A program made the translations under genes and the position numbers. This document shows, piece by piece, positions 1 through 64,000 of a DNA stretch of 64,000 bases. The DNA is taken from positions 1 through 64,000 of the forward strand of contig NZ_JALKBD010000010.1 in NCBI RefSeq assembly GCF_023015905.1, given 5' to 3'. Below the pieces are notes generated by a model. It saw only the letters and a list, made by a program, of their open reading frames with translations. It was not told the origin of the DNA and did no database searches. Origin of the DNA: Arenibacter sp. F20364. Lineage in GTDB: Bacteria > Bacteroidota > Bacteroidia > Flavobacteriales > Flavobacteriaceae. Numbering within the stretch: position 1 is the stretch's first letter; the number at the start of each line of letters is the position of its first letter.

Positions 1-244
1 AATAACGATAAATCGGTTCCTTTGTCCATCCCTTAAATTTAAAGTGCAAAGAAATAAATTATTCACTTCAGACCCAAGTTTTGTTCTTGATCCATGAAAA
101 GGTTTGTGAACAAGGAGTTTTAGTCTTTGGGTTCTCGGGGAACACGGGTTTACATTTAAATTGAATAACTATTGTCTATTATGATGGTTAATTCTTTTAA
201 ATTGATAAGGAAAGATTATTTAGTCCATTTGTTACAATAATTCA

Positions 245-1044
245 TTACTTCTTTGATAGCCTGGATGCTGTGGTACCAAAATGTTTTTTAAAGGCATATG
301 AAAAATGGGAAAGATTTTCGAAACCTAAATCTAGATATATCTCTGAAGGCTTTTTGTTTTTTTGTCTAGAAGGAAGTGTGCTTCTTCCAAACGTTTTTTG
401 GTCAACCAACGCCCTGGAGAATCACTAAAAGTTTTTTGAAAATCACGCTTAATTGTTGCCAGACTTCTTCCTGTAAGTTTAGCAAATTTATCGAGAGAAA
501 CATTGAAAGTGAAATTCTGGTTCATATAAGCTTCTAAATCGATTTTATGAGGGTCCTTAAAATCGAATAAAAAATTGGAAAGCTCCGGTTTTACTTTAAA
601 AAGTAAATCTAAAGCTTCCATTGTTTTTATTTCAGAAATAGGTTCTGTTAGCTTTTGAAGATTATTAAAATATGGTAACAATGATTCAAAATAACCTTTC
701 AAGAAAACGTCTCTGGTTAATTCAATCATGTAATCTCCTTTATAGGAATTCTGTTTTTCAATATTATTAATCTTTGCATATTTTTTTAATGCGTTCTGCT
801 CAAGTAAAATATTAATTGCTTTAAAAGGCTTATTAGATTTAGGTAGTTTTAAGGATTTAGCCAATTGATTTCTTCGGATAAGCCCAATGCTATTTTTTTT
901 TAAAGTGACTGTACCATTATTTGTATAAAGATGTAATCCTCCTGAAAGTATAATCCCTAAAGCGTGTTCGTTAACAAACTGTTCATTACCTCGTTCTTTT
1001 TCGTAGACACAGGAATAAAGTAAATTATGTTTCTGTACACTCAT
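245..1044 (-). pseudogene. AraC-family transcriptional regulator, C-terminus frameshifted
   Basis: The open frame gives 237 residues and stops at 331 inside the DNA-binding domain. Its sequence follows the intact paralogue at 9493-10269 closely (N-terminal cupin-like sensing part, then MNQNFTFNVSLDKFAKLTGRS and RWLTKKRLEEAHFLL), but diverges after LLDKKTK. Reading on in the neighbouring frame down to the stop at 245-247 restores KPSEIYLDLGFENLSHFSYAF, the second helix-turn-helix of AraC proteins. One missing base in the T runs at 351-363 (plus strand) explains the break. The gene begins 5 bp after the SDR gene at 1050-1865, so the two are probably cotranscribed. The truncated product would lack the second HTH and is probably unable to bind DNA normally. 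A sequencing error in the homopolymer is the main alternative. Confidence 0.8.
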
Positions 1045-1049
1045 TAGTT

Positions 1050-1865
1050 TTAATTTTTAAACTGGCTCAAAATTATTTTGTCCATCATTTTATCGGATAA
1101 CATCTTCCTCATTAAAAGTAATGGCTTTGCCATAAAGCCGCCACTATATCTTGTTTTAGGTTTATTCACGGTTATAGCCTTTAGGATAAGATTGGCAATT
1201 AGTTCAGGTTCGGCATTTTTAGCTTTAAATTTTTCACCTGTTTCTATCATTTTATCTACCATAGTCCCATAAACTCCCTTTTCAGAAACTTTACGAGCAT
1301 TTTTCATAGCTATATCACTCCATTCAGATTTAACTCCACCTGGTTCTATAACAATGACATCTATACCAAATTGTTTAACCTCCATTCGCAAACTATCACT
1401 TAAGGCTTCTAAAGCAAATTTACTTGCATGGTACCAACCTCCATATGGATTTGCCAACTTACCTCCAATAGAAGATATATTAACAATTTTACCAAACTGA
1501 TTCTTACGCATATAAGGTAAAGCCAATTGCATCAATCTAGCAGCTCCAAATACATTAACTTCTAATTGATAGCGTGCATCCTCTATGGCTACCTCCTCAA
1601 TGGCACCATAATACCCTAAACCAGCATTGTTGATCAGCACATCAATTCGACCTTCATTTTTGATAATTTCATCAACGCCAGAAACTGTTGTACTATCCCG
1701 GGTTACATCCATTAGAAGAATTTTGGCTCCCAACAGTTTTAAATCGTTCATATTATCGACCCTACGAGCTGCACCGTAAACTATAAATCCTTCTTTTAGC
1801 AACAATTTGGCTGTTGTTTTGCCCATTCCTGAAGAGGCTCCGGTTATTAATACCACTTTGTTCAT
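1050..1865 (-). CDS. Short-chain dehydrogenase/reductase (SDR)
   Basis: A 271-residue classical SDR, predicted to be a cytosolic NAD(P)-dependent oxidoreductase acting on a carbonyl or hydroxyl substrate. The Rossmann dinucleotide motif TGASSGMGK is at residues 8-16, the NNAG motif near 79-82 and the catalytic YHASK (Tyr-x-x-x-Lys) near 147-151, preceded by the catalytic Ser in NISSIGG. A basic residue in GAARRV after beta-2 suggests NADP(H) preference. The gene is followed after 5 bp by the broken AraC gene, so this is an SDR-regulator pair. The substrate cannot be told from sequence. Confidence 0.9.
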   Translation of the reverse strand: MNKVVLITGASSGMGKTTAKLLLKEGFIVYGAARRVDNMNDLKLLGAKILLMDVTRDSTTVSGVDEIIKNEGRIDVLINNAGLGYYGAIEEVAIEDARYQLEVNVFGAARLMQLALPYMRKNQFGKIVNISSIGGKLANPYGGWYHASKFALEALSDSLRMEVKQFGIDVIVIEPGGVKSEWSDIAMKNARKVSEKGVYGTMVDKMIETGEKFKAKNAEPELIANLILKAITVNKPKTRYSGGFMAKPLLLMRKMLSDKMMDKIILSQFKN

Positions 1866-1892
1866 ATATTACTTTTATAAAGTTATAAAGCA

Positions 1893-1922
1893 AAAGTAGC
1901 TCACCTTTAGTGTAGCTACTTT
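1893..1922 (-). terminator. Hairpin after doxX-like gene
   Basis: A 9-bp perfect inverted repeat (AAAGTAGCT / AGCTACTTT) with a 12-base loop lies between the stop of the DoxX gene (1976) and the start of the SDR gene (1865). Read on the minus strand it is followed by a T-rich stretch. It is a plausible intrinsic terminator that would separate the DoxX transcript from the SDR-AraC pair. Confidence 0.5.
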
Positions 1923-1975
1923 GTTTAAAAGCTCAAACATATCTTTGAGCAACAGGTAAAGAACTTGCGAACCAA

Positions 1976-2518
1976 CTAAAGAGTTGTTTGCTTTAATATC
2001 TTATGTTTTAGATAGTGGTCTAACGAATATTTCCCTCCTCCAACGAAAAACAAACACAGTGCTATTATAAGATAAAGTAATGCAAGTTCTGCAGAGCCAG
2101 ATCCTGCGGCACTATGTCCATCTGCTTTAGCTAACCATAATGGAAACCCAAAAAAAGGATCTCCATCACCTTCAAATGAATATTTTACAGTAATACGATA
2201 AATAGGATCTTTAAAAGGTATATGCATAAAGGCTATACCTACAAACATAGTTATAGTAGCACCCAAGGATGCCAATGGCACAAAAATGCCGAGTATCAAT
2301 GCAATACCGCCCCCAAATTCACTTATAACCGCTAATAATTGAAGAATGCCCGGGAAGGCATCTCCCGCGAAACTCATTGGTGTGGCAAGCTTTGGTAACC
2401 CATGCATGATTAATCCAAAACCTGCAATTAGACGTACTATTAATAAACCTATTGAAGCAAAGCTATTGCTTTTGCGTTCTCCAAAAAGGAGATTTGAAAT
2501 TGTTGAAATTGTTTTCAT
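1976..2518 (-). CDS. DoxX family membrane protein
   Basis: A 180-residue integral membrane protein. After a short cytosolic N-terminus come four hydrophobic segments with the DoxX-type signature: LLIVRLIAGFGLIMHGLPKL for the first helix, then an EFGGGIALILG helix, a hydrophobic segment around GATITMFVGIAF, and a last helix LLYLIIALCLFFVGGG. DoxX-family proteins are inner-membrane proteins linked to thiol and redox stress in several bacteria; the exact function here is unknown. It follows the SnoaL-like gene by 22 bp and probably belongs to the nitroreductase transcript. Confidence 0.85.
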   Translation of the reverse strand: MKTISTISNLLFGERKSNSFASIGLLIVRLIAGFGLIMHGLPKLATPMSFAGDAFPGILQLLAVISEFGGGIALILGIFVPLASLGATITMFVGIAFMHIPFKDPIYRITVKYSFEGDGDPFFGFPLWLAKADGHSAAGSGSAELALLYLIIALCLFFVGGGKYSLDHYLKHKILKQTTL

Positions 2519-2540
2519 GATTTGATTTTTTTAAATGAGT

Positions 2541-3035
2541 TTAATTTTTTAGCCCATCAATGAAAATATAAAGCGATTTTATTTTTCCATTTTCTATGAC
2601 AAAGATGTCTTGTCCTGTTATTTCATCAGGTTTGGAAGATGGCCCAAATTGCCAAAACAGTCTCGCTACATTATTATGACTTTCAATTGGTTGAGAAATA
2701 CTGAAGGAAAAACTAGGATGTTTTGCTTGTAATTCTTCAATGAAATCATTCAGTTTTGAATGTCCGTTTATTACAAAAAATGGATCGACTATTTCTACAT
2801 CTTCTGCATATACTTTTTTAATGGACTTGTTTCGCTTTCCAGCATCTTCTTCTGACCATATTTTCAAATGCTTTTTTGCTAAAGCTTCTATGTCTACTTT
2901 GCTCATATCTGTATGTTTTTTTTGTTTTATACTATTTTCTTCGGAATTTAGTTTTGGGTTAGATTCTTGTGCATTTAGATTGGAATTAAACCCCATAACT
3001 ATCAAAATCGCCAGCATTATTATTTTTGTTTTCAT
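2541..3035 (-). CDS. Secreted SnoaL/NTF2-like protein
   Basis: A 164-residue protein with a signal peptide (MKTKIIMLAILIVMGFNSNLNAQ) followed by an NTF2-like alpha+beta barrel. KHLKIWSEEDAGKRNKSIKKVYAEDVEIVDPF and INGHSKLNDFIEELQAKHP match the SnoaL/nuclear-transport-factor-2 pattern, and the C-terminal strands RLFWQFGPSSKP and GQDIFVIENGKIKSLYIFID complete the fold. Such proteins bind or convert small hydrophobic molecules, but no catalytic function can be assigned. It starts 6 bp after the nitroreductase stop, which suggests translational coupling. Confidence 0.8.
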   Translation of the reverse strand: MKTKIIMLAILIVMGFNSNLNAQESNPKLNSEENSIKQKKHTDMSKVDIEALAKKHLKIWSEEDAGKRNKSIKKVYAEDVEIVDPFFVINGHSKLNDFIEELQAKHPSFSFSISQPIESHNNVARLFWQFGPSSKPDEITGQDIFVIENGKIKSLYIFIDGLKN

Positions 3036-3041
3036 ATTTGA

Positions 3042-3674
3042 CTATTTTATTTCAGTTAAAAATTCCGATAATGGTTTTCTCACCTTTTTAAGGTTTAAGT
3101 TCCAGTCGTTATTATCATCTCGATACCCTAAGGCCAATAGCATTGAACTTTTCAATCCCTTCTCTTTAAGCCCCAACAATTCATCTAAGGCTAATGGGTC
3201 AAAACCTTCCATTGGAGTAGCGTCAATCCCTTCAAGTGCAGCAACAAGTGTAGCAATACCTAATGCAATATGTGCTTGTTTGGCTGCATGATGAAAATTG
3301 TTTTCATCGCTCATCGCTCCAAAAAACTGTTTTGAAAAGTTCCTTTGTCCTAAAGTTTTTTCAATGGGTAGATCACGCTCTTTTGCCAAGTGATCGAAAA
3401 CACCATCAATTCTTTCTTTTGAATAGGTATCCCAGGCTGCAAAGACTAGCAAATGTGAAGATTCAACAATTTGTTTCTGATTAAAAGCTATGGGCTCTAT
3501 CTTGCTCTTCAGCTCGTTATTGGTAATAATGATAATTTCATAAGGCTGTAATCCTATACCGGAAGGAGCTAAATGCATAGCTTCGATAATTTTATTTATG
3601 GTGCTATCCGGTATTTTTTTGCCTGACATTCTCTTAGCAGCATAACGCCACTTCATTGCTTCTATAATTTCCAT
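3042..3674 (-). CDS. NAD(P)H-dependent nitroreductase family protein
   Basis: A 210-residue FMN-dependent nitroreductase-fold enzyme, related to NfsB. The N-terminal MKWRYAAKRMSGKKIPD contains the FMN-phosphate-binding basic region; LAPSGIGLQPYEIIIITN is the family signature after the first helix; GIDATPMEGFDPLALDELLGL and LLALGYRDDNNDWN match the C-terminal FMN-binding part. It probably reduces quinones, nitro compounds or enals with NAD(P)H in the cytosol. It is the first gene of a likely run nitroreductase, SnoaL-like, DoxX. Confidence 0.9.
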   Translation of the reverse strand: MEIIEAMKWRYAAKRMSGKKIPDSTINKIIEAMHLAPSGIGLQPYEIIIITNNELKSKIEPIAFNQKQIVESSHLLVFAAWDTYSKERIDGVFDHLAKERDLPIEKTLGQRNFSKQFFGAMSDENNFHHAAKQAHIALGIATLVAALEGIDATPMEGFDPLALDELLGLKEKGLKSSMLLALGYRDDNNDWNLNLKKVRKPLSEFLTEIK

Positions 3675-3690
3675 TTTATTTAAGGATTTT

Positions 3691-3719
3691 ACGCTTACCC
3701 TAGGTATTAGGATAAGCGT
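3691..3719. terminator. Hairpin between SDR and nitroreductase genes
   Basis: A 12-bp stem with one mismatch (ACGCTTA-x-CCTA pairing with TAGG-x-TAAGCGT, five-base loop) lies between the stop of the SDR at 3735 and the start of the nitroreductase gene at 3674. No strong U-tract follows on either strand, so it could be a terminator or an mRNA-stability hairpin. Confidence 0.4.
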
Positions 3720-3734
3720 GTTTGATTAAACTTA

Positions 3735-4592
3735 TTACCCGCTATATGTGGCCAACCACTTTTCTTTTATCTCTGCTCTCGCATTGATAAATTCTACATC
3801 TGTACCTTGCGCAATAGCATCAAGTGGATAGCGCAATGGTCTAGTTCCGTCTTGCATGCTTACCAAGTTTAAGATTCCGTCCGCTATGGTTTGAGGATTC
3901 ATATCGAACTCTTGCATTTTGCCAAATAATCCAGTTCCAATGGCATTAAACATTTCTGTTGCAACAGGATCGTATGCTGCTGCTATTTCAGGCTTGTCCG
4001 CACCAATTCCTGGTTTACTGCCGTTGTTCATTTCTGTAGGATAAACACCTGGTTGTATGGTTACGTTTTCAATATTGAATTGGGCCAATTCCGCCTGTAA
4101 ACCTTCGACAATACTTTCTACACCAAACTTTGAAGCTAAATAGGGAATCATAAAAGGTAATGTGTGAGCACTTGCCCCCGAAGTTATATTGATTATCAAA
4201 CCACTTTTTTCCTTACGCATACTTGGTAAAACAGCTTGATAAGTTCTAATAACACCATAAAAGTTTACTTCAAACATTTTACGGATTTGCTCTAATGAAG
4301 TAGCTTCCAAAAGCCCAAAACCTGTTACTCCGGCATTGTTGACCAATACGTCAATTTTTCCGTGTTTTGAAAGTGTTTGTTGAAATGCATTTGATACCGA
4401 ACTGTCATCAGTTACATCAATTTCAACTACTTCAACATTAGGCAATGTTGAAAGTTCATTGGCCGCTTCTTTGTTTTTGCCCAATACTCCTCTCATACCA
4501 GCGATTACAGTATGACCGGCTTTTGATAAAGTGATGGTTGTTAATTTCCCAAAACCTGAACTTGTTCCTGTGATAAAAATTACTTTGCTCAT
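3735..4592 (-). CDS. Short-chain dehydrogenase/reductase (SDR)
   Basis: A 285-residue classical SDR. TGTSSGFGK (residues 8-16) is the nucleotide loop, NNAGVTGFG follows beta-4, and ITSGASAHTLPFMIPYLASKFGVES holds the catalytic Ser and the Tyr-x-x-x-Lys pair (YLASK). The long C-terminal part after PGVYPTEM is typical of SDRs annotated as oxidoreductases in Bacteroidota. It is preceded by a Crp-type regulator gene with a palindromic Crp-like box between them at 4676-4689, so regulation by that neighbour is likely. The substrate is unknown. Confidence 0.88.
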   Translation of the reverse strand: MSKVIFITGTSSGFGKLTTITLSKAGHTVIAGMRGVLGKNKEAANELSTLPNVEVVEIDVTDDSSVSNAFQQTLSKHGKIDVLVNNAGVTGFGLLEATSLEQIRKMFEVNFYGVIRTYQAVLPSMRKEKSGLIINITSGASAHTLPFMIPYLASKFGVESIVEGLQAELAQFNIENVTIQPGVYPTEMNNGSKPGIGADKPEIAAAYDPVATEMFNAIGTGLFGKMQEFDMNPQTIADGILNLVSMQDGTRPLRYPLDAIAQGTDVEFINARAEIKEKWLATYSG

Positions 4593-4675
4593 TTTTATAT
4601 AATTTTAAATTATTAATGAGACAAAGATGTCACTGAAATGGACTTTTTTCCATTGACATTTAAATGAAAAAACTA

Positions 4676-4689
4676 TTGACAAATGTCAA
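4676..4689. promoter_or_regulatory. Crp/Fnr-like palindrome upstream of SDR
   Basis: TTGACAAATGTCAA, with 6-bp complementary arms around a 2-bp centre, lies between the Crp-type regulator gene (stop at 4695) and the SDR start at 4592, about 90 bp upstream of the SDR ATG. The form resembles Fnr-type boxes and the TGAC/GTCA boxes of the 46-63 kb region, but I do not see a -7 element 33 bp away, so it may bind a different regulator, most simply the adjacent Crp protein. Confidence 0.5.
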
Positions 4690-4694
4690 CGTTT

Positions 4695-5273
4695 TTACCT
4701 CTTGTTCGCTTGGGATCTAATGCGGCTTAGGGTTTCGGGTGAAATACCTATGTATGAAGCGATCATGTGTTGGGGAACACGATTGGCAATTGATGGGAAT
4801 TTTAAAACGAAATTATTATATTTTTCTTCAGATGTAAGACTAATACTGGAATGGATTCTGTTTTGGGAAGTAAGGAAGCTTCTGTGCAATATATTGTTGA
4901 CCATATTATTAAATAAAGGGAATTTCTTGCAGAGCATATCAAAGTCATCTTTTTTGAATAACAGTATTTCTGCATTCTCTAGGGCTTCTATATTAAACTT
5001 TGAAGGTGTTTCATTAACAAGACTTTCTCTATCTCCCGTCCAATAGTTTTCAGGCGAAAAGCTCATAATGTGCTCTGTTCCTTTGTCATCTACAGAATAT
5101 TTTCTAAGAAAACCACTGGATACAAAGGCATTATAACGCCAAACATCACCTTCTTGCAATAGAAATTGCCTTCTACGCAATTTTTTTAATATGGCATAAG
5201 AAAGTATCTCGCTTAAGTCATCCTCAGGCATAGATACTTTGTCATTTATATATTTCTTGAAAACTTCTAACAT
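4695..5273 (-). CDS. Crp/Fnr family transcriptional regulator
   Basis: A 192-residue regulator starting at the ATG at 5273; a TTG three codons earlier is less likely because it lies in an inverted repeat. It has an N-terminal cyclic-nucleotide-binding-type beta-roll (LQEGDVWRYNAFVSSGFLRKYS, then a GDRESLVN turn) without the cysteines of Fnr, a long dimerisation helix, and a C-terminal winged helix with PQHMIASYIGISPETLSRIR as the recognition segment. Small Flavobacteriia regulators of this type usually lack clear cAMP-binding residues, so the ligand is unknown. The SDR gene downstream, with a palindrome between, is the probable target. Confidence 0.85.
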   Translation of the reverse strand: MLEVFKKYINDKVSMPEDDLSEILSYAILKKLRRRQFLLQEGDVWRYNAFVSSGFLRKYSVDDKGTEHIMSFSPENYWTGDRESLVNETPSKFNIEALENAEILLFKKDDFDMLCKKFPLFNNMVNNILHRSFLTSQNRIHSSISLTSEEKYNNFVLKFPSIANRVPQHMIASYIGISPETLSRIRSQANKR

Positions 5274-5279
5274 AATACA

Positions 5280-5301
5280 CAAAGTTAAAAATTTAACTTT
5301 G
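5280..5301. promoter_or_regulatory. Inverted repeat at crp-type gene start
   Basis: Arms CAAAGTTAAA and TTTAACTTTG flank two bases, ending 7 bp upstream of the ATG at 5273. The position is suitable for an autoregulatory operator of the regulator gene at 4695-5273. I know no matching consensus. Confidence 0.4.
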
Positions 5302-5321
5302 AAAATAGTGTGTAAAAAATA

Positions 5322-5356
5322 AGCCTAAAATGTACATTAAATAAGTACTTTAGGCT
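5322..5356 (-). terminator. Intrinsic terminator after NADP reductase gene
   Basis: AGCCTAAA and TTTAGGCT form an 8-bp stem, with an inner GTAC/GTAC pairing, downstream of the stop at 5394. On the minus strand the stem is followed by a T-rich run, as expected for a rho-independent terminator. Confidence 0.6.
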
Positions 5357-5393
5357 ATTTATTTTCTCTTTATTAGAGAAACAAGAAAATTAT

Positions 5394-5990
5394 TTAAGCT
5401 GGATAACTTACAATATTTAATGCAGCTAATGATCCACCAGCTTGCTGTAGTTTACTTCCTGTGGCTAGATTGCCTAAATCAATGGGCTTAAAACCGAATT
5501 CATGAAGCAGATTAGAAACTGTGTTTTTAGCTTCGGTATCATCACCTGATACAAAAGCAATACGATTGCCATTTTCAACTTTTGGATCTGCAGCTATCCA
5601 TTTCAAAAAGTAATGATTCAATGTTTTTACTACTCGTGCTTTTGGAAAAAGTTCTTGTACAATTTCACTAGCAGCTTTTCCTTTTAAATCGTCAAAACTC
5701 ATATCATCTAAAATTGGGTTGGTAACGTCAACTAAAATCTTACCTTCTATATTAGGGACATCTGCCGCTACTTGCTTCAAATGCGACCATCTAACTGTAA
5801 GAAAAAGCACCTCTGCTTGATTAACCTTACTTAAATCTGTAGGAATTGCTAGGTTTCCTATACTTGTTGCTTTGTTTTTTAAACTTTCAGCGCCCTTGTT
5901 ATTTGTAAGCAAAACGCTATGTCCTGCTTTAACTAATTTTTTAGCTATTGCTTCTCCAATTTTTCCTGTTCCTATTATTGCCGTTTTCAT
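5394..5990 (-). CDS. F420-dependent NADP reductase-like oxidoreductase
   Basis: A 198-residue Rossmann-fold protein. MKTAIIGTGKIGEAIAKKLVKAGHSVLLTNNKG has the GxGxxG loop and a basic region fitting NADP(H). LVDVTNPI and SEIVQELFPKARVVKTLNHYF match the NADP_oxidoreductase_F420-dependent family, and the C-terminal FVSGDD, LLHEFGFKPIDLGNLATGSKLQQAGG is the usual capping region. In organisms without F420 these proteins are probable NADP-dependent reductases (compare the STEAP/Fno fold); the partner is unknown. It has its own terminator. Confidence 0.82.
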   Translation of the reverse strand: MKTAIIGTGKIGEAIAKKLVKAGHSVLLTNNKGAESLKNKATSIGNLAIPTDLSKVNQAEVLFLTVRWSHLKQVAADVPNIEGKILVDVTNPILDDMSFDDLKGKAASEIVQELFPKARVVKTLNHYFLKWIAADPKVENGNRIAFVSGDDTEAKNTVSNLLHEFGFKPIDLGNLATGSKLQQAGGSLAALNIVSYPA

Positions 5991-6069
5991 AATCTAATGT
6001 TTTTATTTTTTATACTGTCTTAATAGATATGCTTTTATTATTTTATTGAAAAGTGTTATTAAAAAAATG

Positions 6070-6561
6070 TTATTGCTTCTTTTCATATGGCACCCCATCT
6101 GGATAGGTGATAAATTCAATTGTTGTACCCCAAGGTGTTAAGCCGTAACAAAAGAAGTTTTTATCCCCTTTCTCAGCTGGAAATAAAAATGGATTTGGAC
6201 CTGACAACATTTTTCCTCCAGCTACTTCAAATTTTTGAATTGCTTCATCCATATAGTTTGTATAAGACGCAAATTGTATTAATCCTAAATCACTAGATTT
6301 TATTGGTTGTCTCTGACCATCAACATGAATTTCAAATAACTCTATTCTAACGCCACTTCCTATTTTAATCATCCTACACGAATAAAGAGCTGCTTTTTGT
6401 GCAAGCTTAAGTGCTGATGCAAGTTCATCAGATGCTTCTAAGGGAGTAAGCTCTCTGCTGTAAGATTCATAAATTATCTTAGCATCAAAAGCCTCTTGTA
6501 GAAAGACAGTAGCACTATCGATATCTGGCACATTTAAACCAATATGATCAATTTTTGCTAT
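6070..6561 (-). CDS. VOC family (glyoxalase/dioxygenase fold) protein, start uncertain
   Basis: A vicinal-oxygen-chelate protein of about 164 residues. The in-frame GTG at 6531 would give 153 residues but removes the first beta strand. The bases upstream encode AKIDHIGLNVPDI, the standard opening of a VOC fold with its metal-ligand His, and no ATG or GTG is available for it; an ATA at 6559-6561 stands where ATG is expected. Later features include RIELFEIH (usual Glu ligand region), QFASYTNYMDEAIQKFEVAGGK and GDKNFFCYGLTPWGTTIEFITYP, ending in the final Glu of the fold. Either an unusual start codon is used, the start has been lost by mutation, or there is a sequence error. It lies just after the second VOC gene. 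Confidence 0.75.
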   Translation of the reverse strand: MAKIDHIGLNVPDIDSATVFLQEAFDAKIIYESYSRELTPLEASDELASALKLAQKAALYSCRMIKIGSGVRIELFEIHVDGQRQPIKSSDLGLIQFASYTNYMDEAIQKFEVAGGKMLSGPNPFLFPAEKGDKNFFCYGLTPWGTTIEFITYPDGVPYEKKQ

Positions 6562-6580
6562 GATGCTTTTAGTTTTCTTA

Positions 6581-7045
6581 TTATTGGATTACTGTGTTTG
6601 CTTGAAAAATATTTATTCGATTACCATCTGGGTCTAATGCCATAGTACAAAATAATGCGCCTTCAGCTAGATATCTGTCTTTCCATAAAAATTCTACCCC
6701 TTTTTCTTCAAGTTCTTTTGTTGCTTTCTTTAAATCCTCTACTTGAAAAACCAGCGCTTTACTGCCAACTACCGTTGGTGGTGCATCAATTTTTGAATCG
6801 TTAATCATCGCATCAATTATTTGACTATCTGAATTTTGAAGCATTTCAATCTTCATACGTGCACCTTCCATGAATGCCATTTGTAACTCACCTTTTTCTA
6901 CAGGGATAGCTTGTTTCATTACTAATTTAAATCCTAGTATATTAGTATACCACTTTATTGATTCTTCAATATTAGAAACCACAAAAGCAACATTATATAA
7001 TGCTAATGTGTTTAAACCTCCCTTTAATTTTGTTTGATTTTCCAT
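6581..7045 (-). CDS. VOC family (glyoxalase/bleomycin-resistance fold) protein
   Basis: A 154-residue single-domain VOC protein. After a short N-terminal extension, LYNVAFVVSNIEESIKWYTNILGFKLV is the first beta-alpha-beta unit, KIEMLQNSDSQ and ALVFQVEDLKKATKELEEKGVEFL follow, and FCTMALDPDGNRINIFQ is the last module. The Glu and His ligand positions of glyoxalase I are not all visible, so it could be a binding protein or an enzyme with a different metal set. It is followed at once by the other VOC gene and the two probably form one transcript. Confidence 0.82.
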   Translation of the reverse strand: MENQTKLKGGLNTLALYNVAFVVSNIEESIKWYTNILGFKLVMKQAIPVEKGELQMAFMEGARMKIEMLQNSDSQIIDAMINDSKIDAPPTVVGSKALVFQVEDLKKATKELEEKGVEFLWKDRYLAEGALFCTMALDPDGNRINIFQANTVIQ

Positions 7046-7082
7046 TTTTTTTCTTAACGATGTTCTTATTTGCTTTGGCTAA

Positions 7083-7116
7083 TATTGAGGCTGAAAATTT
7101 TTTTTCAGCCTCAATA
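7083..7116. terminator. Hairpin between yceI-like and VOC genes
   Basis: A 15-bp perfect inverted repeat (TATTGAGGCTGAAAA with its complement, four-base loop) lies directly downstream of the YceI-like gene (stop at 7135). It is a strong stem but has A/T runs inside rather than a U-tract after it on the minus strand. Confidence 0.55.
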
Positions 7117-7134
7117 AACATTATTGACTAAAAA

Positions 7135-7659
7135 CTATTCTTTAACAAATTGTAGGTCAACAACAAGATTAATTGTGTCACTTACCACTATACTTCCTGC
7201 TTCTGTTACCGCACTCCACGTTAAATCGAAATCTTTTCTATTCACTTTTCCGGTAATTTCAAAACCTGCTTTGGTTTGACCATAAGGGTCTACAGCTAAT
7301 CCATTAAAATCTACATTTAATACAATTTCTTTGGTTTTATCTCTAATTGTTAAATCTCCAACTAATTTATCTCCATCAAAAGATTTTGATTTAAAAGTCA
7401 ATTCTGGATATTTTTCTACATTGAAAAAGTCATCTGATTTTAAGTGAGCATCTCTATCACTATTTTTAGTATTGATAGAATCAACATTTGCGACAAATTT
7501 AAAATCTGCATTTACGAAATTTTCGTTTTCAGTTTCAGCTGTTGCGCTGAAGTCTTCGAAGTGTCCGGTTACTGTAGAGATCATCATATGCTTAACTTTA
7601 AAGCTTATTTCTGAGTGTGCTACATCTAAATTCCATTTTGTTTTTACAACTGTTTTCAT
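7135..7659 (-). CDS. YceI family protein
   Basis: A 174-residue lipocalin-like YceI domain. WNLDVAHSEISFKVKHMMISTVTGHFEDFSATAE is the characteristic opening, NVDSINTKNSDRDAHLKSDDFFNVEKYPELTFKS the central signature and GFEITGKVNRKDFDLTW the late one. Members bind isoprenoid quinones or similar lipids. There is no signal peptide, so this copy is probably cytosolic, unlike E. coli YceI. An imperfect repeat TGTCA-N4-TGACG at 7674-7687 just upstream resembles the palindrome in front of the next gene. Confidence 0.88.
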   Translation of the reverse strand: MKTVVKTKWNLDVAHSEISFKVKHMMISTVTGHFEDFSATAETENENFVNADFKFVANVDSINTKNSDRDAHLKSDDFFNVEKYPELTFKSKSFDGDKLVGDLTIRDKTKEIVLNVDFNGLAVDPYGQTKAGFEITGKVNRKDFDLTWSAVTEAGSIVVSDTINLVVDLQFVKE

Positions 7660-7715
7660 TTTAAAATTATTTATGTCATTTCTGACGGTTATACTTGTTT
7701 TGGATTATTAAAAAT

Positions 7716-8735
7716 TTACTTCAGATATTTTTTTATTTCTGCTGCAGCATGATCAAGCATTGCTTGGGTTGATGGAATACTTGATAAAGCATTGAGCATT
7801 CCAAAATCATGGATTGTACCATTATATCTTACAGTCGCAACTTCAACACCCGCTTTATCAAGTTTACGACCATAAGCTTCTGCTTCATCTCTTAAAATGT
7901 CGTTTTCTGCGACCATTATTACGGTTGGCGGTAATCCTTTTAACTGTTCCAAGCCTGCTTGAAGTGGTGATGCGTAGATTGAATTACGTTCTTCGGTATT
8001 CGTGGTATATTGATTCCACATCCATTCCATGATGGCCGTGGTCAAAAATCGGTCTTTAGCAAAAGTCTTATAAGACTCTTGTGACATACTTGCATCTGTT
8101 ACTGGCCATAATAATATTTGAGCTTTTAATAGCGGGCCTTTTTCTTCTTTTGCCCTAATAGCAGTAACTGCTGCCATATTACCACCAACACTATTACCCA
8201 CTACCGCAAGTTTACGTCCATCTACATTGATTTCTTCTCCATGCTTGGACACCCATTTAGTAGCCGCATAAATTTCATTAATCGCTGTAGGGAATTGTGC
8301 CTCTGGTGAAGGTGTATAATTTACAAATACTGCCACTGCACCTGAACGAACTACCAAATCTCTCACCAGCCTTTTGTGTGTTGGGTAGTCTCCTAATATC
8401 CACCCTCCACCATGGATGAACATGAAAACTGGTAGCGTTCCTTTTGTACCACTCGGACGAACGATATTTAGTTTTACTTCATACCCATCATGATTAATGG
8501 TTTTCTCAGATTCTTCAATACCTGAAAGGTCTACATCAATTGATGCTTGTGCTCCAACTAGTACCTGACGAGCATCTTCTTTAGAAAAAGTTTCCAACCC
8601 AGGGCCGCCGGAAGAGTTAAGTACTTTTAAAAATTCTTTAGTGCCATTGTCTATGTGTTCATCATTCAAGTAATCTTTTACTTGAGCATTTATTTGTGCA
8701 CTAATTAGTATTAGAATAAGTGTTACTATTTTCAT
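7716..8735 (-). CDS. Secreted alpha/beta hydrolase, HSL/esterase type
   Basis: A 339-residue hydrolase. I take the ATG at 8735 because it begins a signal peptide (MKIVTLILILISAQINAQ); the ATG at 8774 lies in a perfect palindrome and would add a hydrophilic leader. The hormone-sensitive-lipase family features are all visible: the HGGGW oxyanion motif, the nucleophile elbow GNSVGG, the acid residue in the MVAENDILRDEA region, and the catalytic His in TIHDFGML. It probably hydrolyses short-chain esters in the periplasm. The regulator gene at 8841 is immediately upstream on the same strand. Confidence 0.88.
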   Translation of the reverse strand: MKIVTLILILISAQINAQVKDYLNDEHIDNGTKEFLKVLNSSGGPGLETFSKEDARQVLVGAQASIDVDLSGIEESEKTINHDGYEVKLNIVRPSGTKGTLPVFMFIHGGGWILGDYPTHKRLVRDLVVRSGAVAVFVNYTPSPEAQFPTAINEIYAATKWVSKHGEEINVDGRKLAVVGNSVGGNMAAVTAIRAKEEKGPLLKAQILLWPVTDASMSQESYKTFAKDRFLTTAIMEWMWNQYTTNTEERNSIYASPLQAGLEQLKGLPPTVIMVAENDILRDEAEAYGRKLDKAGVEVATVRYNGTIHDFGMLNALSSIPSTQAMLDHAAAEIKKYLK

Positions 8736-8758
8736 TTTACTTTTGTTTAAATTATTAT

Positions 8759-8774
8759 ATGTCAATATTGACAT
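8759..8774. promoter_or_regulatory. Perfect 16-bp palindrome upstream of hydrolase
   Basis: ATGTCAATATTGACAT is fully self-complementary and ends 24 bp upstream of the hydrolase ATG at 8735. It is probably a dimeric-regulator operator, perhaps for the adjacent Crp-type protein at 8841-9455. A degenerate version (TGTCA-N4-TGACG) sits 15 bp in front of the yceI-like gene. Confidence 0.55.
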
Positions 8775-8840
8775 TACAAAAGTGCAATGAATAGCTTCCT
8801 AGTTCCAATGAAGTAGATTAGGAAAAATGGTTGAAGTAGT

Positions 8841-9455
8841 TTAAGATTTCTTTTGAACCTTATTGTTTCTTATCTTGGATAAGAATTCTGGTGTCATTCC
8901 TAAAAAAGATGCTAAAGCGTATTGAGGTAAGCGTTGAGCAATATGAGAATACTTACTCATAAATTGGTCATAACGCCTCTCTGCAGATAATGTTATGTTA
9001 TTTGTAATTCTACGTTGAAAAAAAGCCAACCCTCTTTCTGCAATAATTCTGAAAAAAGTTTCAAACTTATGATTTGCTTGTTTTAGCTCTTTCTGATTTT
9101 CGTAATGTACACGTAGTATTACACTATCTTCAAGAGCAATTACAAAAGATGTTGCCGGTTGTTGATATATAAAGCTATTGTAGTCAGTAATCCACCAATT
9201 TTCAATGGCAAAAGAAGTTGTATGGTCATTACCTTCATCTGTTACAACATAAGATCTAAAAGCTCCTTTCACGATAAAATGTACATGATGAGCAATAAAA
9301 TTAGGTTGTACGATGAATTGTCTTTTTTTTACTTTTATCTCCTCAAAACAGCTTACGAATTGATTGCTTTCGTCTTCATTCAAATCAACATAATTTTGGA
9401 GATATTGGGCTAATATTTCTCTTGCATCCATTGAAATCATTTGCTTAGATAGCAT
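8841..9455 (-). CDS. Crp/Fnr family transcriptional regulator
   Basis: A 204-residue regulator (an internal ATG at 9431 is a possible start). It has an N-terminal beta-roll (KKRQFIVQPNFIAHHVHFIVKGAFRSYV, then ENWWITDYNSF), a dimer helix FFQRRITNNITLSAERRYDQFM, and a winged helix with LPQYALASFLGMTPEFLSKIR. No cysteine cluster is present. It probably controls the downstream hydrolase through the palindrome at 8759-8774, which is an inference from position only. Confidence 0.85.
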   Translation of the reverse strand: MLSKQMISMDAREILAQYLQNYVDLNEDESNQFVSCFEEIKVKKRQFIVQPNFIAHHVHFIVKGAFRSYVVTDEGNDHTTSFAIENWWITDYNSFIYQQPATSFVIALEDSVILRVHYENQKELKQANHKFETFFRIIAERGLAFFQRRITNNITLSAERRYDQFMSKYSHIAQRLPQYALASFLGMTPEFLSKIRNNKVQKKS

Positions 9456-9492
9456 CCAATAAAGTTAGCCAAATAAAATTAAATTGAAATAA

Positions 9493-10269
9493 TTAACACA
9501 ATAAGTTCTTTGGGCTAATTCCAAATTGTTTTTTAAAAGCAAATGAAAAATGGGACAAATTTTCAAAACCTAAGTCAATATATATTTCGGATGGCTTTTG
9601 GTTCTTTTTAAAAATGAGAAAATAAGCTTCTTGTAATCTTTTTTGAATTAACCATCGACTAGGTGTGTCATTAAATGTTTGCTTAAAATCCCTTTTGAAC
9701 GCAGAAAGGCTTCTACCAGTTAAATATGCAAAACGCTCTATACCCACATTGAATTTGTAGTTTTGGTTCATGAACTTTTCCAAGTCTATTTTTTCTGGTT
9801 TTCCAAAATCAAAAAATACACCATACAATTCTGGCTGCATTTCTAACAAGATAAGTAAGAGTTCTTCTCGTTTGGAATCTTGTTTTTCTTTTTTAATTTT
9901 TCCTTTGCCATCATAATATGGCATCAATGAGCTAATAAACCTTGTGATTTGTTCATTGTTGTTTAAATGGATAAATACCTCCTTAGGTTTGTAACCCCTT
10001 CTTACTGGTTGATACTTTTCTTGAAATCGCTTTAAGAATATTTCATCAAAAACAACGGCTACCTTTTCAAATTCATCAATCTTTTTTTGTTTGTTATAAC
10101 GTACCAAATGGTTTTTACGAACAATGCAACAATCGCCCGGATTCATTGTAACATAATTACTGCCATCATAACCACTTAAGATTCCTTTGGCCAAAAACAA
10201 AAACAAATGTTCCGGAATAAATTGTTCTGGTGAAATCTCTGGTCCTATATAACACGATTTTATATCCAT
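9493..10269 (-). CDS. AraC family transcriptional regulator
   Basis: A 258-residue intact AraC protein. The N-terminal half is a cupin-type sensor (MNPGDCCIVRKNHLVRYN); the C-terminal part has two helix-turn-helix units, NVGIERFAYLTGRSLSAFKRDFKQTF and KPSEIYIDLGFENLSHFSFAFKKQFGISPKNLL. It is the close paralogue of the broken gene at 245-1044 and starts 5 bp after the epimerase gene at 10275, the same arrangement as at the first locus (enzyme then AraC). It probably regulates its own enzyme operon. Confidence 0.9.
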   Translation of the reverse strand: MDIKSCYIGPEISPEQFIPEHLFLFLAKGILSGYDGSNYVTMNPGDCCIVRKNHLVRYNKQKKIDEFEKVAVVFDEIFLKRFQEKYQPVRRGYKPKEVFIHLNNNEQITRFISSLMPYYDGKGKIKKEKQDSKREELLLILLEMQPELYGVFFDFGKPEKIDLEKFMNQNYKFNVGIERFAYLTGRSLSAFKRDFKQTFNDTPSRWLIQKRLQEAYFLIFKKNQKPSEIYIDLGFENLSHFSFAFKKQFGISPKNLLC

Positions 10270-10274
10270 TTATT

Positions 10275-11324
10275 TTACTCAATAATATTGAATTTAATTA
10301 GACTAACAGCAGTATCGTTTATAGTTTCTTCTTTATTTCGAGGTTTCCAATCTAAAATAGTTTTTGCTTTTTTATTAGAAATAATTTTTATAATTCCTAC
10401 TTGAGAAGCAACGGATTTTAATTCAGGCTTTAAATATGATAATATTTTCACCAACCAATTAGGAAGCACTTTTTTAGTAACCTTTTTTGCAGATTCATTT
10501 TTTTGTTGACGAAGAATCATTGCAATTTCAGGTAAAGAAGTAGTCTCATCTGAACAGGCTAAAAAACGTTGATTTTTAGCTTCCTTACTTATCATGGCTT
10601 TGATATGTATAGCTGCTACATCCCTTACATCAACAATACCAAAATAAACTTTTGGCGCTGCTGACATTTTTCCATTCATGAGTTGTTCTATCAATCCTAC
10701 CGAACTTGCAAAGTCATTACCTAAAATGGGGCCAAATATTCCAACAGGATTAATAACTGTTAATTCTAAAGTGCATGAATCAGTTTTAATGAAATCCCAG
10801 GCAGCTTGTTCAGCAAGTGTCTTTGATTTGATATATGCCCCAATAGTTGCATTGGGATCCGTCCAATCCTCTTCAGTAAAGATATGGTTTTCAGGGTTGA
10901 TACTATAACCTATTGCTGCAAATGAAGATGTCATAACAATGCGTTTTACACCTGCATTTCGAGAAGCTTTTAATACTCGAAGTGTTCCTTCCTTGGCAGG
11001 AATTATTAATTCGTTTTCATCTTTTGGTTCACCCGAAGGAAAAGGCGAAGCAAGATGTAATACATATTTACAGTCTTTTGCTGCATTTTCCCAATTTTTA
11101 TCTTTTGTTAAATCTGCTTCTATAAATTCCAGATTGTCAAACGAAGTTACACCACCATTTTTAAGCATTTCCAGAACATTTGTTTTTCTTTCTAAAGAGC
11201 GCACGGTAGTTATTACTTTATATCCCTTTTGCAGTAATTGAATAATAGTATGTGACCCTAAAAAACCCGTGCCTCCTGTTACTAAAACTCTTGTGTTTAA
11301 ATTATTCGCGTCCATCATTTTCAT
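10275..11324 (-). CDS. NAD-dependent epimerase / aldehyde reductase (extended SDR)
   Basis: A 349-residue extended SDR like dihydroflavonol-4-reductase or yeast GRE2-type aldehyde reductases. VLVTGGTGFLGSHTIIQLL is the Gly-rich loop, LHLASPFP follows beta-4, the catalytic site is MTSSFAAIGY with YIKSK, and INPVGIFGP is the extended-SDR motif. It probably reduces aldehydes or ketones with NADPH. The start overlaps the preceding SDR gene by 23 bp, which points to translational coupling in the operon SDR, epimerase, AraC. Confidence 0.87.
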   Translation of the reverse strand: MKMMDANNLNTRVLVTGGTGFLGSHTIIQLLQKGYKVITTVRSLERKTNVLEMLKNGGVTSFDNLEFIEADLTKDKNWENAAKDCKYVLHLASPFPSGEPKDENELIIPAKEGTLRVLKASRNAGVKRIVMTSSFAAIGYSINPENHIFTEEDWTDPNATIGAYIKSKTLAEQAAWDFIKTDSCTLELTVINPVGIFGPILGNDFASSVGLIEQLMNGKMSAAPKVYFGIVDVRDVAAIHIKAMISKEAKNQRFLACSDETTSLPEIAMILRQQKNESAKKVTKKVLPNWLVKILSYLKPELKSVASQVGIIKIISNKKAKTILDWKPRNKEETINDTAVSLIKFNIIE

Positions 11325-12540
11325 TTTTAAGTATCACACCGGTCATATTTTCGCAAATTCTGAGTATTTGGTCAGCTGATTCCATATCTAGAGCATATTG
11401 CCTTACACCGAAGGGGGCATTGCTACCATTGGGGACTAGTTTTGCTATATTACAATCCTCTAAATACAAGCCTCCTTTTCCGTCTAATTCAGGACTGACA
11501 GCTGCCCAGGTTGTAGTAGCTCCGCCTTCTTTTACAGTTTTATAAATATCTCCTACATTTTCTGGATTCCTGAAAAAGTTCAATAACCAAGTGTAATTAA
11601 TTGCCCTAGATAATTTTGCAGAAACTTTCATGAACAATACTTTGGTGTTTGAAGCAATACCTACTTGGGACGAGGCAAAAAGATCTGAAGAAGGAATTGG
11701 ACCAGGATGTACTGCAAAACTTCTAATGTTTGAATCCTTTAAAAGTTTATCAAATTTTACAGATAAAAGAATCAATGCTGTTTTGCTTTGCGCATAAGAT
11801 ATCATTCCGTCATAATCTGTATGCTCAAAATTCACATCGTCATTTATAACATTACTTAAACGATGCCCACGAGATGATAAATTGACAATGCGAGCTCCAT
11901 TAGCTTTCTTCAAAGCAGGAAGCAATTTCATTATTAATTCATAATGTCCAAGAACATTAGTTGCAAACTGTAACTCATAACCTCTTTCGTCTCTCGTTAA
12001 TGGAATATTATATATTCCAGCACTATTGATAAGCGCATGAATTGGCCGGTTAGATTTTAAGAACTTTTGGGTAAATGCTTCAATAGATTTTGGCTTTAAT
12101 AAATCCAAATATTCAATTTCAATGTTGGGCAACCCTTTTAGGTTTCTGTTGGCCCAATCCACATCTCTTGCCAGTGCAATTACAGTTGCCCCTCTACTCA
12201 CAAATGCTTTTGTTGCTTCTCTTCCAGTTCCGCTATGACCTCCAGTCATTATAATTGTTTTACCTTTTAAATCAAGCCCTTCTACAACATCCATTGCTTC
12301 TGTATGGTGATCAAAATTATTTTTAATTGGTTTTTGGAATTCGTCAGGGATAATAGGTCCTGTGTAAAGTGGCGATTCTGCTGCTTTATCATTAATTGCT
12401 ATATAGGCAGCAGAACCAATGATAAGCAAAATAAAGCTGACCGCTATTAAACCTAAAATCCATAATACTCGCTTAAATATAGATTTGTTGGATTTAGTTT
12501 TGTCTTTTCGTTTTTTTGAATTGTATTCCATTGTTTTCAT
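11302..12540 (-). CDS. Membrane-anchored SDR, retinol-dehydrogenase type
   Basis: I start at the ATG at 12540 (412 residues); the longer frame begins with TTG. A basic N-terminus (KKRKDKTKSNKSIFKR) is followed by one membrane helix, VLWILGLIAVSFILLIIGSAAYIA, so the enzyme is probably anchored to the inner membrane. The SDR domain has TGGHSGTGREATKAF as nucleotide loop, NSAGIYN, and the catalytic NLSSRGHRL and YAQSKTA segments. The type matches SDRs acting on lipophilic substrates. It is the first gene of the operon with the epimerase and AraC genes. Confidence 0.86.
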   Translation of the reverse strand: MKTMEYNSKKRKDKTKSNKSIFKRVLWILGLIAVSFILLIIGSAAYIAINDKAAESPLYTGPIIPDEFQKPIKNNFDHHTEAMDVVEGLDLKGKTIIMTGGHSGTGREATKAFVSRGATVIALARDVDWANRNLKGLPNIEIEYLDLLKPKSIEAFTQKFLKSNRPIHALINSAGIYNIPLTRDERGYELQFATNVLGHYELIMKLLPALKKANGARIVNLSSRGHRLSNVINDDVNFEHTDYDGMISYAQSKTALILLSVKFDKLLKDSNIRSFAVHPGPIPSSDLFASSQVGIASNTKVLFMKVSAKLSRAINYTWLLNFFRNPENVGDIYKTVKEGGATTTWAAVSPELDGKGGLYLEDCNIAKLVPNGSNAPFGVRQYALDMESADQILRICENMTGVILKNENDGRE

Positions 12541-12925
12541 TTTATGGAACAAAATTCTTTATAAACTTGATAATAAACTTTGTTGAAAAGTCCAAAATTA
12601 CTTCGGCTGTAGTGGATAACGTAATAATCCTTCTAAACATTACTTTTTGAATATTGTCCTGTATCCAAACATTTGAACCACTTCCTGTTTTTCTCACCAT
12701 AACAGAGTTGACTGACTGACTCCCTTTATATTGTTTAAAGTACTTCATGATATTCCCGTAAAATCACAAACACAATTGATGACATGTTACTATTACGACA
12801 TTTTTCCTTGTCTTCCTGGATTGCTGTTGTATTCGTTTCTGACCCTATGGATTCTTTGTATACCTTGAATATTATCGAGGCATAGGAACCAATTTGAGCT
12901 TATATAATTTGCATCCATTGAGCAG
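12541..12925. other. Intergenic stretch with no supported gene
   Basis: This 385-bp stretch lies upstream of the membrane SDR gene. A 68-codon frame on the minus strand (12542-12748) has no recognisable domain. The part near 12908-12925 reads in frame into the kinase fragment that follows, after a stop at 12905, and is probably gene debris. Confidence 0.4.
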
Positions 12926-13177
12926 ATGCTTTTCGACATCAGTCATGTTATGCGCAGACCTGTTACTACAATAATGAGCTTAGCCAGTATTTTAAATGAC
13001 AAGGAGCTAAGTGAGAAAGAGATAAAAGAGTTTTCCCAAAAGCTGTATGGGGCCTCAGAAGAATTGGAAAAGTTTACACGTGAGTTAATCGATGTTTATT
13101 ATCGGAAAATGCAAAACTCGAAGGTTGACATTGACATAGATGCGCTAATAGATAAACGAAATAATTTGTTTGGATGA
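12908..13177 (+). pseudogene. Histidine-kinase dimerisation (HisKA) fragment
   Basis: The frame has an ATG at 12926 (83 residues) and is open back to a stop at 12905. FDISHVMRRPVTTIMSLASIL looks like the H-box of a HisKA domain (SH followed by a basic residue, Pro, then a hydrophobic helix), and the second helix KLYGASEELEKFTRELIDVYY completes the hairpin. No PAS part precedes it and no ATPase domain follows, so it is probably the remnant of a PAS sensor kinase. A free-standing small protein cannot be ruled out. Confidence 0.55.
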
Positions 13178-13393
13178 TAAGGATTATCTTGAGTGCCGAA
13201 CCCCTCCTGAAAGCTATAGAAATTGGTATGCCGGGCGGAGCTTGGTAATCCTGAACGGTTTGGTCATAGCTATAATTTTATTGTTATCAACAATAGGCCA
13301 TAAATTGAAGGTTTTGGGATTTTGCATCCAAAATGGGCCCTTGCGATAATTATTGGGATGGATTAGCGGTTTATATAGGGCAACTAATTGTGC

Positions 13394-14509
13394 CTAGTAT
13401 TTATTATTTCTTCTTTGTTTTTGTACCCTTTTGATCATTTTTCCAAAATCCTTATCCTTCCTTTTTCTCTCTATGGCATCAGACTCAAAATGTATTTTTT
13501 CTTTTTGCATTTTCAGGAAATTCGCGTAGGAGGCTGGATCTAAACTTTCATTTTCAATCGCGGCCAATACTGCGCATCCTTTTTCATGAGTATGGGTACA
13601 ATCACTGAATCTGCAATTTTGGGCAAGACTCAAGATTTCATCAAAGGTCATTTCAAGACCGTCAGGAGTACTGGTAATTCCAACTTCTCTCATTCCGGGA
13701 TTGTCAATGATAATTCCTTTATCTAAAACAATCAATTCCCTATGGCTAGTGACATGTTTGCCTCTATCAATGCTCTGGCTTATTTCTCCTGTTTCCATCA
13801 ATTTTACTCCGGTTAAGGTATTAATAAGCGTTGATTTCCCTACTCCTGATGAGCCCAGTAAACAATAGGTTTTACCTCGAATTAATTTGGTCTTTATTTC
13901 GTCTATCCCAAATTGAGTTTGATTGCTAATAGCATATACAGGAACGTTTTTAAGTCTTTCCTTAACTTGATTCAACAGTTCTTGCAAACTCTTTTTTTCA
14001 ATTAAATCCACTTTGCTTAAAACAATTATAGGTTCAACTTTAGAAGTATGGCAGATGGTCATGTAACGTTCTAACCGATTTATATTAAAATCTCTGTTTA
14101 CAGATTGAACGATTAGTCCAAAATCAATATTCGTGGCAATAATTTGGGTTTGGCCCAATTTGCCAACAGCCTTTCTTTCTAAAATAGATTTTCTGGGAAG
14201 CACTGCGTGAATAATGGCCTTATTGCCGTCATACTCTGAGATGGATACCCAATCACCAACAGCAGGTAAATCGTTTCTGTTTGTTGCCGTGAACCTTAAA
14301 TTTCCCAAGAGTTCAGCGTCGTATTCGTTGGCATTGGTTTGTACGGTATACCGGTCTTTATGCTCTGAAATGACTCTTCCAATTTCAAATGAACTAAGGC
14401 CGTGCTCCCTTCGGTATTCTTCTAACTCACCGTTGTATCCTAAATCTTCAAGTGACATTTGCATAATTGGGTATTGATCAAAACGATTGGTCTTAATAAG
14501 TAGTTGCAT
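13394..14509 (-). CDS. rsgA: Small ribosomal subunit biogenesis GTPase RsgA
   Basis: A 371-residue circularly permuted GTPase that helps late maturation of the 30S subunit. An N-terminal OB-fold (about 40-120: VISEHKDRYTVQ, FTATNRNDLPAVGDWV) precedes the G domain with motif order G4 (LSKVDLI), G5, G1 (GSSGVGKSTLIN), G2 and G3 (DNPGMRE). The C-terminal zinc knuckle CRFSDCTHTHEKGC is intact. A basic tail KRKDKDFGKMIKRVQKQRRN follows. The first 25 or so residues are an extension relative to many family members. It stands alone as a housekeeping gene in an accessory block. Confidence 0.95.
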   Translation of the reverse strand: MQLLIKTNRFDQYPIMQMSLEDLGYNGELEEYRREHGLSSFEIGRVISEHKDRYTVQTNANEYDAELLGNLRFTATNRNDLPAVGDWVSISEYDGNKAIIHAVLPRKSILERKAVGKLGQTQIIATNIDFGLIVQSVNRDFNINRLERYMTICHTSKVEPIIVLSKVDLIEKKSLQELLNQVKERLKNVPVYAISNQTQFGIDEIKTKLIRGKTYCLLGSSGVGKSTLINTLTGVKLMETGEISQSIDRGKHVTSHRELIVLDKGIIIDNPGMREVGITSTPDGLEMTFDEILSLAQNCRFSDCTHTHEKGCAVLAAIENESLDPASYANFLKMQKEKIHFESDAIERKRKDKDFGKMIKRVQKQRRNNKY

Positions 14510-14754
14510 TTTTTGTATTGACCGATATCAATAGGCCATAGCGATCGTTATATATTATTTTCTTCAAAATTGTTATTATCCTTGCAATGATATTTATGCC
14601 CTAGTCAATGTATAAATAATATTGGTGGAAATCCATTTTTTATTATAATTTTTAACTTAGGTAGATTTAAGGACTTACTAAATTATAGTAAGAAGAATTG
14701 GTTTTCGGTATTTTTTCGTACTGATGATGGTTTATAAAAGTGGATTAACCAGCC

Positions 14755-15483
14755 TCATGATTTTGAAAGGATTTTATGGGCCAGTGCTGGGTATAAAAAT
14801 GCAATCCATAGAAAAATCCGCATTTTTGGAACTGTTAATATTTTCTTTTCCCTTTGCAGTTGTGGCAGTATATGTTCAACGAGTTCTTTCGCAGGCATTT
14901 TTTTTTCATCCCTCCTTTTGGTCATTTCGGTATCAGTAACGGGAGGAATAAATTCCAATACTCGAATATTTGAATTTTTCAAGCTTGTTCGAAGTCCCGT
15001 TGTGAAGTTTCGCATGGCAGCTTTACTTGCACTATACACCAATCCATCAAGCTTTGGGAATGCTCCCAGACCGGAAGTGGTATTGACGATGATGGATTTC
15101 TCGGCATTGCTCAATAAGGGAATCAATATCTGGGTCAAAGTCATTTGCCCGATAAGGTTAATATTTATTTCTCGCGAAATCCTATTGAGGGGAATTACAT
15201 TCTTGGTGAATTTGTAGTTGTATTGGACCCCGGCGTTGTTAAAGAGGATATTGATGTGCGGATATTTGTTCTGAATTTGTACTGCTGCGTTTTCTATTGC
15301 TCCCTGGCTTTCCAGGTCGCATACTATTGTTGCGAATCCTTCCTTTTCTACTACTGCAAGTTTTGTTTTATCCCTTCCCAATAAAATCACGGTATTATTG
15401 AGTTTTAACAATGCTCTGCCTAGGGCTAAACCTATACCGGAATTACCGCCAGTTATAAGGATGGTGTTGTTGTTAAGTTTCAT
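14755..15483 (-). CDS. Short-chain dehydrogenase/reductase, DltE-like
   Basis: A 242-residue classical SDR: ILITGGNSGIGLALGRALL nucleotide loop, VCDLESQGAIENAA after beta-3, NNAGVQ, then NTTSGLGAFPKLDGLVYSASKAAMRNF with the catalytic Ser, Tyr and Lys. After PPVTDTEMTKRRDEKKMPA the protein has a C-terminal hydrophobic tail, as in DltE-like SDRs. It begins 12 bp after the small membrane protein gene and probably belongs to the transcript that starts with the Crp-type gene at 15862. Confidence 0.88.
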   Translation of the reverse strand: MKLNNNTILITGGNSGIGLALGRALLKLNNTVILLGRDKTKLAVVEKEGFATIVCDLESQGAIENAAVQIQNKYPHINILFNNAGVQYNYKFTKNVIPLNRISREININLIGQMTLTQILIPLLSNAEKSIIVNTTSGLGAFPKLDGLVYSASKAAMRNFTTGLRTSLKNSNIRVLEFIPPVTDTEMTKRRDEKKMPAKELVEHILPQLQREKKILTVPKMRIFLWIAFLYPALAHKILSKS

Positions 15484-15495
15484 GTTAAGTATTTT

Positions 15496-15783
15496 TTATG
15501 AATGAATAATCCGAATAAATATTTTGATAAGTTGAATGAGAATAAACCCGAAAATTGCATTTGATAGCAGCATTAGCAGGGTAGCCCCTACCAAACCCAG
15601 ATGTTGAAATGCCAGACTTTCGCCAATTCCCGTATGCATGCCCAAAAGCTTGTTGACTATTACCCAGGCATTCAGGTGTTCGGCCTCAGCTCCAAGGATG
15701 TAGTCGACGATAATCATAATGCACAGAGAGGCAAAACCAGCGATACAATAAATTAATAGGGGATGGTGGAATAAAGTTTTCAT
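15496..15783 (-). CDS. Small membrane protein of unknown function
   Basis: From the ATG at 15783 it is 95 residues; the frame is open further to a TTG. Two hydrophobic segments are visible, LLIYCIAGFASLCIMIIVDYIL and VGATLLMLLSNAIFGFILIQLIKIFI, joined by a polar loop with AEAEHLNAWVIVNKLLGMHTGIGE. I do not recognise a family. It lies between a Crp-type regulator and an SDR, so it probably acts with the SDR or under the same signal. Confidence 0.6.
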   Translation of the reverse strand: MKTLFHHPLLIYCIAGFASLCIMIIVDYILGAEAEHLNAWVIVNKLLGMHTGIGESLAFQHLGLVGATLLMLLSNAIFGFILIQLIKIFIRIIHS

Positions 15784-15861
15784 GGCGCATACATTTTTAT
15801 GTTCATTGCAAAGTTGCACTGAACACAAATCCAAGGCATTAACATGGGTTAAGGAATGGGA

Positions 15862-16443
15862 TTATCCTTGTTTTGCCAATTGAGCCCGTATCCTACTCAA
15901 TTGTATGGGGGTAATTCCTAAATAGGAAGCAATGTGGTACTGAGGAATTTGATTTTCCAATTCTGGATAATCTTGTCTAAAAATTAAGTAATTGGTTGTA
16001 GCGTCATTGGTTACCATATGAATATCATGCCTTTCTTTTTTAATCCATAGGCCTTCCAATATTTGAAGCATTAACGATTCCAAGCATCTGTGTTGGATAA
16101 ACAAAGACCTAAATCCATTATATGAAAACTTGACTAGTTGACAAGGTAAAAGTGATTGGAACGACAATGAGGAAGGGGCGCCTGATAATAATGCAGTTAG
16201 GGGGGTAGGGAACATTCCAGGAACAAAAAAAGTCTTGTTGTATTCATTACCTTCCTTGTTATAATATACTCTCACCACTCCTTCCATAAGTAGATAACAA
16301 TAGCTGGCTTTTGACCCCTCTCTTACCAAATAGTCATTTCTTTTAAGCTTTAGAGGTTCAAATAATGGTTTAAGATCGGACCAAGCTTCTTCAGTAATAG
16401 GGCTAATGCTATTAAGGGTTTTATAAATTTTTGGATCATCCAT
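15862..16443 (-). CDS. Crp/Fnr family transcriptional regulator
   Basis: A 193-residue third member of the short Crp group in this window. N-terminal beta-roll: LKRNDYLVREGSKASYCYLLMEGVVRVYYN; dimer helix around SLMLQILEGLWIKKERHD; C-terminal winged helix with IPQYHIASYLGITPIQLSRIRAQ. It lacks cysteine ligands and clear cAMP-binding residues. It probably controls the small membrane protein and SDR genes downstream, since the same regulator-plus-SDR arrangement appears at 3.7-5.3 kb. Confidence 0.86.
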   Translation of the reverse strand: MDDPKIYKTLNSISPITEEAWSDLKPLFEPLKLKRNDYLVREGSKASYCYLLMEGVVRVYYNKEGNEYNKTFFVPGMFPTPLTALLSGAPSSLSFQSLLPCQLVKFSYNGFRSLFIQHRCLESLMLQILEGLWIKKERHDIHMVTNDATTNYLIFRQDYPELENQIPQYHIASYLGITPIQLSRIRAQLAKQG

Positions 16444-16659
16444 TTAAAATAAACTTACAGTAAATTTATTAAATTTTAATCCTTGTATATCTTACACTTA
16501 TCTTAATTATTTAACAGATATGGTATAAATCCTTGGCTTATGGAAAGGTTACCTGAGTAATAGCTAGAATGAAGGAAACAAAAAATCAGCACAACCGTCA
16601 GCCTGTGTCGGATTATTTTGAGTACCGCCCACACTACAGGTTCATTTAGGGACCTGAGG

Positions 16660-18084
16660 TTATTCTTCAATACTGATTATTACACGTTGATAACGTGTTA
16701 AGCGGGGCGATCCATGGTCCGTCACCTTGAGGATAACGTGCATGGTTCCCGTACCCGAACCCCCAACACGTTTGGTGGGAACGGTGAACGATGCTTCGGG
16801 CTGATCAAAGTTTTCAATTTCCAACGGCTGTCCACTACGCGCACTGGCAACAGAGAAGGTGCCGGCCTCTTCGTAAAAAAACCAATGGTATGACAGGGCA
16901 TCACCATCTGGGTCGCTGGAACCTACCGCGCTTAAAATTATTTTGTCGCCCTTTTTGGCCACTAGATTTTTTCCATGTGCTAGTTTGGCTATGGGTGGAT
17001 GGTTTGCCTTATCGTACTCTTTTATGCTCCAATCCATTCTAGCTGCGAAATCGTTTTGAAATTCTTCTCTCCACCGCCAAATGGTTTCATGATTGCCCGA
17101 GTGCCAACGGCTATCAATGCCCATGACTTCATCCTCGGCATCTGAAAAGAAAGGCCTGCTCTCAGGATGTAAAAACCATTTTTGCATTCTGGGGGTATAA
17201 AATTCATATCTACCGCCCCAGCCACCCCATTCTGGGTGTTCTGGATAGTTTAGGCCATTATTGATCAAGGGAAGAAATGAGGGTGTATCACCTTCCATCA
17301 AATACTCCCACATCGGATACTCGGCCCCTAATGGCCCCTTACTTCTTATATTTTGGTCCAACCACTCGTTTGAGACAATATTAAAATTGGCACCATCGCA
17401 GCGGGCATGAAAAAAGTCGCCACTTATGCCACTCCATGTGGCATGATGGTAGCCCCCTCCGGCGTTAAATCCTGGACTGGCGATGTAGAACAATTCAGGA
17501 AATTCTTTGCGGAGCCATGGCCCACTATCGTCTTGATCTGAAATAGTATATACCCTTATTTTCTTAACAAATTGTTCCAGATCTTTTTTTGAACGAGTCT
17601 CCCTAACCTTCCAAAGTGCCTGTGCCAAGACATTTGGTCCGCCCCATACCGTTACCCATAGAGGCCTAGTGTCCTTTTTGTCTACTGCTTTGATCAATAA
17701 TTCGGAGGCAGGCGAGTCTTTCCCGGCGCCTACAGCACCAACCCCGTATTCCGGTAGTCCTTCTGTTATCAATGATTTTAATTCATCCCCCGTAGGAAAC
17801 CCTGATTCGTGCTTTTCAAGCTGATCCCTAACCTTATTGTAGGCCTCTACAATTTCTTGAATGCGATAGGTAGCTACTTTATTTTGTTGGTGCACAGAGG
17901 TCGTAGCTGCCAAGCCTTCAATATCATAATGATTGGCATATACCAGAAAACGGACCATGGACATGGCATCATCAGGTTCGTTTTCTATGTCGGTAAGCAC
18001 AAATACTCTTGGTTTTTCTTGAGCATGTGAGGTAGTTGTAAACACTATTATGCCCATCACTGCTATTAAGTAGCTAATTTTCAT
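16660..18084 (-). CDS. DUF1593 protein (Sde182-like, nucleoside-hydrolase fold), secreted
   Basis: A 474-residue secreted protein with a signal peptide ending at SHAQ. The DUF1593 domain starts at [23 protein letters not shown], where the Asp cluster copies the calcium-binding N-terminus of inosine-uridine nucleoside hydrolases; [15 protein letters not shown] is a second hallmark. From about residue 365 an Ig-like C-terminal domain follows ([28 protein letters not shown]), as in the cellulose-binding protein Sde182. The substrate is unknown but presumably carbohydrate-linked. The stop lies close after the chimeric relative at 18091, with only 6 bp between the two genes. Confidence 0.85.
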
Positions 18085-18090
18085 ATTTTT

Positions 18091-19911
18091 CTATTTATTT
18101 AACCATTGCCATCTCTTTGCCCAATCCCTTAAAAAGGCTTTACGATGTTTTGAAACTGTTTTTGCGCCTTGCTGATCTCCGAGGAAAAGTTCTGGTTCCA
18201 GTTTATCACTATACCAATGGGGGCCTACGGGATAGTCGGTCGAATTTGTTTTTCCTGGCCAAGGAGTAATACTAACATACTGCCCTTTTTGGGCATCCAA
18301 TTCCGGAATTGCACTTTTGGTAACATAGCTCCCAGTTTCTGGTTTTTTGGAGGAGTAGCGTACCGCATATGTACCGTCGCCTAAATAATATCCTGGCCAT
18401 ATTTGACTGGAAATTTCCATTGTGAAACAAGTTGAATCCCGTGGAATGTCCAAATCGGGACCCGTAAACCTCCATTCCAATTCTCCATAGGCTGCTACCG
18501 TATCCATAGTGCTGCTATTTCCTGTAAAAATTGTTCGTGAGCTGCGATCTATGGGGATAAAACTTCCACCCCAGCTTTCGCCCAAAGGATTGTTTGGGTC
18601 CCCGTTCATAACATAGGCAAGGGAAGGTGTGTCCCCCATTTTTATTTCTCCCTTATAATGATTTTTAAAATTTTTACCCATTGCGCCCCGTCCCTGAATG
18701 AAATTATCATAATAGTTGTCCCCTTTGAGTTCTTTTGAGGATTCCGAATCCATAAACCAACCTCTATAGGTAGCATTGGCCTCGATTATCCATAGATTTG
18801 GGTGATTTTTTGCGATATAAGCATAGGCATTGATGCTCCATTTTTTGTTGGGGCCACCAATCCAATATATCTTAATGTTTTTTTCAATTTCGGGAGCATC
18901 ATGAAGGGCCTGCGCCAAATCTTCCAAACCGCCCCATACCAAAACCCAAAGGGGTCCGTCAGCATCTTTTTTTGCGCATTTGATGATCCAGTCGGACCCT
19001 TCTGTAGCTTGGTCATATCCTTTATATGTTGCTGCAGCAAGAGCTCCTTGTTTGCATAGGTTCCTTAACGAATCTGGACGGGGTAGGGTTGGGGCGTGCC
19101 TCTTTAAATCTGGCAGATCCCTTTCATAAAGATCTATCATATCCAAAATATCTTTCTTACGACCTTCTCCGTAAGGTGAAGAAACCAGCCCTTCTATTTG
19201 AAATAGATCGGCATACATTAATAAATGTATAATAGACTGAAAATCATCCGGGTCGGTTCCTCCAATATCCGAGCTAATCAATATTCGGGGTTTGGGTATT
19301 TGGTTTTCAGAACTCTGGCACTGTGCCAAGGCCACGGTCCGGTCCAGATTGTCCCAGTGGTTTAGCATTCCTAAACTTATTTTTGGGGAATCGGATATTT
19401 TAATATCGTTTAAATTTTCCTGTGTTTGTAGTAGTCGCAGTAATCTAAATACCCCATAAAGAATTCCTACATCGGTATTGGCCGCAACTACTAGTACCTT
19501 TTTCCCCTTAAGGCGAATCGATTCAATTACAAATCCCTCGTTTCCTTGTTGACCTACTTTCTCACTAAGCAATGACAAAATATTAGGATCCAAAACATCT
19601 TTCTTGGATACTATCAATGAATTTGTTGGATCCAACGTTTTATTAAAATTTACAGGGATATTGAGCATGTCCTTAAAGCCCTTTTCGAGTTCCTGTTGGG
19701 CGGCTTTCAAAACTTCGCTATTCTGTGGAAAATATACTGATTTTGCCAACGCACTGTAATTACTTAATATTTCGGCATCAGTTTTTATGGTATATCCCAT
19801 CCACAGATCATAACCATGGGTTGTATGGGAATATGCCATACCCAAACTGAATGTGAATAAAACTAGCAGCGTTCTAATTAGTATCATTTTTAGAGTGGAT
19901 TTTGAGTTCAT
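18091..19911 (-). CDS. Chimera: GH67 alpha-glucuronidase N-domain fused to DUF1593 protein
   Basis: A 606-residue protein with a signal peptide (about 1-26). Residues 33-193 match the N-terminal domain of GH67 alpha-glucuronidases, including YDLWMGY, the ILYGVFRLLRLLQ helix and the barrel-entry motif MLNHWDNLDRTV. The GH67 catalytic barrel is absent. Instead ALAQCQSSENQ (194-204, lipobox-like, Cys198) leads into a complete DUF1593 domain from PRILISSDIGGTDPDDFQSI, WVLVWGGLEDLAQAL, to an Ig-like C-terminus. The junction suggests that a GH67 gene lost its barrel and joined a former DUF1593 lipoprotein gene. The protein may target glucuronoxylan-type polysaccharide, but activity is uncertain. 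Confidence 0.8.
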   Translation of the reverse strand: MNSKSTLKMILIRTLLVLFTFSLGMAYSHTTHGYDLWMGYTIKTDAEILSNYSALAKSVYFPQNSEVLKAAQQELEKGFKDMLNIPVNFNKTLDPTNSLIVSKKDVLDPNILSLLSEKVGQQGNEGFVIESIRLKGKKVLVVAANTDVGILYGVFRLLRLLQTQENLNDIKISDSPKISLGMLNHWDNLDRTVALAQCQSSENQIPKPRILISSDIGGTDPDDFQSIIHLLMYADLFQIEGLVSSPYGEGRKKDILDMIDLYERDLPDLKRHAPTLPRPDSLRNLCKQGALAAATYKGYDQATEGSDWIIKCAKKDADGPLWVLVWGGLEDLAQALHDAPEIEKNIKIYWIGGPNKKWSINAYAYIAKNHPNLWIIEANATYRGWFMDSESSKELKGDNYYDNFIQGRGAMGKNFKNHYKGEIKMGDTPSLAYVMNGDPNNPLGESWGGSFIPIDRSSRTIFTGNSSTMDTVAAYGELEWRFTGPDLDIPRDSTCFTMEISSQIWPGYYLGDGTYAVRYSSKKPETGSYVTKSAIPELDAQKGQYVSITPWPGKTNSTDYPVGPHWYSDKLEPELFLGDQQGAKTVSKHRKAFLRDWAKRWQWLNK

Positions 19912-20435
19912 CGAATTCAGCTAAAAGAGTCTTTCCTTAAGGGAGGAACAATTAATAAATTCTTCCTAATATTTTTGATATTATAAGATAGCCTATTAAG
20001 TCATTAAAAATAAGAAATGAATTTTATTTGATTCATGATGTTTTTCTTTTTTGGTGGCCCCCCTACATTTTTAAGTAAGATCAATTAATTACTTTTATGG
20101 TCGTTTAATCAGAGTTTCGAATTCTATATATGGGAAATAGGGTTATATATTCTATTACCATTTATTGGAATTTTGGATTGAAAGCTGAATTAGGTCGATC
20201 ATAGCCCTAACTCTTAAAAGTAATTACCTTTCTCAAAATTACTGTCAATTTGTTTTTTAGTTTGATCTGCGAAGCCCTAAAAAGCTGATGATTCGTTAGC
20301 TTTTTGGCTATAATTTGCATATTCGTATTTTGTAATGTTAAAATTTATTAAATCTACAATTTAAGCCATTCATATTACGATATATTTAATAAGTTTGATA
20401 AGAAATAAAAAATAATTCTAAAAAATCTTTGAATA
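19912..20435. other. Intergenic stretch, 524 bp, no gene seen
   Basis: The stretch is AT-rich and separates the chimeric DUF1593 gene (minus) from the small secreted-protein gene (plus), so it must hold both promoters. It contains one hairpin at 20279-20305 (AAAAAGCT / AGCTTTTT, extended by outer GCC/GGC pairs). I see no further coding sequence. Confidence 0.4.
20279..20305. terminator. Possible hairpin in intergenic region
   Basis: Eight-base arms AAAAAGCT and AGCTTTTT are separated by 11 bases, and the outer sequence adds further pairing. It resembles an intrinsic terminator on either strand, but no gene ends nearby. Confidence 0.3.
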
Positions 20436-20792
20436 ATGAAAAAGTCAATATTTATCTTGATGGCTGCAATGTTACTGAACGTGGTTCAAGTATTTGCTAC
20501 CGATTTCCAAAAAGGCGAGGCCAAAGCAGCGAAAGCGGTTACGACCCAAATTTTCCAAATGTTAAGTGATAATATGATTCCGGATGAGATTAGGGGAGCC
20601 ACGGCGGAAGTGCGTGTTGCATTGGACAATGGGGATTATTTACGAGTTTTAAGCGTTAAAACTGAAAATAAAGCTTTGGAGACCTATATTCGCAATAGTA
20701 TCGATTTCCAAAAAGTTTCAAAAGGAACCTTTACGCAGGGAGTAGTTTATCGCATTCCTTTAGAGGTGAGTAAGAAAGGAAGTATCCTGTAA
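20436..20792 (+). CDS. Small secreted protein, TonB-C-like
   Basis: A 118-residue protein with a signal peptide (MKKSIFILMAAMLLNVVQVFA). The mature part EVRVALDNGDYLRVLSVKTENKALETYIRNSIDFQKV ... FTQGVVYRIPLEV has the strand-helix-strand rhythm of TonB C-terminal domains, but it has no TM anchor or proline-rich linker. It is probably a periplasmic partner or a stand-alone fold of unknown role. A strong terminator follows at 20813, so it is monocistronic. Confidence 0.65.
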   Translation: MKKSIFILMAAMLLNVVQVFATDFQKGEAKAAKAVTTQIFQMLSDNMIPDEIRGATAEVRVALDNGDYLRVLSVKTENKALETYIRNSIDFQKVSKGTFTQGVVYRIPLEVSKKGSIL

Positions 20793-20812
20793 ATTGATAC
20801 ACCTTAAAATCT

Positions 20813-20846
20813 AAAGGCCACTGAATATACTTCAGTGGCCTTTTTT
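20813..20846 (+). terminator. Intrinsic terminator
   Basis: A 13-bp perfect stem (AAAGGCCACTGAA and its complement) with a five-base loop and a trailing T run lies 21 bp after the stop of the small secreted-protein gene. It is a textbook rho-independent terminator. Confidence 0.9.
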
Positions 20847-20954
20847 GTTACTGGGAACTACAATATTTATTAAAAGTTACTTTTTTTGGTGCCCTAGTCT
20901 TATGTTGTTATTTTATTGGGCTTTGCAATGCATATATTAATACTTAAACAGTCA

Positions 20955-22112
20955 TTAATTATTATCCGTTGAATGTGCATTGGTATTTATTCCAAAAAAG
21001 GTGTTGTAATTAACGGATTCCTCGGTTTTGTTACTCTTGATCCCTTTCAATTTATTGATCAAAAAGGGAACATAGGTAATACCCGTCATGATAAGTCCAG
21101 CTATCAGTAACACCAGAGGATTCACAAAAAATTCGCTAAAGGAAAAAATACTAATAATCAAAATTGTGGAAAAAGGCAATGAACAGGCCAGGATATTAAC
21201 TGCAAAATTAATATCGAAGGTAGGTTTTTTCTGCCCGTCCTTTTCTTCCAATGTGCTTACAGCACTCATATGGGCAAAGGGCCAAAAACTACAGGCACTC
21301 TGTGGGAATACCACAATAAATAGAATCATGGAGGCCCCAAGTGCCGGAAATAGGAATACAAATATGGCAGATAGTAAAAAGGTGATACCGGCGCGTCTCA
21401 TCAAAAGTGAAAAGATAAAGCCGAATTCGCTAAATTTTATACGTACCGCCATCCCAATAAAAAGGAGTACCAAGGGTGTCATAATCAAGCTCATTTTAAC
21501 AATGGTATTCTCCAGGAAATCTGGGAAGGAGCTTAGACTAAGGCCAAACCCTAGTAATACCAAAGCTATAATAATAACCAAATTAATAGGTTCGTTGAGC
21601 ATTGAAATAAACAGGCCTTTTAACTTGCTGGAAGTAGAGGCAACCAAGTCTTTTATGGCCCTGGCGTGATACCAGTGCATCCCTAACATGTACAAAAGAA
21701 TAAGGACAAAGATTTTGTTACCAACATCTGCCAAGGCTGCTAGTGCCAAATATTCATCGCCCAAGTAGACTATGATAAAAGGAAAGCAGGACAGGCCAGG
21801 TGCCAAAGAGGGGAGAAGCATTGTCAAAGTTCTTTTTTTTGCTCCTTCATTTTTTGGAAGGGACGAGGTCAAGACGTACTTAGTGGTTATGGCCATTATA
21901 AAATTGAATACCAAGGCCATAAGGGGGAAAATTAATAATGACCCCTTCAATTCTATTTTTAATAGGGCCACAAAAATCGTAGCTGGTAAGGCTACGCTCA
22001 GTATCAAGGTCTTTATCCCTTTCAGGTCGTTCTTAGCCACCTTTTTTTGCAGCAAGAGTCCCAGACCTATGATCAATAGGAGTTCTAACGTTTTTTGTAA
22101 TGCATAATTCAT
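20955..22112 (-). CDS. AEC family (auxin efflux carrier/malonate-type) transporter
   Basis: A 385-residue membrane protein with about ten hydrophobic segments in two halves separated by a cytosolic loop (HWYHARAIKDLVASTSSKLKG). The inverted-repeat helix pattern, with LLLIIGLGLLLQKK at the start and a second half beginning NEPINLVIIIALVLLGFGLSL, matches the auxin efflux carrier family, whose bacterial members move malonate, malate and other organic anions. It is the last gene of a likely operon with a TonB receptor, a lipoprotein and a Tat-exported aminotransferase, so a 2-oxo-acid substrate is plausible. Confidence 0.8.
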   Translation of the reverse strand: MNYALQKTLELLLIIGLGLLLQKKVAKNDLKGIKTLILSVALPATIFVALLKIELKGSLLIFPLMALVFNFIMAITTKYVLTSSLPKNEGAKKRTLTMLLPSLAPGLSCFPFIIVYLGDEYLALAALADVGNKIFVLILLYMLGMHWYHARAIKDLVASTSSKLKGLFISMLNEPINLVIIIALVLLGFGLSLSSFPDFLENTIVKMSLIMTPLVLLFIGMAVRIKFSEFGFIFSLLMRRAGITFLLSAIFVFLFPALGASMILFIVVFPQSACSFWPFAHMSAVSTLEEKDGQKKPTFDINFAVNILACSLPFSTILIISIFSFSEFFVNPLVLLIAGLIMTGITYVPFLINKLKGIKSNKTEESVNYNTFFGINTNAHSTDNN

Positions 22113-22239
22113 GTCATAAATTCTTAATAATTTGATATTCCGTTTGGATATTTTGGCAAGAAATAAAGCCCATCCGAGATTGGATCATAGCAGGATCGTG
22201 ACAATCCCGCTATTGATCCAACTCGTGGGCCAACTCAAC

Positions 22240-23433
22240 TTAAACCAATACTTTCTCCAAAGCTTTCGTAAAAAGCTTCATCTCTTCCATGGTACCCATA
22301 CTTACACGGCACCAATTCTTGCCCATGATCTCGAAAGCGCGTACGCCTACTTTTTGGGCAGTCATTTTTTCTAGGAAAGCCTTTCCCTCCATTTCTATCG
22401 GGAAGATTATAAAGCTTGTAGACGACGGGATGTACTCAAAGCCCATTTTATCCAAACTCTGGTATACATATTCGCGACACTCTGCGTTCAACTTTCTGGA
22501 TTTATCCTGGAAGGCAACATCATCCATACTGGCAGTTGCCGCAAAAATGGAGGTGTAGGCAATGCCCATACCACCACGGGTTACTTTTTCAAGTTTTGCC
22601 AAGGTCGATTCCTGTGCCACAATATATCCTACCCTTAGGCCGGCCATACCGTGTATTTTTGAGAATGTACGGGCTATTATAACGTCCTTACCTTCATTTA
22701 TAAGCGATACCATACTTTGTTTGGCACCATCCTCTAAAAAGCCCATATAGGCCTCATCCACAAAAACAGGGACTTTTTCGGAAACCCTTGAACAGAAATC
22801 CACCAATTCAGCAGCGTCGGTCATGGCTCCTGTAGGATTGTTTGGGTTACAGATATATACCAATTTTGTATCTGCGTCAATGGCAGCTTCCATGGCTTTA
22901 AGGTCATGGGACCAATCTGCCTTACAGGGAACGGCCTTCCAGGATGCCCCTGTGGCCTCTGCAACGCGAATCAAAGACATATAAGTGGGATCAGCAGAAA
23001 CAACGTTACCACCGTTGGCAAAAAGGACCATGGCTGTTTTTTCCAATAGATCGGATGATCCGGGCCCCATCATAATGTTCTTGATGTCCACACCTTCTAG
23101 CGTAGCTATTTTTCCCATTAGGTCAAAAAGTTCATACCAGGCATAGCGATTGCCTTTAAAGGCTACCTTCTGTAAGGCCGAAATTGCCTTTGGCGATGGA
23201 CCATAAGGATTTTCGTTCGCATTCAATTTTGCTTCCAAAACCGGCATTTCACGACTAAAGTCTGGTAAAAATTCCTTAAAAAACGGAGTGTAAATGGCAT
23301 TCCCCTGGGCGTCCAGCGCTAAAGGGGCTTTGGGCATCTCTGAGATACCAAAGCTCAAGTGAGGCATTACCATTGCACCGGCGGCTGTCAAGGCACCTCT
23401 TTTTAACCATGCTCTTCTGTCTAATGTTTTCAT
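22240..23433 (-). CDS. Tat-exported PLP-dependent aminotransferase, HisC-like
   Basis: A 397-residue fold-type I aminotransferase. The N-terminus has a twin-arginine signal, DRRAWLKRGALTAAGAMVMPHLSFG. The enzyme core shows NANENPYGPSP, the CNPNNPTG aspartate-region motif, and TFSKIHGMAGLRVGY with the PLP lysine (S-K-hydrophobic). An Arg in NWCRVSMGT near the C-terminus is the usual carboxylate-binding Arg. All active-site residues I can check are present, so the enzyme probably works after folding in the cytosol and export by Tat. It follows the lipoprotein gene by 34 bp in the TonB receptor operon. Confidence 0.85.
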   Translation of the reverse strand: MKTLDRRAWLKRGALTAAGAMVMPHLSFGISEMPKAPLALDAQGNAIYTPFFKEFLPDFSREMPVLEAKLNANENPYGPSPKAISALQKVAFKGNRYAWYELFDLMGKIATLEGVDIKNIMMGPGSSDLLEKTAMVLFANGGNVVSADPTYMSLIRVAEATGASWKAVPCKADWSHDLKAMEAAIDADTKLVYICNPNNPTGAMTDAAELVDFCSRVSEKVPVFVDEAYMGFLEDGAKQSMVSLINEGKDVIIARTFSKIHGMAGLRVGYIVAQESTLAKLEKVTRGGMGIAYTSIFAATASMDDVAFQDKSRKLNAECREYVYQSLDKMGFEYIPSSTSFIIFPIEMEGKAFLEKMTAQKVGVRAFEIMGKNWCRVSMGTMEEMKLFTKALEKVLV

Positions 23434-23467
23434 AATGTTATCGATTTTAAGTTTAAGAGTTTAATGT

Positions 23468-23968
23468 TTAATTACTTTCTACTGGTTCGGCATTTGCACC
23501 GATATTTCCGGAGGCTACTACCGTATTGTCGGTATCGCTCAGGTAGATGTTGATGTGTGCATCCAGATCCGGGAGTCCGTCATAAAAGGAAGTGTCGCTG
23601 ATGACGTAAAATTTATTGTCATCAAGCTCACCAGTATCTCCGGAAACGGTGTCCAGGGTTAGCAGTGTTGTTGTTCCTACACCTGCAGCACCATCTAGGA
23701 TGAGAGCCGGGTGTTGTTGGCCTTCAATAGTATTGTAGAGTGAAACCTGAACAAGTGTTCTGTCTAGGGTACCTTTCCAAAAAACTATGCGTCCATAAAC
23801 ATTGGAACCACTGGGGTCGGCAGCATCGATGTTATATGCGGTGAAGAATCTTAATGTTCCTCCACCTTCGGCGACTTCCAATGCCGCTTCTGGCATTTCT
23901 TGCTCACAGGAAGCGGTGAAGAAAACAAGAAATATCAAACTAAGTATTTTTATAGATGTATGTGTCAT
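23468..23968 (-). CDS. Lipoprotein of unknown function
   Basis: A 166-residue predicted lipoprotein: MTHTSIKILSLIFLVFFTASC ends in a lipobox (TASC), then a short acidic linker and a beta-rich body (GTLRFFTAYNID, NVYGRIVFWKGTLDRTLVQVSLYN, LDAHINIYLSD). I recognise no family. Its position directly after the TonB-dependent receptor suggests a surface or periplasmic partner of the receptor. Confidence 0.7.
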   Translation of the reverse strand: MTHTSIKILSLIFLVFFTASCEQEMPEAALEVAEGGGTLRFFTAYNIDAADPSGSNVYGRIVFWKGTLDRTLVQVSLYNTIEGQQHPALILDGAAGVGTTTLLTLDTVSGDTGELDDNKFYVISDTSFYDGLPDLDAHINIYLSDTDNTVVASGNIGANAEPVESN

Positions 23969-23994
23969 ATTTTTATTTTTATAGCATTAACAGA

Positions 23995-26931
23995 TTAGAA
24001 TCCAAAGCTCAGTCTTGCGAAATAATATGCTCCATTGGAACCTTGCTGATAGTTGGAGTAGAGGTAAAACCCTCTTTCTTCCGCTCTTAAAATATCTGGG
24101 TAATTATTAAATATGTTATTACCTCCAACGGTCAAGGCAAGCTTATCCGTAAAGTTGTAAGTGATCCCTATATCGGTAACAAATTGAGCAGAGAAGGTTT
24201 GATCGGAATATCCTTCGGTGCCATCATTTAAGGTACGGAAAGTGTTGTCCAAGGAGGTTACCTCACCGAAATAAGATCCTTTAAGCATACCTGACCATTT
24301 TCCGAAGGAATAGGTAGCAGAGCCAATAAAAGTTGTATTTGGTGTTCCGGTTTCAAATTGACCTATGGAAGAACGGTTTACATATTTGTCTTCCAATTCC
24401 TCTTGGGTCAATACGGTATTTAGGTCAGGAACACTTGCACCTTCAAAGGTGTTTTCGCGAAACACTCCAGAGAGTGTTAGGCCCAACATTCCTTCTCCAA
24501 CTTTCTCTCTGTAGTTAGCAACAATTTCTACACCCTTGGTGCTAATGTCTCCGCCATTAATTCTAAAACTTGCCAATCCGGAACCAATAATGGGCGCCAA
24601 GGCAGGGGCTTCGCTAGCATTGAAATTATCGGTTTCGAAAATTCGATCCTTGATGTCGATTTTATAAGCATCTACTGTAAGGTCTATTTTGTTGAAAAGA
24701 CGGGTAGTAAATCCTAAACTTAAATTGGTGGATTGTTCTTGTTTTAAAGCTTCAATACCAATGGCTCTTGCCGCACTACTTGTGTTGGGATAAAGTGTAC
24801 CATCAAAAGGATCAAGACCTACAAAGAATGTAAATGTGTGGGAGTAGTTCAATTCCTGAAGGGAAGGAGCTCTAAAGCCCGTGCTATAAGATCCCCTTAC
24901 TGCAAAGTTATCCAAGATGGAGTATCTTGTAGCCACTTTACCGGTAAATACATCACCAAAATCTGAGTAGTTCTCGGTACGTAGGGCACCAGTAAGCAAC
25001 CATTTTTCGGTAATATCAAGCTCAGCGTCCAAATAGGCCGCCGTTACAGAACGAAATTCGTTGGCTTCATTCTCAGGTGCGAAACCTCTAAAACACTGGC
25101 AGTTGGGGCTGTAGAACTTATTTATATTAGTGCTGGCCTCACCATATGGAAGTATTACTGGACTTCCATCCGCATTTACTATAGGTTCGGAGTTAAGGTC
25201 TTCCATAGGAAAACCATCTGGGCCTAACAATGCTTCGTTATCCGTGGTTGCAGTATAGATTCCTGCGTCACCAATAGCGTAACTTTCTGGCTGTCCTGCC
25301 TCAATTTGGTAGTTTTCTACCCTTAATTCCACTCCAATCGCAACGTTAAGTCCATTTAGTACATCATCAAAATATTTTGACACATCAAAATTGGTGGTGT
25401 TTTGGTAAAAGCTATGTGTTCCCAATTCCATTGTTGTTGGGGATTCCGATTGCAAGCTTGCGTTGAAAGTATTGAACATGTCATACTTCATTTTGTTTCT
25501 TCCAAAGGTGTTGCTGAAATCAAAATTTAAATCGCCAAGGGTACCTTCTATTCCACCTGTAAATGCTATGTTGGTTTGGGTACTGGCAATTTGCGGTCTA
25601 AATCCATTGGGATAAAGATCAAAGTTGGCACGGTCGGCCTGTGCAGCTCTACGGTAAAAGCAGCTGTATCCGGAAACGTATTTGTAACCAAAATCACCAA
25701 AAGAATAAAAATCAAGTTCTTCATTTATGGGTAATTCCATATTGTAGGCCACTACACCAAGATTGGATGCTGCTGTACCTGCATAGCTAGAGAAATCCAA
25801 GGCTGTAAGGCCTCTTGCCGCTGAAAGTCCGGCGTCGGTTCTAAGCTCATCAGCAAGTGCTGTATTGCCAGCCGCCTGTGCCGCTAACAATTCTGGGTTG
25901 GTTATGATAATATTCCCTTGGGCATCGGTACGCTCGTTGTTTAAGTATGCATCTCCATATGGACTGGCATTACTTACGTTGGCGCGTAGCGTTGCTTCCG
26001 CCTGGCGGTACAATCCTGTAAGGTTCAAGTAGCCACCCTCTTCAAAGGAGATTCCATAATTTCCTGCCAATTGATAGTTGATGCCATCTGGTTCTGTGTC
26101 CTGTAATAATGCCTGATTTTCTTCACTGACATCCGTGCCGCTAAGATCTGGGGCGGAATTTGGGAAGCCGCCCACAGTAAAATTTCCGGTAAACTCTCCA
26201 GTACCTTTTTTTAATACTACGTTCATTACACCGGCAATGGCATCGGAACCGTATTGAGCCGAAGCACCATCCCTTAAAATTTCAACCCTATCAATGGCAT
26301 CAGGGACAATGAAGCTCATATCGGTGGCGTTTGCCGCGGATCCAGTTTGTGAACCCGCCAATAGAGCAGAAGTATGTCTTCTCTTGCCATTTACGAGCAC
26401 CAACATTTGGTTCGGAGCAAGGCCTCGGAGAGTAGGGGGGTCAACCGCTGATGAAAGGTCGCCACCCTGGGAGCGAAAGGCACTAAATGAGGGTGCTGAA
26501 GCAACCAGCATTTGCGCCAAGTCCATTTGAGGCATATTAATAGCCTGTTCCTTAATACTGATAACATCTACGGGGGCGGTAGTTTCTAATTTGGTCCTAC
26601 CTTTACTTCTAGAGCCAATAACTATAGTTTCCGTTAACATCTCGGCAGCTTCGGGAAGGGTTACGGTAATGTTGGTTCTACCACCTATAAGAATTTCCTT
26701 ATTGGCATAACCCAATGATGATAATAATAAGACTGCGTCGGATTCGGCATCAATGGAAAAATTTCCGTCAAAATCCGATATACTTCCTTTAGAGGTACCC
26801 TTGATTACTACATTCACGCCTGGTAGGGGGGTACCGACTTCATCTGTAACTTTTCCAGATACAGTTATTTGTTGGGCGTTCATCGCTAGCATACTAAATA
26901 GTGCGAGTGATAGTATTAGAGCTTTCTTCAT
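23995..26931 (-). CDS. TonB-dependent receptor
   Basis: A 978-residue outer-membrane receptor. The ATG at 26931 begins a signal peptide (MKKALILSLALFSMLAMNAQ); the frame is open further upstream without support. Domain order: carboxypeptidase-regulatory-like domain (about 20-110: GKVTDEVGTPLPGVNVVIKGTSKGS), plug (MLVLVNGKRRHTSALL, RVEILRDGASAQYGSDAIAGV) and a 22-strand barrel ending in ARLSFGF. It is not followed by a SusD gene, so it is not a classic Sus pair. A -7 element at 27089-27096 lies about 160 bp upstream. The ligand is unknown; the context suggests an amino-acid or organic-acid related substrate. Confidence 0.9.
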   Translation of the reverse strand: MKKALILSLALFSMLAMNAQQITVSGKVTDEVGTPLPGVNVVIKGTSKGSISDFDGNFSIDAESDAVLLLSSLGYANKEILIGGRTNITVTLPEAAEMLTETIVIGSRSKGRTKLETTAPVDVISIKEQAINMPQMDLAQMLVASAPSFSAFRSQGGDLSSAVDPPTLRGLAPNQMLVLVNGKRRHTSALLAGSQTGSAANATDMSFIVPDAIDRVEILRDGASAQYGSDAIAGVMNVVLKKGTGEFTGNFTVGGFPNSAPDLSGTDVSEENQALLQDTEPDGINYQLAGNYGISFEEGGYLNLTGLYRQAEATLRANVSNASPYGDAYLNNERTDAQGNIIITNPELLAAQAAGNTALADELRTDAGLSAARGLTALDFSSYAGTAASNLGVVAYNMELPINEELDFYSFGDFGYKYVSGYSCFYRRAAQADRANFDLYPNGFRPQIASTQTNIAFTGGIEGTLGDLNFDFSNTFGRNKMKYDMFNTFNASLQSESPTTMELGTHSFYQNTTNFDVSKYFDDVLNGLNVAIGVELRVENYQIEAGQPESYAIGDAGIYTATTDNEALLGPDGFPMEDLNSEPIVNADGSPVILPYGEASTNINKFYSPNCQCFRGFAPENEANEFRSVTAAYLDAELDITEKWLLTGALRTENYSDFGDVFTGKVATRYSILDNFAVRGSYSTGFRAPSLQELNYSHTFTFFVGLDPFDGTLYPNTSSAARAIGIEALKQEQSTNLSLGFTTRLFNKIDLTVDAYKIDIKDRIFETDNFNASEAPALAPIIGSGLASFRINGGDISTKGVEIVANYREKVGEGMLGLTLSGVFRENTFEGASVPDLNTVLTQEELEDKYVNRSSIGQFETGTPNTTFIGSATYSFGKWSGMLKGSYFGEVTSLDNTFRTLNDGTEGYSDQTFSAQFVTDIGITYNFTDKLALTVGGNNIFNNYPDILRAEERGFYLYSNYQQGSNGAYYFARLSFGF

Positions 26932-27088
26932 ATACAATAGTTTAAGGTAGTTAGTAAACAATGTTTTTTGGCATACCAATTTCAATCGTTTCCATGGCCA
27001 TGGAAAAATCAATAGTACACTTGATAAAAGGAAAGTTCCGGATACTTAACCATCAAAAAACAACTATGATTGTTGTTAAATGACTTTA

Positions 27089-27096
27089 CAAATTTA
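27089..27096 (-). promoter_or_regulatory. -7 element for TonB receptor operon
   Basis: Read on the minus strand, TAAATTTG matches the Bacteroidetes -7 consensus TAnnTTTG, about 160 bp upstream of the receptor ATG at 26931. The -33 element is not clear. Confidence 0.45.
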
Positions 27097-27341
27097 ACGA
27101 TACATTAGGATAAATAAAATTTTGATAGCTTTCTAAAACACTGAATTATAAGTAGTTATACGGGTAAAATTGACCATATCAGTATTTTATTGTTCATTTT
27201 CTATTGAAATGACAGCTTTTTAAATTTAAAAGAACAAAAGCTGTCAATATGATCAATTATGTAAATAAATCATTTTTATCAGTATGATAAAAAGCCTCTT
27301 ATGAATAATGAGTTAAAATCAATAAAATACCATTTTACTTG

Positions 27342-27394
27342 TCATATTATTAGTGTTTTTTAACAAATGCTAATTTAAATTCACTCAAATTAAC
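27342..27394 (+). repeat. 53-bp element, copy 1
   Basis: The first 19 bases (TCATATTATTAGTGTTTTT) are identical to the copy at 28423, and 42 of 53 aligned positions match. It lies about 250 bp upstream of the receptor promoter. A binding region for the divergent Lrp-type regulator is the simplest role. Confidence 0.6.
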
Positions 27395-28422
27395 CATAAA
27401 AAGGATTTTATTGAATATTTTTCAATGTGTTTTTTGATAAAAACTGACTAATATGCTTTTTATAATCCAAAAAGTGCCAAAATGTTAAAAAGTGGATATT
27501 GGAAGGGTTGTCTTTACGGTTATAATGTTTAAGCGGGGTTAGGGCAGACTGGATGAATAGTGATTGATACCATATCCAAGTCGTAATATAGATTTATAGG
27601 ATAAGACCTATCGATAGGTGAGTATATAGTTTCTCCTTATAAGTGGGTAACCGGCATAAGGCGACCTACTGTACCCGGTCAACAGCAGGGAAATCAGTTA
27701 TACCTATAGCGTTTCATAATTCTGATATTTTTAAAGGGGTAATAACAATGGTTCCATTTCTGGAATGCGGCTATAGCCGTTCCAAAGAAGTCTAAAAGTA
27801 TTTAAACTGACAAAATGATCGTGCTATTTGTTCAATATAGGATCACAAAGTTGCACATGGATAAGAATAAATCTCAATTATGCATAATTGGTAAATGTAT
27901 ACCTATTATATATAAGGTGTCAATTTTTGTGGAATGGGTGCATGGGATTCTGACATAACCACTAAAGGTAGAAGTGTATGGTTCTTTTTTGTTTTTGTCC
28001 ATATTATGGATAAAGGAACATATAACGGAGAAGTCTTTATTAAAATTCTTGGACTTGGGTCGTAGGTTGTGGAATTCTTAATTTGAACAAAAGGCCCAGC
28101 CCTTGTATTAGGTATAGAAATGATTCCAAATGCTCCATGTTTACAACAATTTGGTGATTATAGGCAAGGATACCACGGACAAGGTAAAAGGATGTAAAGA
28201 AAAGGTCTATTGTTAATAATACCCATGTTTTTTGCAATTATCATGTACTTTATTTGTCATATAAGTAATAGTCTTCATTTATTATTAATAATGTGTCAGA
28301 TTTTGTATTTAAATAAAATAAGGCCTTAGAGATGAACAAAAATTTGAAAGGGCAGTTTTTAGCAATATGAAAAATCCTACTTCTGAAAAATGACATAAAA
28401 TTATTTTGACATCTTTTTATTA

Positions 28423-28475
28423 TCATATTATTAGTGTTTTTCATTAAATGATGAATTAAATTTACTGAAATCATT
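28423..28475 (+). repeat. 53-bp element, copy 2
   Basis: Same orientation as copy 1, located about 90-140 bp upstream of the lrp-type ATG at 28564. The two copies flank the intergenic region near each divergent gene, which fits looping or autoregulation by an Lrp protein. Confidence 0.6.
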
Positions 28476-28563
28476 ATTTATCAGAATAAAACACAGTATT
28501 CTGCAGCTGATGTTCTATAAATGACAAATTTTTAATGGTCTTGACATTCTAAAATTGAGCAAT

Positions 28564-29022
28564 ATGAAAGACAGAATAGATGAAATGGATTTCAAAATTT
28601 TAAGTTTACTGGCAGACAATGCACAGATGCCTTATACGGAGGTAGCTAAAAAAGCGGGTATTTCCCCTGGTACCGTTCATGCGAGAACAAAAAAAATGAT
28701 AAACCTAGGGCTAATAAAAGGGGCGACCCTAGATCTGGACTACAGTAAAATTGGATGGAAAATGACCATTTTTCTAGGTGTTTATCTCCGCGAGAGTTTT
28801 ATGTACAAACAGGTCATAGATGCCTTGCGAAAAGTACCTGAGGTGGTCAAAATTCACCACAGTACGGGTAAGTACGACATTTTTTTAAAGATGCACGCCA
28901 AGGATAGCATGCACTACCGCGATATCTACCAGGACACTATATTGACCATTGACGGGATAAAGGGAGTAGAATCCTTTATGTCCGTAGAGGAAAATATGAG
29001 CAGACATATTTCTTTTGAGTGA
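28564..29022 (+). CDS. Lrp/AsnC family transcriptional regulator
   Basis: From the ATG at 28564 (152 residues; a TTG three codons earlier is also in frame) this is a complete Lrp/AsnC protein. The N-terminal HTH has DEMDFKILSLLADNAQMPYTEVAKKAGISPGTVHARTKKM, followed by the RAM ligand-binding domain (IFLGVYLRESFMYKQVIDAL, VVKIHHSTGKYDIFLKM). Family members sense amino acids and control transport and metabolism. It faces the receptor/aminotransferase operon, its most likely target. Confidence 0.9.
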   Translation: MKDRIDEMDFKILSLLADNAQMPYTEVAKKAGISPGTVHARTKKMINLGLIKGATLDLDYSKIGWKMTIFLGVYLRESFMYKQVIDALRKVPEVVKIHHSTGKYDIFLKMHAKDSMHYRDIYQDTILTIDGIKGVESFMSVEENMSRHISFE

Positions 29023-29078
29023 TTTTTATTATAGGACCCTTATTTTAAAAGCTAGGTAGATTAAAATTCAATATTGGA

Positions 29079-29107
29079 AGGAACCTCGCCTTTTTGGCGG
29101 GGTTTCC
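29079..29107 (+). terminator. Possible terminator after lrp-type gene
   Basis: GGAACCTCGCC and GGCGGGGTTTCC pair around a TTTTT loop with one or two mismatches, about 60 bp after the lrp-type stop. No long U-tract follows, so the call is weak. Confidence 0.35.
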
Positions 29108-29280
29108 TGTTTAGTGCCCCGTCCCGGAGTAAGAGCTTCTTCAAAATGGTCAAGGTCATGCCACAGCGCATAATGCCATTTGTCTCCTTAATTCTAGAAC
29201 CTCTGCCAAAGCATTTGATCCTTGCCGGGATACCACCAAATATCTCCCCATTCAATTATGCCTTATTCCTAACAGGAGGA

Positions 29281-30660
29281 TCACATATTTTTCAATTCGG
29301 CTACCAAGTCTGTCAACGCGGCCTTTGCATCACCGAAAAGCATAGAGGTTTTTGAATTATAGAACAATTCGTTCTCTATTCCTGCATAACCAGCGTTCAT
29401 ACTGCGTTTGTTTACGATGATGTGTTTGGCATTTTCCACGTCCAAAATTGGCATACCGTAAATGGGACTGGCCGGATTATTGTGTGCAGCGGGGTTAACA
29501 ACATCATTGGCCCCAACAACCAATACTATATCCGTGTTGCTAAACTGGGGATTAATATCTTCCATTTCAACCAACATATTGTATTCTACATTGGACTCGG
29601 CCAATAACACGTTCATATGGCCCGGCATACGGCCTGCCACGGGATGTATGGCATATTTTACATTTACTCCTTTTTTTGCCAACAGCCCTTCCAACTCATG
29701 AATTACATGCTGTGCCTGTGCAACTGCCAGACCATAGCCGGGAACAATAACCACATTGTTTGCGTAGTTCATCATAATGGCTGCATCGCTAGGGTTGGTA
29801 CTCTTTATGGAACCTAAGGCCTTGTTCTCCCCTTCGGTTGATGCAGCTCCTCCAAAAGCTCCAAAAATAACTGACCCCAAAGTTCTGTTCATCGCCTTGC
29901 ACATAGCTACCGTTAGAATAATACCTGCTGAACCTACCAATATGCCCCCTACTAGCATTACCATATTATTATATAAAATTCCAGTAATAGCGGCGGCAAT
30001 ACCGGTCAATGAGTTCAACAAAGAAATAACTACAGGCATATCCGCGCCTCCAATGGGGAGAACAAATAGAATTCCATAGATAAGGCCGGTAGCCAATAGT
30101 GTATATAACAATAGCTGACTATCTACGTTAGTGGCAACCATAAACATCGCAAAAAGCACGATTCCAATGATAAAGATGTTGTTAACGAGGTTGTAATAGG
30201 GGATCCTTACCACACTTTTTAGAGAACCGTTCAGTTTGCCCCAAGCAATTAAACTGCCTGAAAAAGTTATTGCCCCGATTATAATTCCAGAAACTATAGT
30301 AGTGGACTGGGTGGTGTCGTTTATATTTTTACTGTATTCCACCAATCCTATCAATGCTGCACTGGCACCTCCGAAGCCATTGAACAATGAAACCAATTCT
30401 GGCATCTTTGTCATTTCTACCTTTATAGCGATGAACCAGCCAATGACGGACCCTACAAGAATGGCAAGCCCAATTAGGGTATAAATAATTGGTGAAATCT
30501 CCAATTCATGAACAAAAACAGTTCCCACAATGGCCAGTCCCATTCCGGCAGCCGCAATTAGATTACCTTTTTTTGCGGTTTCTGGGTGGCCCAACATTTT
30601 TAGCCCGACTATAAATGTAATAGTCGCGATGAGATATATAATATTCAGTAAAATTCCCAT
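29281..30660 (-). CDS. pntB: NAD(P) transhydrogenase subunit beta
   Basis: A 459-residue proton-translocating transhydrogenase beta subunit. The first about 270 residues are membrane helices (domain II part), followed by the soluble NADP(H)-binding domain III with VPGYGLAVAQAQHVIHEL, HPVAGRMPGHMNVLLAE and the NADP loop VVGANDVVNPAA, then GMPILDV and NKRSMNAGYAGIENELF. It works with PntA in the inner membrane, coupling proton flow to NADPH formation. Its ATG overlaps the stop of pntA2 by one base. Confidence 0.95.
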   Translation of the reverse strand: MGILLNIIYLIATITFIVGLKMLGHPETAKKGNLIAAAGMGLAIVGTVFVHELEISPIIYTLIGLAILVGSVIGWFIAIKVEMTKMPELVSLFNGFGGASAALIGLVEYSKNINDTTQSTTIVSGIIIGAITFSGSLIAWGKLNGSLKSVVRIPYYNLVNNIFIIGIVLFAMFMVATNVDSQLLLYTLLATGLIYGILFVLPIGGADMPVVISLLNSLTGIAAAITGILYNNMVMLVGGILVGSAGIILTVAMCKAMNRTLGSVIFGAFGGAASTEGENKALGSIKSTNPSDAAIMMNYANNVVIVPGYGLAVAQAQHVIHELEGLLAKKGVNVKYAIHPVAGRMPGHMNVLLAESNVEYNMLVEMEDINPQFSNTDIVLVVGANDVVNPAAHNNPASPIYGMPILDVENAKHIIVNKRSMNAGYAGIENELFYNSKTSMLFGDAKAALTDLVAELKNM

Positions 30661-30968
30661 TATTTTTTTCTTTTAAACATTTGTAGCATCCTGTCAGTAA
30701 CCGCAAAGCCACCAACTACATTTAAAACCCCCAAGACCACGGCAATAAACCCCAATGTTAGGGCCAGATAGTCGGTAGGATCAGCGTGCAACATCACCAA
30801 AATAGCTCCGACAATTACCACACCGCTCAGGGCATTAGCTCCGGACATCAATGGAGTGTGCAATACTGCTGGTATGCTCTTTATAACCTCTACCCCAACA
30901 AATATGGCAAGGATAAGGATGTAGGTTATCTGTAGGTTATTCTCTATAAATTCCAAAAACTCATTCAT
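30660..30968 (-). CDS. pntA2: NAD(P) transhydrogenase subunit alpha, part 2
   Basis: A 102-residue membrane subunit with three hydrophobic segments (ITYILILAIFVGVEVIKSIP, NALSGVVIVGAILVML, LALTLGFIAVVLGVLNVVGGF). It supplies the alpha-side transmembrane helices of the transhydrogenase, as a separate gene from the NAD-binding part. HTPLMSGANALSGV is highly characteristic of this subunit. It overlaps pntB by one base. Confidence 0.93.
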   Translation of the reverse strand: MNEFLEFIENNLQITYILILAIFVGVEVIKSIPAVLHTPLMSGANALSGVVIVGAILVMLHADPTDYLALTLGFIAVVLGVLNVVGGFAVTDRMLQMFKRKK

Positions 30969-30978
30969 GGCTTATTTT

Positions 30979-32079
30979 TTAGTTTTTTCTAATAGTTCCA
31001 TTTTGGACGATCAAGGTTTCATTGGTAATTTCCTCCTCCAGATCCCATTTAAAACTGGTTCCTTCCGTTAGATGCTTAATATAATTGTAGATATTTTTAG
31101 CGTACAGATCACTGGCATTGGTGGAAACGCTCCTTGGATCTATACTGGTACCAATTACCTTGACACCATTTTTTACAATGGTTTTATTGATCTGGCTAAC
31201 TTCGCAATTTCCACCTTGGGCGGCAGCCAAATCAATGATGACAGCGCCATTTTTCATCTGTAAAACTTGTTCTTCGGTAATTAATATTGGTGCTTTTCTA
31301 CCGGGAATATTGGCCGTGGTGATTACTAGGTCTGCTTGAAACAAGGACTTATTAACGGCTTCCTTTTGTCTTTTTACATAATCTGCCGAGGCTTCTTTGG
31401 CATACCCACCTTCTGATTTCTCTCCCTCGTTGTCCACCGAAATAAATTTAGCCCCCAAGGATTCTGCTTGTTCCTTGGTTTCAGATCTTATATCCGTAGC
31501 CTCTACTATTGCCCCCAATCTTTTGGCAGTGGCTATGGCTTGTAGACCCGCAACGCCAATACCATATATCAATACCCTTGAAGGAGCAATGGTCCCTGCC
31601 GATGTCATCATCAAAGGAAATATTTTGGTCATTTCAAAAGCCCCTAAAATTACGGCTTTATAACCTGCAAGATTGTTTTGCGAACTCAACACATCCATAT
31701 CCTGGGCTCTTGATATCCTGGGGATGGCATCCATGGAAAATGCGGTAACCCCTTTTTTGGCAATGGCCTGTATAAGTTCTGGGTTCGACTTATGATATAA
31801 TTTACTGATCAAAACCTGGCCTTCATCTACCAGTTTTAAATCCTCTTCGTCAAAGGGATTAATTTTTAAGAGTATCTCGGCTTCATGAAAAACTACCCCT
31901 CTTTTTTCAACGGTTACCTCAACATTTGTATAATCTGAATCCTTAAAAGAAGAATACTCCCCGGCACCTTCCTCTACAAGAATTTCAAATCCTGAGGCAA
32001 TTAATTGTTTTGCAATGTTAGGTGTAATGGCGACGCGCCTTTCACCATCCAAGGTTTCTTTTAATATGCCAATTTTCAT
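30979..32079 (-). CDS. pntA1: NAD(P) transhydrogenase subunit alpha, part 1
   Basis: A 366-residue soluble NAD(H)-binding domain I, of the alanine-dehydrogenase/PntA fold. MKIGILKETLDGERRVAITPNIAKQL opens the N-terminal part; VLIYGIGVAGLQAIATAKRLGA is the nucleotide loop; ITTANIPGRKAPILIT and VIIDLAAAQGGNCE follow. It ends before the membrane part, which is the next gene after 10 bp. The three genes form one operon with a possible promoter at 32145-32152. Confidence 0.95.
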   Translation of the reverse strand: MKIGILKETLDGERRVAITPNIAKQLIASGFEILVEEGAGEYSSFKDSDYTNVEVTVEKRGVVFHEAEILLKINPFDEEDLKLVDEGQVLISKLYHKSNPELIQAIAKKGVTAFSMDAIPRISRAQDMDVLSSQNNLAGYKAVILGAFEMTKIFPLMMTSAGTIAPSRVLIYGIGVAGLQAIATAKRLGAIVEATDIRSETKEQAESLGAKFISVDNEGEKSEGGYAKEASADYVKRQKEAVNKSLFQADLVITTANIPGRKAPILITEEQVLQMKNGAVIIDLAAAQGGNCEVSQINKTIVKNGVKVIGTSIDPRSVSTNASDLYAKNIYNYIKHLTEGTSFKWDLEEEITNETLIVQNGTIRKN

Positions 32080-32765
32080 TTTAGTTAATGGTTTGGTTAT
32101 TTATGATGTAATTTAACTTGTCGGTTCAAATCATTGAAAAGTCGCAAAACTAGAGAATTAACAAAATAGATGGACTCTTTTATAAGAAAGATTACATTTT
32201 TTATGTTAATTGTTTAATATTTTACAATTAGTCTATGAAGCCAATAGATTACTGTGTTTAATGTGATTTTTAGTTTTGGTTTCCTTTATCGATATCTATT
32301 TTGGCCTATCCATAGTTCAATGTTAGGCATGATTTTTATTTAAAGTATCCTGCTGTGTCGGCACATGGGCTATAACACCATTAAAATATAGTGGTATGTT
32401 TCACTTTTAGTTCCTTTGGTAATCTGTCTAGGGGTGTCTTGTGGTCGTTAGGCTTAGGAGAATTATTTTGGGCATAGTGGTCTATGATTTATTTATAAGC
32501 TATTTTAATGAACATTAGCACATTGTCCGAATCTGATAATTAGCTTTCAATATTTCTAAGATCAACATTTTGGAAATGCAGCTCTCTATAGGAAATTATT
32601 AATTTAAGAGTCATAGTTCGAAAAGTACAATTTAATTCCGAGCTAACATTCAGAATTGGCAATGCAATGTGGAAAGAGAATTAGCCGTCCAATGACTGTT
32701 TTCAAATGTTCAAATTGGATATTTTAAAGCTGTTATAGATCTTTTAAGGATAAATAACTTCCTTA
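32080..32765. other. Intergenic stretch, 686 bp, no gene seen
   Basis: AT-rich sequence between pntA1 and the Kef-type antiporter gene, both on the minus strand. Apart from a candidate -7 element at 32145 I see no feature, repeat or coding frame. Confidence 0.4.
32145..32152 (-). promoter_or_regulatory. -7 element for pnt operon
   Basis: On the minus strand TAGTTTTG fits TAnnTTTG, 66 bp upstream of the pntA1 ATG at 32079. The -33 element is not obvious. Confidence 0.45.
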
Positions 32766-34652
32766 TTACTGTTTAGGAACTTTGTGGGCCGCTCTCATCT
32801 GTTCACTATCCCAATGATTATCAAATTCAATAATTCCTCTTTTTAGATCTTTCTCCAACTGCTCTTCCTGCTGTCTGATCTCTTCCCTAGCCTTAAAAAT
32901 ATATTCGTCAGTGGTAGTTGGCTTATCGGCCATTCGTCTCAGGCCTTCCTCATCATATTGAATAAATTTTTGGGCCTGTCTGTAAATGGTGTATTTTCTA
33001 AATCCCAAATGGTTCAAAGCATCACCAGCCATTTTAACAGAGGTTTCCAAAGATTCTCTGTACACATCTTCAACACCCATGTTTAACAAATCATAGGCAT
33101 CATATCTATTTTTTGCACGTAACATTAGTTTGACGTTTGGATATTTTTCTTTGACCATTTTTGTAAGATGAATTACGTTATCGCTATTGTCAATAGCGGA
33201 TATTAAAATTTTTGCCTCTGCTATACCGGCCGATTCCAAAAGATCCAGGCGGGTGGCATCTCCATAATATACTTCAAAACCCATTTTCCTAAGAAGATCT
33301 ACCCTGTTGGAATCGTTATCCAAAATGGTGGCTTCAATACCGTAAGATCTGAGAAACCTTCCTACTGCACTTCCAAAGTGGCCAAATCCTATCAAAATAA
33401 CTTTGTGGGTCTTGGCTATATGATCTACCTGTCTTGCTTCTGCTTTTTTGGTTCCAACCCTCGGTAGGATCAATCGTTCATTTATTATTCCAAGTATGGG
33501 TGTAAGGGTCATGGTAAGTGCCGTTACAACCAACATCATATCCAACTCTACCCTATCCAGAATATTCAATTGATAGGCAAAAGAAAGTAGTACAAAAGCA
33601 AACTCCCCAATTTGGGCCAGTCCTATAGTTAGGAGCAGTCTTTGATCGGCCTTGAGCTTAAAAATGGCTGCGACCAAGAACAGTATTAGGGCCTTTACAA
33701 CAATTACGGCGACTACCAACCCACTAATCATTAAGGGGTTGTCCCCAATTACAATAAAATTAATGGAAGCACCGACCGCCATGAAGAACAAGCCCAACAA
33801 AAGGCCTTTAAAAGGTTCCAAATTGCTTTCCAGTTCATGTTTAAATTCACTGGTAGCCAATACCACACCTCCTAAAAAAGCCCCTAGTGCCGGGCTAAGT
33901 CCAACCAATTCCATAAGATATGCAAGGGCGATTACAATAAGTAGGGCGGAGGCGGACAACAATTCCCTGAGCCTGGTTTTGGCTACCAGCTGCAACATGG
34001 GAACAAAAAAATACCGCCCGGCAACAACCACTGTCACTACCGATAGAAAAATGGCCAAGGCCTGAAACCCCAGGGGTAAATTTTCAAGTAAATAGATATG
34101 ATCCGCATGGTTGTCATCAATAGCAGTCTTTTGCGTATCGGTTAACAAGGGGATGATCGCCAACATTACGATAACTATAATATCCTGAAAAAGAAGAATG
34201 GAAAATGAAGAGGCACCATAGGTGGTATTCATCAATCCATTTTCCTTAATGGTCTGTAAGGTAATGGCGGTGGAGGAGAGGGATACTGCCATGGAAATTA
34301 TCAGGGAAACTTTCCAATCAAATCCAATATAGGTGAATAGCAGGTAGGAAACTATCATGGTTCCCAGCACTTGGGCCCCGCCCATGCCAATAATGGTTTT
34401 CCTCATTTGCCAAAAGCTCTTAGGTTCTATCTCCAGACCTATCAGAAAAAGCATCATGACCACCCCAAATTCGGCAAAGTGAAGTATGTCTTGACCTTCA
34501 TCGCCAACAAAACCTAAAATATAGGGGCCAATTAATATCCCGGCCAAAAGATACCCCAGAACAGAACTTAGTCCGAACCTTTTGGCTATGGGGACACAAA
34601 TAATGGCACCGGCCAAAAAAACTATTGCTGCAAAAAGGATGCTACCGCTCAT
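32766..34652 (-). CDS. KefB/KefC-type potassium:proton antiporter (CPA2) with TrkA-N domain
   Basis: A 628-residue protein: residues 1-385 form a 12-13-helix CPA2 membrane domain (GLSSVLGYLLAGILIGPYIL, MLFLIGLEIEPKSFW, LSSTAITLQTIKENG), then a cytosolic TrkA-N/RCK domain with NAD-binding VILIGFGHFGSAVGRFLRSYGIEATILDND and GDATRLDLLESAG. The C-terminus is charged and coiled-coil-like. It is probably a glutathione- or electrophile-controlled potassium efflux system. The start overlaps the KefG-type gene by 4 bp (ATGA). Confidence 0.9.
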   Translation of the reverse strand: MSGSILFAAIVFLAGAIICVPIAKRFGLSSVLGYLLAGILIGPYILGFVGDEGQDILHFAEFGVVMMLFLIGLEIEPKSFWQMRKTIIGMGGAQVLGTMIVSYLLFTYIGFDWKVSLIISMAVSLSSTAITLQTIKENGLMNTTYGASSFSILLFQDIIVIVMLAIIPLLTDTQKTAIDDNHADHIYLLENLPLGFQALAIFLSVVTVVVAGRYFFVPMLQLVAKTRLRELLSASALLIVIALAYLMELVGLSPALGAFLGGVVLATSEFKHELESNLEPFKGLLLGLFFMAVGASINFIVIGDNPLMISGLVVAVIVVKALILFLVAAIFKLKADQRLLLTIGLAQIGEFAFVLLSFAYQLNILDRVELDMMLVVTALTMTLTPILGIINERLILPRVGTKKAEARQVDHIAKTHKVILIGFGHFGSAVGRFLRSYGIEATILDNDSNRVDLLRKMGFEVYYGDATRLDLLESAGIAEAKILISAIDNSDNVIHLTKMVKEKYPNVKLMLRAKNRYDAYDLLNMGVEDVYRESLETSVKMAGDALNHLGFRKYTIYRQAQKFIQYDEEGLRRMADKPTTTDEYIFKAREEIRQQEEQLEKDLKRGIIEFDNHWDSEQMRAAHKVPKQ

Positions 34653-35254
34653 TTTGAGACTACTTTATTTAGTTGGGGTGTATCGTTCAAAAATTCACAG
34701 TTTTTAATCTCACCAAAAGGAAGGTGTTCCTGTAATTCACATATTAATTTTTGGTATTGGAAGGTATACTTTTCCAGCTCTTGATCGGAGAGGTTATGCG
34801 TTCCCATTACCGTAAAAGGAGGAAGATATTCCATTCCACAGAGCTTGGCAGTTTGCTCAAAGGGACGCAAAAATTCGTTGACGGAGTATTGGTTGCTACC
34901 TTCGGAGCAATACACCGCCCTAGTTCCTCCGGTAGTGATGACATTTAAACATTTTTTGGAATGTAGCGCCTTTCCGTTTGGTCCGTAAGCCCATCCAAAT
35001 TCCAGAACAACATCCATCCATTGTTTCAGTAAGGGGGGGCAACTGTACCAATAAAAGGGATGGTGCCAAACAATAACATCATGTTTGGCCAAAAGTTTTT
35101 TTTCACTAATGATGTCTATGTTAAAATCAGGATACCTTTCGTAAAGGTCGTGAAAGGTAACACCCTCTTTATTTTCGATCATTTTAACCAAGGCTTTGTT
35201 GGCTCTGGATTGTTCAAATTTAGGATGTGCAAACAAAATTAATATTCGTTTCAT
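34649..35254 (-). CDS. KefF/KefG-type NAD(P)H oxidoreductase
   Basis: A 201-residue flavodoxin-fold quinone oxidoreductase. ILILFAHPKFEQSRANKALVKMIEN (FMN-phosphate region), DVIVWHHPFYWYSCPPLLKQWMDVVLEFGWAYG and GGTRAVYCSEGSNQYSVNEFLRP match the NQO1/KefF/KefG family. These proteins are ancillary subunits that bind the cytosolic domain of Kef channels and are needed for full activity. The 4-bp overlap with the Kef gene supports that role. Confidence 0.9.
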   Translation of the reverse strand: MKRILILFAHPKFEQSRANKALVKMIENKEGVTFHDLYERYPDFNIDIISEKKLLAKHDVIVWHHPFYWYSCPPLLKQWMDVVLEFGWAYGPNGKALHSKKCLNVITTGGTRAVYCSEGSNQYSVNEFLRPFEQTAKLCGMEYLPPFTVMGTHNLSDQELEKYTFQYQKLICELQEHLPFGEIKNCEFLNDTPQLNKVVSK

Positions 35255-35307
35255 ACTATTAATTTAATGGAAAACCTTGGGACCAAGGACCCTTTTCCAA
35301 TCCATAT

Positions 35308-36591
35308 CTAATTAATTTGGTCTTTCTCTCCAATGTTCATTTGGTCCAAACCGTCGTTTAAAGAGGTTGGCAATTCAAATACCTCCAATTCAAAATAGGG
35401 AATAGCCGCCAGAAGATGATCGAAAATATCGGCCATGATATACTCATAATTTTCCCAACGTTTATCACTACTAAAGGCATAGATTTCCAGAGGTATTCCT
35501 TGAGGTGTAGGGGGTAGGTGCCGGGTCATTAGGGTCATCGTCTGGTTAACAGCGGAATGGTTCTTTAAGTACGTTTCCACATATTTCCGAAAAACGCCAA
35601 TATTGGTCAAGTTTCTTCCGTTTAGGGCCATTTGTTTGTCAATATCGTGTTCTTTGTTATAAGTATCGATACTGGTATTTCTAGTTTCCAGATATTTGGA
35701 GATTATCTGTATACCTTTTAATGTTTCAATATTTTCTGGGGTGAGAAATTTGATGCTTTTTTGTTTTATGAGTATTGCGCGTTTTATACGCCTACCTCCG
35801 GAGGCCTGCATGCCCCGCCAGTTTTTAAACGAATCCGAAATAAGCGAATAGGTAGGGATGGTAGTAATGGTCTTGTCAAAATTCTGGACCTTTACCGTAG
35901 CAAGGGAAATTTCGGTAACATTGCCGTCGGCCCCAAATTTTTCAAAGGTTACCCAATCCCCAATCCGGACCATATCGTTGATACTTACTTGAATGCTGGC
36001 TACAAGGCCCAATATGGTATCTTTAAATATCAAAAGGATTACCGCAGAAGCGGCACCCAGGGCGGTAAAGAATTTCCATATGGTGGTGTCCGTTAATACC
36101 GCAAAAAGGGTTAGGATACCCCCGATCCAAGCGAATATCATGAATACCTGAATATAGCTATCCAAGGGCTTGTCCTTCATATGGGGCAAGGTCTTTAAGT
36201 AATCTTTAATGCTTCGGAGAAGGCTTCTTATCAATACCAGCACCAAGATTACCGCAAGAATTTCAATGGCCTTTAATATAATGCCCTCTGTATTTTCAAA
36301 ATCGAGGAAGGCCAAGGGAAGATACCTGTACAATAACATAAGGGGTATAATATGCGCCATATATCTAGGTACCTTATTGAACACTAAAAAATCGTCAAAA
36401 TTGGTCTTTGACTTACGAGCAAACCGCACAGATAAAAAACGCAATACTTTCCAGATGGCGTAATCCAATAATACGGCTACTAAAACAATTGCTATGAAAA
36501 GTATTAGAGCATTTAGATAGGCAGCTGCATTAACTTCCACACCATTTTGGATGAGGTAATTGTAAAGTAATCGTCTTAAACCGTTGTTCAT
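35308..36591 (-). CDS. MscS family mechanosensitive channel (YbdG-like)
   Basis: A 427-residue inner-membrane protein. Four to five helices in the first about 185 residues lead into the MscS pore helix (FFTALGAASAVILLIFKDTILGLVASIQVSINDMVRIGDWV) and the cytosolic beta domain (TVKVQNFDKTITTIPTYSLISDSFKNWRGM). A large insertion in the C-terminal vestibule and RHLPPTPQGIPLEIYAF match the YbdG/MscM type. It sits upstream of the Kef pair on the same strand, so ion efflux and osmotic release are placed together. Confidence 0.9.
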   Translation of the reverse strand: MNNGLRRLLYNYLIQNGVEVNAAAYLNALILFIAIVLVAVLLDYAIWKVLRFLSVRFARKSKTNFDDFLVFNKVPRYMAHIIPLMLLYRYLPLAFLDFENTEGIILKAIEILAVILVLVLIRSLLRSIKDYLKTLPHMKDKPLDSYIQVFMIFAWIGGILTLFAVLTDTTIWKFFTALGAASAVILLIFKDTILGLVASIQVSINDMVRIGDWVTFEKFGADGNVTEISLATVKVQNFDKTITTIPTYSLISDSFKNWRGMQASGGRRIKRAILIKQKSIKFLTPENIETLKGIQIISKYLETRNTSIDTYNKEHDIDKQMALNGRNLTNIGVFRKYVETYLKNHSAVNQTMTLMTRHLPPTPQGIPLEIYAFSSDKRWENYEYIMADIFDHLLAAIPYFELEVFELPTSLNDGLDQMNIGEKDQIN

Positions 36592-36884
36592 GACCAGGAT
36601 TCAATTAATAGTACTAGGCAAAAATAAGGATTGAGGCTCAGTTGTGGCAGTAGATATGTAAAAAGTATGGTTTGTGCCCCACTGATTTAATTCTTGATGA
36701 ATTCCACTAACAATAAGTGCTCAAAATATTCCGCAATTAGGACCGGGGTAAGATAGCTTCTTGGCGCGAATTATAAGTATAGTTCCCAACGGCCACTGTC
36801 GCAGGGCATAGGTGTTATTGTACAATTATAAGGATAGTTGTTTCAATTAAAATGATCAAAACAATATGATCTTATAAGTAAGAA

Positions 36885-37778
36885 CTACAAATATTGCCGC
36901 AAGTGCTTTTTAAAATATGCGGCGCTATCCGCCGCACTTTGCATAGGACTGGTTTTGAAATTTCCCCCTTGTTCCAAATAATAGTACTCCAGTCCCGATT
37001 TTTTAGGGTCTGGAAGAATTGATTTATAATCAATGGACCCATTGCCCAATTCAGAATAGTCCCTACTAATTTTATCCATGTCCTTGATATGCCACATTAC
37101 ATAGCGCCCAGGTTGTTTCTTAATAAGTTCCTTTGGGGTTAATTCCGAGGAGTGCATCACCCAGTACATATCCATCTGAAGTTTCACCAAAGAAGCATCC
37201 GTTTCCTTTAAAATGATGTCGAATCCAGTTTTACCTCCATAATCTTCAAATTCGAAACCGTGATTGTGATAGGCAAAGCCCAATCCTGCAGAGTTTACCT
37301 GTTCCCCTATTAAGTTTAGTTTATGCGACATTATTTTGAAATTATCCAAGGTCCGCTGCTCTGGGGCTAAATAAGGCCAAGTGATATAATTACTGTCCAG
37401 GGCCTTAGCCGCTATAATGCATTTATCCACAAAAACGTTTAAGTCCTCCTCCGGTTTTTCCAAATAGGACGAAAAACCGTAATGTCCACTAGTTATTGAT
37501 AATTCTAGGTCGTCCAAAATTTTCTTCAGTTCAGAAGGGGTATAGCCATAAATAAGGCCCTTGTCTGCATCAAAGCCATAGAATTCGAAGTCCTCATAGC
37601 CCATTTCCTTTAAGGCCTTAATGGTAGCAAGGGGATTTTTGGCCATATCGGTTCGCACCGAAAAAAGTTGATAACCCATTTTATATTTTGGTCGTTCCCA
37701 TATGGAGAATGAGCTTAGCGGCAATAGCGCTGAGGCACCTAGGACTGCTGTACTACCCATAAAATCTCTTCGGTTCAT
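36885..37778 (-). CDS. Sugar phosphate isomerase/epimerase (xylose-isomerase-like TIM barrel), Tat signal
   Basis: A 297-residue secreted TIM-barrel protein. MNRRDFMGSTAVLGASALLPLSSFS is a twin-arginine signal. YQLFSVRTDMAKNPLATIKALKEMGYEDFEFYGFD is the first beta-alpha unit, LGFAYHNHGFEFED and LVKLQMDMYWVMHS carry the metal-binding residues (His, Asp, Glu), and MWHIKDMDKISRDYSELGNGSID is the last metal site. The family handles sugars and inositol derivatives. It follows the PhoD-like gene by 39 bp on the same strand. Confidence 0.87.
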   Translation of the reverse strand: MNRRDFMGSTAVLGASALLPLSSFSIWERPKYKMGYQLFSVRTDMAKNPLATIKALKEMGYEDFEFYGFDADKGLIYGYTPSELKKILDDLELSITSGHYGFSSYLEKPEEDLNVFVDKCIIAAKALDSNYITWPYLAPEQRTLDNFKIMSHKLNLIGEQVNSAGLGFAYHNHGFEFEDYGGKTGFDIILKETDASLVKLQMDMYWVMHSSELTPKELIKKQPGRYVMWHIKDMDKISRDYSELGNGSIDYKSILPDPKKSGLEYYYLEQGGNFKTSPMQSAADSAAYFKKHLRQYL

Positions 37779-37817
37779 GTAATTTTTTTTTAAAATAAGG
37801 TTGAAGTTAATTAAAAA

Positions 37818-39230
37818 TTACCTTGTTATGGTTTCCTTGTTCATAATATTGCCATCAACATCATAATGTATAAACTCAATAATAGGAGTATTCCTTTCCC
37901 GATGTATTTTTACGGCCAAAAAACCTCCTTCTACCCTAAGGAACTTGTGCTCCGGACGTTTATCGTTCGGATCCCAGCCTTGGGCATGGGAATTGCTGGA
38001 TGGCCCCTGACTAAACTCCATTAAGCCTGTTTCCGGATCAACGGAAACGTATTGCCAATGCCTATCCCCATTGATTACGAACATTTTTTGATCGGATAAA
38101 TATTTGCGCAACCAATCACCCTCCGTCTTAAAGGAAACATTGGAGTGGTTGTCAATTTTGCCTTTGGCCCTATCCGGACCTACCACGGGGGTGGGCGAGC
38201 TTAGTATTTTAAAAGTGGCATCCGAGGCTTCCACCGTTTGTTTAAACCACTCTATCTGCTCCTTCCCCCAAATACTTTTGTCTGCTCCGTCAGGAGCTTT
38301 ATTGTCACTTCTGTAATCCCTACCTTCTACCATCCAAATTTGAAGATCCTGGCCCCATCTAAAGGTCCTGTAGGATTTCTCCATGATCGGAGCTTGTTCG
38401 TTCCAGATTAACAGGCCATCCTCAAAACTCAGTTCACCAAAAGGGGAGGAGGTGGGCATGGCATCGTCCTTTAACAGATCGTGGTCGTCCTTTTGTAAGT
38501 AAAGGGGAGTATTGTTGTAGAAATTGTTCAAAGAGGGCCAGGAATTAATGGCGTGCCATTTATGTCTGGCCAATTCCAAATTGTAAGCCATGGGTCCGGG
38601 TTTGTCGTAATAAACGTAATCTCCCGTCTGACAATGAAACAAGGGGTTTAATTTTAGCATATTGTCGTATATCTTAAATCCCCGTTGAGGATCGTCATAG
38701 GACCAAAAGTATTGACAGGTGGAAGAGGTAAAAAGTACGGGTGCTACCTCATTAGCCATAGGTGCTGTAGTAAAACTTCCATTTACTTCGGAAATGGGAG
38801 TTTCACTTCCCTTTCTGCCCCTTATAGTTACATCGTAGACTGTATTGGATTTTAGCCCTGTAATCTTATGTTTAAAAGTGAAGTCTTTATACTCCGAAAC
38901 ATATTCCCATGGGGTAGTCAATACCGTGTCTTTAGAACGGACCTCAATGCTGATCTGCCCGAAGGTACCCTCCACGGCCCCGTCCATTTGATTTACCGGC
39001 ATATCATTGTCAAAATCGATAGGGCTTCTAAAGGGAGCCCCTTTCTGTTGATGTTTTATAGGTATGGGTTTTTCGGATAGGCACAATCTGGTCCACAGTA
39101 TGGCAGAGGAATCGGTTAATTCTCCTATCTTAAAGCCATTGGTGAAGTATACTTGGTCAATATTTTGGGCTTGTATAGCGTAGGTCAGAACAATAAAAGT
39201 CCCAAGAAATAGAATTAAACGGTTTTTCAC
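37818..39230 (-). CDS. Secreted PhoD-like phosphatase (alkaline phosphatase D family)
   Basis: A 470-residue secreted metallophosphoesterase; the frame starts with GTG and a signal peptide (MKNRLILFLGTFIVLTYAIQAQ). A fibronectin-like N-terminal domain (SAILWTRLCLSEKP ... GLKSNTVYDVTIRGRKG) is followed by the catalytic part with SSTCQYFW, HCQTGDYVYYDKPG, QKDDHDLLKDDAMPT, MVEGRDYRSDN and INGDRHWQYV, the metal motifs of PhoD. It probably hydrolyses phosphodiesters or phosphomonoesters in the periplasm. It is probably cotranscribed with the TIM-barrel gene. Confidence 0.87.
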   Translation of the reverse strand: MKNRLILFLGTFIVLTYAIQAQNIDQVYFTNGFKIGELTDSSAILWTRLCLSEKPIPIKHQQKGAPFRSPIDFDNDMPVNQMDGAVEGTFGQISIEVRSKDTVLTTPWEYVSEYKDFTFKHKITGLKSNTVYDVTIRGRKGSETPISEVNGSFTTAPMANEVAPVLFTSSTCQYFWSYDDPQRGFKIYDNMLKLNPLFHCQTGDYVYYDKPGPMAYNLELARHKWHAINSWPSLNNFYNNTPLYLQKDDHDLLKDDAMPTSSPFGELSFEDGLLIWNEQAPIMEKSYRTFRWGQDLQIWMVEGRDYRSDNKAPDGADKSIWGKEQIEWFKQTVEASDATFKILSSPTPVVGPDRAKGKIDNHSNVSFKTEGDWLRKYLSDQKMFVINGDRHWQYVSVDPETGLMEFSQGPSSNSHAQGWDPNDKRPEHKFLRVEGGFLAVKIHRERNTPIIEFIHYDVDGNIMNKETITR

Positions 39231-39368
39231 GGTGATTGTTTCTTTTGATAGTTATCTGTAACTGTTTAAACCAAATATATGTTATTTATTCAAACCACCG
39301 TAGTGTACAAGAGCTTCCCTTGCTTATCCAATGTTTGTTGGAGGAATAGGTCCGGAAATTTTATATTC

Positions 39369-40280
39369 TTATTGGGCTGGTTTCATTTTGGATATAAATA
39401 TGTCCTGTAGAATAGCCAATTCCTTTTTGTATTTTAAGTCGGTCCTAGAGGCAAAATAGAGGGTGTTTTCGGTAGGGGTGTTACCTTCCCAGACCAATTT
39501 AATCTCATTGTAAGCAATGGCCTCCTTACAAAGAAAATCGGGAACCAAAGCCAATCCATTTTCATTGCTTAAACACCTGATGATCGAATTTATACTTGGC
39601 AAGATGTAATTAGGCTTAAAATTGGGACGTTTGTTAAAGTTATTATACCAAAATTTCCTGAAGTGTTCCATTTCATTGGAAGCACTATACCATCTGTGTT
39701 GTAAAAGCTCTTGTTCCAGGGTCTGTAGGTCTCCTTTTTTTAGCCGATCTTCTATTTTGAAGGTGTCTGTTCGTTTTCCGGCAACCAATACAATACTTTC
39801 CTTGGAAAAAGGAGTGTAGTTGACCAAAGTAGTTTTGTTGGTTTGTTTTTTGGGAGTTATTACCAAATCCAATATACCATTGTTCAAGTCTATTATCAAG
39901 TCCATATGGTTTCCAAATTTTGCCACTAGATCGAATTCTAATTTTGGTACTTCTGGCTCTATGATCATTTGAAAGGTTTCAGAACACATGCCAATATGTA
40001 ATGAAGGATTTTTCTCCTGGGTAGTTTTTTTAAAATGCTGTTCCGCTATCTCCAATACATTAATAGGGTCTATAATGTACTCGTAGAGAAATTTGCCTTC
40101 CTCGGTAGGGATCATTTTCCTGGAGGTACGTTCAAAAAGTTTTTTGCCCACATAGGCTTCCAGGGCATTTAAATGAACACTTACTCCGGGTTGCGAAGCA
40201 TATAAGGCTACGGAAGCCTTTGTTAAGGTTCCGTTTTCATAGATCTCTTTAAAGGTCCTATACCATTCCAAATTCACCAT
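39369..40280 (-). CDS. LysR family transcriptional regulator
   Basis: A 303-residue LTTR. The N-terminal winged HTH is LEWYRTFKEIYENGTLTKASVALYASQPGVSVHLNALEAYVGKKLFERTSRKMIPTEEG; the C-terminal half is a two-lobed effector domain (LHIGMCSETFQMI, LIIDLNNGILDLVITPKK, GLALVPDFLCKEAI). It is divergently transcribed from the MdaB-like gene with an inverted repeat at 40297-40317 between, the standard arrangement for an LTTR and its target. Confidence 0.92.
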   Translation of the reverse strand: MVNLEWYRTFKEIYENGTLTKASVALYASQPGVSVHLNALEAYVGKKLFERTSRKMIPTEEGKFLYEYIIDPINVLEIAEQHFKKTTQEKNPSLHIGMCSETFQMIIEPEVPKLEFDLVAKFGNHMDLIIDLNNGILDLVITPKKQTNKTTLVNYTPFSKESIVLVAGKRTDTFKIEDRLKKGDLQTLEQELLQHRWYSASNEMEHFRKFWYNNFNKRPNFKPNYILPSINSIIRCLSNENGLALVPDFLCKEAIAYNEIKLVWEGNTPTENTLYFASRTDLKYKKELAILQDIFISKMKPAQ

Positions 40281-40296
40281 AACTATTATAATTTTG

Positions 40297-40317
40297 ATAC
40301 AAAGGTATAATTTGTAT
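40297..40317. promoter_or_regulatory. LysR-type operator
   Basis: ATACAAA and TTTGTAT, perfect 7-base inverted repeats with a 7-base centre, lie between the divergent LysR and mdaB-like genes. The symmetry and the T-N11-A core fit an LTTR recognition site. Confidence 0.6.
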
Positions 40318-40373
40318 TATTTTTAATATACATGTTTTCCTTTTAATTTTACACCATAATTAAAATAGTAAGC

Positions 40374-41009
40374 ATGAAAAAGATATTTATTATTAATGGG
40401 GGACACCCATTTGCGCATTCAGGTGGCAGGTTTAATGAGACTTTGTTCAACACAACTATTGCGCACTTCCAATCCTTGGAAGGGTACGCTGTAAAATTTA
40501 CACGGGTAGGGGACAATTACGATTCCAAAGTGGAAGTGGAAAAGTTTAAATGGGCAGATTTAATTATATACCATACCCCTATTTGGTGGTTTCAATTGCC
40601 TTTTGGCTTTAAAAAGTATATTGACGAGGTTTTTACGGAAGGACACCAAAATGGTATTTACCACAGTGATGGAAGAAGTAGTAAGAATCCGGCCATTAAT
40701 TACGGTACCGGTGGACTTTTAAAAGGTAAAAAGTATATTTTAACCACAAGCTGGAATGCACCAAAGGAGGCATTTACCTTGGAAGGGGAGTTCTTTAATG
40801 AGACATCCGTCGATGATGGGGTAATGTTTGGATTTCATAGAATGAATGCCTTTGCCGGATTGGAAAGACTTGCGACCCATCACTTTCACGATATGGAGAA
40901 AAATGCAGATGTTGAAAAGGAGTTGAAAGATTATAGGGATTTCTTGAGCCAAACGGAGAACAGGTTTATTTTGGAAGATTGTTCTGCTGGGTTAATAAAT
41001 GCCGGCTAA
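40374..41009 (+). CDS. mdaB: MdaB-like NAD(P)H quinone oxidoreductase
   Basis: A 211-residue flavodoxin-fold enzyme. IFIINGGHPFAHSGGRFNETLFNTT, IYHTPIWWFQLPFGFKKYIDEVF and INYGTGGLLKGKKYILTTSWNAP match MdaB (modulator of drug activity B), a two-electron quinone reductase using FAD and NADPH that protects against quinone stress. The divergent LysR gene is the probable regulator. Confidence 0.88.
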   Translation: MKKIFIINGGHPFAHSGGRFNETLFNTTIAHFQSLEGYAVKFTRVGDNYDSKVEVEKFKWADLIIYHTPIWWFQLPFGFKKYIDEVFTEGHQNGIYHSDGRSSKNPAINYGTGGLLKGKKYILTTSWNAPKEAFTLEGEFFNETSVDDGVMFGFHRMNAFAGLERLATHHFHDMEKNADVEKELKDYRDFLSQTENRFILEDCSAGLINAG

Positions 41010-41246
41010 TGTCAAGACAAAATCCTTAGGCTTACACAATAACTATAGCTTTGGTCCACTTCAACCGATAGGGAAATTCCATTAGGATTACATGCAATGA
41101 CTTGGTCAAACCCATTAAATTTTAGGGAAATGTACTAAAAAGGAACCTCTTGCTTTAATTGCGGGCAAAATAAATATTGAATAATGTTAAAAAAAGCCAT
41201 ATCTTGAATAAGCAAAAAAAGCTTTAAAATATAGCCAACCATTAAC

Positions 41247-41801
41247 ATGCCTATTATGAAATTAAATAGATTCTTTTTAACCGTGGCTACGGTTATTGTA
41301 GTGTTCATATCCAGTGAAAATGTATTTTGCCAGACTACGGATATTGCGGTTGTGGATAGTACTTCCAAAACAGAAAATAGATTAAAATTCGGTTTAGGGT
41401 TTGGCTTGAGCTTTGTTGGGGGGACCAACATTAGTTTAGCACCCAATTTAATATATGAAGTAAGCGATAAGGTGAGTCTCGGTGGTGGAATCCAGGGCAG
41501 TTATACTTCAATCAAGGATTTGCAGAATACCACAACTTTCGGGGCCAACATCATAACCCAGTATAGACCGATCAGGCAACTGACTACCTTGTTAGAATTC
41601 GCACAGCTCAAGGTGAATACCAAAACAGAGACCTCCACAGGTCAAGTTACCGATGATTATTGGGACTCTGCACTCTTCGTTGGTCTAGGTTGGAATATTA
41701 ACGAAAAAATATCCCTAGGGGCTAAGTACAATCTGCTGTACAAGAAAGATGAAAGTGTATATACCAGCCCTATACTTCCGTTTGTAAATATTACTTTTTA
41801 G
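41247..41801 (+). CDS. Outer-membrane beta-barrel-like protein
   Basis: A 184-residue protein (alternative ATG at 41256 gives 181) with a signal peptide ending near FCQ. The mature part alternates short strands (LKFGLGFGLSFVGGTNISLAP, LIYEVSDKVSLGGGIQGSYT, ALFVGLGWNINEKISLGAKYNLLY) and ends with Phe, as in small eight-stranded outer-membrane barrels. The function is unknown and no operon partner is seen. Confidence 0.72.
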   Translation: MPIMKLNRFFLTVATVIVVFISSENVFCQTTDIAVVDSTSKTENRLKFGLGFGLSFVGGTNISLAPNLIYEVSDKVSLGGGIQGSYTSIKDLQNTTTFGANIITQYRPIRQLTTLLEFAQLKVNTKTETSTGQVTDDYWDSALFVGLGWNINEKISLGAKYNLLYKKDESVYTSPILPFVNITF

Positions 41802-42086
41802 AAGGGCGGTAACTTAGGTAGGCCATGAAGTTTAATAGCACAAGCCCAAAAGCTGACTTAATTATTAATACACCTTGTATGAAATTCTGTAATTACCCAC
41901 TGCAACACCTTGGGTAATCATAGCACGGCTCCTAAACGGGATTAACTTACATATCCCATAAATTAACATTTTTTAAGGTTTATTTTCGATCTGAAGTTAA
42001 AATAGCATATAAATTGGAAAATCCTGCTGTTTCATTAAAGTACACCTACCAATAAATTTGTAAGTGTATTCTTTAATTACTTCGTT

Positions 42087-42638
42087 ATGAAAAAAATGAA
42101 TTTTTATCCCAAGACTTGGCAAGTGGTTCCTCTGCTATCCGATAGGTATCTATTGGATTCTGATGGTAAATGTATAAAGGATTTGGTATTGCGGAATATC
42201 TATGCCACCGATATGAAAGTGTCCGAAATGGATTTGAACATCATTAAGTTTTCTGCTATGGATGCCAATGGACAGGAGCACTTTATTGCAGACTTCCCAG
42301 GTCAGGCTTCCATACCCGTTAAAGGTATGCATACTGGTCTTTTTCTAAAATCTAAAAGTGTTCTTGACTTGGAACCTGGCACCTATAATGCATTCAGATT
42401 CTATCTTGCCAAAACTGGGAGTAGAATTATCTATAGTGATCGTTTTGTAGAACGTGCCGACGGAATTAAATTCCTGAATTTTGAGATTGTGGACGGACTG
42501 ACCATAAAAGGGGAGGAGTCACCGGAGGCTATTCTCCGATTCGATTTTGAGCCCTTTAAAGCAAATGGAATTTTTAAGACCATTGGACAACTTTTTAAAG
42601 TTCCAGGTGTTGTGACGGGCAAGTTGGCGCACTCCTAA
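42087..42638 (+). CDS. Protein of unknown function
   Basis: A 183-residue soluble protein without signal peptide. It is beta-rich, with segments such as DLVLRNIYATDMKVSEMDLNIIKFSAMDANGQ and EPGTYNAFRFYLAKTGSRIIYSDRFVERADGIKFLNF, resembling a C2-like or jelly-roll sandwich, but I recognise no family. A candidate -7 element TAAATTTG lies at 42053-42060, 27 bp upstream of the ATG. A terminator follows at 42721. Confidence 0.65.
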   Translation: MKKMNFYPKTWQVVPLLSDRYLLDSDGKCIKDLVLRNIYATDMKVSEMDLNIIKFSAMDANGQEHFIADFPGQASIPVKGMHTGLFLKSKSVLDLEPGTYNAFRFYLAKTGSRIIYSDRFVERADGIKFLNFEIVDGLTIKGEESPEAILRFDFEPFKANGIFKTIGQLFKVPGVVTGKLAHS

Positions 42639-42720
42639 GCCTTATAGACCAAAGAGCTCTTTTTTTGTAGACAAGACCGGTTTCCCAAGAGATTGGGACT
42701 AAATACTAAAAACAGCAAAA

Positions 42721-42758
42721 AAACCCTCAAGACATAGATATTTTGTCTTAAGGGTTTT
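42721..42758 (+). terminator. Intrinsic terminator
   Basis: A 14-bp stem with one mismatch (AAACCCT-x-AAGACA with its complement) ends in a short T run 82 bp after the stop of the gene at 42087. Flanking A runs make it usable in both directions. Confidence 0.75.
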
Positions 42759-42849
42759 ATCAATAGCTGATAATTATCATAGTTAAAACACAACAATTCC
42801 CGAACTTTGTTAATTGCACTTATCCTAGTCAAATAATTAACAAGGCAAC

Positions 42850-44262
42850 ATGTGGAATGCTATTTTTCTTAGTCTTTATATTCTTATTGCATTAGCCATT
42901 ATAATAAGTATCCTTTTGCATGGCGCCAAGCCCTCAAAAAGTTTAGCTTGGCTTCTGGCCATTTTCACCCTTCCCGTGGGTGGTATGTTCCTTTATCTTC
43001 TTCTTGGAAGGAATCGTAGAAAAAATAAGTTGTTGAAATTAAAAAAGAAGGCTTTTTTAAACTTGCCGGAACCCTCAATGCAGCACATGGCGTCTATGAG
43101 CGGGAAGTACCAAAAACTTATGACCTTGGTATACCGAAATTCACATTTCCCGCCAACGGACAGAAATGAACTCCACCTGTTGAAAGATGGCAAAACGACC
43201 TTCGAATCTATTTTTGAAGCTTTGGAAAACGCTCAGTACCGCATACATCTGCAATACTACATTTTTGAAGATGGGGAACTAGCTCAAAAATTATTGGAAC
43301 TTTTTGAACGTAAAGTTGCACAAGGGGTGGAGATAAGAATGATCTATGACGGTATAGGCAGCTTTTCATTGAGTAAGGCCTATTTGAAAAAATTAATGAG
43401 CATTGGTGTGGAGGTATTTCCATTTTTACCGTTCAAGTTCGGGCGTTTTTTTTCCTCCCTAAATTATAGAAACCATAGAAAGATCATTGTGGTAGATGGC
43501 AAAGTGGCATTTACCGGAGGAATAAACGTATCCGATAAATACTTGAAAGGCGATGTGGCACTGGGCAACTGGCACGATATGCACTTAAAGCTTGAAGGTA
43601 CTGCAGCGAGTCATTTGGATTTTGTATTTGCAATGGATTGGTATCTAGTTTGTCAAAAGACAATTTCTGTGCAGCCCTTACATCCGGATGAGGGTGCCAC
43701 AAAAAAAAGTGCATCTAAACTTGTGCAGATCGTTTCCGGTGGACCTGATGACGACTTTCCTTCCTTGGAGCAGACCTACTTTGCAATGATCAATAAGGCT
43801 AAAAATTACCTGTATATTACCAATCCCTATGTAATTCCAGGACAGGCCATTATGCAGGCGCTACAGACAGCAGCATTGGGAGGCGTGGATATACGCTTGA
43901 TGGTGTCCGAGAATGCGGACAATAAAATAGTAAGTTGGAGTGTTCGTTCTTATTTTGAACCCCTTCTAAAATCCGGTATAAAAATCTATTTATTTCCTGA
44001 CGGATTTTTGCATAGCAAAATCATTGTCAGTGATGATGCCATTGCGACCATAGGTACTGCCAATTTGGATGATAGAAGTTTTGAACAGAACTATGAAGTA
44101 AACGCAATTGTTTATGATGCCGATTTTGCAAACTTGTTGAAGGAAGATTTTCTTAAGGATGCCTATTCCAGTAGAAAGCTGGACTATGAAGATCATATAA
44201 AAAGACCTTGGGGAGAAAAACTAAAAGAAGGTTTTGGAAAAGTATTTAGTCCGTTGTTATGA
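42850..44262 (+). CDS. cls: Cardiolipin synthase
   Basis: A 470-residue phospholipase-D-superfamily enzyme that joins two phosphatidylglycerol molecules. Two N-terminal helices (FLSLYILIALAIIISILLHG, LLAIFTLPVGGMFLYLLLG) are followed by two PLD domains with HKD motifs: NHRKIIVVDGKVAFTGGIN and LHSKIIVSDDAIATIGTANLDDRSFEQNYE. Length and layout match bacterial ClsA. An Fnr-like palindrome TGATAATTATCA lies at 42768-42779 upstream. It ends converging on ldhA with a 6-bp overlap. Confidence 0.94.
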   Translation: MWNAIFLSLYILIALAIIISILLHGAKPSKSLAWLLAIFTLPVGGMFLYLLLGRNRRKNKLLKLKKKAFLNLPEPSMQHMASMSGKYQKLMTLVYRNSHFPPTDRNELHLLKDGKTTFESIFEALENAQYRIHLQYYIFEDGELAQKLLELFERKVAQGVEIRMIYDGIGSFSLSKAYLKKLMSIGVEVFPFLPFKFGRFFSSLNYRNHRKIIVVDGKVAFTGGINVSDKYLKGDVALGNWHDMHLKLEGTAASHLDFVFAMDWYLVCQKTISVQPLHPDEGATKKSASKLVQIVSGGPDDDFPSLEQTYFAMINKAKNYLYITNPYVIPGQAIMQALQTAALGGVDIRLMVSENADNKIVSWSVRSYFEPLLKSGIKIYLFPDGFLHSKIIVSDDAIATIGTANLDDRSFEQNYEVNAIVYDADFANLLKEDFLKDAYSSRKLDYEDHIKRPWGEKLKEGFGKVFSPLL

Positions 44263-45264
44263 ATTGATCGTTTCAAGACTCAATTCGTTCTTGCACGGTT
44301 TTCCTTCTTCCCAACTATTTAGGTTCTCAAAAGTAATTTCAGCAATATTGGTCAAGGCTTCTTTGGTTATAAACCCTTGGTGGGGTGTAAGCAGCACATT
44401 GGGAAAGGATAATAATTTTTTTAATTGCCCATCCTTTATCCCATCCGCAGAATTATCCTTAAAGAACGACCCTTTTTCCTTTTCGTAAACATCTGTGCAG
44501 TAGCCTCCGATCGAATTCCTCTCCAAAGCGGCGATCAATTCTTTGGTCTCCACCAAGGCTCCTCTTGCCGTGTTTATCAAAATAACCCCAGGTTTCATCA
44601 AGGCAAGTTTTTGTTTGTTTATCAAATAAAAGTTCTCTTGGGTAAGCGGTATGTGAAGACTTATGATGTCCGATTCCTGACATATTTGATCCACGGACGT
44701 GTAAGTAAGATCATATAACGGAACTAGTCTGTAATCTGGTTTAAGGTCGTTGGCCAAAATCCTGCAACCAAAACCGTGCATGATCTTGGCCATAACACTT
44801 CCAATCCTACCAGTTCCAATAATACCTACGGTCTTACCGTTCAAATCGAAGCCCATAAGGTTATTTTGAAGAAAGTTGTAGGAGTGTACCTGTCTATCTG
44901 CCAATGTAATCTTTCGGTTAAGCGCCAGTAATTGTGCAACGGCATGTTCTGCAATCGAGTAGGGGGAATAGTCAGGGACATTAGCTACCTTTAGTCCATA
45001 TTTTTGCGCCGTTCTTAAATGAACATTGTTATACCCTGCTGAACGTAGGCTTATATAACGCACCCCCAAATCCGATAACTTTTCCAAGACCACAGAGGAG
45101 GCATCATCGCCGGAAAATATGGAAACTGCCTTATAACCAACAGCCTGAATGGCCGTTTCGGCATTCAGGGCATCTTTTGTATAGCTTACCGTATGAATAT
45201 TTTTATTGGCATTGATCAAAAAAGGGACTTCAAAATCTTTAGCGCTATAGACCAGTAACTTCAT
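44257..45264 (-). CDS. ldhA: D-lactate dehydrogenase (2-hydroxyacid dehydrogenase)
   Basis: A 335-residue D-isomer-specific 2-hydroxyacid dehydrogenase very like E. coli LdhA. MKLLVYSAKDFEVPFL opens the catalytic domain; SLRSAGYNNVHL, VGIIGTGRIGSVMAKIMHGFGC (NAD loop), INTARGALVETKELI (substrate Arg) and LTPHQGFITKEAL (catalytic His) are all present, as is the LdhA-type segment around DNSADGIKDGQL. It reduces pyruvate to D-lactate in fermentation. The start overlaps the lipoprotein gene by 20 bp, so both should use the promoter at 46050-46092. Confidence 0.9.
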   Translation of the reverse strand: MKLLVYSAKDFEVPFLINANKNIHTVSYTKDALNAETAIQAVGYKAVSIFSGDDASSVVLEKLSDLGVRYISLRSAGYNNVHLRTAQKYGLKVANVPDYSPYSIAEHAVAQLLALNRKITLADRQVHSYNFLQNNLMGFDLNGKTVGIIGTGRIGSVMAKIMHGFGCRILANDLKPDYRLVPLYDLTYTSVDQICQESDIISLHIPLTQENFYLINKQKLALMKPGVILINTARGALVETKELIAALERNSIGGYCTDVYEKEKGSFFKDNSADGIKDGQLKKLLSFPNVLLTPHQGFITKEALTNIAEITFENLNSWEEGKPCKNELSLETINS

Positions 45265-45901
45265 TTTTTTCTTCTTTGTTAAATATTAAATCTTGGTCTT
45301 CCATGGCCATTACAACAAGTTTTATATAATCCTTTATGGTTTTTTGGATGTTATCCGGATCGGTGATGTCAATGCTTCCTCTCCATATCATGGACCTTTC
45401 CTTGCCCTCACAAATACAGTAAAGTGTAGTCTCGGCGCTGTAGACCGTGAATTTGTCGTAGTAACCCTGATCATAATAAATGTCTTGGTGACTTAAATAA
45501 TCATCATTAAATCTGCCTTGGTAATTGTTCCATCTGGAAATGGATTTAAGAAAACTTTCCCTATCCTCGGAACCGGTGACCTTGGTGAATAGAATTGCGT
45601 CAAAACCCTTGTCCAACAGACTTTGTTCCACGTCGTCCAGTTCTTTTTCGGTTTTTCGGGAATCGGTAAAGGAGACGTCAAAAACATCCAAGCTACGCAT
45701 GGCTTCTACATTCCTTTTGCTAAACTCCTTTTGTAGGGTGGTCTCGAATTCTGTCCGAGCTTCGTCATTTTGTGTCATACCCACTATCAAAACCTTATTG
45801 GCATGGAACAGCACAATATCTGGGTTTTTCCAATTTTCTACCAAACTTGTCGAGGAACACCCTGTTAGTAATATTGCGAATAGAATTAATACTTTTTTCA
45901 T
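45245..45901 (-). CDS. Lipoprotein of unknown function
   Basis: A 218-residue predicted lipoprotein: MKKVLILFAILLTGC with lipobox LTGC. The body alternates helices and strands (ANKVLIVGMTQNDEARTEFETTLQKEFSKRNVEAMRSLDVF, LLDKGFDAILFTKVTGSED), suggesting a TolB-like or related alpha/beta fold, but no family is sure. It is translationally coupled to ldhA by a 20-bp overlap, and a TGAC/GTCA box with -7 element lies upstream. Confidence 0.72.
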   Translation of the reverse strand: MKKVLILFAILLTGCSSTSLVENWKNPDIVLFHANKVLIVGMTQNDEARTEFETTLQKEFSKRNVEAMRSLDVFDVSFTDSRKTEKELDDVEQSLLDKGFDAILFTKVTGSEDRESFLKSISRWNNYQGRFNDDYLSHQDIYYDQGYYDKFTVYSAETTLYCICEGKERSMIWRGSIDITDPDNIQKTIKDYIKLVVMAMEDQDLIFNKEEKNEVTGL

Positions 45902-46049
45902 GGTATAGGCTTTTGTAATAATGGTTTTTGGATTTCTCCCTATAGATTATAAACAGGGTTTATTCATTGGACAAATTTTGATGCTCATGACCCGACTTAC
46001 TGGGTATGGCCGCCCATCCGGCAACATCCTGTTTGTTATTAAATGATTG

Positions 46050-46092
46050 CCAAGTTAGTGGATGTGCTTCTGAAATAATATGACCTTGGTCA
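46050..46092 (-). promoter_or_regulatory. TGAC-box promoter of lipoprotein-ldhA operon
   Basis: The box TGACCTTGGTCA is at 46081-46092 and a -7-like element TAACTTGG (one mismatch to TAnnTTTG) at 46050-46057, read on the minus strand. The centres are 33.0 bp apart. The transcript leader would be about 145 nt. Confidence 0.6.
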
Positions 46093-46101
46093 GTTAGGCC
46101 A

Positions 46102-46530
46102 TTATTTCCCTTCTTGCTTGTTCATTATAAGTATGCTGCCAGTATAATTAAAAATTTCGGATTTCAGGTTTTGATAATTGCCCATACATTCATCAACCTC
46201 CATTTGAAGACTATCATTTTTTTTAACATTGTCCTGATTAATGGAACTGACCTTGCCGCCCGACATGCTGCCTAAATTGTTTTCGTGCAATGAAATCTGA
46301 GTTCTTATGGCTTCACCTCTATTGTTGATCTCCTCCACCCGGGTTTTATAATCCTGAAGGCGTTCAAAGAGGTTGGGGATGTTGGGCTTAAAGGCGTTGG
46401 AATCCAATAGGCGTTTTATAAAAACAATTTCGTTATCCATTAATTGAAACTGTAATTTCCATTGCTGAATTCTCCAGTGTAACTGTGCAATTTTCTTCCC
46501 ATTATCCGTGGTAATATTTTTGTTTTCCAT
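46102..46530 (-). CDS. Coiled-coil protein of unknown function
   Basis: I use the ATG at 46530 (142 residues, MENKNITTDNGKK); the longer frame adds a hydrophobic stretch without support. The sequence is highly charged and heptad-like (LHWRIQQWKLQFQLMDNEIVFIKRLL, LFERLQDYKTRVEEINNRGEAIRTQISLHENNL), predicting a long helical bundle. No family is recognised. It follows the metallohydrolase gene by 63 bp and may be the last gene of the usp1 transcript. Confidence 0.7.
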   Translation of the reverse strand: MENKNITTDNGKKIAQLHWRIQQWKLQFQLMDNEIVFIKRLLDSNAFKPNIPNLFERLQDYKTRVEEINNRGEAIRTQISLHENNLGSMSGGKVSSINQDNVKKNDSLQMEVDECMGNYQNLKSEIFNYTGSILIMNKQEGK

Positions 46531-46593
46531 TTTTTTAGGATCTTGAATAAAGATAAGAACTTTTAAAAACTGCCACAATGAGATTTGTCATCC

Positions 46594-47970
46594 CTAATTT
46601 CCGATAAACATTTCTTGTACTTCATTGAGTTTGGGGACCTGAACTTTCCATCCATGTACATCCCTGATTTTCACCCTAAAGGCATCCAAGGAAGTAGGTT
46701 CACCATGGATAAGGAATACCGTTTCGGGAATATTGTCGATTTCCTTCATCCAGTGTAACAACTCCCTTTGATCGGCGTGGGCCGATAGACTTTCCAAATG
46801 ATGTATTTTTGCCTTAACGGGATAATATTTTCCGAATAGTTTAATTTCATAGGCCCCTTCGTATAGTTGTCGTCCACGGGTCCCTTCTGCTTGGAAGCCA
46901 ACCAATAACACTGAAGTTGATGGTACATCGATCAGCTGTTTTAAATAGGTAAGCACTCTGCCTCCGGTTACCATGCCGCTTCCGGCAATAACAATCTTGG
47001 GCCTGGGATCGTCTATGGTCTTCCAAGTATCGGCGTAGGAAGTTATGATGTTGAAATGATTGCACATGGCACGATACTCGCTCATAGGCAGTTTATGCCA
47101 ATGTGGAAATTGTTCAAAAACAGACAGGACATTGTTGCCCATAGGGCTATCTATAAAAACGGGAATATTAGGGATCTTATTTTTTTTGTACAATCTCCAA
47201 AGTAGGTACATTAAAGATTGTAGTCGTTCCACGGCAAAGGATGGGATGATAAGATTTCCCCTTTCAAGTATGGTTGTTTTAATGAGATCACTGAGTATAC
47301 CTTCAACATCTTCTTCAGGATGTAATTTATTCCCGTAGGTGCTTTCCACAAAAAGATAATCGGCCCATTTTGGACGATCCGGGGCCTCTAAAAGATCATC
47401 CTGCAATCGGCCAATGTCTCCAGAAAAAACAAACATTTTCCCAAAGATTTCCAGCTCAATAAAGGTTGCCCCGATGATGTGCCCGTTATATCGGAACCTG
47501 ATGCGAATATGCTCGGAAAGGCTGATCCATTGGTCTTTTTCCTTGGCCTGAAACAAATCGAGGGTACGCTCGGCTTCTCTTAACGTGTAAAATGGCAATG
47601 CGGGATAATGCTTGCTATACCCTTCCTTATTGGCCTGTTCGGCTTCCTCTTCATGTATCTTTGCACTATCCAAAAGAATGATCCGTGTAATGGCCAAAGT
47701 GGGCGCTGTTCCTAGAATTTTTCCCTTAAAACCTTCCTTTAATAATCTGGGCAAGTATCCCGTATGGTCCAGATGTCCATGGGTCAATAGCACCATATCT
47801 ATTTTTGAGGCATCTATGGGCAAGGGATTCCAGTTTTGCTGTCTTAGTTCTTTTAACCCTTGGAACATACCACAATCTACCATTAGATTTAATTCAGGGG
47901 TTTCCAAATAGAATTTAGAACCCGTTACGGTGCCGGAGGCTCCCAAAAAATGTACTTTGATAGTATTCAT
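46594..47970 (-). CDS. Beta-CASP metallo-beta-lactamase-fold hydrolase (RNA-processing type)
   Basis: A 458-residue MBL-fold enzyme of the CPSF73/Ysh1 group. Metal motifs include LTHGHLDHTGYLP (HxHxDH), GHIIGATFIELEIFGKMFVFSGDIGR and LESLSAHADQREL; the inserted beta-CASP domain has IIPSFAVERLQSLMYLL and PVFIDSPMG, and IVIAGSGMVTGGRVLTYLK is motif A of the group. Such proteins are endo/exoribonucleases. It starts 3 bp after the ATP-cone nuclease gene, so the two are coupled. Confidence 0.9.
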   Translation of the reverse strand: MNTIKVHFLGASGTVTGSKFYLETPELNLMVDCGMFQGLKELRQQNWNPLPIDASKIDMVLLTHGHLDHTGYLPRLLKEGFKGKILGTAPTLAITRIILLDSAKIHEEEAEQANKEGYSKHYPALPFYTLREAERTLDLFQAKEKDQWISLSEHIRIRFRYNGHIIGATFIELEIFGKMFVFSGDIGRLQDDLLEAPDRPKWADYLFVESTYGNKLHPEEDVEGILSDLIKTTILERGNLIIPSFAVERLQSLMYLLWRLYKKNKIPNIPVFIDSPMGNNVLSVFEQFPHWHKLPMSEYRAMCNHFNIITSYADTWKTIDDPRPKIVIAGSGMVTGGRVLTYLKQLIDVPSTSVLLVGFQAEGTRGRQLYEGAYEIKLFGKYYPVKAKIHHLESLSAHADQRELLHWMKEIDNIPETVFLIHGEPTSLDAFRVKIRDVHGWKVQVPKLNEVQEMFIGN

Positions 47971-47973
47971 AGA

Positions 47974-48819
47974 TTATTGATTGCAGAGCTGCTTAATTTC
48001 ATTCAATATTTTTCCCTTTCTGGTATTGGAAATTCCCAAATGGTCCAAAAAGAACTTATCCTTCCAAAGTTGCCTACATAACACGACATCCCTACTCAAT
48101 AAAAACTGTTTTTCCCTATTGCTTAGTAGGGTGGATACCGTGATGGGGTAAAGTCCCAAACGATCAATCCGATCCTTTAGACCATCATTTAATGGTAGGT
48201 CCCAGCTCAAAAGATACAAACCTACACATTTGCCATAGGCTATGGCATCAGCGGTAAAACGGGTATTGGTTACCACCCAACCTTTATCCAGTTCCTTGTA
48301 TTCTTTTTTTTTGGTGCCCCAATGCGCCTTAACGTCGTTGTATCTGGAGTGAATGTATAGGGGGATCTTAACATTGCAGTTACGCCCTTCCTCTGAGTGG
48401 AATTTACATTCGATAACAGTGACGGTTCCGTTTTTTTCTGCAATTACATCAATTTCATGGGTTACACAGAGACCGTTCATAATTTCATCTACACGGGTCT
48501 TGTAACCTGAATATTCCAATAATGCGGCCACAAATCGTTCGAAGGGAAACCCTGTAGGGCCCAATTCATAAATGGCTTTTTTTAATTTGTATTTTGAAGC
48601 AAAGACCGATTTGTTTTTTTTCAAAAGGGCGTAGGCCCTGTTGTAAATTTCCTTGGTACTTATACCCTCGTAAAGCTCGTCTTTTACCTGGTCTACAATT
48701 TTTTCCACTACATTATGGTCGGCTCCACTGTGCTTGAGGGAATTACGGAGTTTATCCAAAGAAAATTTGGCTCGTTTCCCAGAGGATTTTATAATGTCAA
48801 TATCAAAATCCTTTTCCAT
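47974..48819 (-). CDS. ATP-cone plus Mrr-type restriction-endonuclease-fold protein
   Basis: A 281-residue fusion. Residues 7-90 are an ATP-cone domain (IIKSSGKRAKFSLDKLRNSLKHSGA, KDELYEGISTKEIYNRAYALLKK), normally a nucleotide-sensing domain of ribonucleotide reductase or NrdR. From about 105 an Mrr/PD-(D/E)xK domain follows: FERFVAALLEYSGYKTR, HEIDVIAEKNGTVTVIECKFHSEEG with the D, E-x-K residues, and VKAHWGTKKKEYKELDKGWVVTNTRF. It is probably a DNA-acting nuclease controlled by nucleotide level. It lies between MscS and metallohydrolase genes with 1-3 bp gaps. Confidence 0.85.
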   Translation of the reverse strand: MEKDFDIDIIKSSGKRAKFSLDKLRNSLKHSGADHNVVEKIVDQVKDELYEGISTKEIYNRAYALLKKNKSVFASKYKLKKAIYELGPTGFPFERFVAALLEYSGYKTRVDEIMNGLCVTHEIDVIAEKNGTVTVIECKFHSEEGRNCNVKIPLYIHSRYNDVKAHWGTKKKEYKELDKGWVVTNTRFTADAIAYGKCVGLYLLSWDLPLNDGLKDRIDRLGLYPITVSTLLSNREKQFLLSRDVVLCRQLWKDKFFLDHLGISNTRKGKILNEIKQLCNQ

Positions 48820-48820
48820 A

Positions 48821-49720
48821 TCATTTCTTTAGATTTATATCCAATTCCGGTATTTTTAAAAGTTGTAAGGTGGTAGAAGCCAAAGTTACCCTACCATCTG
48901 TAGCATTAAGAGCCAATACGATTTGCTCGAACAGTTCGTGTTTTGTAATCCGTCTTAATTTATAATCCGTGATATACCTTAAATTGATGGCTATCCAGTT
49001 GTCCGTTGGACTAATGGCCAGGGTAGGGGCTATTGTCGCATTTTCTATATAATAGTGCTCTACCATTTGCTTCCATTTTGCCATGGAATTATCCGTGTAT
49101 TCATAAAGGAATTCAGTAGCCTTTTCCAAAACCAGTTTTTTTGCCAGGGCAACATCCGATTCATAGGTTATTAGTATATCAAGTTCATCCCAAACAAAGG
49201 GGAAGTCCATGGAATAGTTCTTTATGGGCCCCTTGAAAACAAAGGCATTACTGATTTTCACGATTCTCCCCGTATAATTGTCACTACTGACCCATTCCCC
49301 GATTTCCATTAAAGTAGTATATATGCTATCGATATCAATAACATCTCCTTTAATGCCGTTAATCTCGATGCGGTCTCCTGGCTTATAGACCCTAACAAAA
49401 AAAATGTAAAATGATCCTGCAATACTTAATATCAATTCTTGTAGTGTAAAGGTTATACCTGCAGTAAATAGGCCAATAATTATAGTATAATCCTTTATAT
49501 TTTCTACCGTAAATGCCATAAGAATCAACAGCGCTATTAGAACGTAGCCAATAATCTCTACTCCTTTTTGCGCCTTATATCTAACGGAGACATTCTCAAT
49601 TCTTTTTTTTAGGGTCCTACGTAGAAAACCAATTAACAACCCAATGGCCAAAATCCATAATAGTAGTTTCGCAATCCGCAATACTATGGGGTCGTTAATA
49701 AAATCCAAGAGACTGTCCAT
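48821..49720 (-). CDS. MscS family mechanosensitive channel
   Basis: From the ATG at 49720 (299 residues; an upstream TTG is less likely). Three N-terminal helices (VLRIAKLLLWILAIGLLIGFL, GVEIIGYVLIALLILMAF, TIIIGLFTAGITFTLQELILSIAGSFYIFFV) end in the pore helix, followed by the beta domain (VYKPGDRIEINGIKGDVIDIDSIYTTLMEIG) and vestibule. It is shorter than the MscS at 35308. Its close coupling to the nuclease gene at 47974 is unusual. Confidence 0.9.
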   Translation of the reverse strand: MDSLLDFINDPIVLRIAKLLLWILAIGLLIGFLRRTLKKRIENVSVRYKAQKGVEIIGYVLIALLILMAFTVENIKDYTIIIGLFTAGITFTLQELILSIAGSFYIFFVRVYKPGDRIEINGIKGDVIDIDSIYTTLMEIGEWVSSDNYTGRIVKISNAFVFKGPIKNYSMDFPFVWDELDILITYESDVALAKKLVLEKATEFLYEYTDNSMAKWKQMVEHYYIENATIAPTLAISPTDNWIAINLRYITDYKLRRITKHELFEQIVLALNATDGRVTLASTTLQLLKIPELDINLKK

Positions 49721-49790
49721 GGGCAATATATTTTAATAAGACCGCCAAAACAATATTTGTCTTAGCGGTCTCCCAATTAAAAATAACCAA

Positions 49791-50204
49791 CTATTTTTTT
49801 TGTCCAAAAAAGTCACGAACCAAGGCTTTCGTCTGGTTCTCGGTCATACTGTCCGCTTTGGTGACCGCTTTTACTTTATCTGCTAGACCTTTGTGGTGTT
49901 CCAACAGTTCTTTTCTAAACTTCTCATTGGTATCTGCCGGGCCAAAAAGCGCTATGGCATCTGCATCACCAATGGCGTCCGCGAGTTTTTTAAAATATGA
50001 TTTTAATTGTGCTTTCTCCCTTTCCAGATAGGTGCGCTCGTGTGTAACGTCTTGGGTTACACCGGATTTTACCCTAGGTCCCGAGGTGCCTTTGCGATTG
50101 AAAAATTCCATTTCGGAAAAGATCGTTTCCAAATTCTCTTCCTTATTATCCAAACGGATGATATGGGCTTTTTCCCTATCCATCCAAATTCCAATATTAG
50201 TCAT
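49791..50204 (-). CDS. baeRF-like (release-factor/host-attachment family) small protein
   Basis: A 137-residue protein. IGIWMDREKAHIIRLDNKEENLETIFSEME, the central TYLEREKAQLKSYFKKLADAIGDADAIALFGPADTNEKFRKELLEH and C-terminal TKADSMTENQTKALVRDFFG follow the pattern of bacterial and archaeal eRF1-like (baeRF) and host-attachment proteins, which act at stalled ribosomes or hibernating translation. The family call is moderate. It begins 12 bp after usp1 and shares its promoter. Confidence 0.6.
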   Translation of the reverse strand: MTNIGIWMDREKAHIIRLDNKEENLETIFSEMEFFNRKGTSGPRVKSGVTQDVTHERTYLEREKAQLKSYFKKLADAIGDADAIALFGPADTNEKFRKELLEHHKGLADKVKAVTKADSMTENQTKALVRDFFGQKK

Positions 50205-50216
50205 AATACAATAATT

Positions 50217-51062
50217 TTAAGATTCGTTTAAAGCCAGAATAGGAACCTTGGCATCATAGCCGATTTCCTTAATTAATGGTCTTGAAAATATACTGTTGAA
50301 CAGGAAATGTTTTTTGTTGATGAACGCAATCATGTCACTCTTCCTGCTCTCCACAAATGTGGTTATTCCCCCAGCGATGTCCTTATCGGTAAGTGTGTGG
50401 AAGCTGTGCTCAACACTTTCAAGAATATCGTCCAAAAGCTGTTTGTGGGCCTCTTGGTCTTCGTCCAGGGAAGTTTCCTTTGTAAAGTGTAAAACACGAA
50501 TCGCTGTTTGGTGCATCTTAGCTATCTCCAACAAATAATTTAATTCCTTGCGCTTAAAGGTGGATTTATAATTTGTGGGGAAGACAATTTCTTTGGGAAC
50601 GGAAAACGTCATATCCTCGGGAATTGCCATAACGGGGCATCCTCTGATTTTCTCCATGGCATTTACGGTGTTGCTACCAAAAATTATTCCTTTGGCACCT
50701 GTAGCACCTTGAGTACCCATGACAACAAGATCTATACCTTTGCTGTCAATGGCCTCTTTCATGGCTACTGATAGAAAATTGAAGGTGGAAATGGTGTGAT
50801 AGCTATGTTTAGGGTTGTCGCGGTGTAACTCCAACATGTTTAATAGCTTGGCAAAACGTTCTTCCGATGCTCCCTTGGCAGCTTCATATTCCGCACTTCC
50901 CGGTTCTGGCATCATGAGGTTGCTGGTAGTGTAGCTCTCCATCCGGAAAACATGTAAAAAGTAGAATTCACAATTCAGTTTTGCATACAGATCCAAGGCA
51001 TAGCGCGTGGCATTCAGTGCATTTTGGGAGAAATCGGTGGGAATTAAGATTCTTTTGTCCAT
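50217..51062 (-). CDS. Universal stress protein, tandem domain (usp1)
   Basis: From the ATG at 51062 (281 residues). The frame is open 23 codons further upstream, but that part covers the TGAC-box promoter and is not a gene start. The N-terminal Usp domain begins RILIPTDFSQNALNATRYAL and has the ATP loop MGTQGATGAKGIIFGS. The C-terminal domain lacks the loop and instead has FINKKHFLFNSIFSRPLIKEI. It heads a run with baeRF-like, MscS, ATP-cone nuclease, metallohydrolase and coiled-coil genes. Confidence 0.9.
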   Translation of the reverse strand: MDKRILIPTDFSQNALNATRYALDLYAKLNCEFYFLHVFRMESYTTSNLMMPEPGSAEYEAAKGASEERFAKLLNMLELHRDNPKHSYHTISTFNFLSVAMKEAIDSKGIDLVVMGTQGATGAKGIIFGSNTVNAMEKIRGCPVMAIPEDMTFSVPKEIVFPTNYKSTFKRKELNYLLEIAKMHQTAIRVLHFTKETSLDEDQEAHKQLLDDILESVEHSFHTLTDKDIAGGITTFVESRKSDMIAFINKKHFLFNSIFSRPLIKEIGYDAKVPILALNES

Positions 51063-51087
51063 GACAATTTTTTTTTGATTGATAGAA

Positions 51088-51130
51088 TAAATATAACAGT
51101 CTGTAAGGACTGTGACTATGACAATTGTCA
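51088..51130 (-). promoter_or_regulatory. TGAC-box promoter of usp1 operon
   Basis: A perfect 12-bp palindrome TGACAATTGTCA at 51119-51130 and TATATTTA (TAnnTTTA) at 51088-51095, centres 33.0 bp apart, 62 bp upstream of the usp1 ATG. The box overlaps the last codon of usp2. Confidence 0.7.
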
Positions 51131-51976
51131 TTCTTGGGAGGGGAGAATGAGAAATGGAATATCGGAATACATGCTGAGGTCTTTCACCACAGGTTCGCGG
51201 GTGAGTTTTTCAAAAAGATTCCTTTTTTGGTGTACCATGGCAAACATATCCACTTTCAGCTTTTCTAAAAAGATATCTATTACTTTGGCCTTGTCGTCGA
51301 AGTTCTTGATCCATTGAAAGGAATGCCCTACGGAACTTAGATTATCCTCTAAATTCTTTCTGTTGGCCTCCTGGGTCGTGTTCAGAATATGTTGTTCATG
51401 TACATGAACGACCCGAATGGACGCTTTGGACAAAGAGGCAATGTATAAAAGTTGGGCAATGGTCTTTTGGTCACAATCCTTTTTCAAATCAGTAACGAAA
51501 GCTATTTCCTTTATCGGGTGGAAATCCATTTGGCCAGGAATGGCCAGTAATGGGCATTTTTTTATATGATTGGCCACCTTGATGGTGTTGCTCCCGAAAA
51601 ATATATCTGCAGTTTCCGTTAGTCCTTTGTTTCCCATGGTTACCAGGTGTATCTTAAGCTCTTCTATCTTTTCGATTATGATATCTACCAAGTCGCCTTT
51701 TTGCGAAATAGTCTTGAAAGTATGTAGGGGATTTTCATTGTCCAGGACTATTTTGTGTTTGGTATGTGTTAATTTTTCCTTGGAATCTAACTCCAGCTGT
51801 TTCAGATGTTTTTTGATATTTAAGATGGGAAGCGTTTTTCCCGGTAACATGGTAAGTTCCGAATAGGTATTCATAATATAGAACGTGCATGTTTCCGATC
51901 CTAAAAGTTTAGTGGCATAGAACAGGGCACAATAGGCATTATTGGAAAAATCGGTGGCTACAAGAATATTTTTCAT
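51128..51976 (-). CDS. Universal stress protein, tandem domain (usp2)
   Basis: A 282-residue protein: NILVATDFSNNAYCALFYATKLL opens domain 1, with ATP loop MGNKGLTETADIFFGSNT, the most deviant of the set. Domain 2 has MVHQKRNLFEKLTREPVVKDL in place of the loop. It starts 10 bp after usp3 and is probably read from the usp3 promoter, with a further promoter inside its 3' end for usp1. Confidence 0.9.
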   Translation of the reverse strand: MKNILVATDFSNNAYCALFYATKLLGSETCTFYIMNTYSELTMLPGKTLPILNIKKHLKQLELDSKEKLTHTKHKIVLDNENPLHTFKTISQKGDLVDIIIEKIEELKIHLVTMGNKGLTETADIFFGSNTIKVANHIKKCPLLAIPGQMDFHPIKEIAFVTDLKKDCDQKTIAQLLYIASLSKASIRVVHVHEQHILNTTQEANRKNLEDNLSSVGHSFQWIKNFDDKAKVIDIFLEKLKVDMFAMVHQKRNLFEKLTREPVVKDLSMYSDIPFLILPSQE

Positions 51977-51986
51977 GCTCGATGTA

Positions 51987-52823
51987 TTAAAATTGTGGAA
52001 TTACCAAGAAAGGAATGGTGACGTGAAACCCTATTTTTTTGATTACAGGTTCAATAAAGAGACGTTCCATAAATGTATGTTTGTTCTGCACCATGACCAG
52101 GAGGTTGATCTTTTGTTTGGTCTGAAAGTCATTGATGGCATCTATAACCTCATTGTTGGGCACCTCATGGAACAGTGCCTTGTTACCTAAAATCTTTCCA
52201 AGGCCTTTCTTTTGTTTTTCCTGTTCCGAAGTCAGTTCGTTACCCGTGGATACGTGCAATACATTTATTTGGGATCCGTGTTCATCGGCTATGTCCATAA
52301 GTTGGCTTAATCTTTCCTTTTTGTACTCTATTTCATAATCGGTTGGAAATAATATTTCCAATGGATTCTCATACTCAAAATTTGGGGGAATTACTAGAAC
52401 AGGACAATTGGCTTTTTTTATGACATGTACCGTATTGGTCCCAAAGAGGATTTCCTCGGCCCCTGTAGCTCCCTTGGTACCCATTACCACCAAATGTATA
52501 CCTTCGGATTCAACGGTTTCCATAACTTCGTTCACCAGGGTATTGAAAGCAGTATGTACAACAAAGCTGTGATTAGGGTTATTGTATTCCTTTTCCAAAC
52601 GACTTTTAAGTTTTTCCAGTTGGGTCATGGAGGTTTCCTGCATTACATCGCCCAAGCCAATTAGACCCGGACTTCCAACCAAATATTCTGCGTTATATAC
52701 CGGTGGCATATAGGTATGCATTACATAAAATTTACATTTTGCATTTTTAAAAATCTTCAAAGCGTAGCTAATGGCCTTAATGGAATTGTCTGAAAAATCA
52801 GTGGGAAGCAAAATTCGTTTCAT
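51987..52823 (-). CDS. Universal stress protein, tandem domain (usp3)
   Basis: A 278-residue protein with RILLPTDFSDNSIKAISYALKIF, ATP loop MGTKGATGAEEILFGTNT and, in domain 2, MVQNKHTFMERLFIEPVIKKI. It is the first gene of the long minus-strand run 52823 to 46102 and shares the bidirectional promoter at 52846-52919 with the thioredoxin gene. Confidence 0.92.
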   Translation of the reverse strand: MKRILLPTDFSDNSIKAISYALKIFKNAKCKFYVMHTYMPPVYNAEYLVGSPGLIGLGDVMQETSMTQLEKLKSRLEKEYNNPNHSFVVHTAFNTLVNEVMETVESEGIHLVVMGTKGATGAEEILFGTNTVHVIKKANCPVLVIPPNFEYENPLEILFPTDYEIEYKKERLSQLMDIADEHGSQINVLHVSTGNELTSEQEKQKKGLGKILGNKALFHEVPNNEVIDAINDFQTKQKINLLVMVQNKHTFMERLFIEPVIKKIGFHVTIPFLVIPQF

Positions 52824-52845
52824 GGTATTTCTTACTTTAGAGCTG

Positions 52846-52888
52846 TAAATCTAACGCAGAAGAATTTTGAAAACCATGATATCCGTCA
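52846..52888 (-). promoter_or_regulatory. TGAC-box promoter of usp3 (bidirectional box, minus side)
   Basis: The box TGATATCCGTCA is at 52877-52888, and TAGATTTA (TAnnTTTA) at 52846-52853 on the minus strand. The centres are 33.0 bp apart and the box centre is 60 bp upstream of the usp3 ATG. Confidence 0.6.
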
Positions 52889-52919
52889 GTTCTATTTCCT
52901 CTGTGTTTTGGTAATTTTA
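52877..52919 (+). promoter_or_regulatory. TGAC-box promoter of thioredoxin gene (plus side)
   Basis: The same box as for usp3 is followed on the plus strand by TAATTTTA at 52912-52919, again with centres 33.0 bp apart. A 150-nt leader with hairpins would follow before the thioredoxin ATG. Confidence 0.55.
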
Positions 52920-52938
52920 CTCGATAATAGAGATTAAA

Positions 52939-53047
52939 ACCTGCCTGCTGGCAAGCAGGTGCTCCGACGCTTAAGTCGAAATCTAAAATAAGGGTTCTTT
53001 CAATGCTTCGCGGGCCTGCCTTTGTAGGATGCAGACAGGCTTGCCCC
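52939..53047 (+). repeat. REP-like hairpin cluster in thioredoxin leader
   Basis: Three imperfect inverted repeats follow each other: 52939-52960 (ACCTGCCTGC with complement, one mismatch), 52965-52978 (CGAC / GTCG) and 53012-53047 (GGGC-CTGCCT type with complement). They are GC-richer than the surroundings and look like a repetitive extragenic palindrome. Copies elsewhere in the genome would confirm it. Confidence 0.5.
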
Positions 53048-53077
53048 GAGGTAGTTTACCTTTCAAAAAATAGAATT

Positions 53078-53377
53078 ATGAAGGATAGTTTTAACAATAT
53101 AATCAATTCGGAAATACCTGTTCTAATCGATTTTCACGCAGATTGGTGTGGTCCTTGTAAAATGTTGGCCCCCATTTTAAAACAGGTCAAGGATGAAATG
53201 GGCAATGCCCTTAAAATCGTAAAGATAGATGTGGACAAGAATCAATCCCTGGCCAGTACTTATCAAGTAAGGGGCGTACCAACCATGTTGCTGTTTAAAA
53301 ACGGAAAACAGGTTTGGCGACAGTCGGGAGTGCTACAAAAGAATGACATCGTTCGGGTTATTCAACAACATATTTAA
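53078..53377 (+). CDS. trxA: Thioredoxin
   Basis: From the ATG at 53078 (99 residues); the longer frame reads through the hairpins. FHADWCGPCKMLAPILKQVKDEM carries the WCGPC active site, and GVPTMLLFKNGKQV the cis-Pro loop. It is a cytosolic disulfide reductase. It stands alone on the plus strand inside the usp cluster and shares the regulatory box with usp3, which places it in the same stress response. Confidence 0.93.
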   Translation: MKDSFNNIINSEIPVLIDFHADWCGPCKMLAPILKQVKDEMGNALKIVKIDVDKNQSLASTYQVRGVPTMLLFKNGKQVWRQSGVLQKNDIVRVIQQHI

Positions 53378-53421
53378 AGGGCTGTCCCTAGGACTCGCCC
53401 AATTATCAAAATCCAAAATTC

Positions 53422-54261
53422 TTATTCATGTACTATTAGAAATGGAATCTTGGTATGGTAGCTAATTTTTTCGACTGAGGGTTTAAATAGGATTCGTTCC
53501 AAGAAATTTAAGTTCTTGGCTATCATGACCAACATATCCAAATCCCTACTTTCTACAAAAGCTTGTACGGCATCATCCAGATTTTTTAAGGTAAGTGTAT
53601 GAAAGGTATGCTCATTTTCCCTGAAATAATTCTTGATAAATTCCTTGTTCTTCAGTTGTATATCACTAAGGTCTTTATCTTTTTGGGACACGTATAGGAA
53701 GCGCAGTGCAGCGTTATGCATTATAGCAAGCTCCTTTACTTGGTTCAGGACCTTAATGTCATACGTTAATTGGAAATCTGTAGGAAATCCTATTTCCCGT
53801 GGGTTTTTATACTCGGCGTCTTCGGGCACTGCCAGAACTGCGCATCGTACTTTTGTTAGAACGTTGCCGGTATTGCTTCCCAGGGAAACAGCCTTAAGGC
53901 CGGTGGCTCCTTTGGTCCCCATGATGATCAGGTCAATATTTTTATCCTGTACTTCCTGCTTGATATGATCAGTGAAAAATCCGTACAACGCCGATGTATT
54001 AAAGGTATGTTTGGTGTTAAGGGGCAAGCGTTCAATTTCTTTAAGCAAATTTTCCAATTTTTCCTTACTTTCCTTTAGGATGGTTTCCTCCAATATTTCA
54101 GGAGAAACATACATGGCGGCTTCACCACCGGAATTGTAGGCAATGGGATTTATATGAATAATATGAAAAGTACATCGTGTTTTATGGTACAAAGCCGTAC
54201 CATATTTAATGGCATTCCAGGCATTGTCAGAGAAGTCAGTAGGTATCAATATATTTTTCAT
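53422..54261 (-). CDS. Universal stress protein, tandem domain (usp4)
   Basis: A 279-residue protein: NILIPTDFSDNAWNAIKYGTALY, ATP loop MGTKGATGLKAVSLGSNTGNV, and a domain 2 with MIAKNLNFLERILFKPSVEKI. The SNTG form and NLNFL variant are shared with usp9, so these two are probably the closest pair. It has its own box promoter at 54318-54360. Confidence 0.92.
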   Translation of the reverse strand: MKNILIPTDFSDNAWNAIKYGTALYHKTRCTFHIIHINPIAYNSGGEAAMYVSPEILEETILKESKEKLENLLKEIERLPLNTKHTFNTSALYGFFTDHIKQEVQDKNIDLIIMGTKGATGLKAVSLGSNTGNVLTKVRCAVLAVPEDAEYKNPREIGFPTDFQLTYDIKVLNQVKELAIMHNAALRFLYVSQKDKDLSDIQLKNKEFIKNYFRENEHTFHTLTLKNLDDAVQAFVESRDLDMLVMIAKNLNFLERILFKPSVEKISYHTKIPFLIVHE

Positions 54262-54317
54262 AAATGTTTTTTTAACGGTTCAATAGGGTTTGGTTTTGTT
54301 GGTTCAATGCAATGAAT

Positions 54318-54360
54318 TAAAATTAATTGCTCTTTAATTGTTCCCCAATGACATATATCA
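54318..54360 (-). promoter_or_regulatory. TGAC-box promoter of usp4
   Basis: TGACATATATCA at 54349-54360 and TAATTTTA at 54318-54325 (minus strand), centres 33.0 bp apart. The leader is longer than for most other usp genes: the box centre is 94 bp from the ATG, yet the box to -7 spacing is unchanged. Confidence 0.65.
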
Positions 54361-54395
54361 TGTGGGCCGTAATAGTTGCAAAATGGTAGCGCTGT

Positions 54396-55256
54396 TTAGG
54401 GTTCTATTAAGGGAAATATTAAGAAGGGTACTTCGGTATTGAAGGCCACCCGCTTAATAACATTTTCTTTGGTTAACTTTTCAAAGAAACTGTGCCAATA
54501 ATTTACCATAGCGATCATTCCTATATTTTCATTTTCATGGGTATAGCCATTTATGGCGCCAGAAATATTGGAATGCCCCTTAACCTCTTCAAAGCCGTAT
54601 TTAAGGCCAACTAACCTTTTGGGCAATGTATCTTTGGCTGTTTGTTGATGGGGTTGCAATTCCTTGCCCATATCAATATGTACGATGGTAATTTTGGAGT
54701 TCCATAATTTTGCCAATCCTATGAGCGGTATCATTTCCACTTCGCTATAGACATGTTCAAAGTTGGTGGCAAAAGCAATTTCGTCAGGAAGGTCAAAATC
54801 ATAATTTTCAGGAACGGCAACGATGGGACAGAAGTCAATTTTCTGTATAATCCTTACAGTGTTGCTGCCCATAAATACCTCTTTCAGCGCAGAGGAACCT
54901 TTGGTTCCCATAAAAATATATTGAATGCCCTTATCTATAGTAGTTCTCCCTATGGCATTTACCAAGGAATCGGCTATACTTAATCCCTTAAAGGAGTGCT
55001 TAGTATTTTTATTTGCGGATTCCAATTCGCTTATTAGGGAATTGATATCTCTCTGTGATTCATCCTTTATAGCCCCAAACAGACGAGTGTCCTTTGCTTT
55101 TCCCATTGTACTGCTCAAATTGGATGGACCAACTTCAAAGGCATGCAAAATATGGAAAACACACTCCACTCTTTCAAATAGGTAAATGGCATAATCAATG
55201 GCATTCCTGGCATTGGCAGAAAAGTCTGTGGGTAATAAGATATGTTTTGCTTTCAT
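54396..55256 (-). CDS. Universal stress protein, tandem domain (usp5)
   Basis: From the ATG at 55256 (286 residues), where HILLPTDFSANARNAIDYAIYLF begins directly. ATP loop MGTKGSSALKEVFMGSNTV; domain 2 has MVNYWHSFFEKLTKENVIKRV. It is the only usp gene with its own long upstream gap (160 bp) where I find no TGAC box. Confidence 0.9.
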   Translation of the reverse strand: MKAKHILLPTDFSANARNAIDYAIYLFERVECVFHILHAFEVGPSNLSSTMGKAKDTRLFGAIKDESQRDINSLISELESANKNTKHSFKGLSIADSLVNAIGRTTIDKGIQYIFMGTKGSSALKEVFMGSNTVRIIQKIDFCPIVAVPENYDFDLPDEIAFATNFEHVYSEVEMIPLIGLAKLWNSKITIVHIDMGKELQPHQQTAKDTLPKRLVGLKYGFEEVKGHSNISGAINGYTHENENIGMIAMVNYWHSFFEKLTKENVIKRVAFNTEVPFLIFPLIEP

Positions 55257-55416
55257 GTGTTTATTTTTTTTTGTTTCTAAGGTCAAGCCAGTCCTAAAGA
55301 TTAAATCTGGCGTGTATAACCTTTAATGATCAGAAAACAATATCCTATCTGTTTAAAAATTCTATTAATCATTTAGGTGTCATCTTTTCTACTTTTTTCA
55401 ACGTTCAGTTACCTTC

Positions 55417-56265
55417 CTAGGATTGTTCCGGAAGGAACAAGACCGGCACTATGGAATGGAAAGCAATTTTTTTAATAACAGGCTCTTCAATTATTCTTTC
55501 CCAAAAGCTGTGTTGGTACCTTACCATGGTAAGAAGGTCCGCCCTGGTTTCAGCCACATACTGCTCCACGCTATGCGCTATACTGGCCTCGAAGACAAGT
55601 TCATGGAGGGAATAGTTGGAACCAGCTAAACGTTCCTCCAAAATTTTTATATTCGTTTTCTGTGTATCGTTCAGTTTAAATTCAACGGCCACGTGTATTA
55701 CTTTTATTGTTGCGTTCCAAAGTTTTGTAAGTTCTACCATGGGCAATAGCTCCATCTTTTCATATTTTCTCGTATAATCCGTAGGAAAAACCAGTGTCCG
55801 AAGCTTTTGGAAGTTATAGTCTTTGGGAACTGCTAAAATGGATATGTTTTTAAGTTGTTTTAGGACATTTACCGTATTGCTGCCCATAAAAATTTCCTTT
55901 GCTCCAGTAGCTCCTTGAGTACCCATAACCACGAGGTCTATATCGCTTGCGGATACCAACTCCTTGACAGCCCCTTCCAAAGTGTCGGACCTGGAAATGG
56001 TTTCAAAACTGTGGTTCTGGTTGTTGTGGTTTTTACTTAGATAAGTCGCTATTTTTTCCAATTCCTGAGCTGAATACTGCGCCAATGAGTCATAAATGAC
56101 TCCTAATCGTTGTTGGCTTTTTTGCCCCAACATATTCATAGCCTTGGGTTCATAGGCGTGTAAAATGATAAACTTGCATTTCACATCGGTATAGAGTTTT
56201 AAGGCCGTAAATATGGCATTCCAGGCATTATCTGAAAAATCTGTCGGCAATAGGATCTTTTTCAT
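55417..56265 (-). CDS. Universal stress protein, tandem domain (usp6)
   Basis: A 282-residue protein: KILLPTDFSDNAWNAIFTALKLY, ATP loop MGTQGATGAKEIFMGSNTVNV, domain 2 MVRYQHSFWERIIEEPVIKKI. The start overlaps the usp7 stop by 4 bp (ATGA), so it is translated from the usp8-usp7-usp6 transcript. Confidence 0.92.
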   Translation of the reverse strand: MKKILLPTDFSDNAWNAIFTALKLYTDVKCKFIILHAYEPKAMNMLGQKSQQRLGVIYDSLAQYSAQELEKIATYLSKNHNNQNHSFETISRSDTLEGAVKELVSASDIDLVVMGTQGATGAKEIFMGSNTVNVLKQLKNISILAVPKDYNFQKLRTLVFPTDYTRKYEKMELLPMVELTKLWNATIKVIHVAVEFKLNDTQKTNIKILEERLAGSNYSLHELVFEASIAHSVEQYVAETRADLLTMVRYQHSFWERIIEEPVIKKIAFHSIVPVLFLPEQS

Positions 56266-57131
56266 GATTCGGTTTTTTTAAGGGGTTTTTCCCAATTGTC
56301 CGGTATTGCCAAAAAGGGTATCCTGGAATGGTATCCAATGGAATCTATCGTAGATTTATTGATCAGTCGATGTAAAAAAGTATGCTTACGGTTCATGATG
56401 GCCAGTAGACCAATTCTATGTTTTTCTACATATTCATGAATGGCGTTTGGCATTAATTCGCCCTTGACCTGCTCAAAGGAATGGTCCATGGTATCAAGGA
56501 AAACGCCAAGGGCTTTTTTATGGTCATTTTGTTTCTCGTTGAGAACAAAATCCTCCTTAACATTCAATACAATCAATCTAGCCTTGTGCATCTTGGACAT
56601 TTCTGCAAGAAAACCTAATGCTTTGGGGTCATATGGAGTGGTGTAATCCGTAGGGAATACTATAGAGTTAATTTCCTTAAAGGCATAACCATTGGGAATG
56701 GCCAATACCGGAATCTTAGCTTTTTTGATAACATGGACGGTGTTGGTTCCCAAAAAGATTTCCTTGGCCCCTGTAGCTCCCTGGGTCCCCATGGCAATGA
56801 TGTCTATTCCCTCCCGTGCGGTAACCTCTTCAATTTCATCGGTCAGAATATTAAAAGATGAAATGGTCTTGAATTGATGGTTTTTGTTGTGAAGGTTCTT
56901 TCTTATATCCCTTAGCGTTTTTTCCAAACCCGCTTGGGCCGTCTCGACCCCTTTGTCCGGAATGGCACTGTTGACCGGACCGCCCATCATATAATCTACC
57001 CTATAAAATGTAGGGGTATAGGTGTGAAGTATATAGAAAAGGCATTTTTCATTTTGGAAATAGTTCACCGTATATAAGATGGCGTTCCAAGCGTTGGCAG
57101 AAAAATCGGTGGGCAACAAAATTTTTTTCAT
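56262..57131 (-). CDS. Universal stress protein, tandem domain (usp7)
   Basis: A 289-residue protein: KILLPTDFSANAWNAILYTVNYF, ATP loop MGTQGATGAKEIFLGTNTVHV, domain 2 IMNRKHTFLHRLINKSTIDSI. It starts 17 bp after usp8 and overlaps usp6 by 4 bp. A short charged tail (WEKPLKKTES) extends past the last strand. Confidence 0.92.
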   Translation of the reverse strand: MKKILLPTDFSANAWNAILYTVNYFQNEKCLFYILHTYTPTFYRVDYMMGGPVNSAIPDKGVETAQAGLEKTLRDIRKNLHNKNHQFKTISSFNILTDEIEEVTAREGIDIIAMGTQGATGAKEIFLGTNTVHVIKKAKIPVLAIPNGYAFKEINSIVFPTDYTTPYDPKALGFLAEMSKMHKARLIVLNVKEDFVLNEKQNDHKKALGVFLDTMDHSFEQVKGELMPNAIHEYVEKHRIGLLAIMNRKHTFLHRLINKSTIDSIGYHSRIPFLAIPDNWEKPLKKTES

Positions 57132-57148
57132 CCTTGTATCTTTTTAAA

Positions 57149-57994
57149 TTATCTAGGTAGATTTTGCATCACCAAAAAGGGCAACTTTAATCTCAGCCCT
57201 ATTTCGTCTACGGTTGATCTGTAAAGCATATCCTCCAAGAATGAATGGCGCGAGTTTACCATGACCAAAAGGTTTATGTTATTCTTTTTGATGTAATCCA
57301 TTATGGCCTCGGCCTTATTCTTAGCGGGGCATATCTCAAAAAACAGGAAGGCCTCTGCCAGGGATTCCCTAAGGAAGCGTTGGTTGTCTATCTGTCTGTT
57401 GCTTAAATCTTCAAAGTCTGAAATGTATAGGCAATGGATTTCCGATTTAAATTCGGAAGCCAAGGTGTTCAATAACTTCAATTCCCGACGCTTATACGGC
57501 AGCATATAATCTGTGGGAAACAATATCTTTTTAGGCTGTTGGTATTCATAGTCCAAAGGAACTGCGAGTACAGGACACTGAACGTATTTGAAAACCTGTA
57601 CCGTATGGCTACCGAAAGTGATTTTTTTGTCGTCAGTTTGCCCTTTTGTACCCATTATGACGAGGTCAACATTTATTTGGTTGGCAAAATCGTTCACTGC
57701 ATCGACCAAAGTGTCGAATGCCGATAGTGTTTCATAGGTGTGTTTTGGATTGTGCTCCCTAGCAGTTAGTTTTTGGATAAGATCTTTTAAATATTTATCC
57801 GTATTGTTCTTAACAGTTTCCTTTTGCTCTTCAATAGAGGTTTCCCCATTAGTCTTGAACGGGCCATAAACCTCATCGGCATAAGCATGTAAAAAGTAGA
57901 AGTTGGTGCGTTCACATTTGTATAGATTCAATGCATAATCTATGGCATTCATGGCACTGTTGGAAAAATCGGTAGGAATCAAAACTGCTTTCAT
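57149..57994 (-). CDS. Universal stress protein, tandem domain (usp8)
   Basis: A 281-residue protein: AVLIPTDFSNSAMNAIDYALNLY, ATP loop MGTKGQTDDKKITFGSHTV with Asp-Asp instead of Gly, domain 2 MVNSRHSFLEDMLYRSTVDEI. It heads the usp8-usp7-usp6 operon and has a strong box promoter at 58017-58059. Confidence 0.92.
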   Translation of the reverse strand: MKAVLIPTDFSNSAMNAIDYALNLYKCERTNFYFLHAYADEVYGPFKTNGETSIEEQKETVKNNTDKYLKDLIQKLTAREHNPKHTYETLSAFDTLVDAVNDFANQINVDLVIMGTKGQTDDKKITFGSHTVQVFKYVQCPVLAVPLDYEYQQPKKILFPTDYMLPYKRRELKLLNTLASEFKSEIHCLYISDFEDLSNRQIDNQRFLRESLAEAFLFFEICPAKNKAEAIMDYIKKNNINLLVMVNSRHSFLEDMLYRSTVDEIGLRLKLPFLVMQNLPR

Positions 57995-58016
57995 AGGTTC
58001 TCTTTTGTATACCTAT

Positions 58017-58059
58017 CAAAGTTATTGGTAGCGACATATAAAACCTATGACATTTATCA
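58017..58059 (-). promoter_or_regulatory. TGAC-box promoter of usp8-usp7-usp6
   Basis: TGACATTTATCA at 58048-58059 and a perfect -7 TAACTTTG at 58017-58024 (minus strand), centres 33.0 bp apart. The box centre is 60 bp upstream of the usp8 ATG. Confidence 0.75.
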
Positions 58060-58089
58060 GTAGCCCAATATGAACCTATAGGCGCAGGT

Positions 58090-58926
58090 TTATTCGTGAA
58101 GGACCAACAATGGAACCTTGGTTTGAAAACTGATTTTTTTAATGGTGGTATCGAACAATAATTGTTGTAGAAAATTTAGGTTCTTGGCCACCATGATAAC
58201 CATGTCAATGTTCTCGCTTACCACAAATTGCTCAATGGCACTTTTGGCCTTTTCATGTTTTAGGTTGTGGATACTGTGAGATTTTTCATAAAGCTCCAGC
58301 AGATAGTCCTGTAAATAGACCATATTCTGATTTTGGGCTTCATTTAATTGTACATTGGGCTTGGAGACATTAACAACACTTAGGTTGGCTTTGGTAAGTC
58401 GGAGCATCTTTGAAATAGCTTCCAAAATGGAATGGGAATAGAAAATGTTATAATCGGTAGGAAAGGCGACTTCTTTAGGGATGCATTGTACTGCTTTTTC
58501 AGGAATCACCAATAGATTACATGGTACTTTAGTCATGACATTACCGGTATTGCTGCCCAAAATGGTTTCTTTTATACCGGAAGCCCCTTTGGTTCCCATG
58601 ACAATCAAATTTATTTTTTTGTCCAATACGGTCTTGCGAATAATATCTATAAGATTTCCATATTCGTGCAGGGCAATAAAATTATGTTCCTTGTTGGAGG
58701 TAATGGTCTTAATGCGGGCAAAGGTTTCCGTTAGATTATCCTTAAGTCTCTCATTGATATCTCTGGATGGTAGCACAAAGGAATTACTGTCTACACCGGA
58801 CTGCCTTAATGGGTCAACATGTAAAACGTAAAAATTGCAGGAAGCGTCTTTGAATAACTTAATGGCATATTCAATGGCGTTCCAAGAATTATTGGAAAAA
58901 TCGGTGGGGAACAGTATATTCTTCAT
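58090..58926 (-). CDS. Universal stress protein, tandem domain (usp9)
   Basis: A 278-residue protein: NILFPTDFSNNSWNAIEYAIKLF, ATP loop MGTKGASGIKETILGSNTGNV, domain 2 MVAKNLNFLQQLLFDTTIKKI. It lies next to the response-regulator gene but is separately promoted by the box at 58981. Confidence 0.92.
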   Translation of the reverse strand: MKNILFPTDFSNNSWNAIEYAIKLFKDASCNFYVLHVDPLRQSGVDSNSFVLPSRDINERLKDNLTETFARIKTITSNKEHNFIALHEYGNLIDIIRKTVLDKKINLIVMGTKGASGIKETILGSNTGNVMTKVPCNLLVIPEKAVQCIPKEVAFPTDYNIFYSHSILEAISKMLRLTKANLSVVNVSKPNVQLNEAQNQNMVYLQDYLLELYEKSHSIHNLKHEKAKSAIEQFVVSENIDMVIMVAKNLNFLQQLLFDTTIKKISFQTKVPLLVLHE

Positions 58927-58949
58927 TCAATTAGATAGCTACATTAGCA

Positions 58950-58992
58950 CAAAATTACGGTAATGGCTATACCTGAATTATGACATTGGTCA
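58950..58992 (-). promoter_or_regulatory. TGAC-box promoter of usp9
   Basis: TGACATTGGTCA at 58981-58992 with a perfect -7 TAATTTTG at 58950-58957 (minus strand), centres 33.0 bp apart. The box centre is 60 bp upstream of the ATG. Confidence 0.75.
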
Positions 58993-59031
58993 GTTTCCAA
59001 TAAAAATATTGTTTTATAAATGTACTTCAAT

Positions 59032-60084
59032 TTAATTTATGTATTGTAAGGCCTTTAATTCCTTGATGCGAATATTTCTACCTTCAATGTCGATCAGCCC
59101 TTCTTTTTTAAACCCGGATAGGGTACGTATAAGGCTTTCGGTGGCAATACCGGCTACACTGGCCAAATCGTTTCGTGAAATTTTAATGGGATCTTCGGTT
59201 TTTTTATTCATGACTTCTGCAAACTGCAACAAAGTTTGGGCTGTTTTCTTACGTACGGAACTATAGGCCATTTGTAACAATTGCTGTTTTATGTCCTTAA
59301 TATTTCCAGTGAGCAGTTCCATTAGCTCCAAGGAGATATTATGGTTCTTTTCCAATACCTGTTTTAAATTTTCCTTGGATATACCGGCTAGTTCCACATC
59401 TTCAATAGCGGTCGCCGATTCCTGATACGGAATATTGTCTATAAAGGAGGTAAATCCCAAAAAGTCGTCGGCCCTATAAAGCGAAGTGATCAGTTCTTTT
59501 CCGTCCTCATCCATAGTATGGCATTTTACTACCCCTTTTAAGATAAGGTATATTTTGTGAGAATAGGTACCTTCTTGATAGATGGCAGTACCTTGAGGAA
59601 AATTTGCAGGCTCGCCATTGTCGTCAAAAAAGTTCTTTAACTCGTTCAAGGTGCGTATCTGATCTTCCAAATCTGTTGGATTTATTGATCCTTCCTTTGC
59701 CATACGCCCCAATAGTTCCACTTTTGCCAAACGACTTTCAATGGCATTTATGAGGTCTTCCTCTTCAAAAGGCTTGGTGAGGTAATCGTCCGCGCCAAGA
59801 TCCATTCCTCTACGTATCTCTTTATGTTCAGTCTTGGCAGATAGGAATATAAAGGGTATGTGCTTGGTTTTTTTATCTGAAGAAAGTTCCTTTAAAACGC
59901 CATAACCGTCTACCTCTGGCATCATTATGTCGCAGACGATAATATCCGGCAATTTTTCCTTTGCCATTTGAATGCCAATTTTTCCGTTTGGAGCGGTAAT
60001 CATGGTATAACCTGAAAGCTCCAAAAGTTCTTCGGTATTCTCACGTAAGGCTCTATCGTCCTCGATCAATAAAATAGTCTTCAT
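59032..60084 (-). CDS. Response regulator: receiver domain fused to Crp/Fnr-type regulator
   Basis: A 350-residue protein. Residues 1-125 are a CheY-type receiver with the acidic pair at Asp9/10, phosphoacceptor Asp52 (VCDIMMP), a Ser/Thr switch at FLSAK and Lys in YLTKPF. Residues about 150-265 are a Crp-type beta-roll (FPQGTAIYQEGTYSHKIYLILKGVVKCH, FLGFTSFI). The C-terminal winged helix has SRNDLASVAGIATESLIRTLSGF, where the Glu-x-x-x-Arg of the Fnr recognition helix is kept. No LuxR HTH is present. It starts 7 bp after the kinase gene and probably controls the TGAC-box regulon. Confidence 0.9.
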   Translation of the reverse strand: MKTILLIEDDRALRENTEELLELSGYTMITAPNGKIGIQMAKEKLPDIIVCDIMMPEVDGYGVLKELSSDKKTKHIPFIFLSAKTEHKEIRRGMDLGADDYLTKPFEEEDLINAIESRLAKVELLGRMAKEGSINPTDLEDQIRTLNELKNFFDDNGEPANFPQGTAIYQEGTYSHKIYLILKGVVKCHTMDEDGKELITSLYRADDFLGFTSFIDNIPYQESATAIEDVELAGISKENLKQVLEKNHNISLELMELLTGNIKDIKQQLLQMAYSSVRKKTAQTLLQFAEVMNKKTEDPIKISRNDLASVAGIATESLIRTLSGFKKEGLIDIEGRNIRIKELKALQYIN

Positions 60085-60091
60085 TGTTCTT

Positions 60092-61603
60092 TCAATTTAT
60101 GTTTTCTAATGGGATAACTATTGTAAAAATAGATCCTTGGTTTTCTTCACTCGTAAATACAATGGTGGCACCAAGATTCTCCAAATGTTGTTTGGCAATG
60201 TTAAGTCCAATGCCCGTACCTTGGTTCAACAATGCATTTTCTGCCCGGAAATAACGATTAAAAATATGTTTCTGTTCTTCGGCAGGGATACCAATTCCAC
60301 GATCGATCACTTCTATTAGTATGGTGTCCTTTCCTTTTCTCACCGCTAGACTTATAGTTGTATCTTCAGGGGAATATTTAATGGCATTGTGAATCAGGTT
60401 GGACAAGGCCAGTTCCAAGGTTTTTTCATCAAATCTGACGAAAATGTCATCGATATTCTCAGGATATTTGATGGTTTGGCCCGCCTTAAGGAGCATGTTG
60501 GCACCATAGACTACCTCGTTGACAATTTTGCTAAGTGGGAAAGTTTCCAACTTGTAATTTACCTTTCCTGAATCCAAACGCTCCACCGAAAGAAAATCGG
60601 TTAAAATGGTATCCAGATAGCGTACTTTGTTCTTTATGGTTTCAACGTGTTTGTCCCGCTTTTCCTGTTGGTGACTTTCGGTATACTTGGCCAATAAGGT
60701 AATAGAGGTAAGTATACTGCTCAAAGGGGTCTTGAATTCATGGGAAACCAAGGAAAGGAAGCGTGTTTTCAGTTCGTTCAATTCCTTCTCCTTGGCCAAG
60801 GCTTCCGTAAGTTGTTTGGTGCGCTCTTGGACCTTTTTTTCCAGCTTTTCAGTGTAATTTTTTCGTTCAGTTATATCTAGTATAATAGCAACAAAAACCT
60901 GCTTTTCCCCCAGTATGGATAGTTGAAGATGTACTTCTACCGGATATATGGAACCGTCCTGCCTTTGGTGGTCGGTCTCAAATTTCACCTTGAGCCTTTC
61001 TCCTTTCAATAAGGGGTCTATTAGGGTTTGGAATTGTGGGGCGTCCATATGGGGTTTAATATCCAAAGGCTTCAATGTCTTAAACTTTTCCAAAGAATAG
61101 CCCATATTGCGCTGTGCTTCTTTATTGACATTTAGAAAGTGGAGTGACGTGGCATCGAATACATATATTTCGTTCAGCGATTCATCAAATATTCTGGCCC
61201 AATGACTAAGTTCCTTTTCCTTTATTTTACGTTCCGTAATATCAATGATAAGGGCCATTACATAGGTTTCCTCATACAGTTTAAATGGGTTGAGCCCAGC
61301 TTCAACAGGAAACTCATTGCCATTTTTGTGTACTCCGTGTAGGTCCCTTCCTTGACCCATTTGCCTTCTTTCGCTTTTTTCAATGAAACGTTCCACATGC
61401 TGATCGTGGTGGCCGCGGTACCTTCGTGGCACAAGGGTGTCCAATGGTTTTCCCAAAAGTTCCCCCTTCGTGTACCCAAACATTCTCTCGGCGGAGGAAT
61501 TGGTGGCAACAATTGTCTGCTCGGTATTGACTACTATAATTCCTTCAGATACCCCTTCCGAGAGGAGGTTGAAGATTTCACTGTTTTTTTGGAAAGCCCG
61601 CAT
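60092..61603 (-). CDS. Cytosolic PAS-PAS sensor histidine kinase, FixL-like first PAS
   Basis: A 503-residue kinase without transmembrane segments. PAS1 (about 8-125) contains RYRGHHDQHVERF and RRQMGQGRDLHG; His66 and Arg86 align, with the same 20-residue spacing, to the haem ligand His200 and Arg220 of Bradyrhizobium FixL as I remember it. PAS2 (about 133-248) is followed by a coiled coil, HisKA with SLVSHEFKTPL (His288) and a HATPase domain with LSNLIHNAIKYSP, DRGIGIP and GTGIGLNIAKQHL. It is the obvious partner of the following receiver-Crp protein. Many non-haem PAS domains share the His pattern, so haem binding is only likely. Confidence 0.9.
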   Translation of the reverse strand: MRAFQKNSEIFNLLSEGVSEGIIVVNTEQTIVATNSSAERMFGYTKGELLGKPLDTLVPRRYRGHHDQHVERFIEKSERRQMGQGRDLHGVHKNGNEFPVEAGLNPFKLYEETYVMALIIDITERKIKEKELSHWARIFDESLNEIYVFDATSLHFLNVNKEAQRNMGYSLEKFKTLKPLDIKPHMDAPQFQTLIDPLLKGERLKVKFETDHQRQDGSIYPVEVHLQLSILGEKQVFVAIILDITERKNYTEKLEKKVQERTKQLTEALAKEKELNELKTRFLSLVSHEFKTPLSSILTSITLLAKYTESHQQEKRDKHVETIKNKVRYLDTILTDFLSVERLDSGKVNYKLETFPLSKIVNEVVYGANMLLKAGQTIKYPENIDDIFVRFDEKTLELALSNLIHNAIKYSPEDTTISLAVRKGKDTILIEVIDRGIGIPAEEQKHIFNRYFRAENALLNQGTGIGLNIAKQHLENLGATIVFTSEENQGSIFTIVIPLENIN

Positions 61604-61607
61604 AAGC

Positions 61608-61615
61608 CAAAGATA
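61608..61615 (-). promoter_or_regulatory. -7 element of kinase-regulator operon
   Basis: On the minus strand TATCTTTG fits TAnnTTTG just before the kinase ATG at 61603, implying an almost leaderless mRNA. The box at 61628 is centred 22 bp upstream, in the -33 region, so bound regulator could repress here while activating the plus-strand gene. Confidence 0.4.
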
Positions 61616-61627
61616 AAATTTTTAAGC

Positions 61628-61670
61628 TGATTAATGTCATATAAAATAACTTGGCTATTCTCTATTTTTA
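61628..61670 (+). promoter_or_regulatory. TGAC-box promoter of TerB-like gene
   Basis: TGATTAATGTCA at 61628-61639 and TATTTTTA at 61663-61670 on the plus strand, centres 33.0 bp apart. The box centre is 62 bp upstream of the ATG at 61696. Confidence 0.65.
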
Positions 61671-61695
61671 AACTGATCTATTCAAGAATACAAAA

Positions 61696-62100
61696 ATGGA
61701 AAATACAAAGAAAGTTGGTAAGAAATTCTATGAAACCCTGGGAAAATTGTTTTATGCCGTGGCTGCTATAGACAAGCGTATCCACAAAAAGGAAGTAGAC
61801 AAATTAAGGGGGTTTATTCGAAAGTATTGGTTGGATGTGGATGGACTGGAGGATGAATATGGTACAGATGCTGCTTTTCAGATCGAATCAGTATTCGATT
61901 GGGCTATGGATAAGGAGGAGGATAGTGAAGCATGTTACGATGAGTTTAAGGAGTTCTATAAAGATAATAGCAATATGTTTAGTAAGTTTGTCAAGGTACT
62001 CATTTTAGATACTGCGAATGCCATCTCCAATAGTTTTTCAGGAAAAAATAAGGCAGAATTGGTGATGCTGGGCAAACTGGAACTTTTGCTAAAGGAATAA
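61696..62100 (+). CDS. TerB-like helical protein
   Basis: A 134-residue, all-helical soluble protein. LGKLFYAVAAIDKRIHKKEVDKLRGFI copies the first helical hairpin of TerB-like domains, with Asp and Glu at the metal-binding spacing. A Glu/Asp-rich middle (WAMDKEEDSEACYDEFKEFYKD) and a helical C-terminus KAELVMLGKLELLLKE follow. TerB proteins act in envelope or metal stress; the call is moderate. It is transcribed away from the kinase gene from a TGAC-box promoter. Confidence 0.6.
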   Translation: MENTKKVGKKFYETLGKLFYAVAAIDKRIHKKEVDKLRGFIRKYWLDVDGLEDEYGTDAAFQIESVFDWAMDKEEDSEACYDEFKEFYKDNSNMFSKFVKVLILDTANAISNSFSGKNKAELVMLGKLELLLKE

Positions 62101-62134
62101 TAAGGTAGAGAATTGGTTTTTTCCTTATTATTGA

Positions 62135-62959
62135 TCATATCTTGAATGTCATTACCGGCAATCTTGCGTGGTTGGCGATATCTTCACCTATACTTCCCAA
62201 TAAGAAATGTGAAAGGCCTTTTCTTCCATGTGTTGGAAGCGCGAGGATGTCAAATTTCTCGGTCTTACTAAAATTAAGTATCCCGCTTTCCACACTACGG
62301 TCATTATAAACTTCAACTTTAGCTTGGGTATCTCCAGCCTTGGACATGAATTTGGCTATGCGGTCATCGGCCTCCTGAGTACTCAAAAAGTCCTGATATG
62401 GGGTATTGATGTATACCAATCTTAATTTGGCTGAAAATTTTTGGGCCATCGACTTAACATTTTTATAGGCCATAATCATGTCCTCCGAAAAACTACAGGC
62501 GAAAAGGATATTCTTTATGGTAAAGTTTGATTTTTGCTCCTTTATAACCAAAACCGGAACATCGGAAGTACGTACCACCTTTTCGGTATTGGAGCCTATA
62601 AAAATCTCATTGAATCCAGTACTACCGTGGGAACCCATAACGATCAAATCTATATTTTGTTCCTTGGCAACATTGTTGAGCTCACTGAAGACCTTATAGT
62701 TCTGCACTATTTTATGAATATTGATGCCCTTTAAATAAGGTTTGTCCAAGAAGCTTTTAAATCGTTTTTTTGCAAGTCCCATAAAGTATTTTGCTTCCTC
62801 GAACCCTAATATTTCCTCTTCGGCAATAACTGCCTCGGAAATTCCCATCATATGGATAACGGTAATATCCGCATGCTGCTGTTTCGCTATGCCAGCTGCG
62901 GCCTCCAGTGCATAGGCCGAATGTTCTGAAAAATCTACGGGTACCAAGATGTGCTTCAT
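62135..62959 (-). CDS. Universal stress protein, tandem domain, both loops intact (usp10)
   Basis: A 274-residue protein, different from the other nine. Domain 1: HILVPVDFSEHSAYALEAAAGIA with ATP loop MGSHGSTGFNEIFIGSNT. Domain 2 keeps a complete loop, LPTHGRKGLSHFLLGSIGE, which the others have lost. It is therefore closer to ordinary two-domain Usp proteins. The box promoter at 63105-63147 implies a 145-nt leader. Confidence 0.93.
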   Translation of the reverse strand: MKHILVPVDFSEHSAYALEAAAGIAKQQHADITVIHMMGISEAVIAEEEILGFEEAKYFMGLAKKRFKSFLDKPYLKGINIHKIVQNYKVFSELNNVAKEQNIDLIVMGSHGSTGFNEIFIGSNTEKVVRTSDVPVLVIKEQKSNFTIKNILFACSFSEDMIMAYKNVKSMAQKFSAKLRLVYINTPYQDFLSTQEADDRIAKFMSKAGDTQAKVEVYNDRSVESGILNFSKTEKFDILALPTHGRKGLSHFLLGSIGEDIANHARLPVMTFKI

Positions 62960-63104
62960 TTTCTACTATTTTATCTTCAGTATGATTCTGTTACCTTTTT
63001 TACAGCGCTTTAAATTGACCAGTGTAGGGAGGGTTGTCCCATTATAATTTCATATTAAGGTCAGCCGGATTTAAAGTCCCAATTGAATCTTTAATGTTCC
63101 TAAA

Positions 63105-63147
63105 CAAAAATAAACAGTTGTTGAACCACTTAAAATGACATTGGTCA
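63105..63147 (-). promoter_or_regulatory. TGAC-box promoter of usp10
   Basis: TGACATTGGTCA at 63136-63147 and a perfect -7 TATTTTTG at 63105-63112 (minus strand), centres 33.0 bp apart, although the ATG is 145 bp downstream. The conserved spacing despite the long leader argues that both elements are real. Confidence 0.7.
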
Positions 63148-63287
63148 CTATATCCTGCTTTAATTGCAGCTGCCTTTATGATAATTAGACCAATAAGGTG
63201 CCACCTTCCAATTTGATAATTTTAATACTCTGCAAAATCTGGAGAATAGATGAACGACTATGGTTGGTGTTTTTATTTGGGCACTAC

Positions 63288-63330
63288 TGACATTGGTCAT
63301 TTTCTACTGGTAATCTGTATACTACTTTAG
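63288..63330 (+). promoter_or_regulatory. TGAC-box promoter of WG-repeat gene
   Basis: TGACATTGGTCA at 63288-63299 and TACTTTAG (one mismatch) at 63323-63330, centres 33.0 bp apart. The box centre is 58 bp upstream of the ATG at 63351. Confidence 0.65.
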
Positions 63331-63350
63331 TAGAAATAAAATTCAAAGTC

Positions 63351-63989
63351 ATGAAAAAAATTATTGTCACAGTATTCGTAATGCTTATGCTTCCAAACGT
63401 ATTCCATTCCCAAACCGTCAAAAACATTGATGAAATTGCTCCCTTTAGTGAGGGTTTGGCTGCTGTTCGTCAAGGCAATCAATGGGGATTTATTAATGAA
63501 GAAGGTACTATGGTTATCAATTTTCGTAACGATATTTATTGGAACAAGGATGCCGATACCTCAAAAAAGGATGTTTCCGGTGTTCAATACCCTATGTTCA
63601 ATGAAGGACGGTGCCTGATTACCAAAATTGTGGAGGATGGTGTTCCTGTTTATGGGTTTATAGATACCAAGGGTAATGTAGTACTTGAACCCCAGCTATT
63701 AAATGTTTATCCTTTTAAGAATGGTTTCACCACGGCCGTCCTTTTTGAGAAATCCATGAAAGGGAAAAACGAATTCAATCTTGATATATACGAATTTAAG
63801 TTTCACGATGTTATGCTGGACACTTCCGGGGAAATTGTGGAGTTTTTTAATAGAAGGTATAATATCCAAATGACCAAAAAAAGGTACCAGAGGCCTCCAG
63901 TAAGAGTGAAACAACTATCAAAAGGCCTGGTTGGGGTATACACTCAGGATCAAGGTTGGGAAGTGCGAAAGATAACTTTAAATAATTAA
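63351..63989 (+). CDS. Secreted WG-repeat protein
   Basis: A 212-residue protein with a signal peptide (MKKIIVTVFVMLMLPNVFHSQ). WG repeats are visible: FSEGLAAVRQGNQWGFINEEGTMVINF, YGFIDTKGNVVLEPQLLNVYPFKNGFTTAV, and a last one SKGLVGVYTQDQGWEV. Such repeats form a beta structure in secreted or surface proteins of unclear role. It is complete, ending 11 bp before the window edge region, and is led by a TGAC-box promoter. Confidence 0.8.
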   Translation: MKKIIVTVFVMLMLPNVFHSQTVKNIDEIAPFSEGLAAVRQGNQWGFINEEGTMVINFRNDIYWNKDADTSKKDVSGVQYPMFNEGRCLITKIVEDGVPVYGFIDTKGNVVLEPQLLNVYPFKNGFTTAVLFEKSMKGKNEFNLDIYEFKFHDVMLDTSGEIVEFFNRRYNIQMTKKRYQRPPVRVKQLSKGLVGVYTQDQGWEVRKITLNN

Positions 63990-64000
63990 AATGTTACGAC

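Follow-up and report, generated by a model that had tools for sequence, protein, structure and literature searches.

Escherichia coli FNR binds the operator TTGAT-N4-ATCAA, which is centred at -41.5 in class II promoters, and its ligand cysteines are C20, C23, C29 and C122. In rhizobia, the FixL-FixJ-FixK cascade acts through the operator TTGA-N6-TCAA, and the heme PAS domain of FixL carries a proximal His and a distal Arg 20 residues on. The DosRST dormancy regulon of Mycobacterium combines a heme-sensing kinase with Usp genes induced at low oxygen. For Flavobacteriales, CRP/FNR proteins have been assigned to the MalR type with predicted carbon sensing (PMC8510549). Literature searches with subscription journals and preprints outside their scope found neither (in titles and abstracts) the operator box reported below, its spacing or an FNR/FixL-type regulon, nor a global low-oxygen activator, described in Flavobacteriaceae.

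The DNA analysed here (hereafter, the window) is a stretch of 64,000 nucleotides from Arenibacter sp. F20364 that contains ten Usp genes, each with a Pfam Usp match, and nine TGA-N6-TCA boxes (Table 1). Taken as a whole, these boxes are probably best explained as CRP/FNR-family operators at class II promoters, which would serve a low-oxygen regulon and be read by several paralogous regulators.

Box and -7 element in the window

The nine boxes lie exactly where an earlier note on this DNA had placed them, and its ten promoter readings also hold. In every reading the box centre is exactly 33.0 bp from the centre of the -7 element, a geometry made up of the 12-bp box, a 23-bp spacer and the 8-bp element. 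Eight readings match TAnnTTT(A/G) in full (strict pairs), the box at 52877 being read on both strands, while those of boxes 46081 (minus strand) and 63288 (plus strand) have one mismatch each. All eight strict pairs fall within positions 46001-63400 (17.4 kb), the remainder of the window containing none; in 500 dinucleotide shuffles of the same segment, a comparison proposed in the earlier note, the mean was 0.004 pairs and the maximum 1.

Judging from the arrangement of the ORFs, a box stands ahead of nine of the ten Usp genes, directly or by operon, so the former count of seven was too low. The former description of the boxes as intergenic does not strictly apply to 51119, because this box shares bases with the stop codon of the usp gene that precedes it. 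Pfam analysis supported the labels trxA, 2-hydroxyacid dehydrogenase, WG-repeat, MscS and nuclease, and found 0 families for the product that had been called TerB-like. On the minus strand, the box at 61628 also precedes the kinase start by 25 bp, there without a class II -7 element, and the box/-7 scan of the window revealed no class II site for the kinase/receiver-CRP operon itself. In two relatives, homologues of the PLD gene behind the weaker, possible operator at 42768 (identities, 56% and 55%) are preceded by the strict 23-bp form.

Table 1. Operator boxes, -7 elements and regulator genes in the window
Feature	Position	Strand	Remark
Possible further operator, weaker	42768..42779	+	cardiolipin-synthase-like PLD gene 42850-44262; 22-bp spacer, GAACTTTG
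-7 element TAACTTGG, one mismatch	46050..46057	-	box centre 33.0 bp away
Operator box TGACCAAGGTCA	46081..46092	-	lipoprotein + 2-hydroxyacid dehydrogenase run; its -7 has one mismatch
-7 element TATATTTA	51088..51095	-	pairs with box 51119
Operator box	51119..51130	-	usp 50217-51062 (start inferred) and run behind; strict genome match
-7 element TAGATTTA	52846..52853	-	pairs with box 52877
Operator box, two divergent promoters	52877..52888	.	usp 51987-52823 (-), trxA 53003-53377 (+); strict match
-7 element TAATTTTA of trxA	52912..52919	+	pairs with box 52877
-7 element TAATTTTA	54318..54325	-	pairs with box 54349
Operator box	54349..54360	-	usp 53422-54261; strict match
-7 element TAACTTTG	58017..58024	-	pairs with box 58048
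Operator box	58048..58059	-	three-usp run 55417-57994; strict match
-7 element TAATTTTG	58950..58957	-	pairs with box 58981
Operator box	58981..58992	-	usp 58090-58926; strict match
Receiver-CRP regulator, candidate box reader	59032..60084	-	Pfam Response_reg + cNMP_binding + HTH_Crp_2
Histidine kinase, likely partner of receiver-CRP	60092..61603	-	first PAS 61226-61603, FixL heme type (predicted)
Operator box	61628..61639	+	small ORF 61696-62100; strict match
-7 element TATTTTTA	61663..61670	+	pairs with box 61628
-7 element TATTTTTG	63105..63112	-	pairs with box 63136
Operator box	63136..63147	-	usp 62135-62959; strict match
Operator box	63288..63299	+	WG-repeat protein 63351-63989; its -7 has one mismatch
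-7 element TACTTTAG, one mismatch	63323..63330	+	pairs with box 63288

Spacing, operator sequence and promoter register across genomes

The regulon, previously regarded as local, extends over the whole genome: box-N23-TAnnTTTR has 49 matches in the 5.74-Mb Arenibacter genome, 41 of them outside the window, and the code is present in all 30 Flavobacteriaceae genomes sampled. The whole-genome scan suggested in the earlier note, run over spacers 13-33, gave 82 matches in total, with 33 shared among the 20 spacers other than 23 (0-4 each). The reversed pattern gave 0 matches at the fixed spacer of 23 and 17 over all spacers. Each of the 49 strict sites has a same-strand gene downstream, and the base after the box, which the search did not impose, is T or G in 49/49.

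In 80 relatives (80 named loci), 400 matches were found at spacer 23, 0-16 at each other spacer, and 0 with the reversed control at spacer 23; in two other genomes, spacer 23 takes 23/52 and 28/60 of the matches. As many as 378/400 sites of the relatives are located within 400 bp before a same-strand gene, as compared to 112/179 for the other spacers. The comparison of coding with non-coding DNA in the relatives was less discriminating: 393/400 matches at spacer 23 lie outside ORFs, but so do 166/179 at other spacers, and extra-ORF position is therefore not special to spacer 23. Relaxing the -7 element to ANNTTTG gained a few likely promoters at spacer 23 (e.g., C170:194674-194716).

Based on the 49 own sites and the 400 from relatives, the operator consensus is [C/A]TGAY-N4-RTCA[T/G], with two-fold symmetric TGA/TCA half-sites. 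The core TGAY-N4-RTCA agrees with that of FNR. In relatives, the outer T occurs in 8/400 sites and an outer A after TCA in 0/400, and these flank counts rule out outer bases as in FNR (TTGAT/ATCAA). The narrower box TTGAC-GTCAA gave one match.

The Flavobacterium psychrophilum start-site map places the -7 box at -12 to -5 (PMC9723704). Together with the distance of 33.0 bp, this register, which comes from F. psychrophilum starts and not from those of Arenibacter, would put the palindrome centre at -41.5, where CRP/FNR sites of class II promoters lie. In the relatives, a TTTG begins in the -35 column of 8/400 sites and in the -30 column of 17/400, the highest count of any column between the box and the -7 element; thus, the -33 TTTG is rare rather than wholly absent. 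The fixed spacing and the low count at the -35 column agree with the earlier view that an activator site replaces the -33 element.

Target genes and candidate regulators

The targets scanned in the Arenibacter genome include ccoNO and ccoS (cbb3 oxidase), hemN, Cu nitrite reductase (nirK), NosZ and PEP synthase, as well as many Usp, thioredoxin, DnaJ_C, patatin and others. Because cbb3 oxidase, hemN, nirK, nosZ, PEP synthase and Usp genes are among them, the identities of the targets point to a low-oxygen regulon for respiration, denitrification and survival. A strict site also precedes the gene of an FNR-like regulator which, together with a second kinase/receiver-CRP pair, brings two of the three candidate regulators among the targets.

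Four HTH_Crp_2 matches above the cut-off were found in the Arenibacter genome. The window receiver-CRP, the second receiver-CRP and the FNR-like protein share a near-identical recognition helix, TE[ST]xIR; the fourth protein has SRVVVSR. The kinase encoded next to the window receiver-CRP is likely to be its partner. The first PAS domain of this kinase has FixL as its best PDB sequence match (E-value, 1.7e-15) and carries both heme-PAS residues, His66 (kept in 79/79 relatives) and Arg86 (69/79). A first alignment, in which the heme His seemed to be missing in 8/79 relatives, was overturned by local search. FixL is also the top fold match of the modelled domain; the pLDDT is about 54 around the His, so that the overall fold match alone counts. 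The NCBIfam FixL model NF041777 scores the kinase at 101 bits, below its cut-off of 850. Judged by these features, the domain appears to be a FixL-type heme PAS and is predicted to bind heme and O2. In the FNR-like protein, Cys4, Cys7, Cys53 and Cys106 are invariant in 21/21 sequences; in the Arenibacter protein, equivalents of E. coli C20, C23 and C122 are present and that of C29 is absent. The NCBIfam Fnr model NF008365 gives it 100.2 bits, below the cut-off of 228.

The window receiver-CRP, proposed earlier as the reader of the box, is still a good candidate, but at thresholds of E 1e-60 for the receiver-CRP and E 1e-25 for the FNR-like paralogue, 14/30 Flavobacteriaceae genomes have the code (5-23 sites each) with the FNR-like paralogue and without a receiver-CRP. 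The code is accompanied by the receiver-CRP alone in 3/30. As the code is also found in Flavobacteriaceae genomes that have one kind of regulator only, the window receiver-CRP is likely a reader, but not the sole one. One or both of these regulators occur in 35/35 genomes with at least 8 sites among 296, against a background of 87/296, with both site counts and regulator presence following taxonomy in this comparison. G294 has 7 sites (control, 0) and neither regulator at these thresholds, and the FNR-like match of G088 is just 33% identical. Both ccoS and hemN stand behind the code in a genome with only the receiver-CRP (G053) and in one with only the FNR-like protein (G257). In the FNR-only genomes G202 and G257, 4/20 examined downstream proteins match proteins of the Arenibacter regulon, and in G271 0/10, so target sets differ between genomes.

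It is unlikely that the FNR-like protein is the only reader, with the receiver-CRPs being just targets or acting elsewhere. The classical targets (cco, hemN, nirK, nosZ) and the presence of this protein in 27/30 Flavobacteriaceae genomes fit such a view, but the three genomes without it (G053, G130 and G234) keep 8, 10 and 16 sites, which precede usp genes in all three and ccoS and hemN in G053, and the receiver-CRP has the same helix pattern. It also seems rather improbable that the box is read by the window receiver-CRP alone, with a different site for the FNR-like protein. The 14/30 genomes that have the code but no receiver-CRP, the strict site before the FNR-like gene in Arenibacter and the nearly identical helix of its product argue against this, even though the kinase and receiver-CRP genes sit in a dense site cluster, the same three genomes combine the code with a receiver-CRP alone, and Flavobacteriaceae genomes with both regulator kinds have more sites (median, 21 vs. 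9). A repressor that keeps polymerase off the -33 region is a very doubtful explanation; the box does overlap the stretch where a -33 element usually lies, but repression would not need a distance to the -7 element exact to 1 bp, yet 23 bp is fixed across families, and the -33 TTTG is rare. An artefact of chance or of base composition in AT-rich intergenic DNA, suggested by the short half-elements and by the extra-ORF position of most other-spacer matches, can be dismissed, being already refuted by the spacing tally, with near-zero counts in shuffles, at other spacers and in reversed patterns, and by the unimposed T or G after the box.

According to the preferred explanation, with several paralogous readers, a CRP/FNR-family dimer would bind the consensus operator centred at -41.5, in place of the -33 element, and recruit RNA polymerase to the TAnnTTT(G/A) -7 element starting exactly 23 bp past the box. 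About 50 Arenibacter promoters would be switched on as oxygen falls. Besides the second kinase/receiver-CRP pair and the FNR-like regulator themselves, the induced genes would be those for cbb3 oxidase, PEP synthase, many universal stress proteins, anaerobic haem synthesis and the reduction of nitrite and nitrous oxide. The operator may be shared by two or more kinds of paralogues, a four-cysteine FNR-like protein and a receiver-CRP that is controlled by a heme kinase of the FixL type, with oxygen sensed through heme or Fe-S; the second receiver-CRP is the third candidate reader. A more tentative possibility is a condensed FixL-FixJ-FixK pathway, in which the heme kinase would phosphorylate the fused receiver-CRP and the latter would work directly on class II promoters of the Bacteroidota sigma factor. 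The same operator would then also be the target of a LOV-kinase/receiver-CRP pair and of an Fe-S FNR whose ligands (C4, C7, C53, C106) form a new set, and about 50 promoters would integrate oxygen, redox and blue-light signals.

With a base-pair-exact rule, such a regulon becomes readable from Flavobacteriaceae genomes, and class II geometry becomes testable with a divergent Bacteroidota sigma factor. One switch may govern Usp clusters, cbb3 oxidase, NirK and the Sec-dependent NosZ of nitrous-oxide reduction, with three named candidate regulators.

Comparison with described systems

The Arenibacter system resembles E. coli FNR in its CRP/FNR-family HTH, the TGA...TCA core, the predicted operator centre at -41.5 and the anaerobic/micro-oxic targets, and its FNR-like protein has an N-terminal CxxC and a Cys aligned to C122. 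In contrast to FNR, the outer bases are C/A and T/G instead of T and A, the promoter is of the Bacteroidota TAnnTTTG type, the protein lacks a Cys29 equivalent and has the invariant Cys53, and there are several paralogues, two being response regulators. A FixL-type heme PAS kinase (as predicted), a CRP/FNR output and cbb3 oxidase and denitrification targets are shared with FixL-FixJ-FixK, whereas the outer operator bases differ and the Arenibacter receiver and CRP output are fused in one protein, so that neither a separate FixJ nor a transcriptional relay is involved. The likeness to DosRST, a heme-type sensor kinase and Usp genes, is a functional analogy only, since DosR belongs to the NarL type and its operator is a different one. 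The proteins assigned to the MalR type in PMC8510549 belong to the same family (CRP/FNR) and taxonomic order, and differ in that carbon sensing is predicted there, whereas the target genes in Arenibacter are those of low oxygen.

Geometry and genome-wide distribution of the box

All nine copies of the 12-bp palindrome TGA-N6-TCA (the box) that the earlier note had listed were found in the window at the coordinates given, and the fixed distance of 33.0 bp that it had claimed between the centres of box and -7 element holds. In the promoter readings of the window, this distance results from the 12-bp box, a 23-bp spacer and the 8-bp TAnnTTTR; eight of the ten readings fit it without mismatch, and those at 46081 (minus strand) and 63288 (plus strand) with one mismatch each. 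In total, the window contains 29 TGA-N6-TCA sequences, 12 of them of the form TGAY-N4-RTCA, including the nine boxes. Strict sites (TGAY-N4-RTCA, 23 bp, TAnnTTTR) number eight in 46001–63400 and none in the remaining window, while 500 dinucleotide shuffles of the former region gave a mean of 0.004 and a maximum of 1. At 42768–42809, before a PLD-family gene, a box has a 22-bp spacer and a GAACTTTG element; homologues in genomes G130 and G234 (loci L162 and L173) carry the strict form.

As the earlier note had asked, the combined model was scanned over the whole 5.74-Mb genome as TGAYNNNNRTCA-N13..33-TANNTTTR, with the pattern read backwards as the control (82 versus 17 matches). Spacer 23 accounts for 49 matches, the remaining twenty spacers for 33 together (0–4 each), and the backward pattern at spacer 23 for none. 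The 3' neighbour of the box was not specified in the pattern, and among the 49 sites it is T 43 times and G 6 times. According to a simple ORF picker, all 49 strict sites have the next gene on the same strand, at most 454 bp away, and 45 boxes are clear of picked ORFs; the four exceptions fall in a 5' ORF extension that is too long, in ORFs only 52 and 53 aa in length, or in an opposite-strand 165-aa ORF. Of the strict sites, eight lie in the window, 10 in other parts of its 192-kb contig and 31 in the rest of the genome, so that, contrary to the earlier note, this is no local regulon.

Operator consensus and promoter register in relatives

The closest named loci of the receiver-CRP, the Response_reg–cNMP_binding–HTH_Crp_2 protein of the window, belong to Arenibacter. 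In the best 80 of at least 568 candidate loci (1.58 Mb), spacer 23 gave 400 matches, which are not independent events because the loci are mutually related, any other spacer from 0 to 60 gave 0–16, and the reversed control at spacer 23 gave none. There may also be a weak secondary preference for 24 bp (15 matches in the 80 loci, 4 in the own genome, and 7, counted by eye, in G271), though the 80 loci also have 16 matches at 11 bp and 13 at 12 bp, these three being the highest counts apart from spacer 23. Boxes lie outside picked ORFs in 393/400 cases at spacer 23 and in 166/179 at other spacers, and a same-strand ORF follows within 400 bp in 378/400 versus 112/179; the median gap from the -7 element to the ORF is 23 bp for the 378 sites. 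The operator consensus of the 400 sites is [C/A]TGAY-N4-RTCA[T/G], with C 232, A 142, G 18 and T 8 at position 0, and T 384 and G 16 at position 13.

In a survey of 296 genomes from the phylum, every one of the 30 family members carries 5–49 sites (backward controls, 0–4). Beyond the family, most genomes have few, with exceptions such as G271 (28) and G126 (17). In free-spacer searches, 23 of 52 matches in G202 and 28 of 60 in G271 fall at spacer 23.

CRP and FNR occupy -41.5 at class II promoters. Mapped starts of Flavobacterium psychrophilum (PMC9723704) place TAnnTTTG at -12 to -5, which would put the box centre here at -41.5. TTTG starts at the -35 column in 8/400 sites and at the -30 column in 17/400; thus, the usual -33 element is mostly missing and the box stands in its place, as previously proposed.

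Predicted regulon content

Family scans covered 31 of 74 non-window and 15 of 16 window proteins among the 90 listed for the regulon, the others being judged by eye at most. NCBIfam models over cut-off behind the sites include ccoN/ccoO, ccoS, hemN, copper nitrite reductase, Sec-dependent NosZ, PEP synthase and FtsH. Pfam confirmed Usp in all four presumed Usp proteins scanned outside the window, and found there P-type ATPase, patatin, DnaJ_C, BON, L,D-transpeptidase, DeoC, an AcrB-type pump and others; 2 of the 20 non-window proteins in the Pfam scan had no family. In the window, Pfam found ten Usp, thioredoxin, MscS, Mrr-type and beta-CASP nucleases, 2-hydroxyacid dehydrogenase and WG repeat, and no family for the ORF at 61696–62100, which leaves its former label "TerB-like" without a basis in Pfam. 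FNR, FixK and ANR regulons are micro-oxic/anaerobic. Because respiratory and denitrification genes are among the targets, the predicted regulon is, by likeness to these, micro-oxic/anaerobic as well; many other targets have no specificity for low oxygen.

Candidate readers and signal inputs

In the own genome, HTH_Crp_2 scores exceed the cut-off for four proteins, and a fifth matches weakly. Recognition helices of three paralogues are near-identical (ATESLIR, ATETAIR and ATESAIR), and that of the fourth reads SRVVVSR.

Paralogues with near-identical recognition helices
Protein	Coordinates	Strand
Window receiver-CRP	59032..60084	-
Second receiver-CRP	C11:80218-81285	
FNR-like protein	C170:194771-195457 (L040:1771-2457)	

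At thresholds of E 1e-25 (FNR-like) and 1e-60 (receiver-CRP), 13 family genomes have both regulators (median 21 sites), 14 only the FNR-like protein (median 9), and three only the receiver-CRP (8, 10 and 16 sites). At least one of the two occurs in 35/35 genomes with 8 or more sites, against a background of 87/296. Neither was detected at these thresholds in G294 (7 sites) and G124 (6 sites), where the reader may be a more divergent CRP. Downstream proteins were taken as the first ATG ORF of at least 60 aa, so that mis-picks are possible: in receiver-only genomes, where 30 of 34 sites were covered, 17 proteins match own-regulon proteins, including usp products and, in G053, ccoS, hemN and a nosZ-operon cytochrome. 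For G202 and G257, which have only the FNR-like protein, 20 of 39 sites were covered and four proteins match (nirK in G202, and in G257 ccoS, hemN and a Usp); for G271, with 10 of 28 sites covered, there was no match. A ScdA_N-hemerythrin protein, which we take to be a Ric-type repair protein, follows the code in G053, G257 and G271. Because code and targets occur in receiver-only and FNR-only genomes and the helices are near-identical, the box is predicted to be an operator common to paralogous activators. The receiver-CRP, earlier favoured for a binding test, is a candidate by its helix and the receiver-only genomes, but is probably one of two or three readers, as 14 FNR-like-only genomes carry the code.

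The FNR-like protein aligns with the FNR-type regulator of PDB 5cvr/9qlt, and its Cys4, 7, 53 and 106 are invariant in 21/21 sequences, so that an Fe-S cluster is plausible; in contrast to E. coli FNR, the own protein lacks a Cys29 equivalent, and the cysteine set differs. In 15 of 20 relatives (L206–L225), the box before the start of this gene is paired with an NANNTTTG element, never T-initial, that has the exact spacing but faces the other way, which points to control of the divergent gene in those relatives; no box was found upstream in 2 of the 20.

The top PDB match of the N-terminal PAS domain of the kinase adjoining the window receiver-CRP is Sinorhizobium meliloti FixL (E 1.7e-15), and heme domains of FixL or E. 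coli Dos/DosP make up 13/17 matches. Its His66 and Arg86, 20 residues apart, align with the heme His and distal Arg of FixL. Of the 80 relatives, 79 have a contig that extends to the kinase (that of L083 is truncated), and among these the His is conserved in 79/79 and the Arg in 69/79. With the AlphaFold model (mean pLDDT 81.5, poor near the His), Foldseek ranked FixL first; Dos and LOV-type PAS domains follow closely, so the fold alone is no proof of heme. The NCBIfam FixL model scored far under cut-off for the kinase. The box at 61628–61639 is also close to the kinase, 25 bp before its start codon, with no class II -7 element on that strand, making negative feedback on the kinase/receiver-CRP operon possible. 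The second kinase/receiver-CRP pair (C11:77487-81285; L032:13487-17285) has a strict box in its promoter, and its kinase contains a LOV-type domain with an NCRFLQ motif (E 5.6e-33 for the top PDB match), a hint that light may feed into this regulon too.

Beyond the sequence rule, the mechanism is what we infer. CRP/FNR class II regulons are already known as a kind. As far as our literature searches go, what is new is the operator variant, the exact distance that ties it to the -7 element of Bacteroidota, how large the regulon is and which genes it contains, and the pairing of a heme kinase with a receiver-CRP as a condensed FixL-FixJ-FixK.
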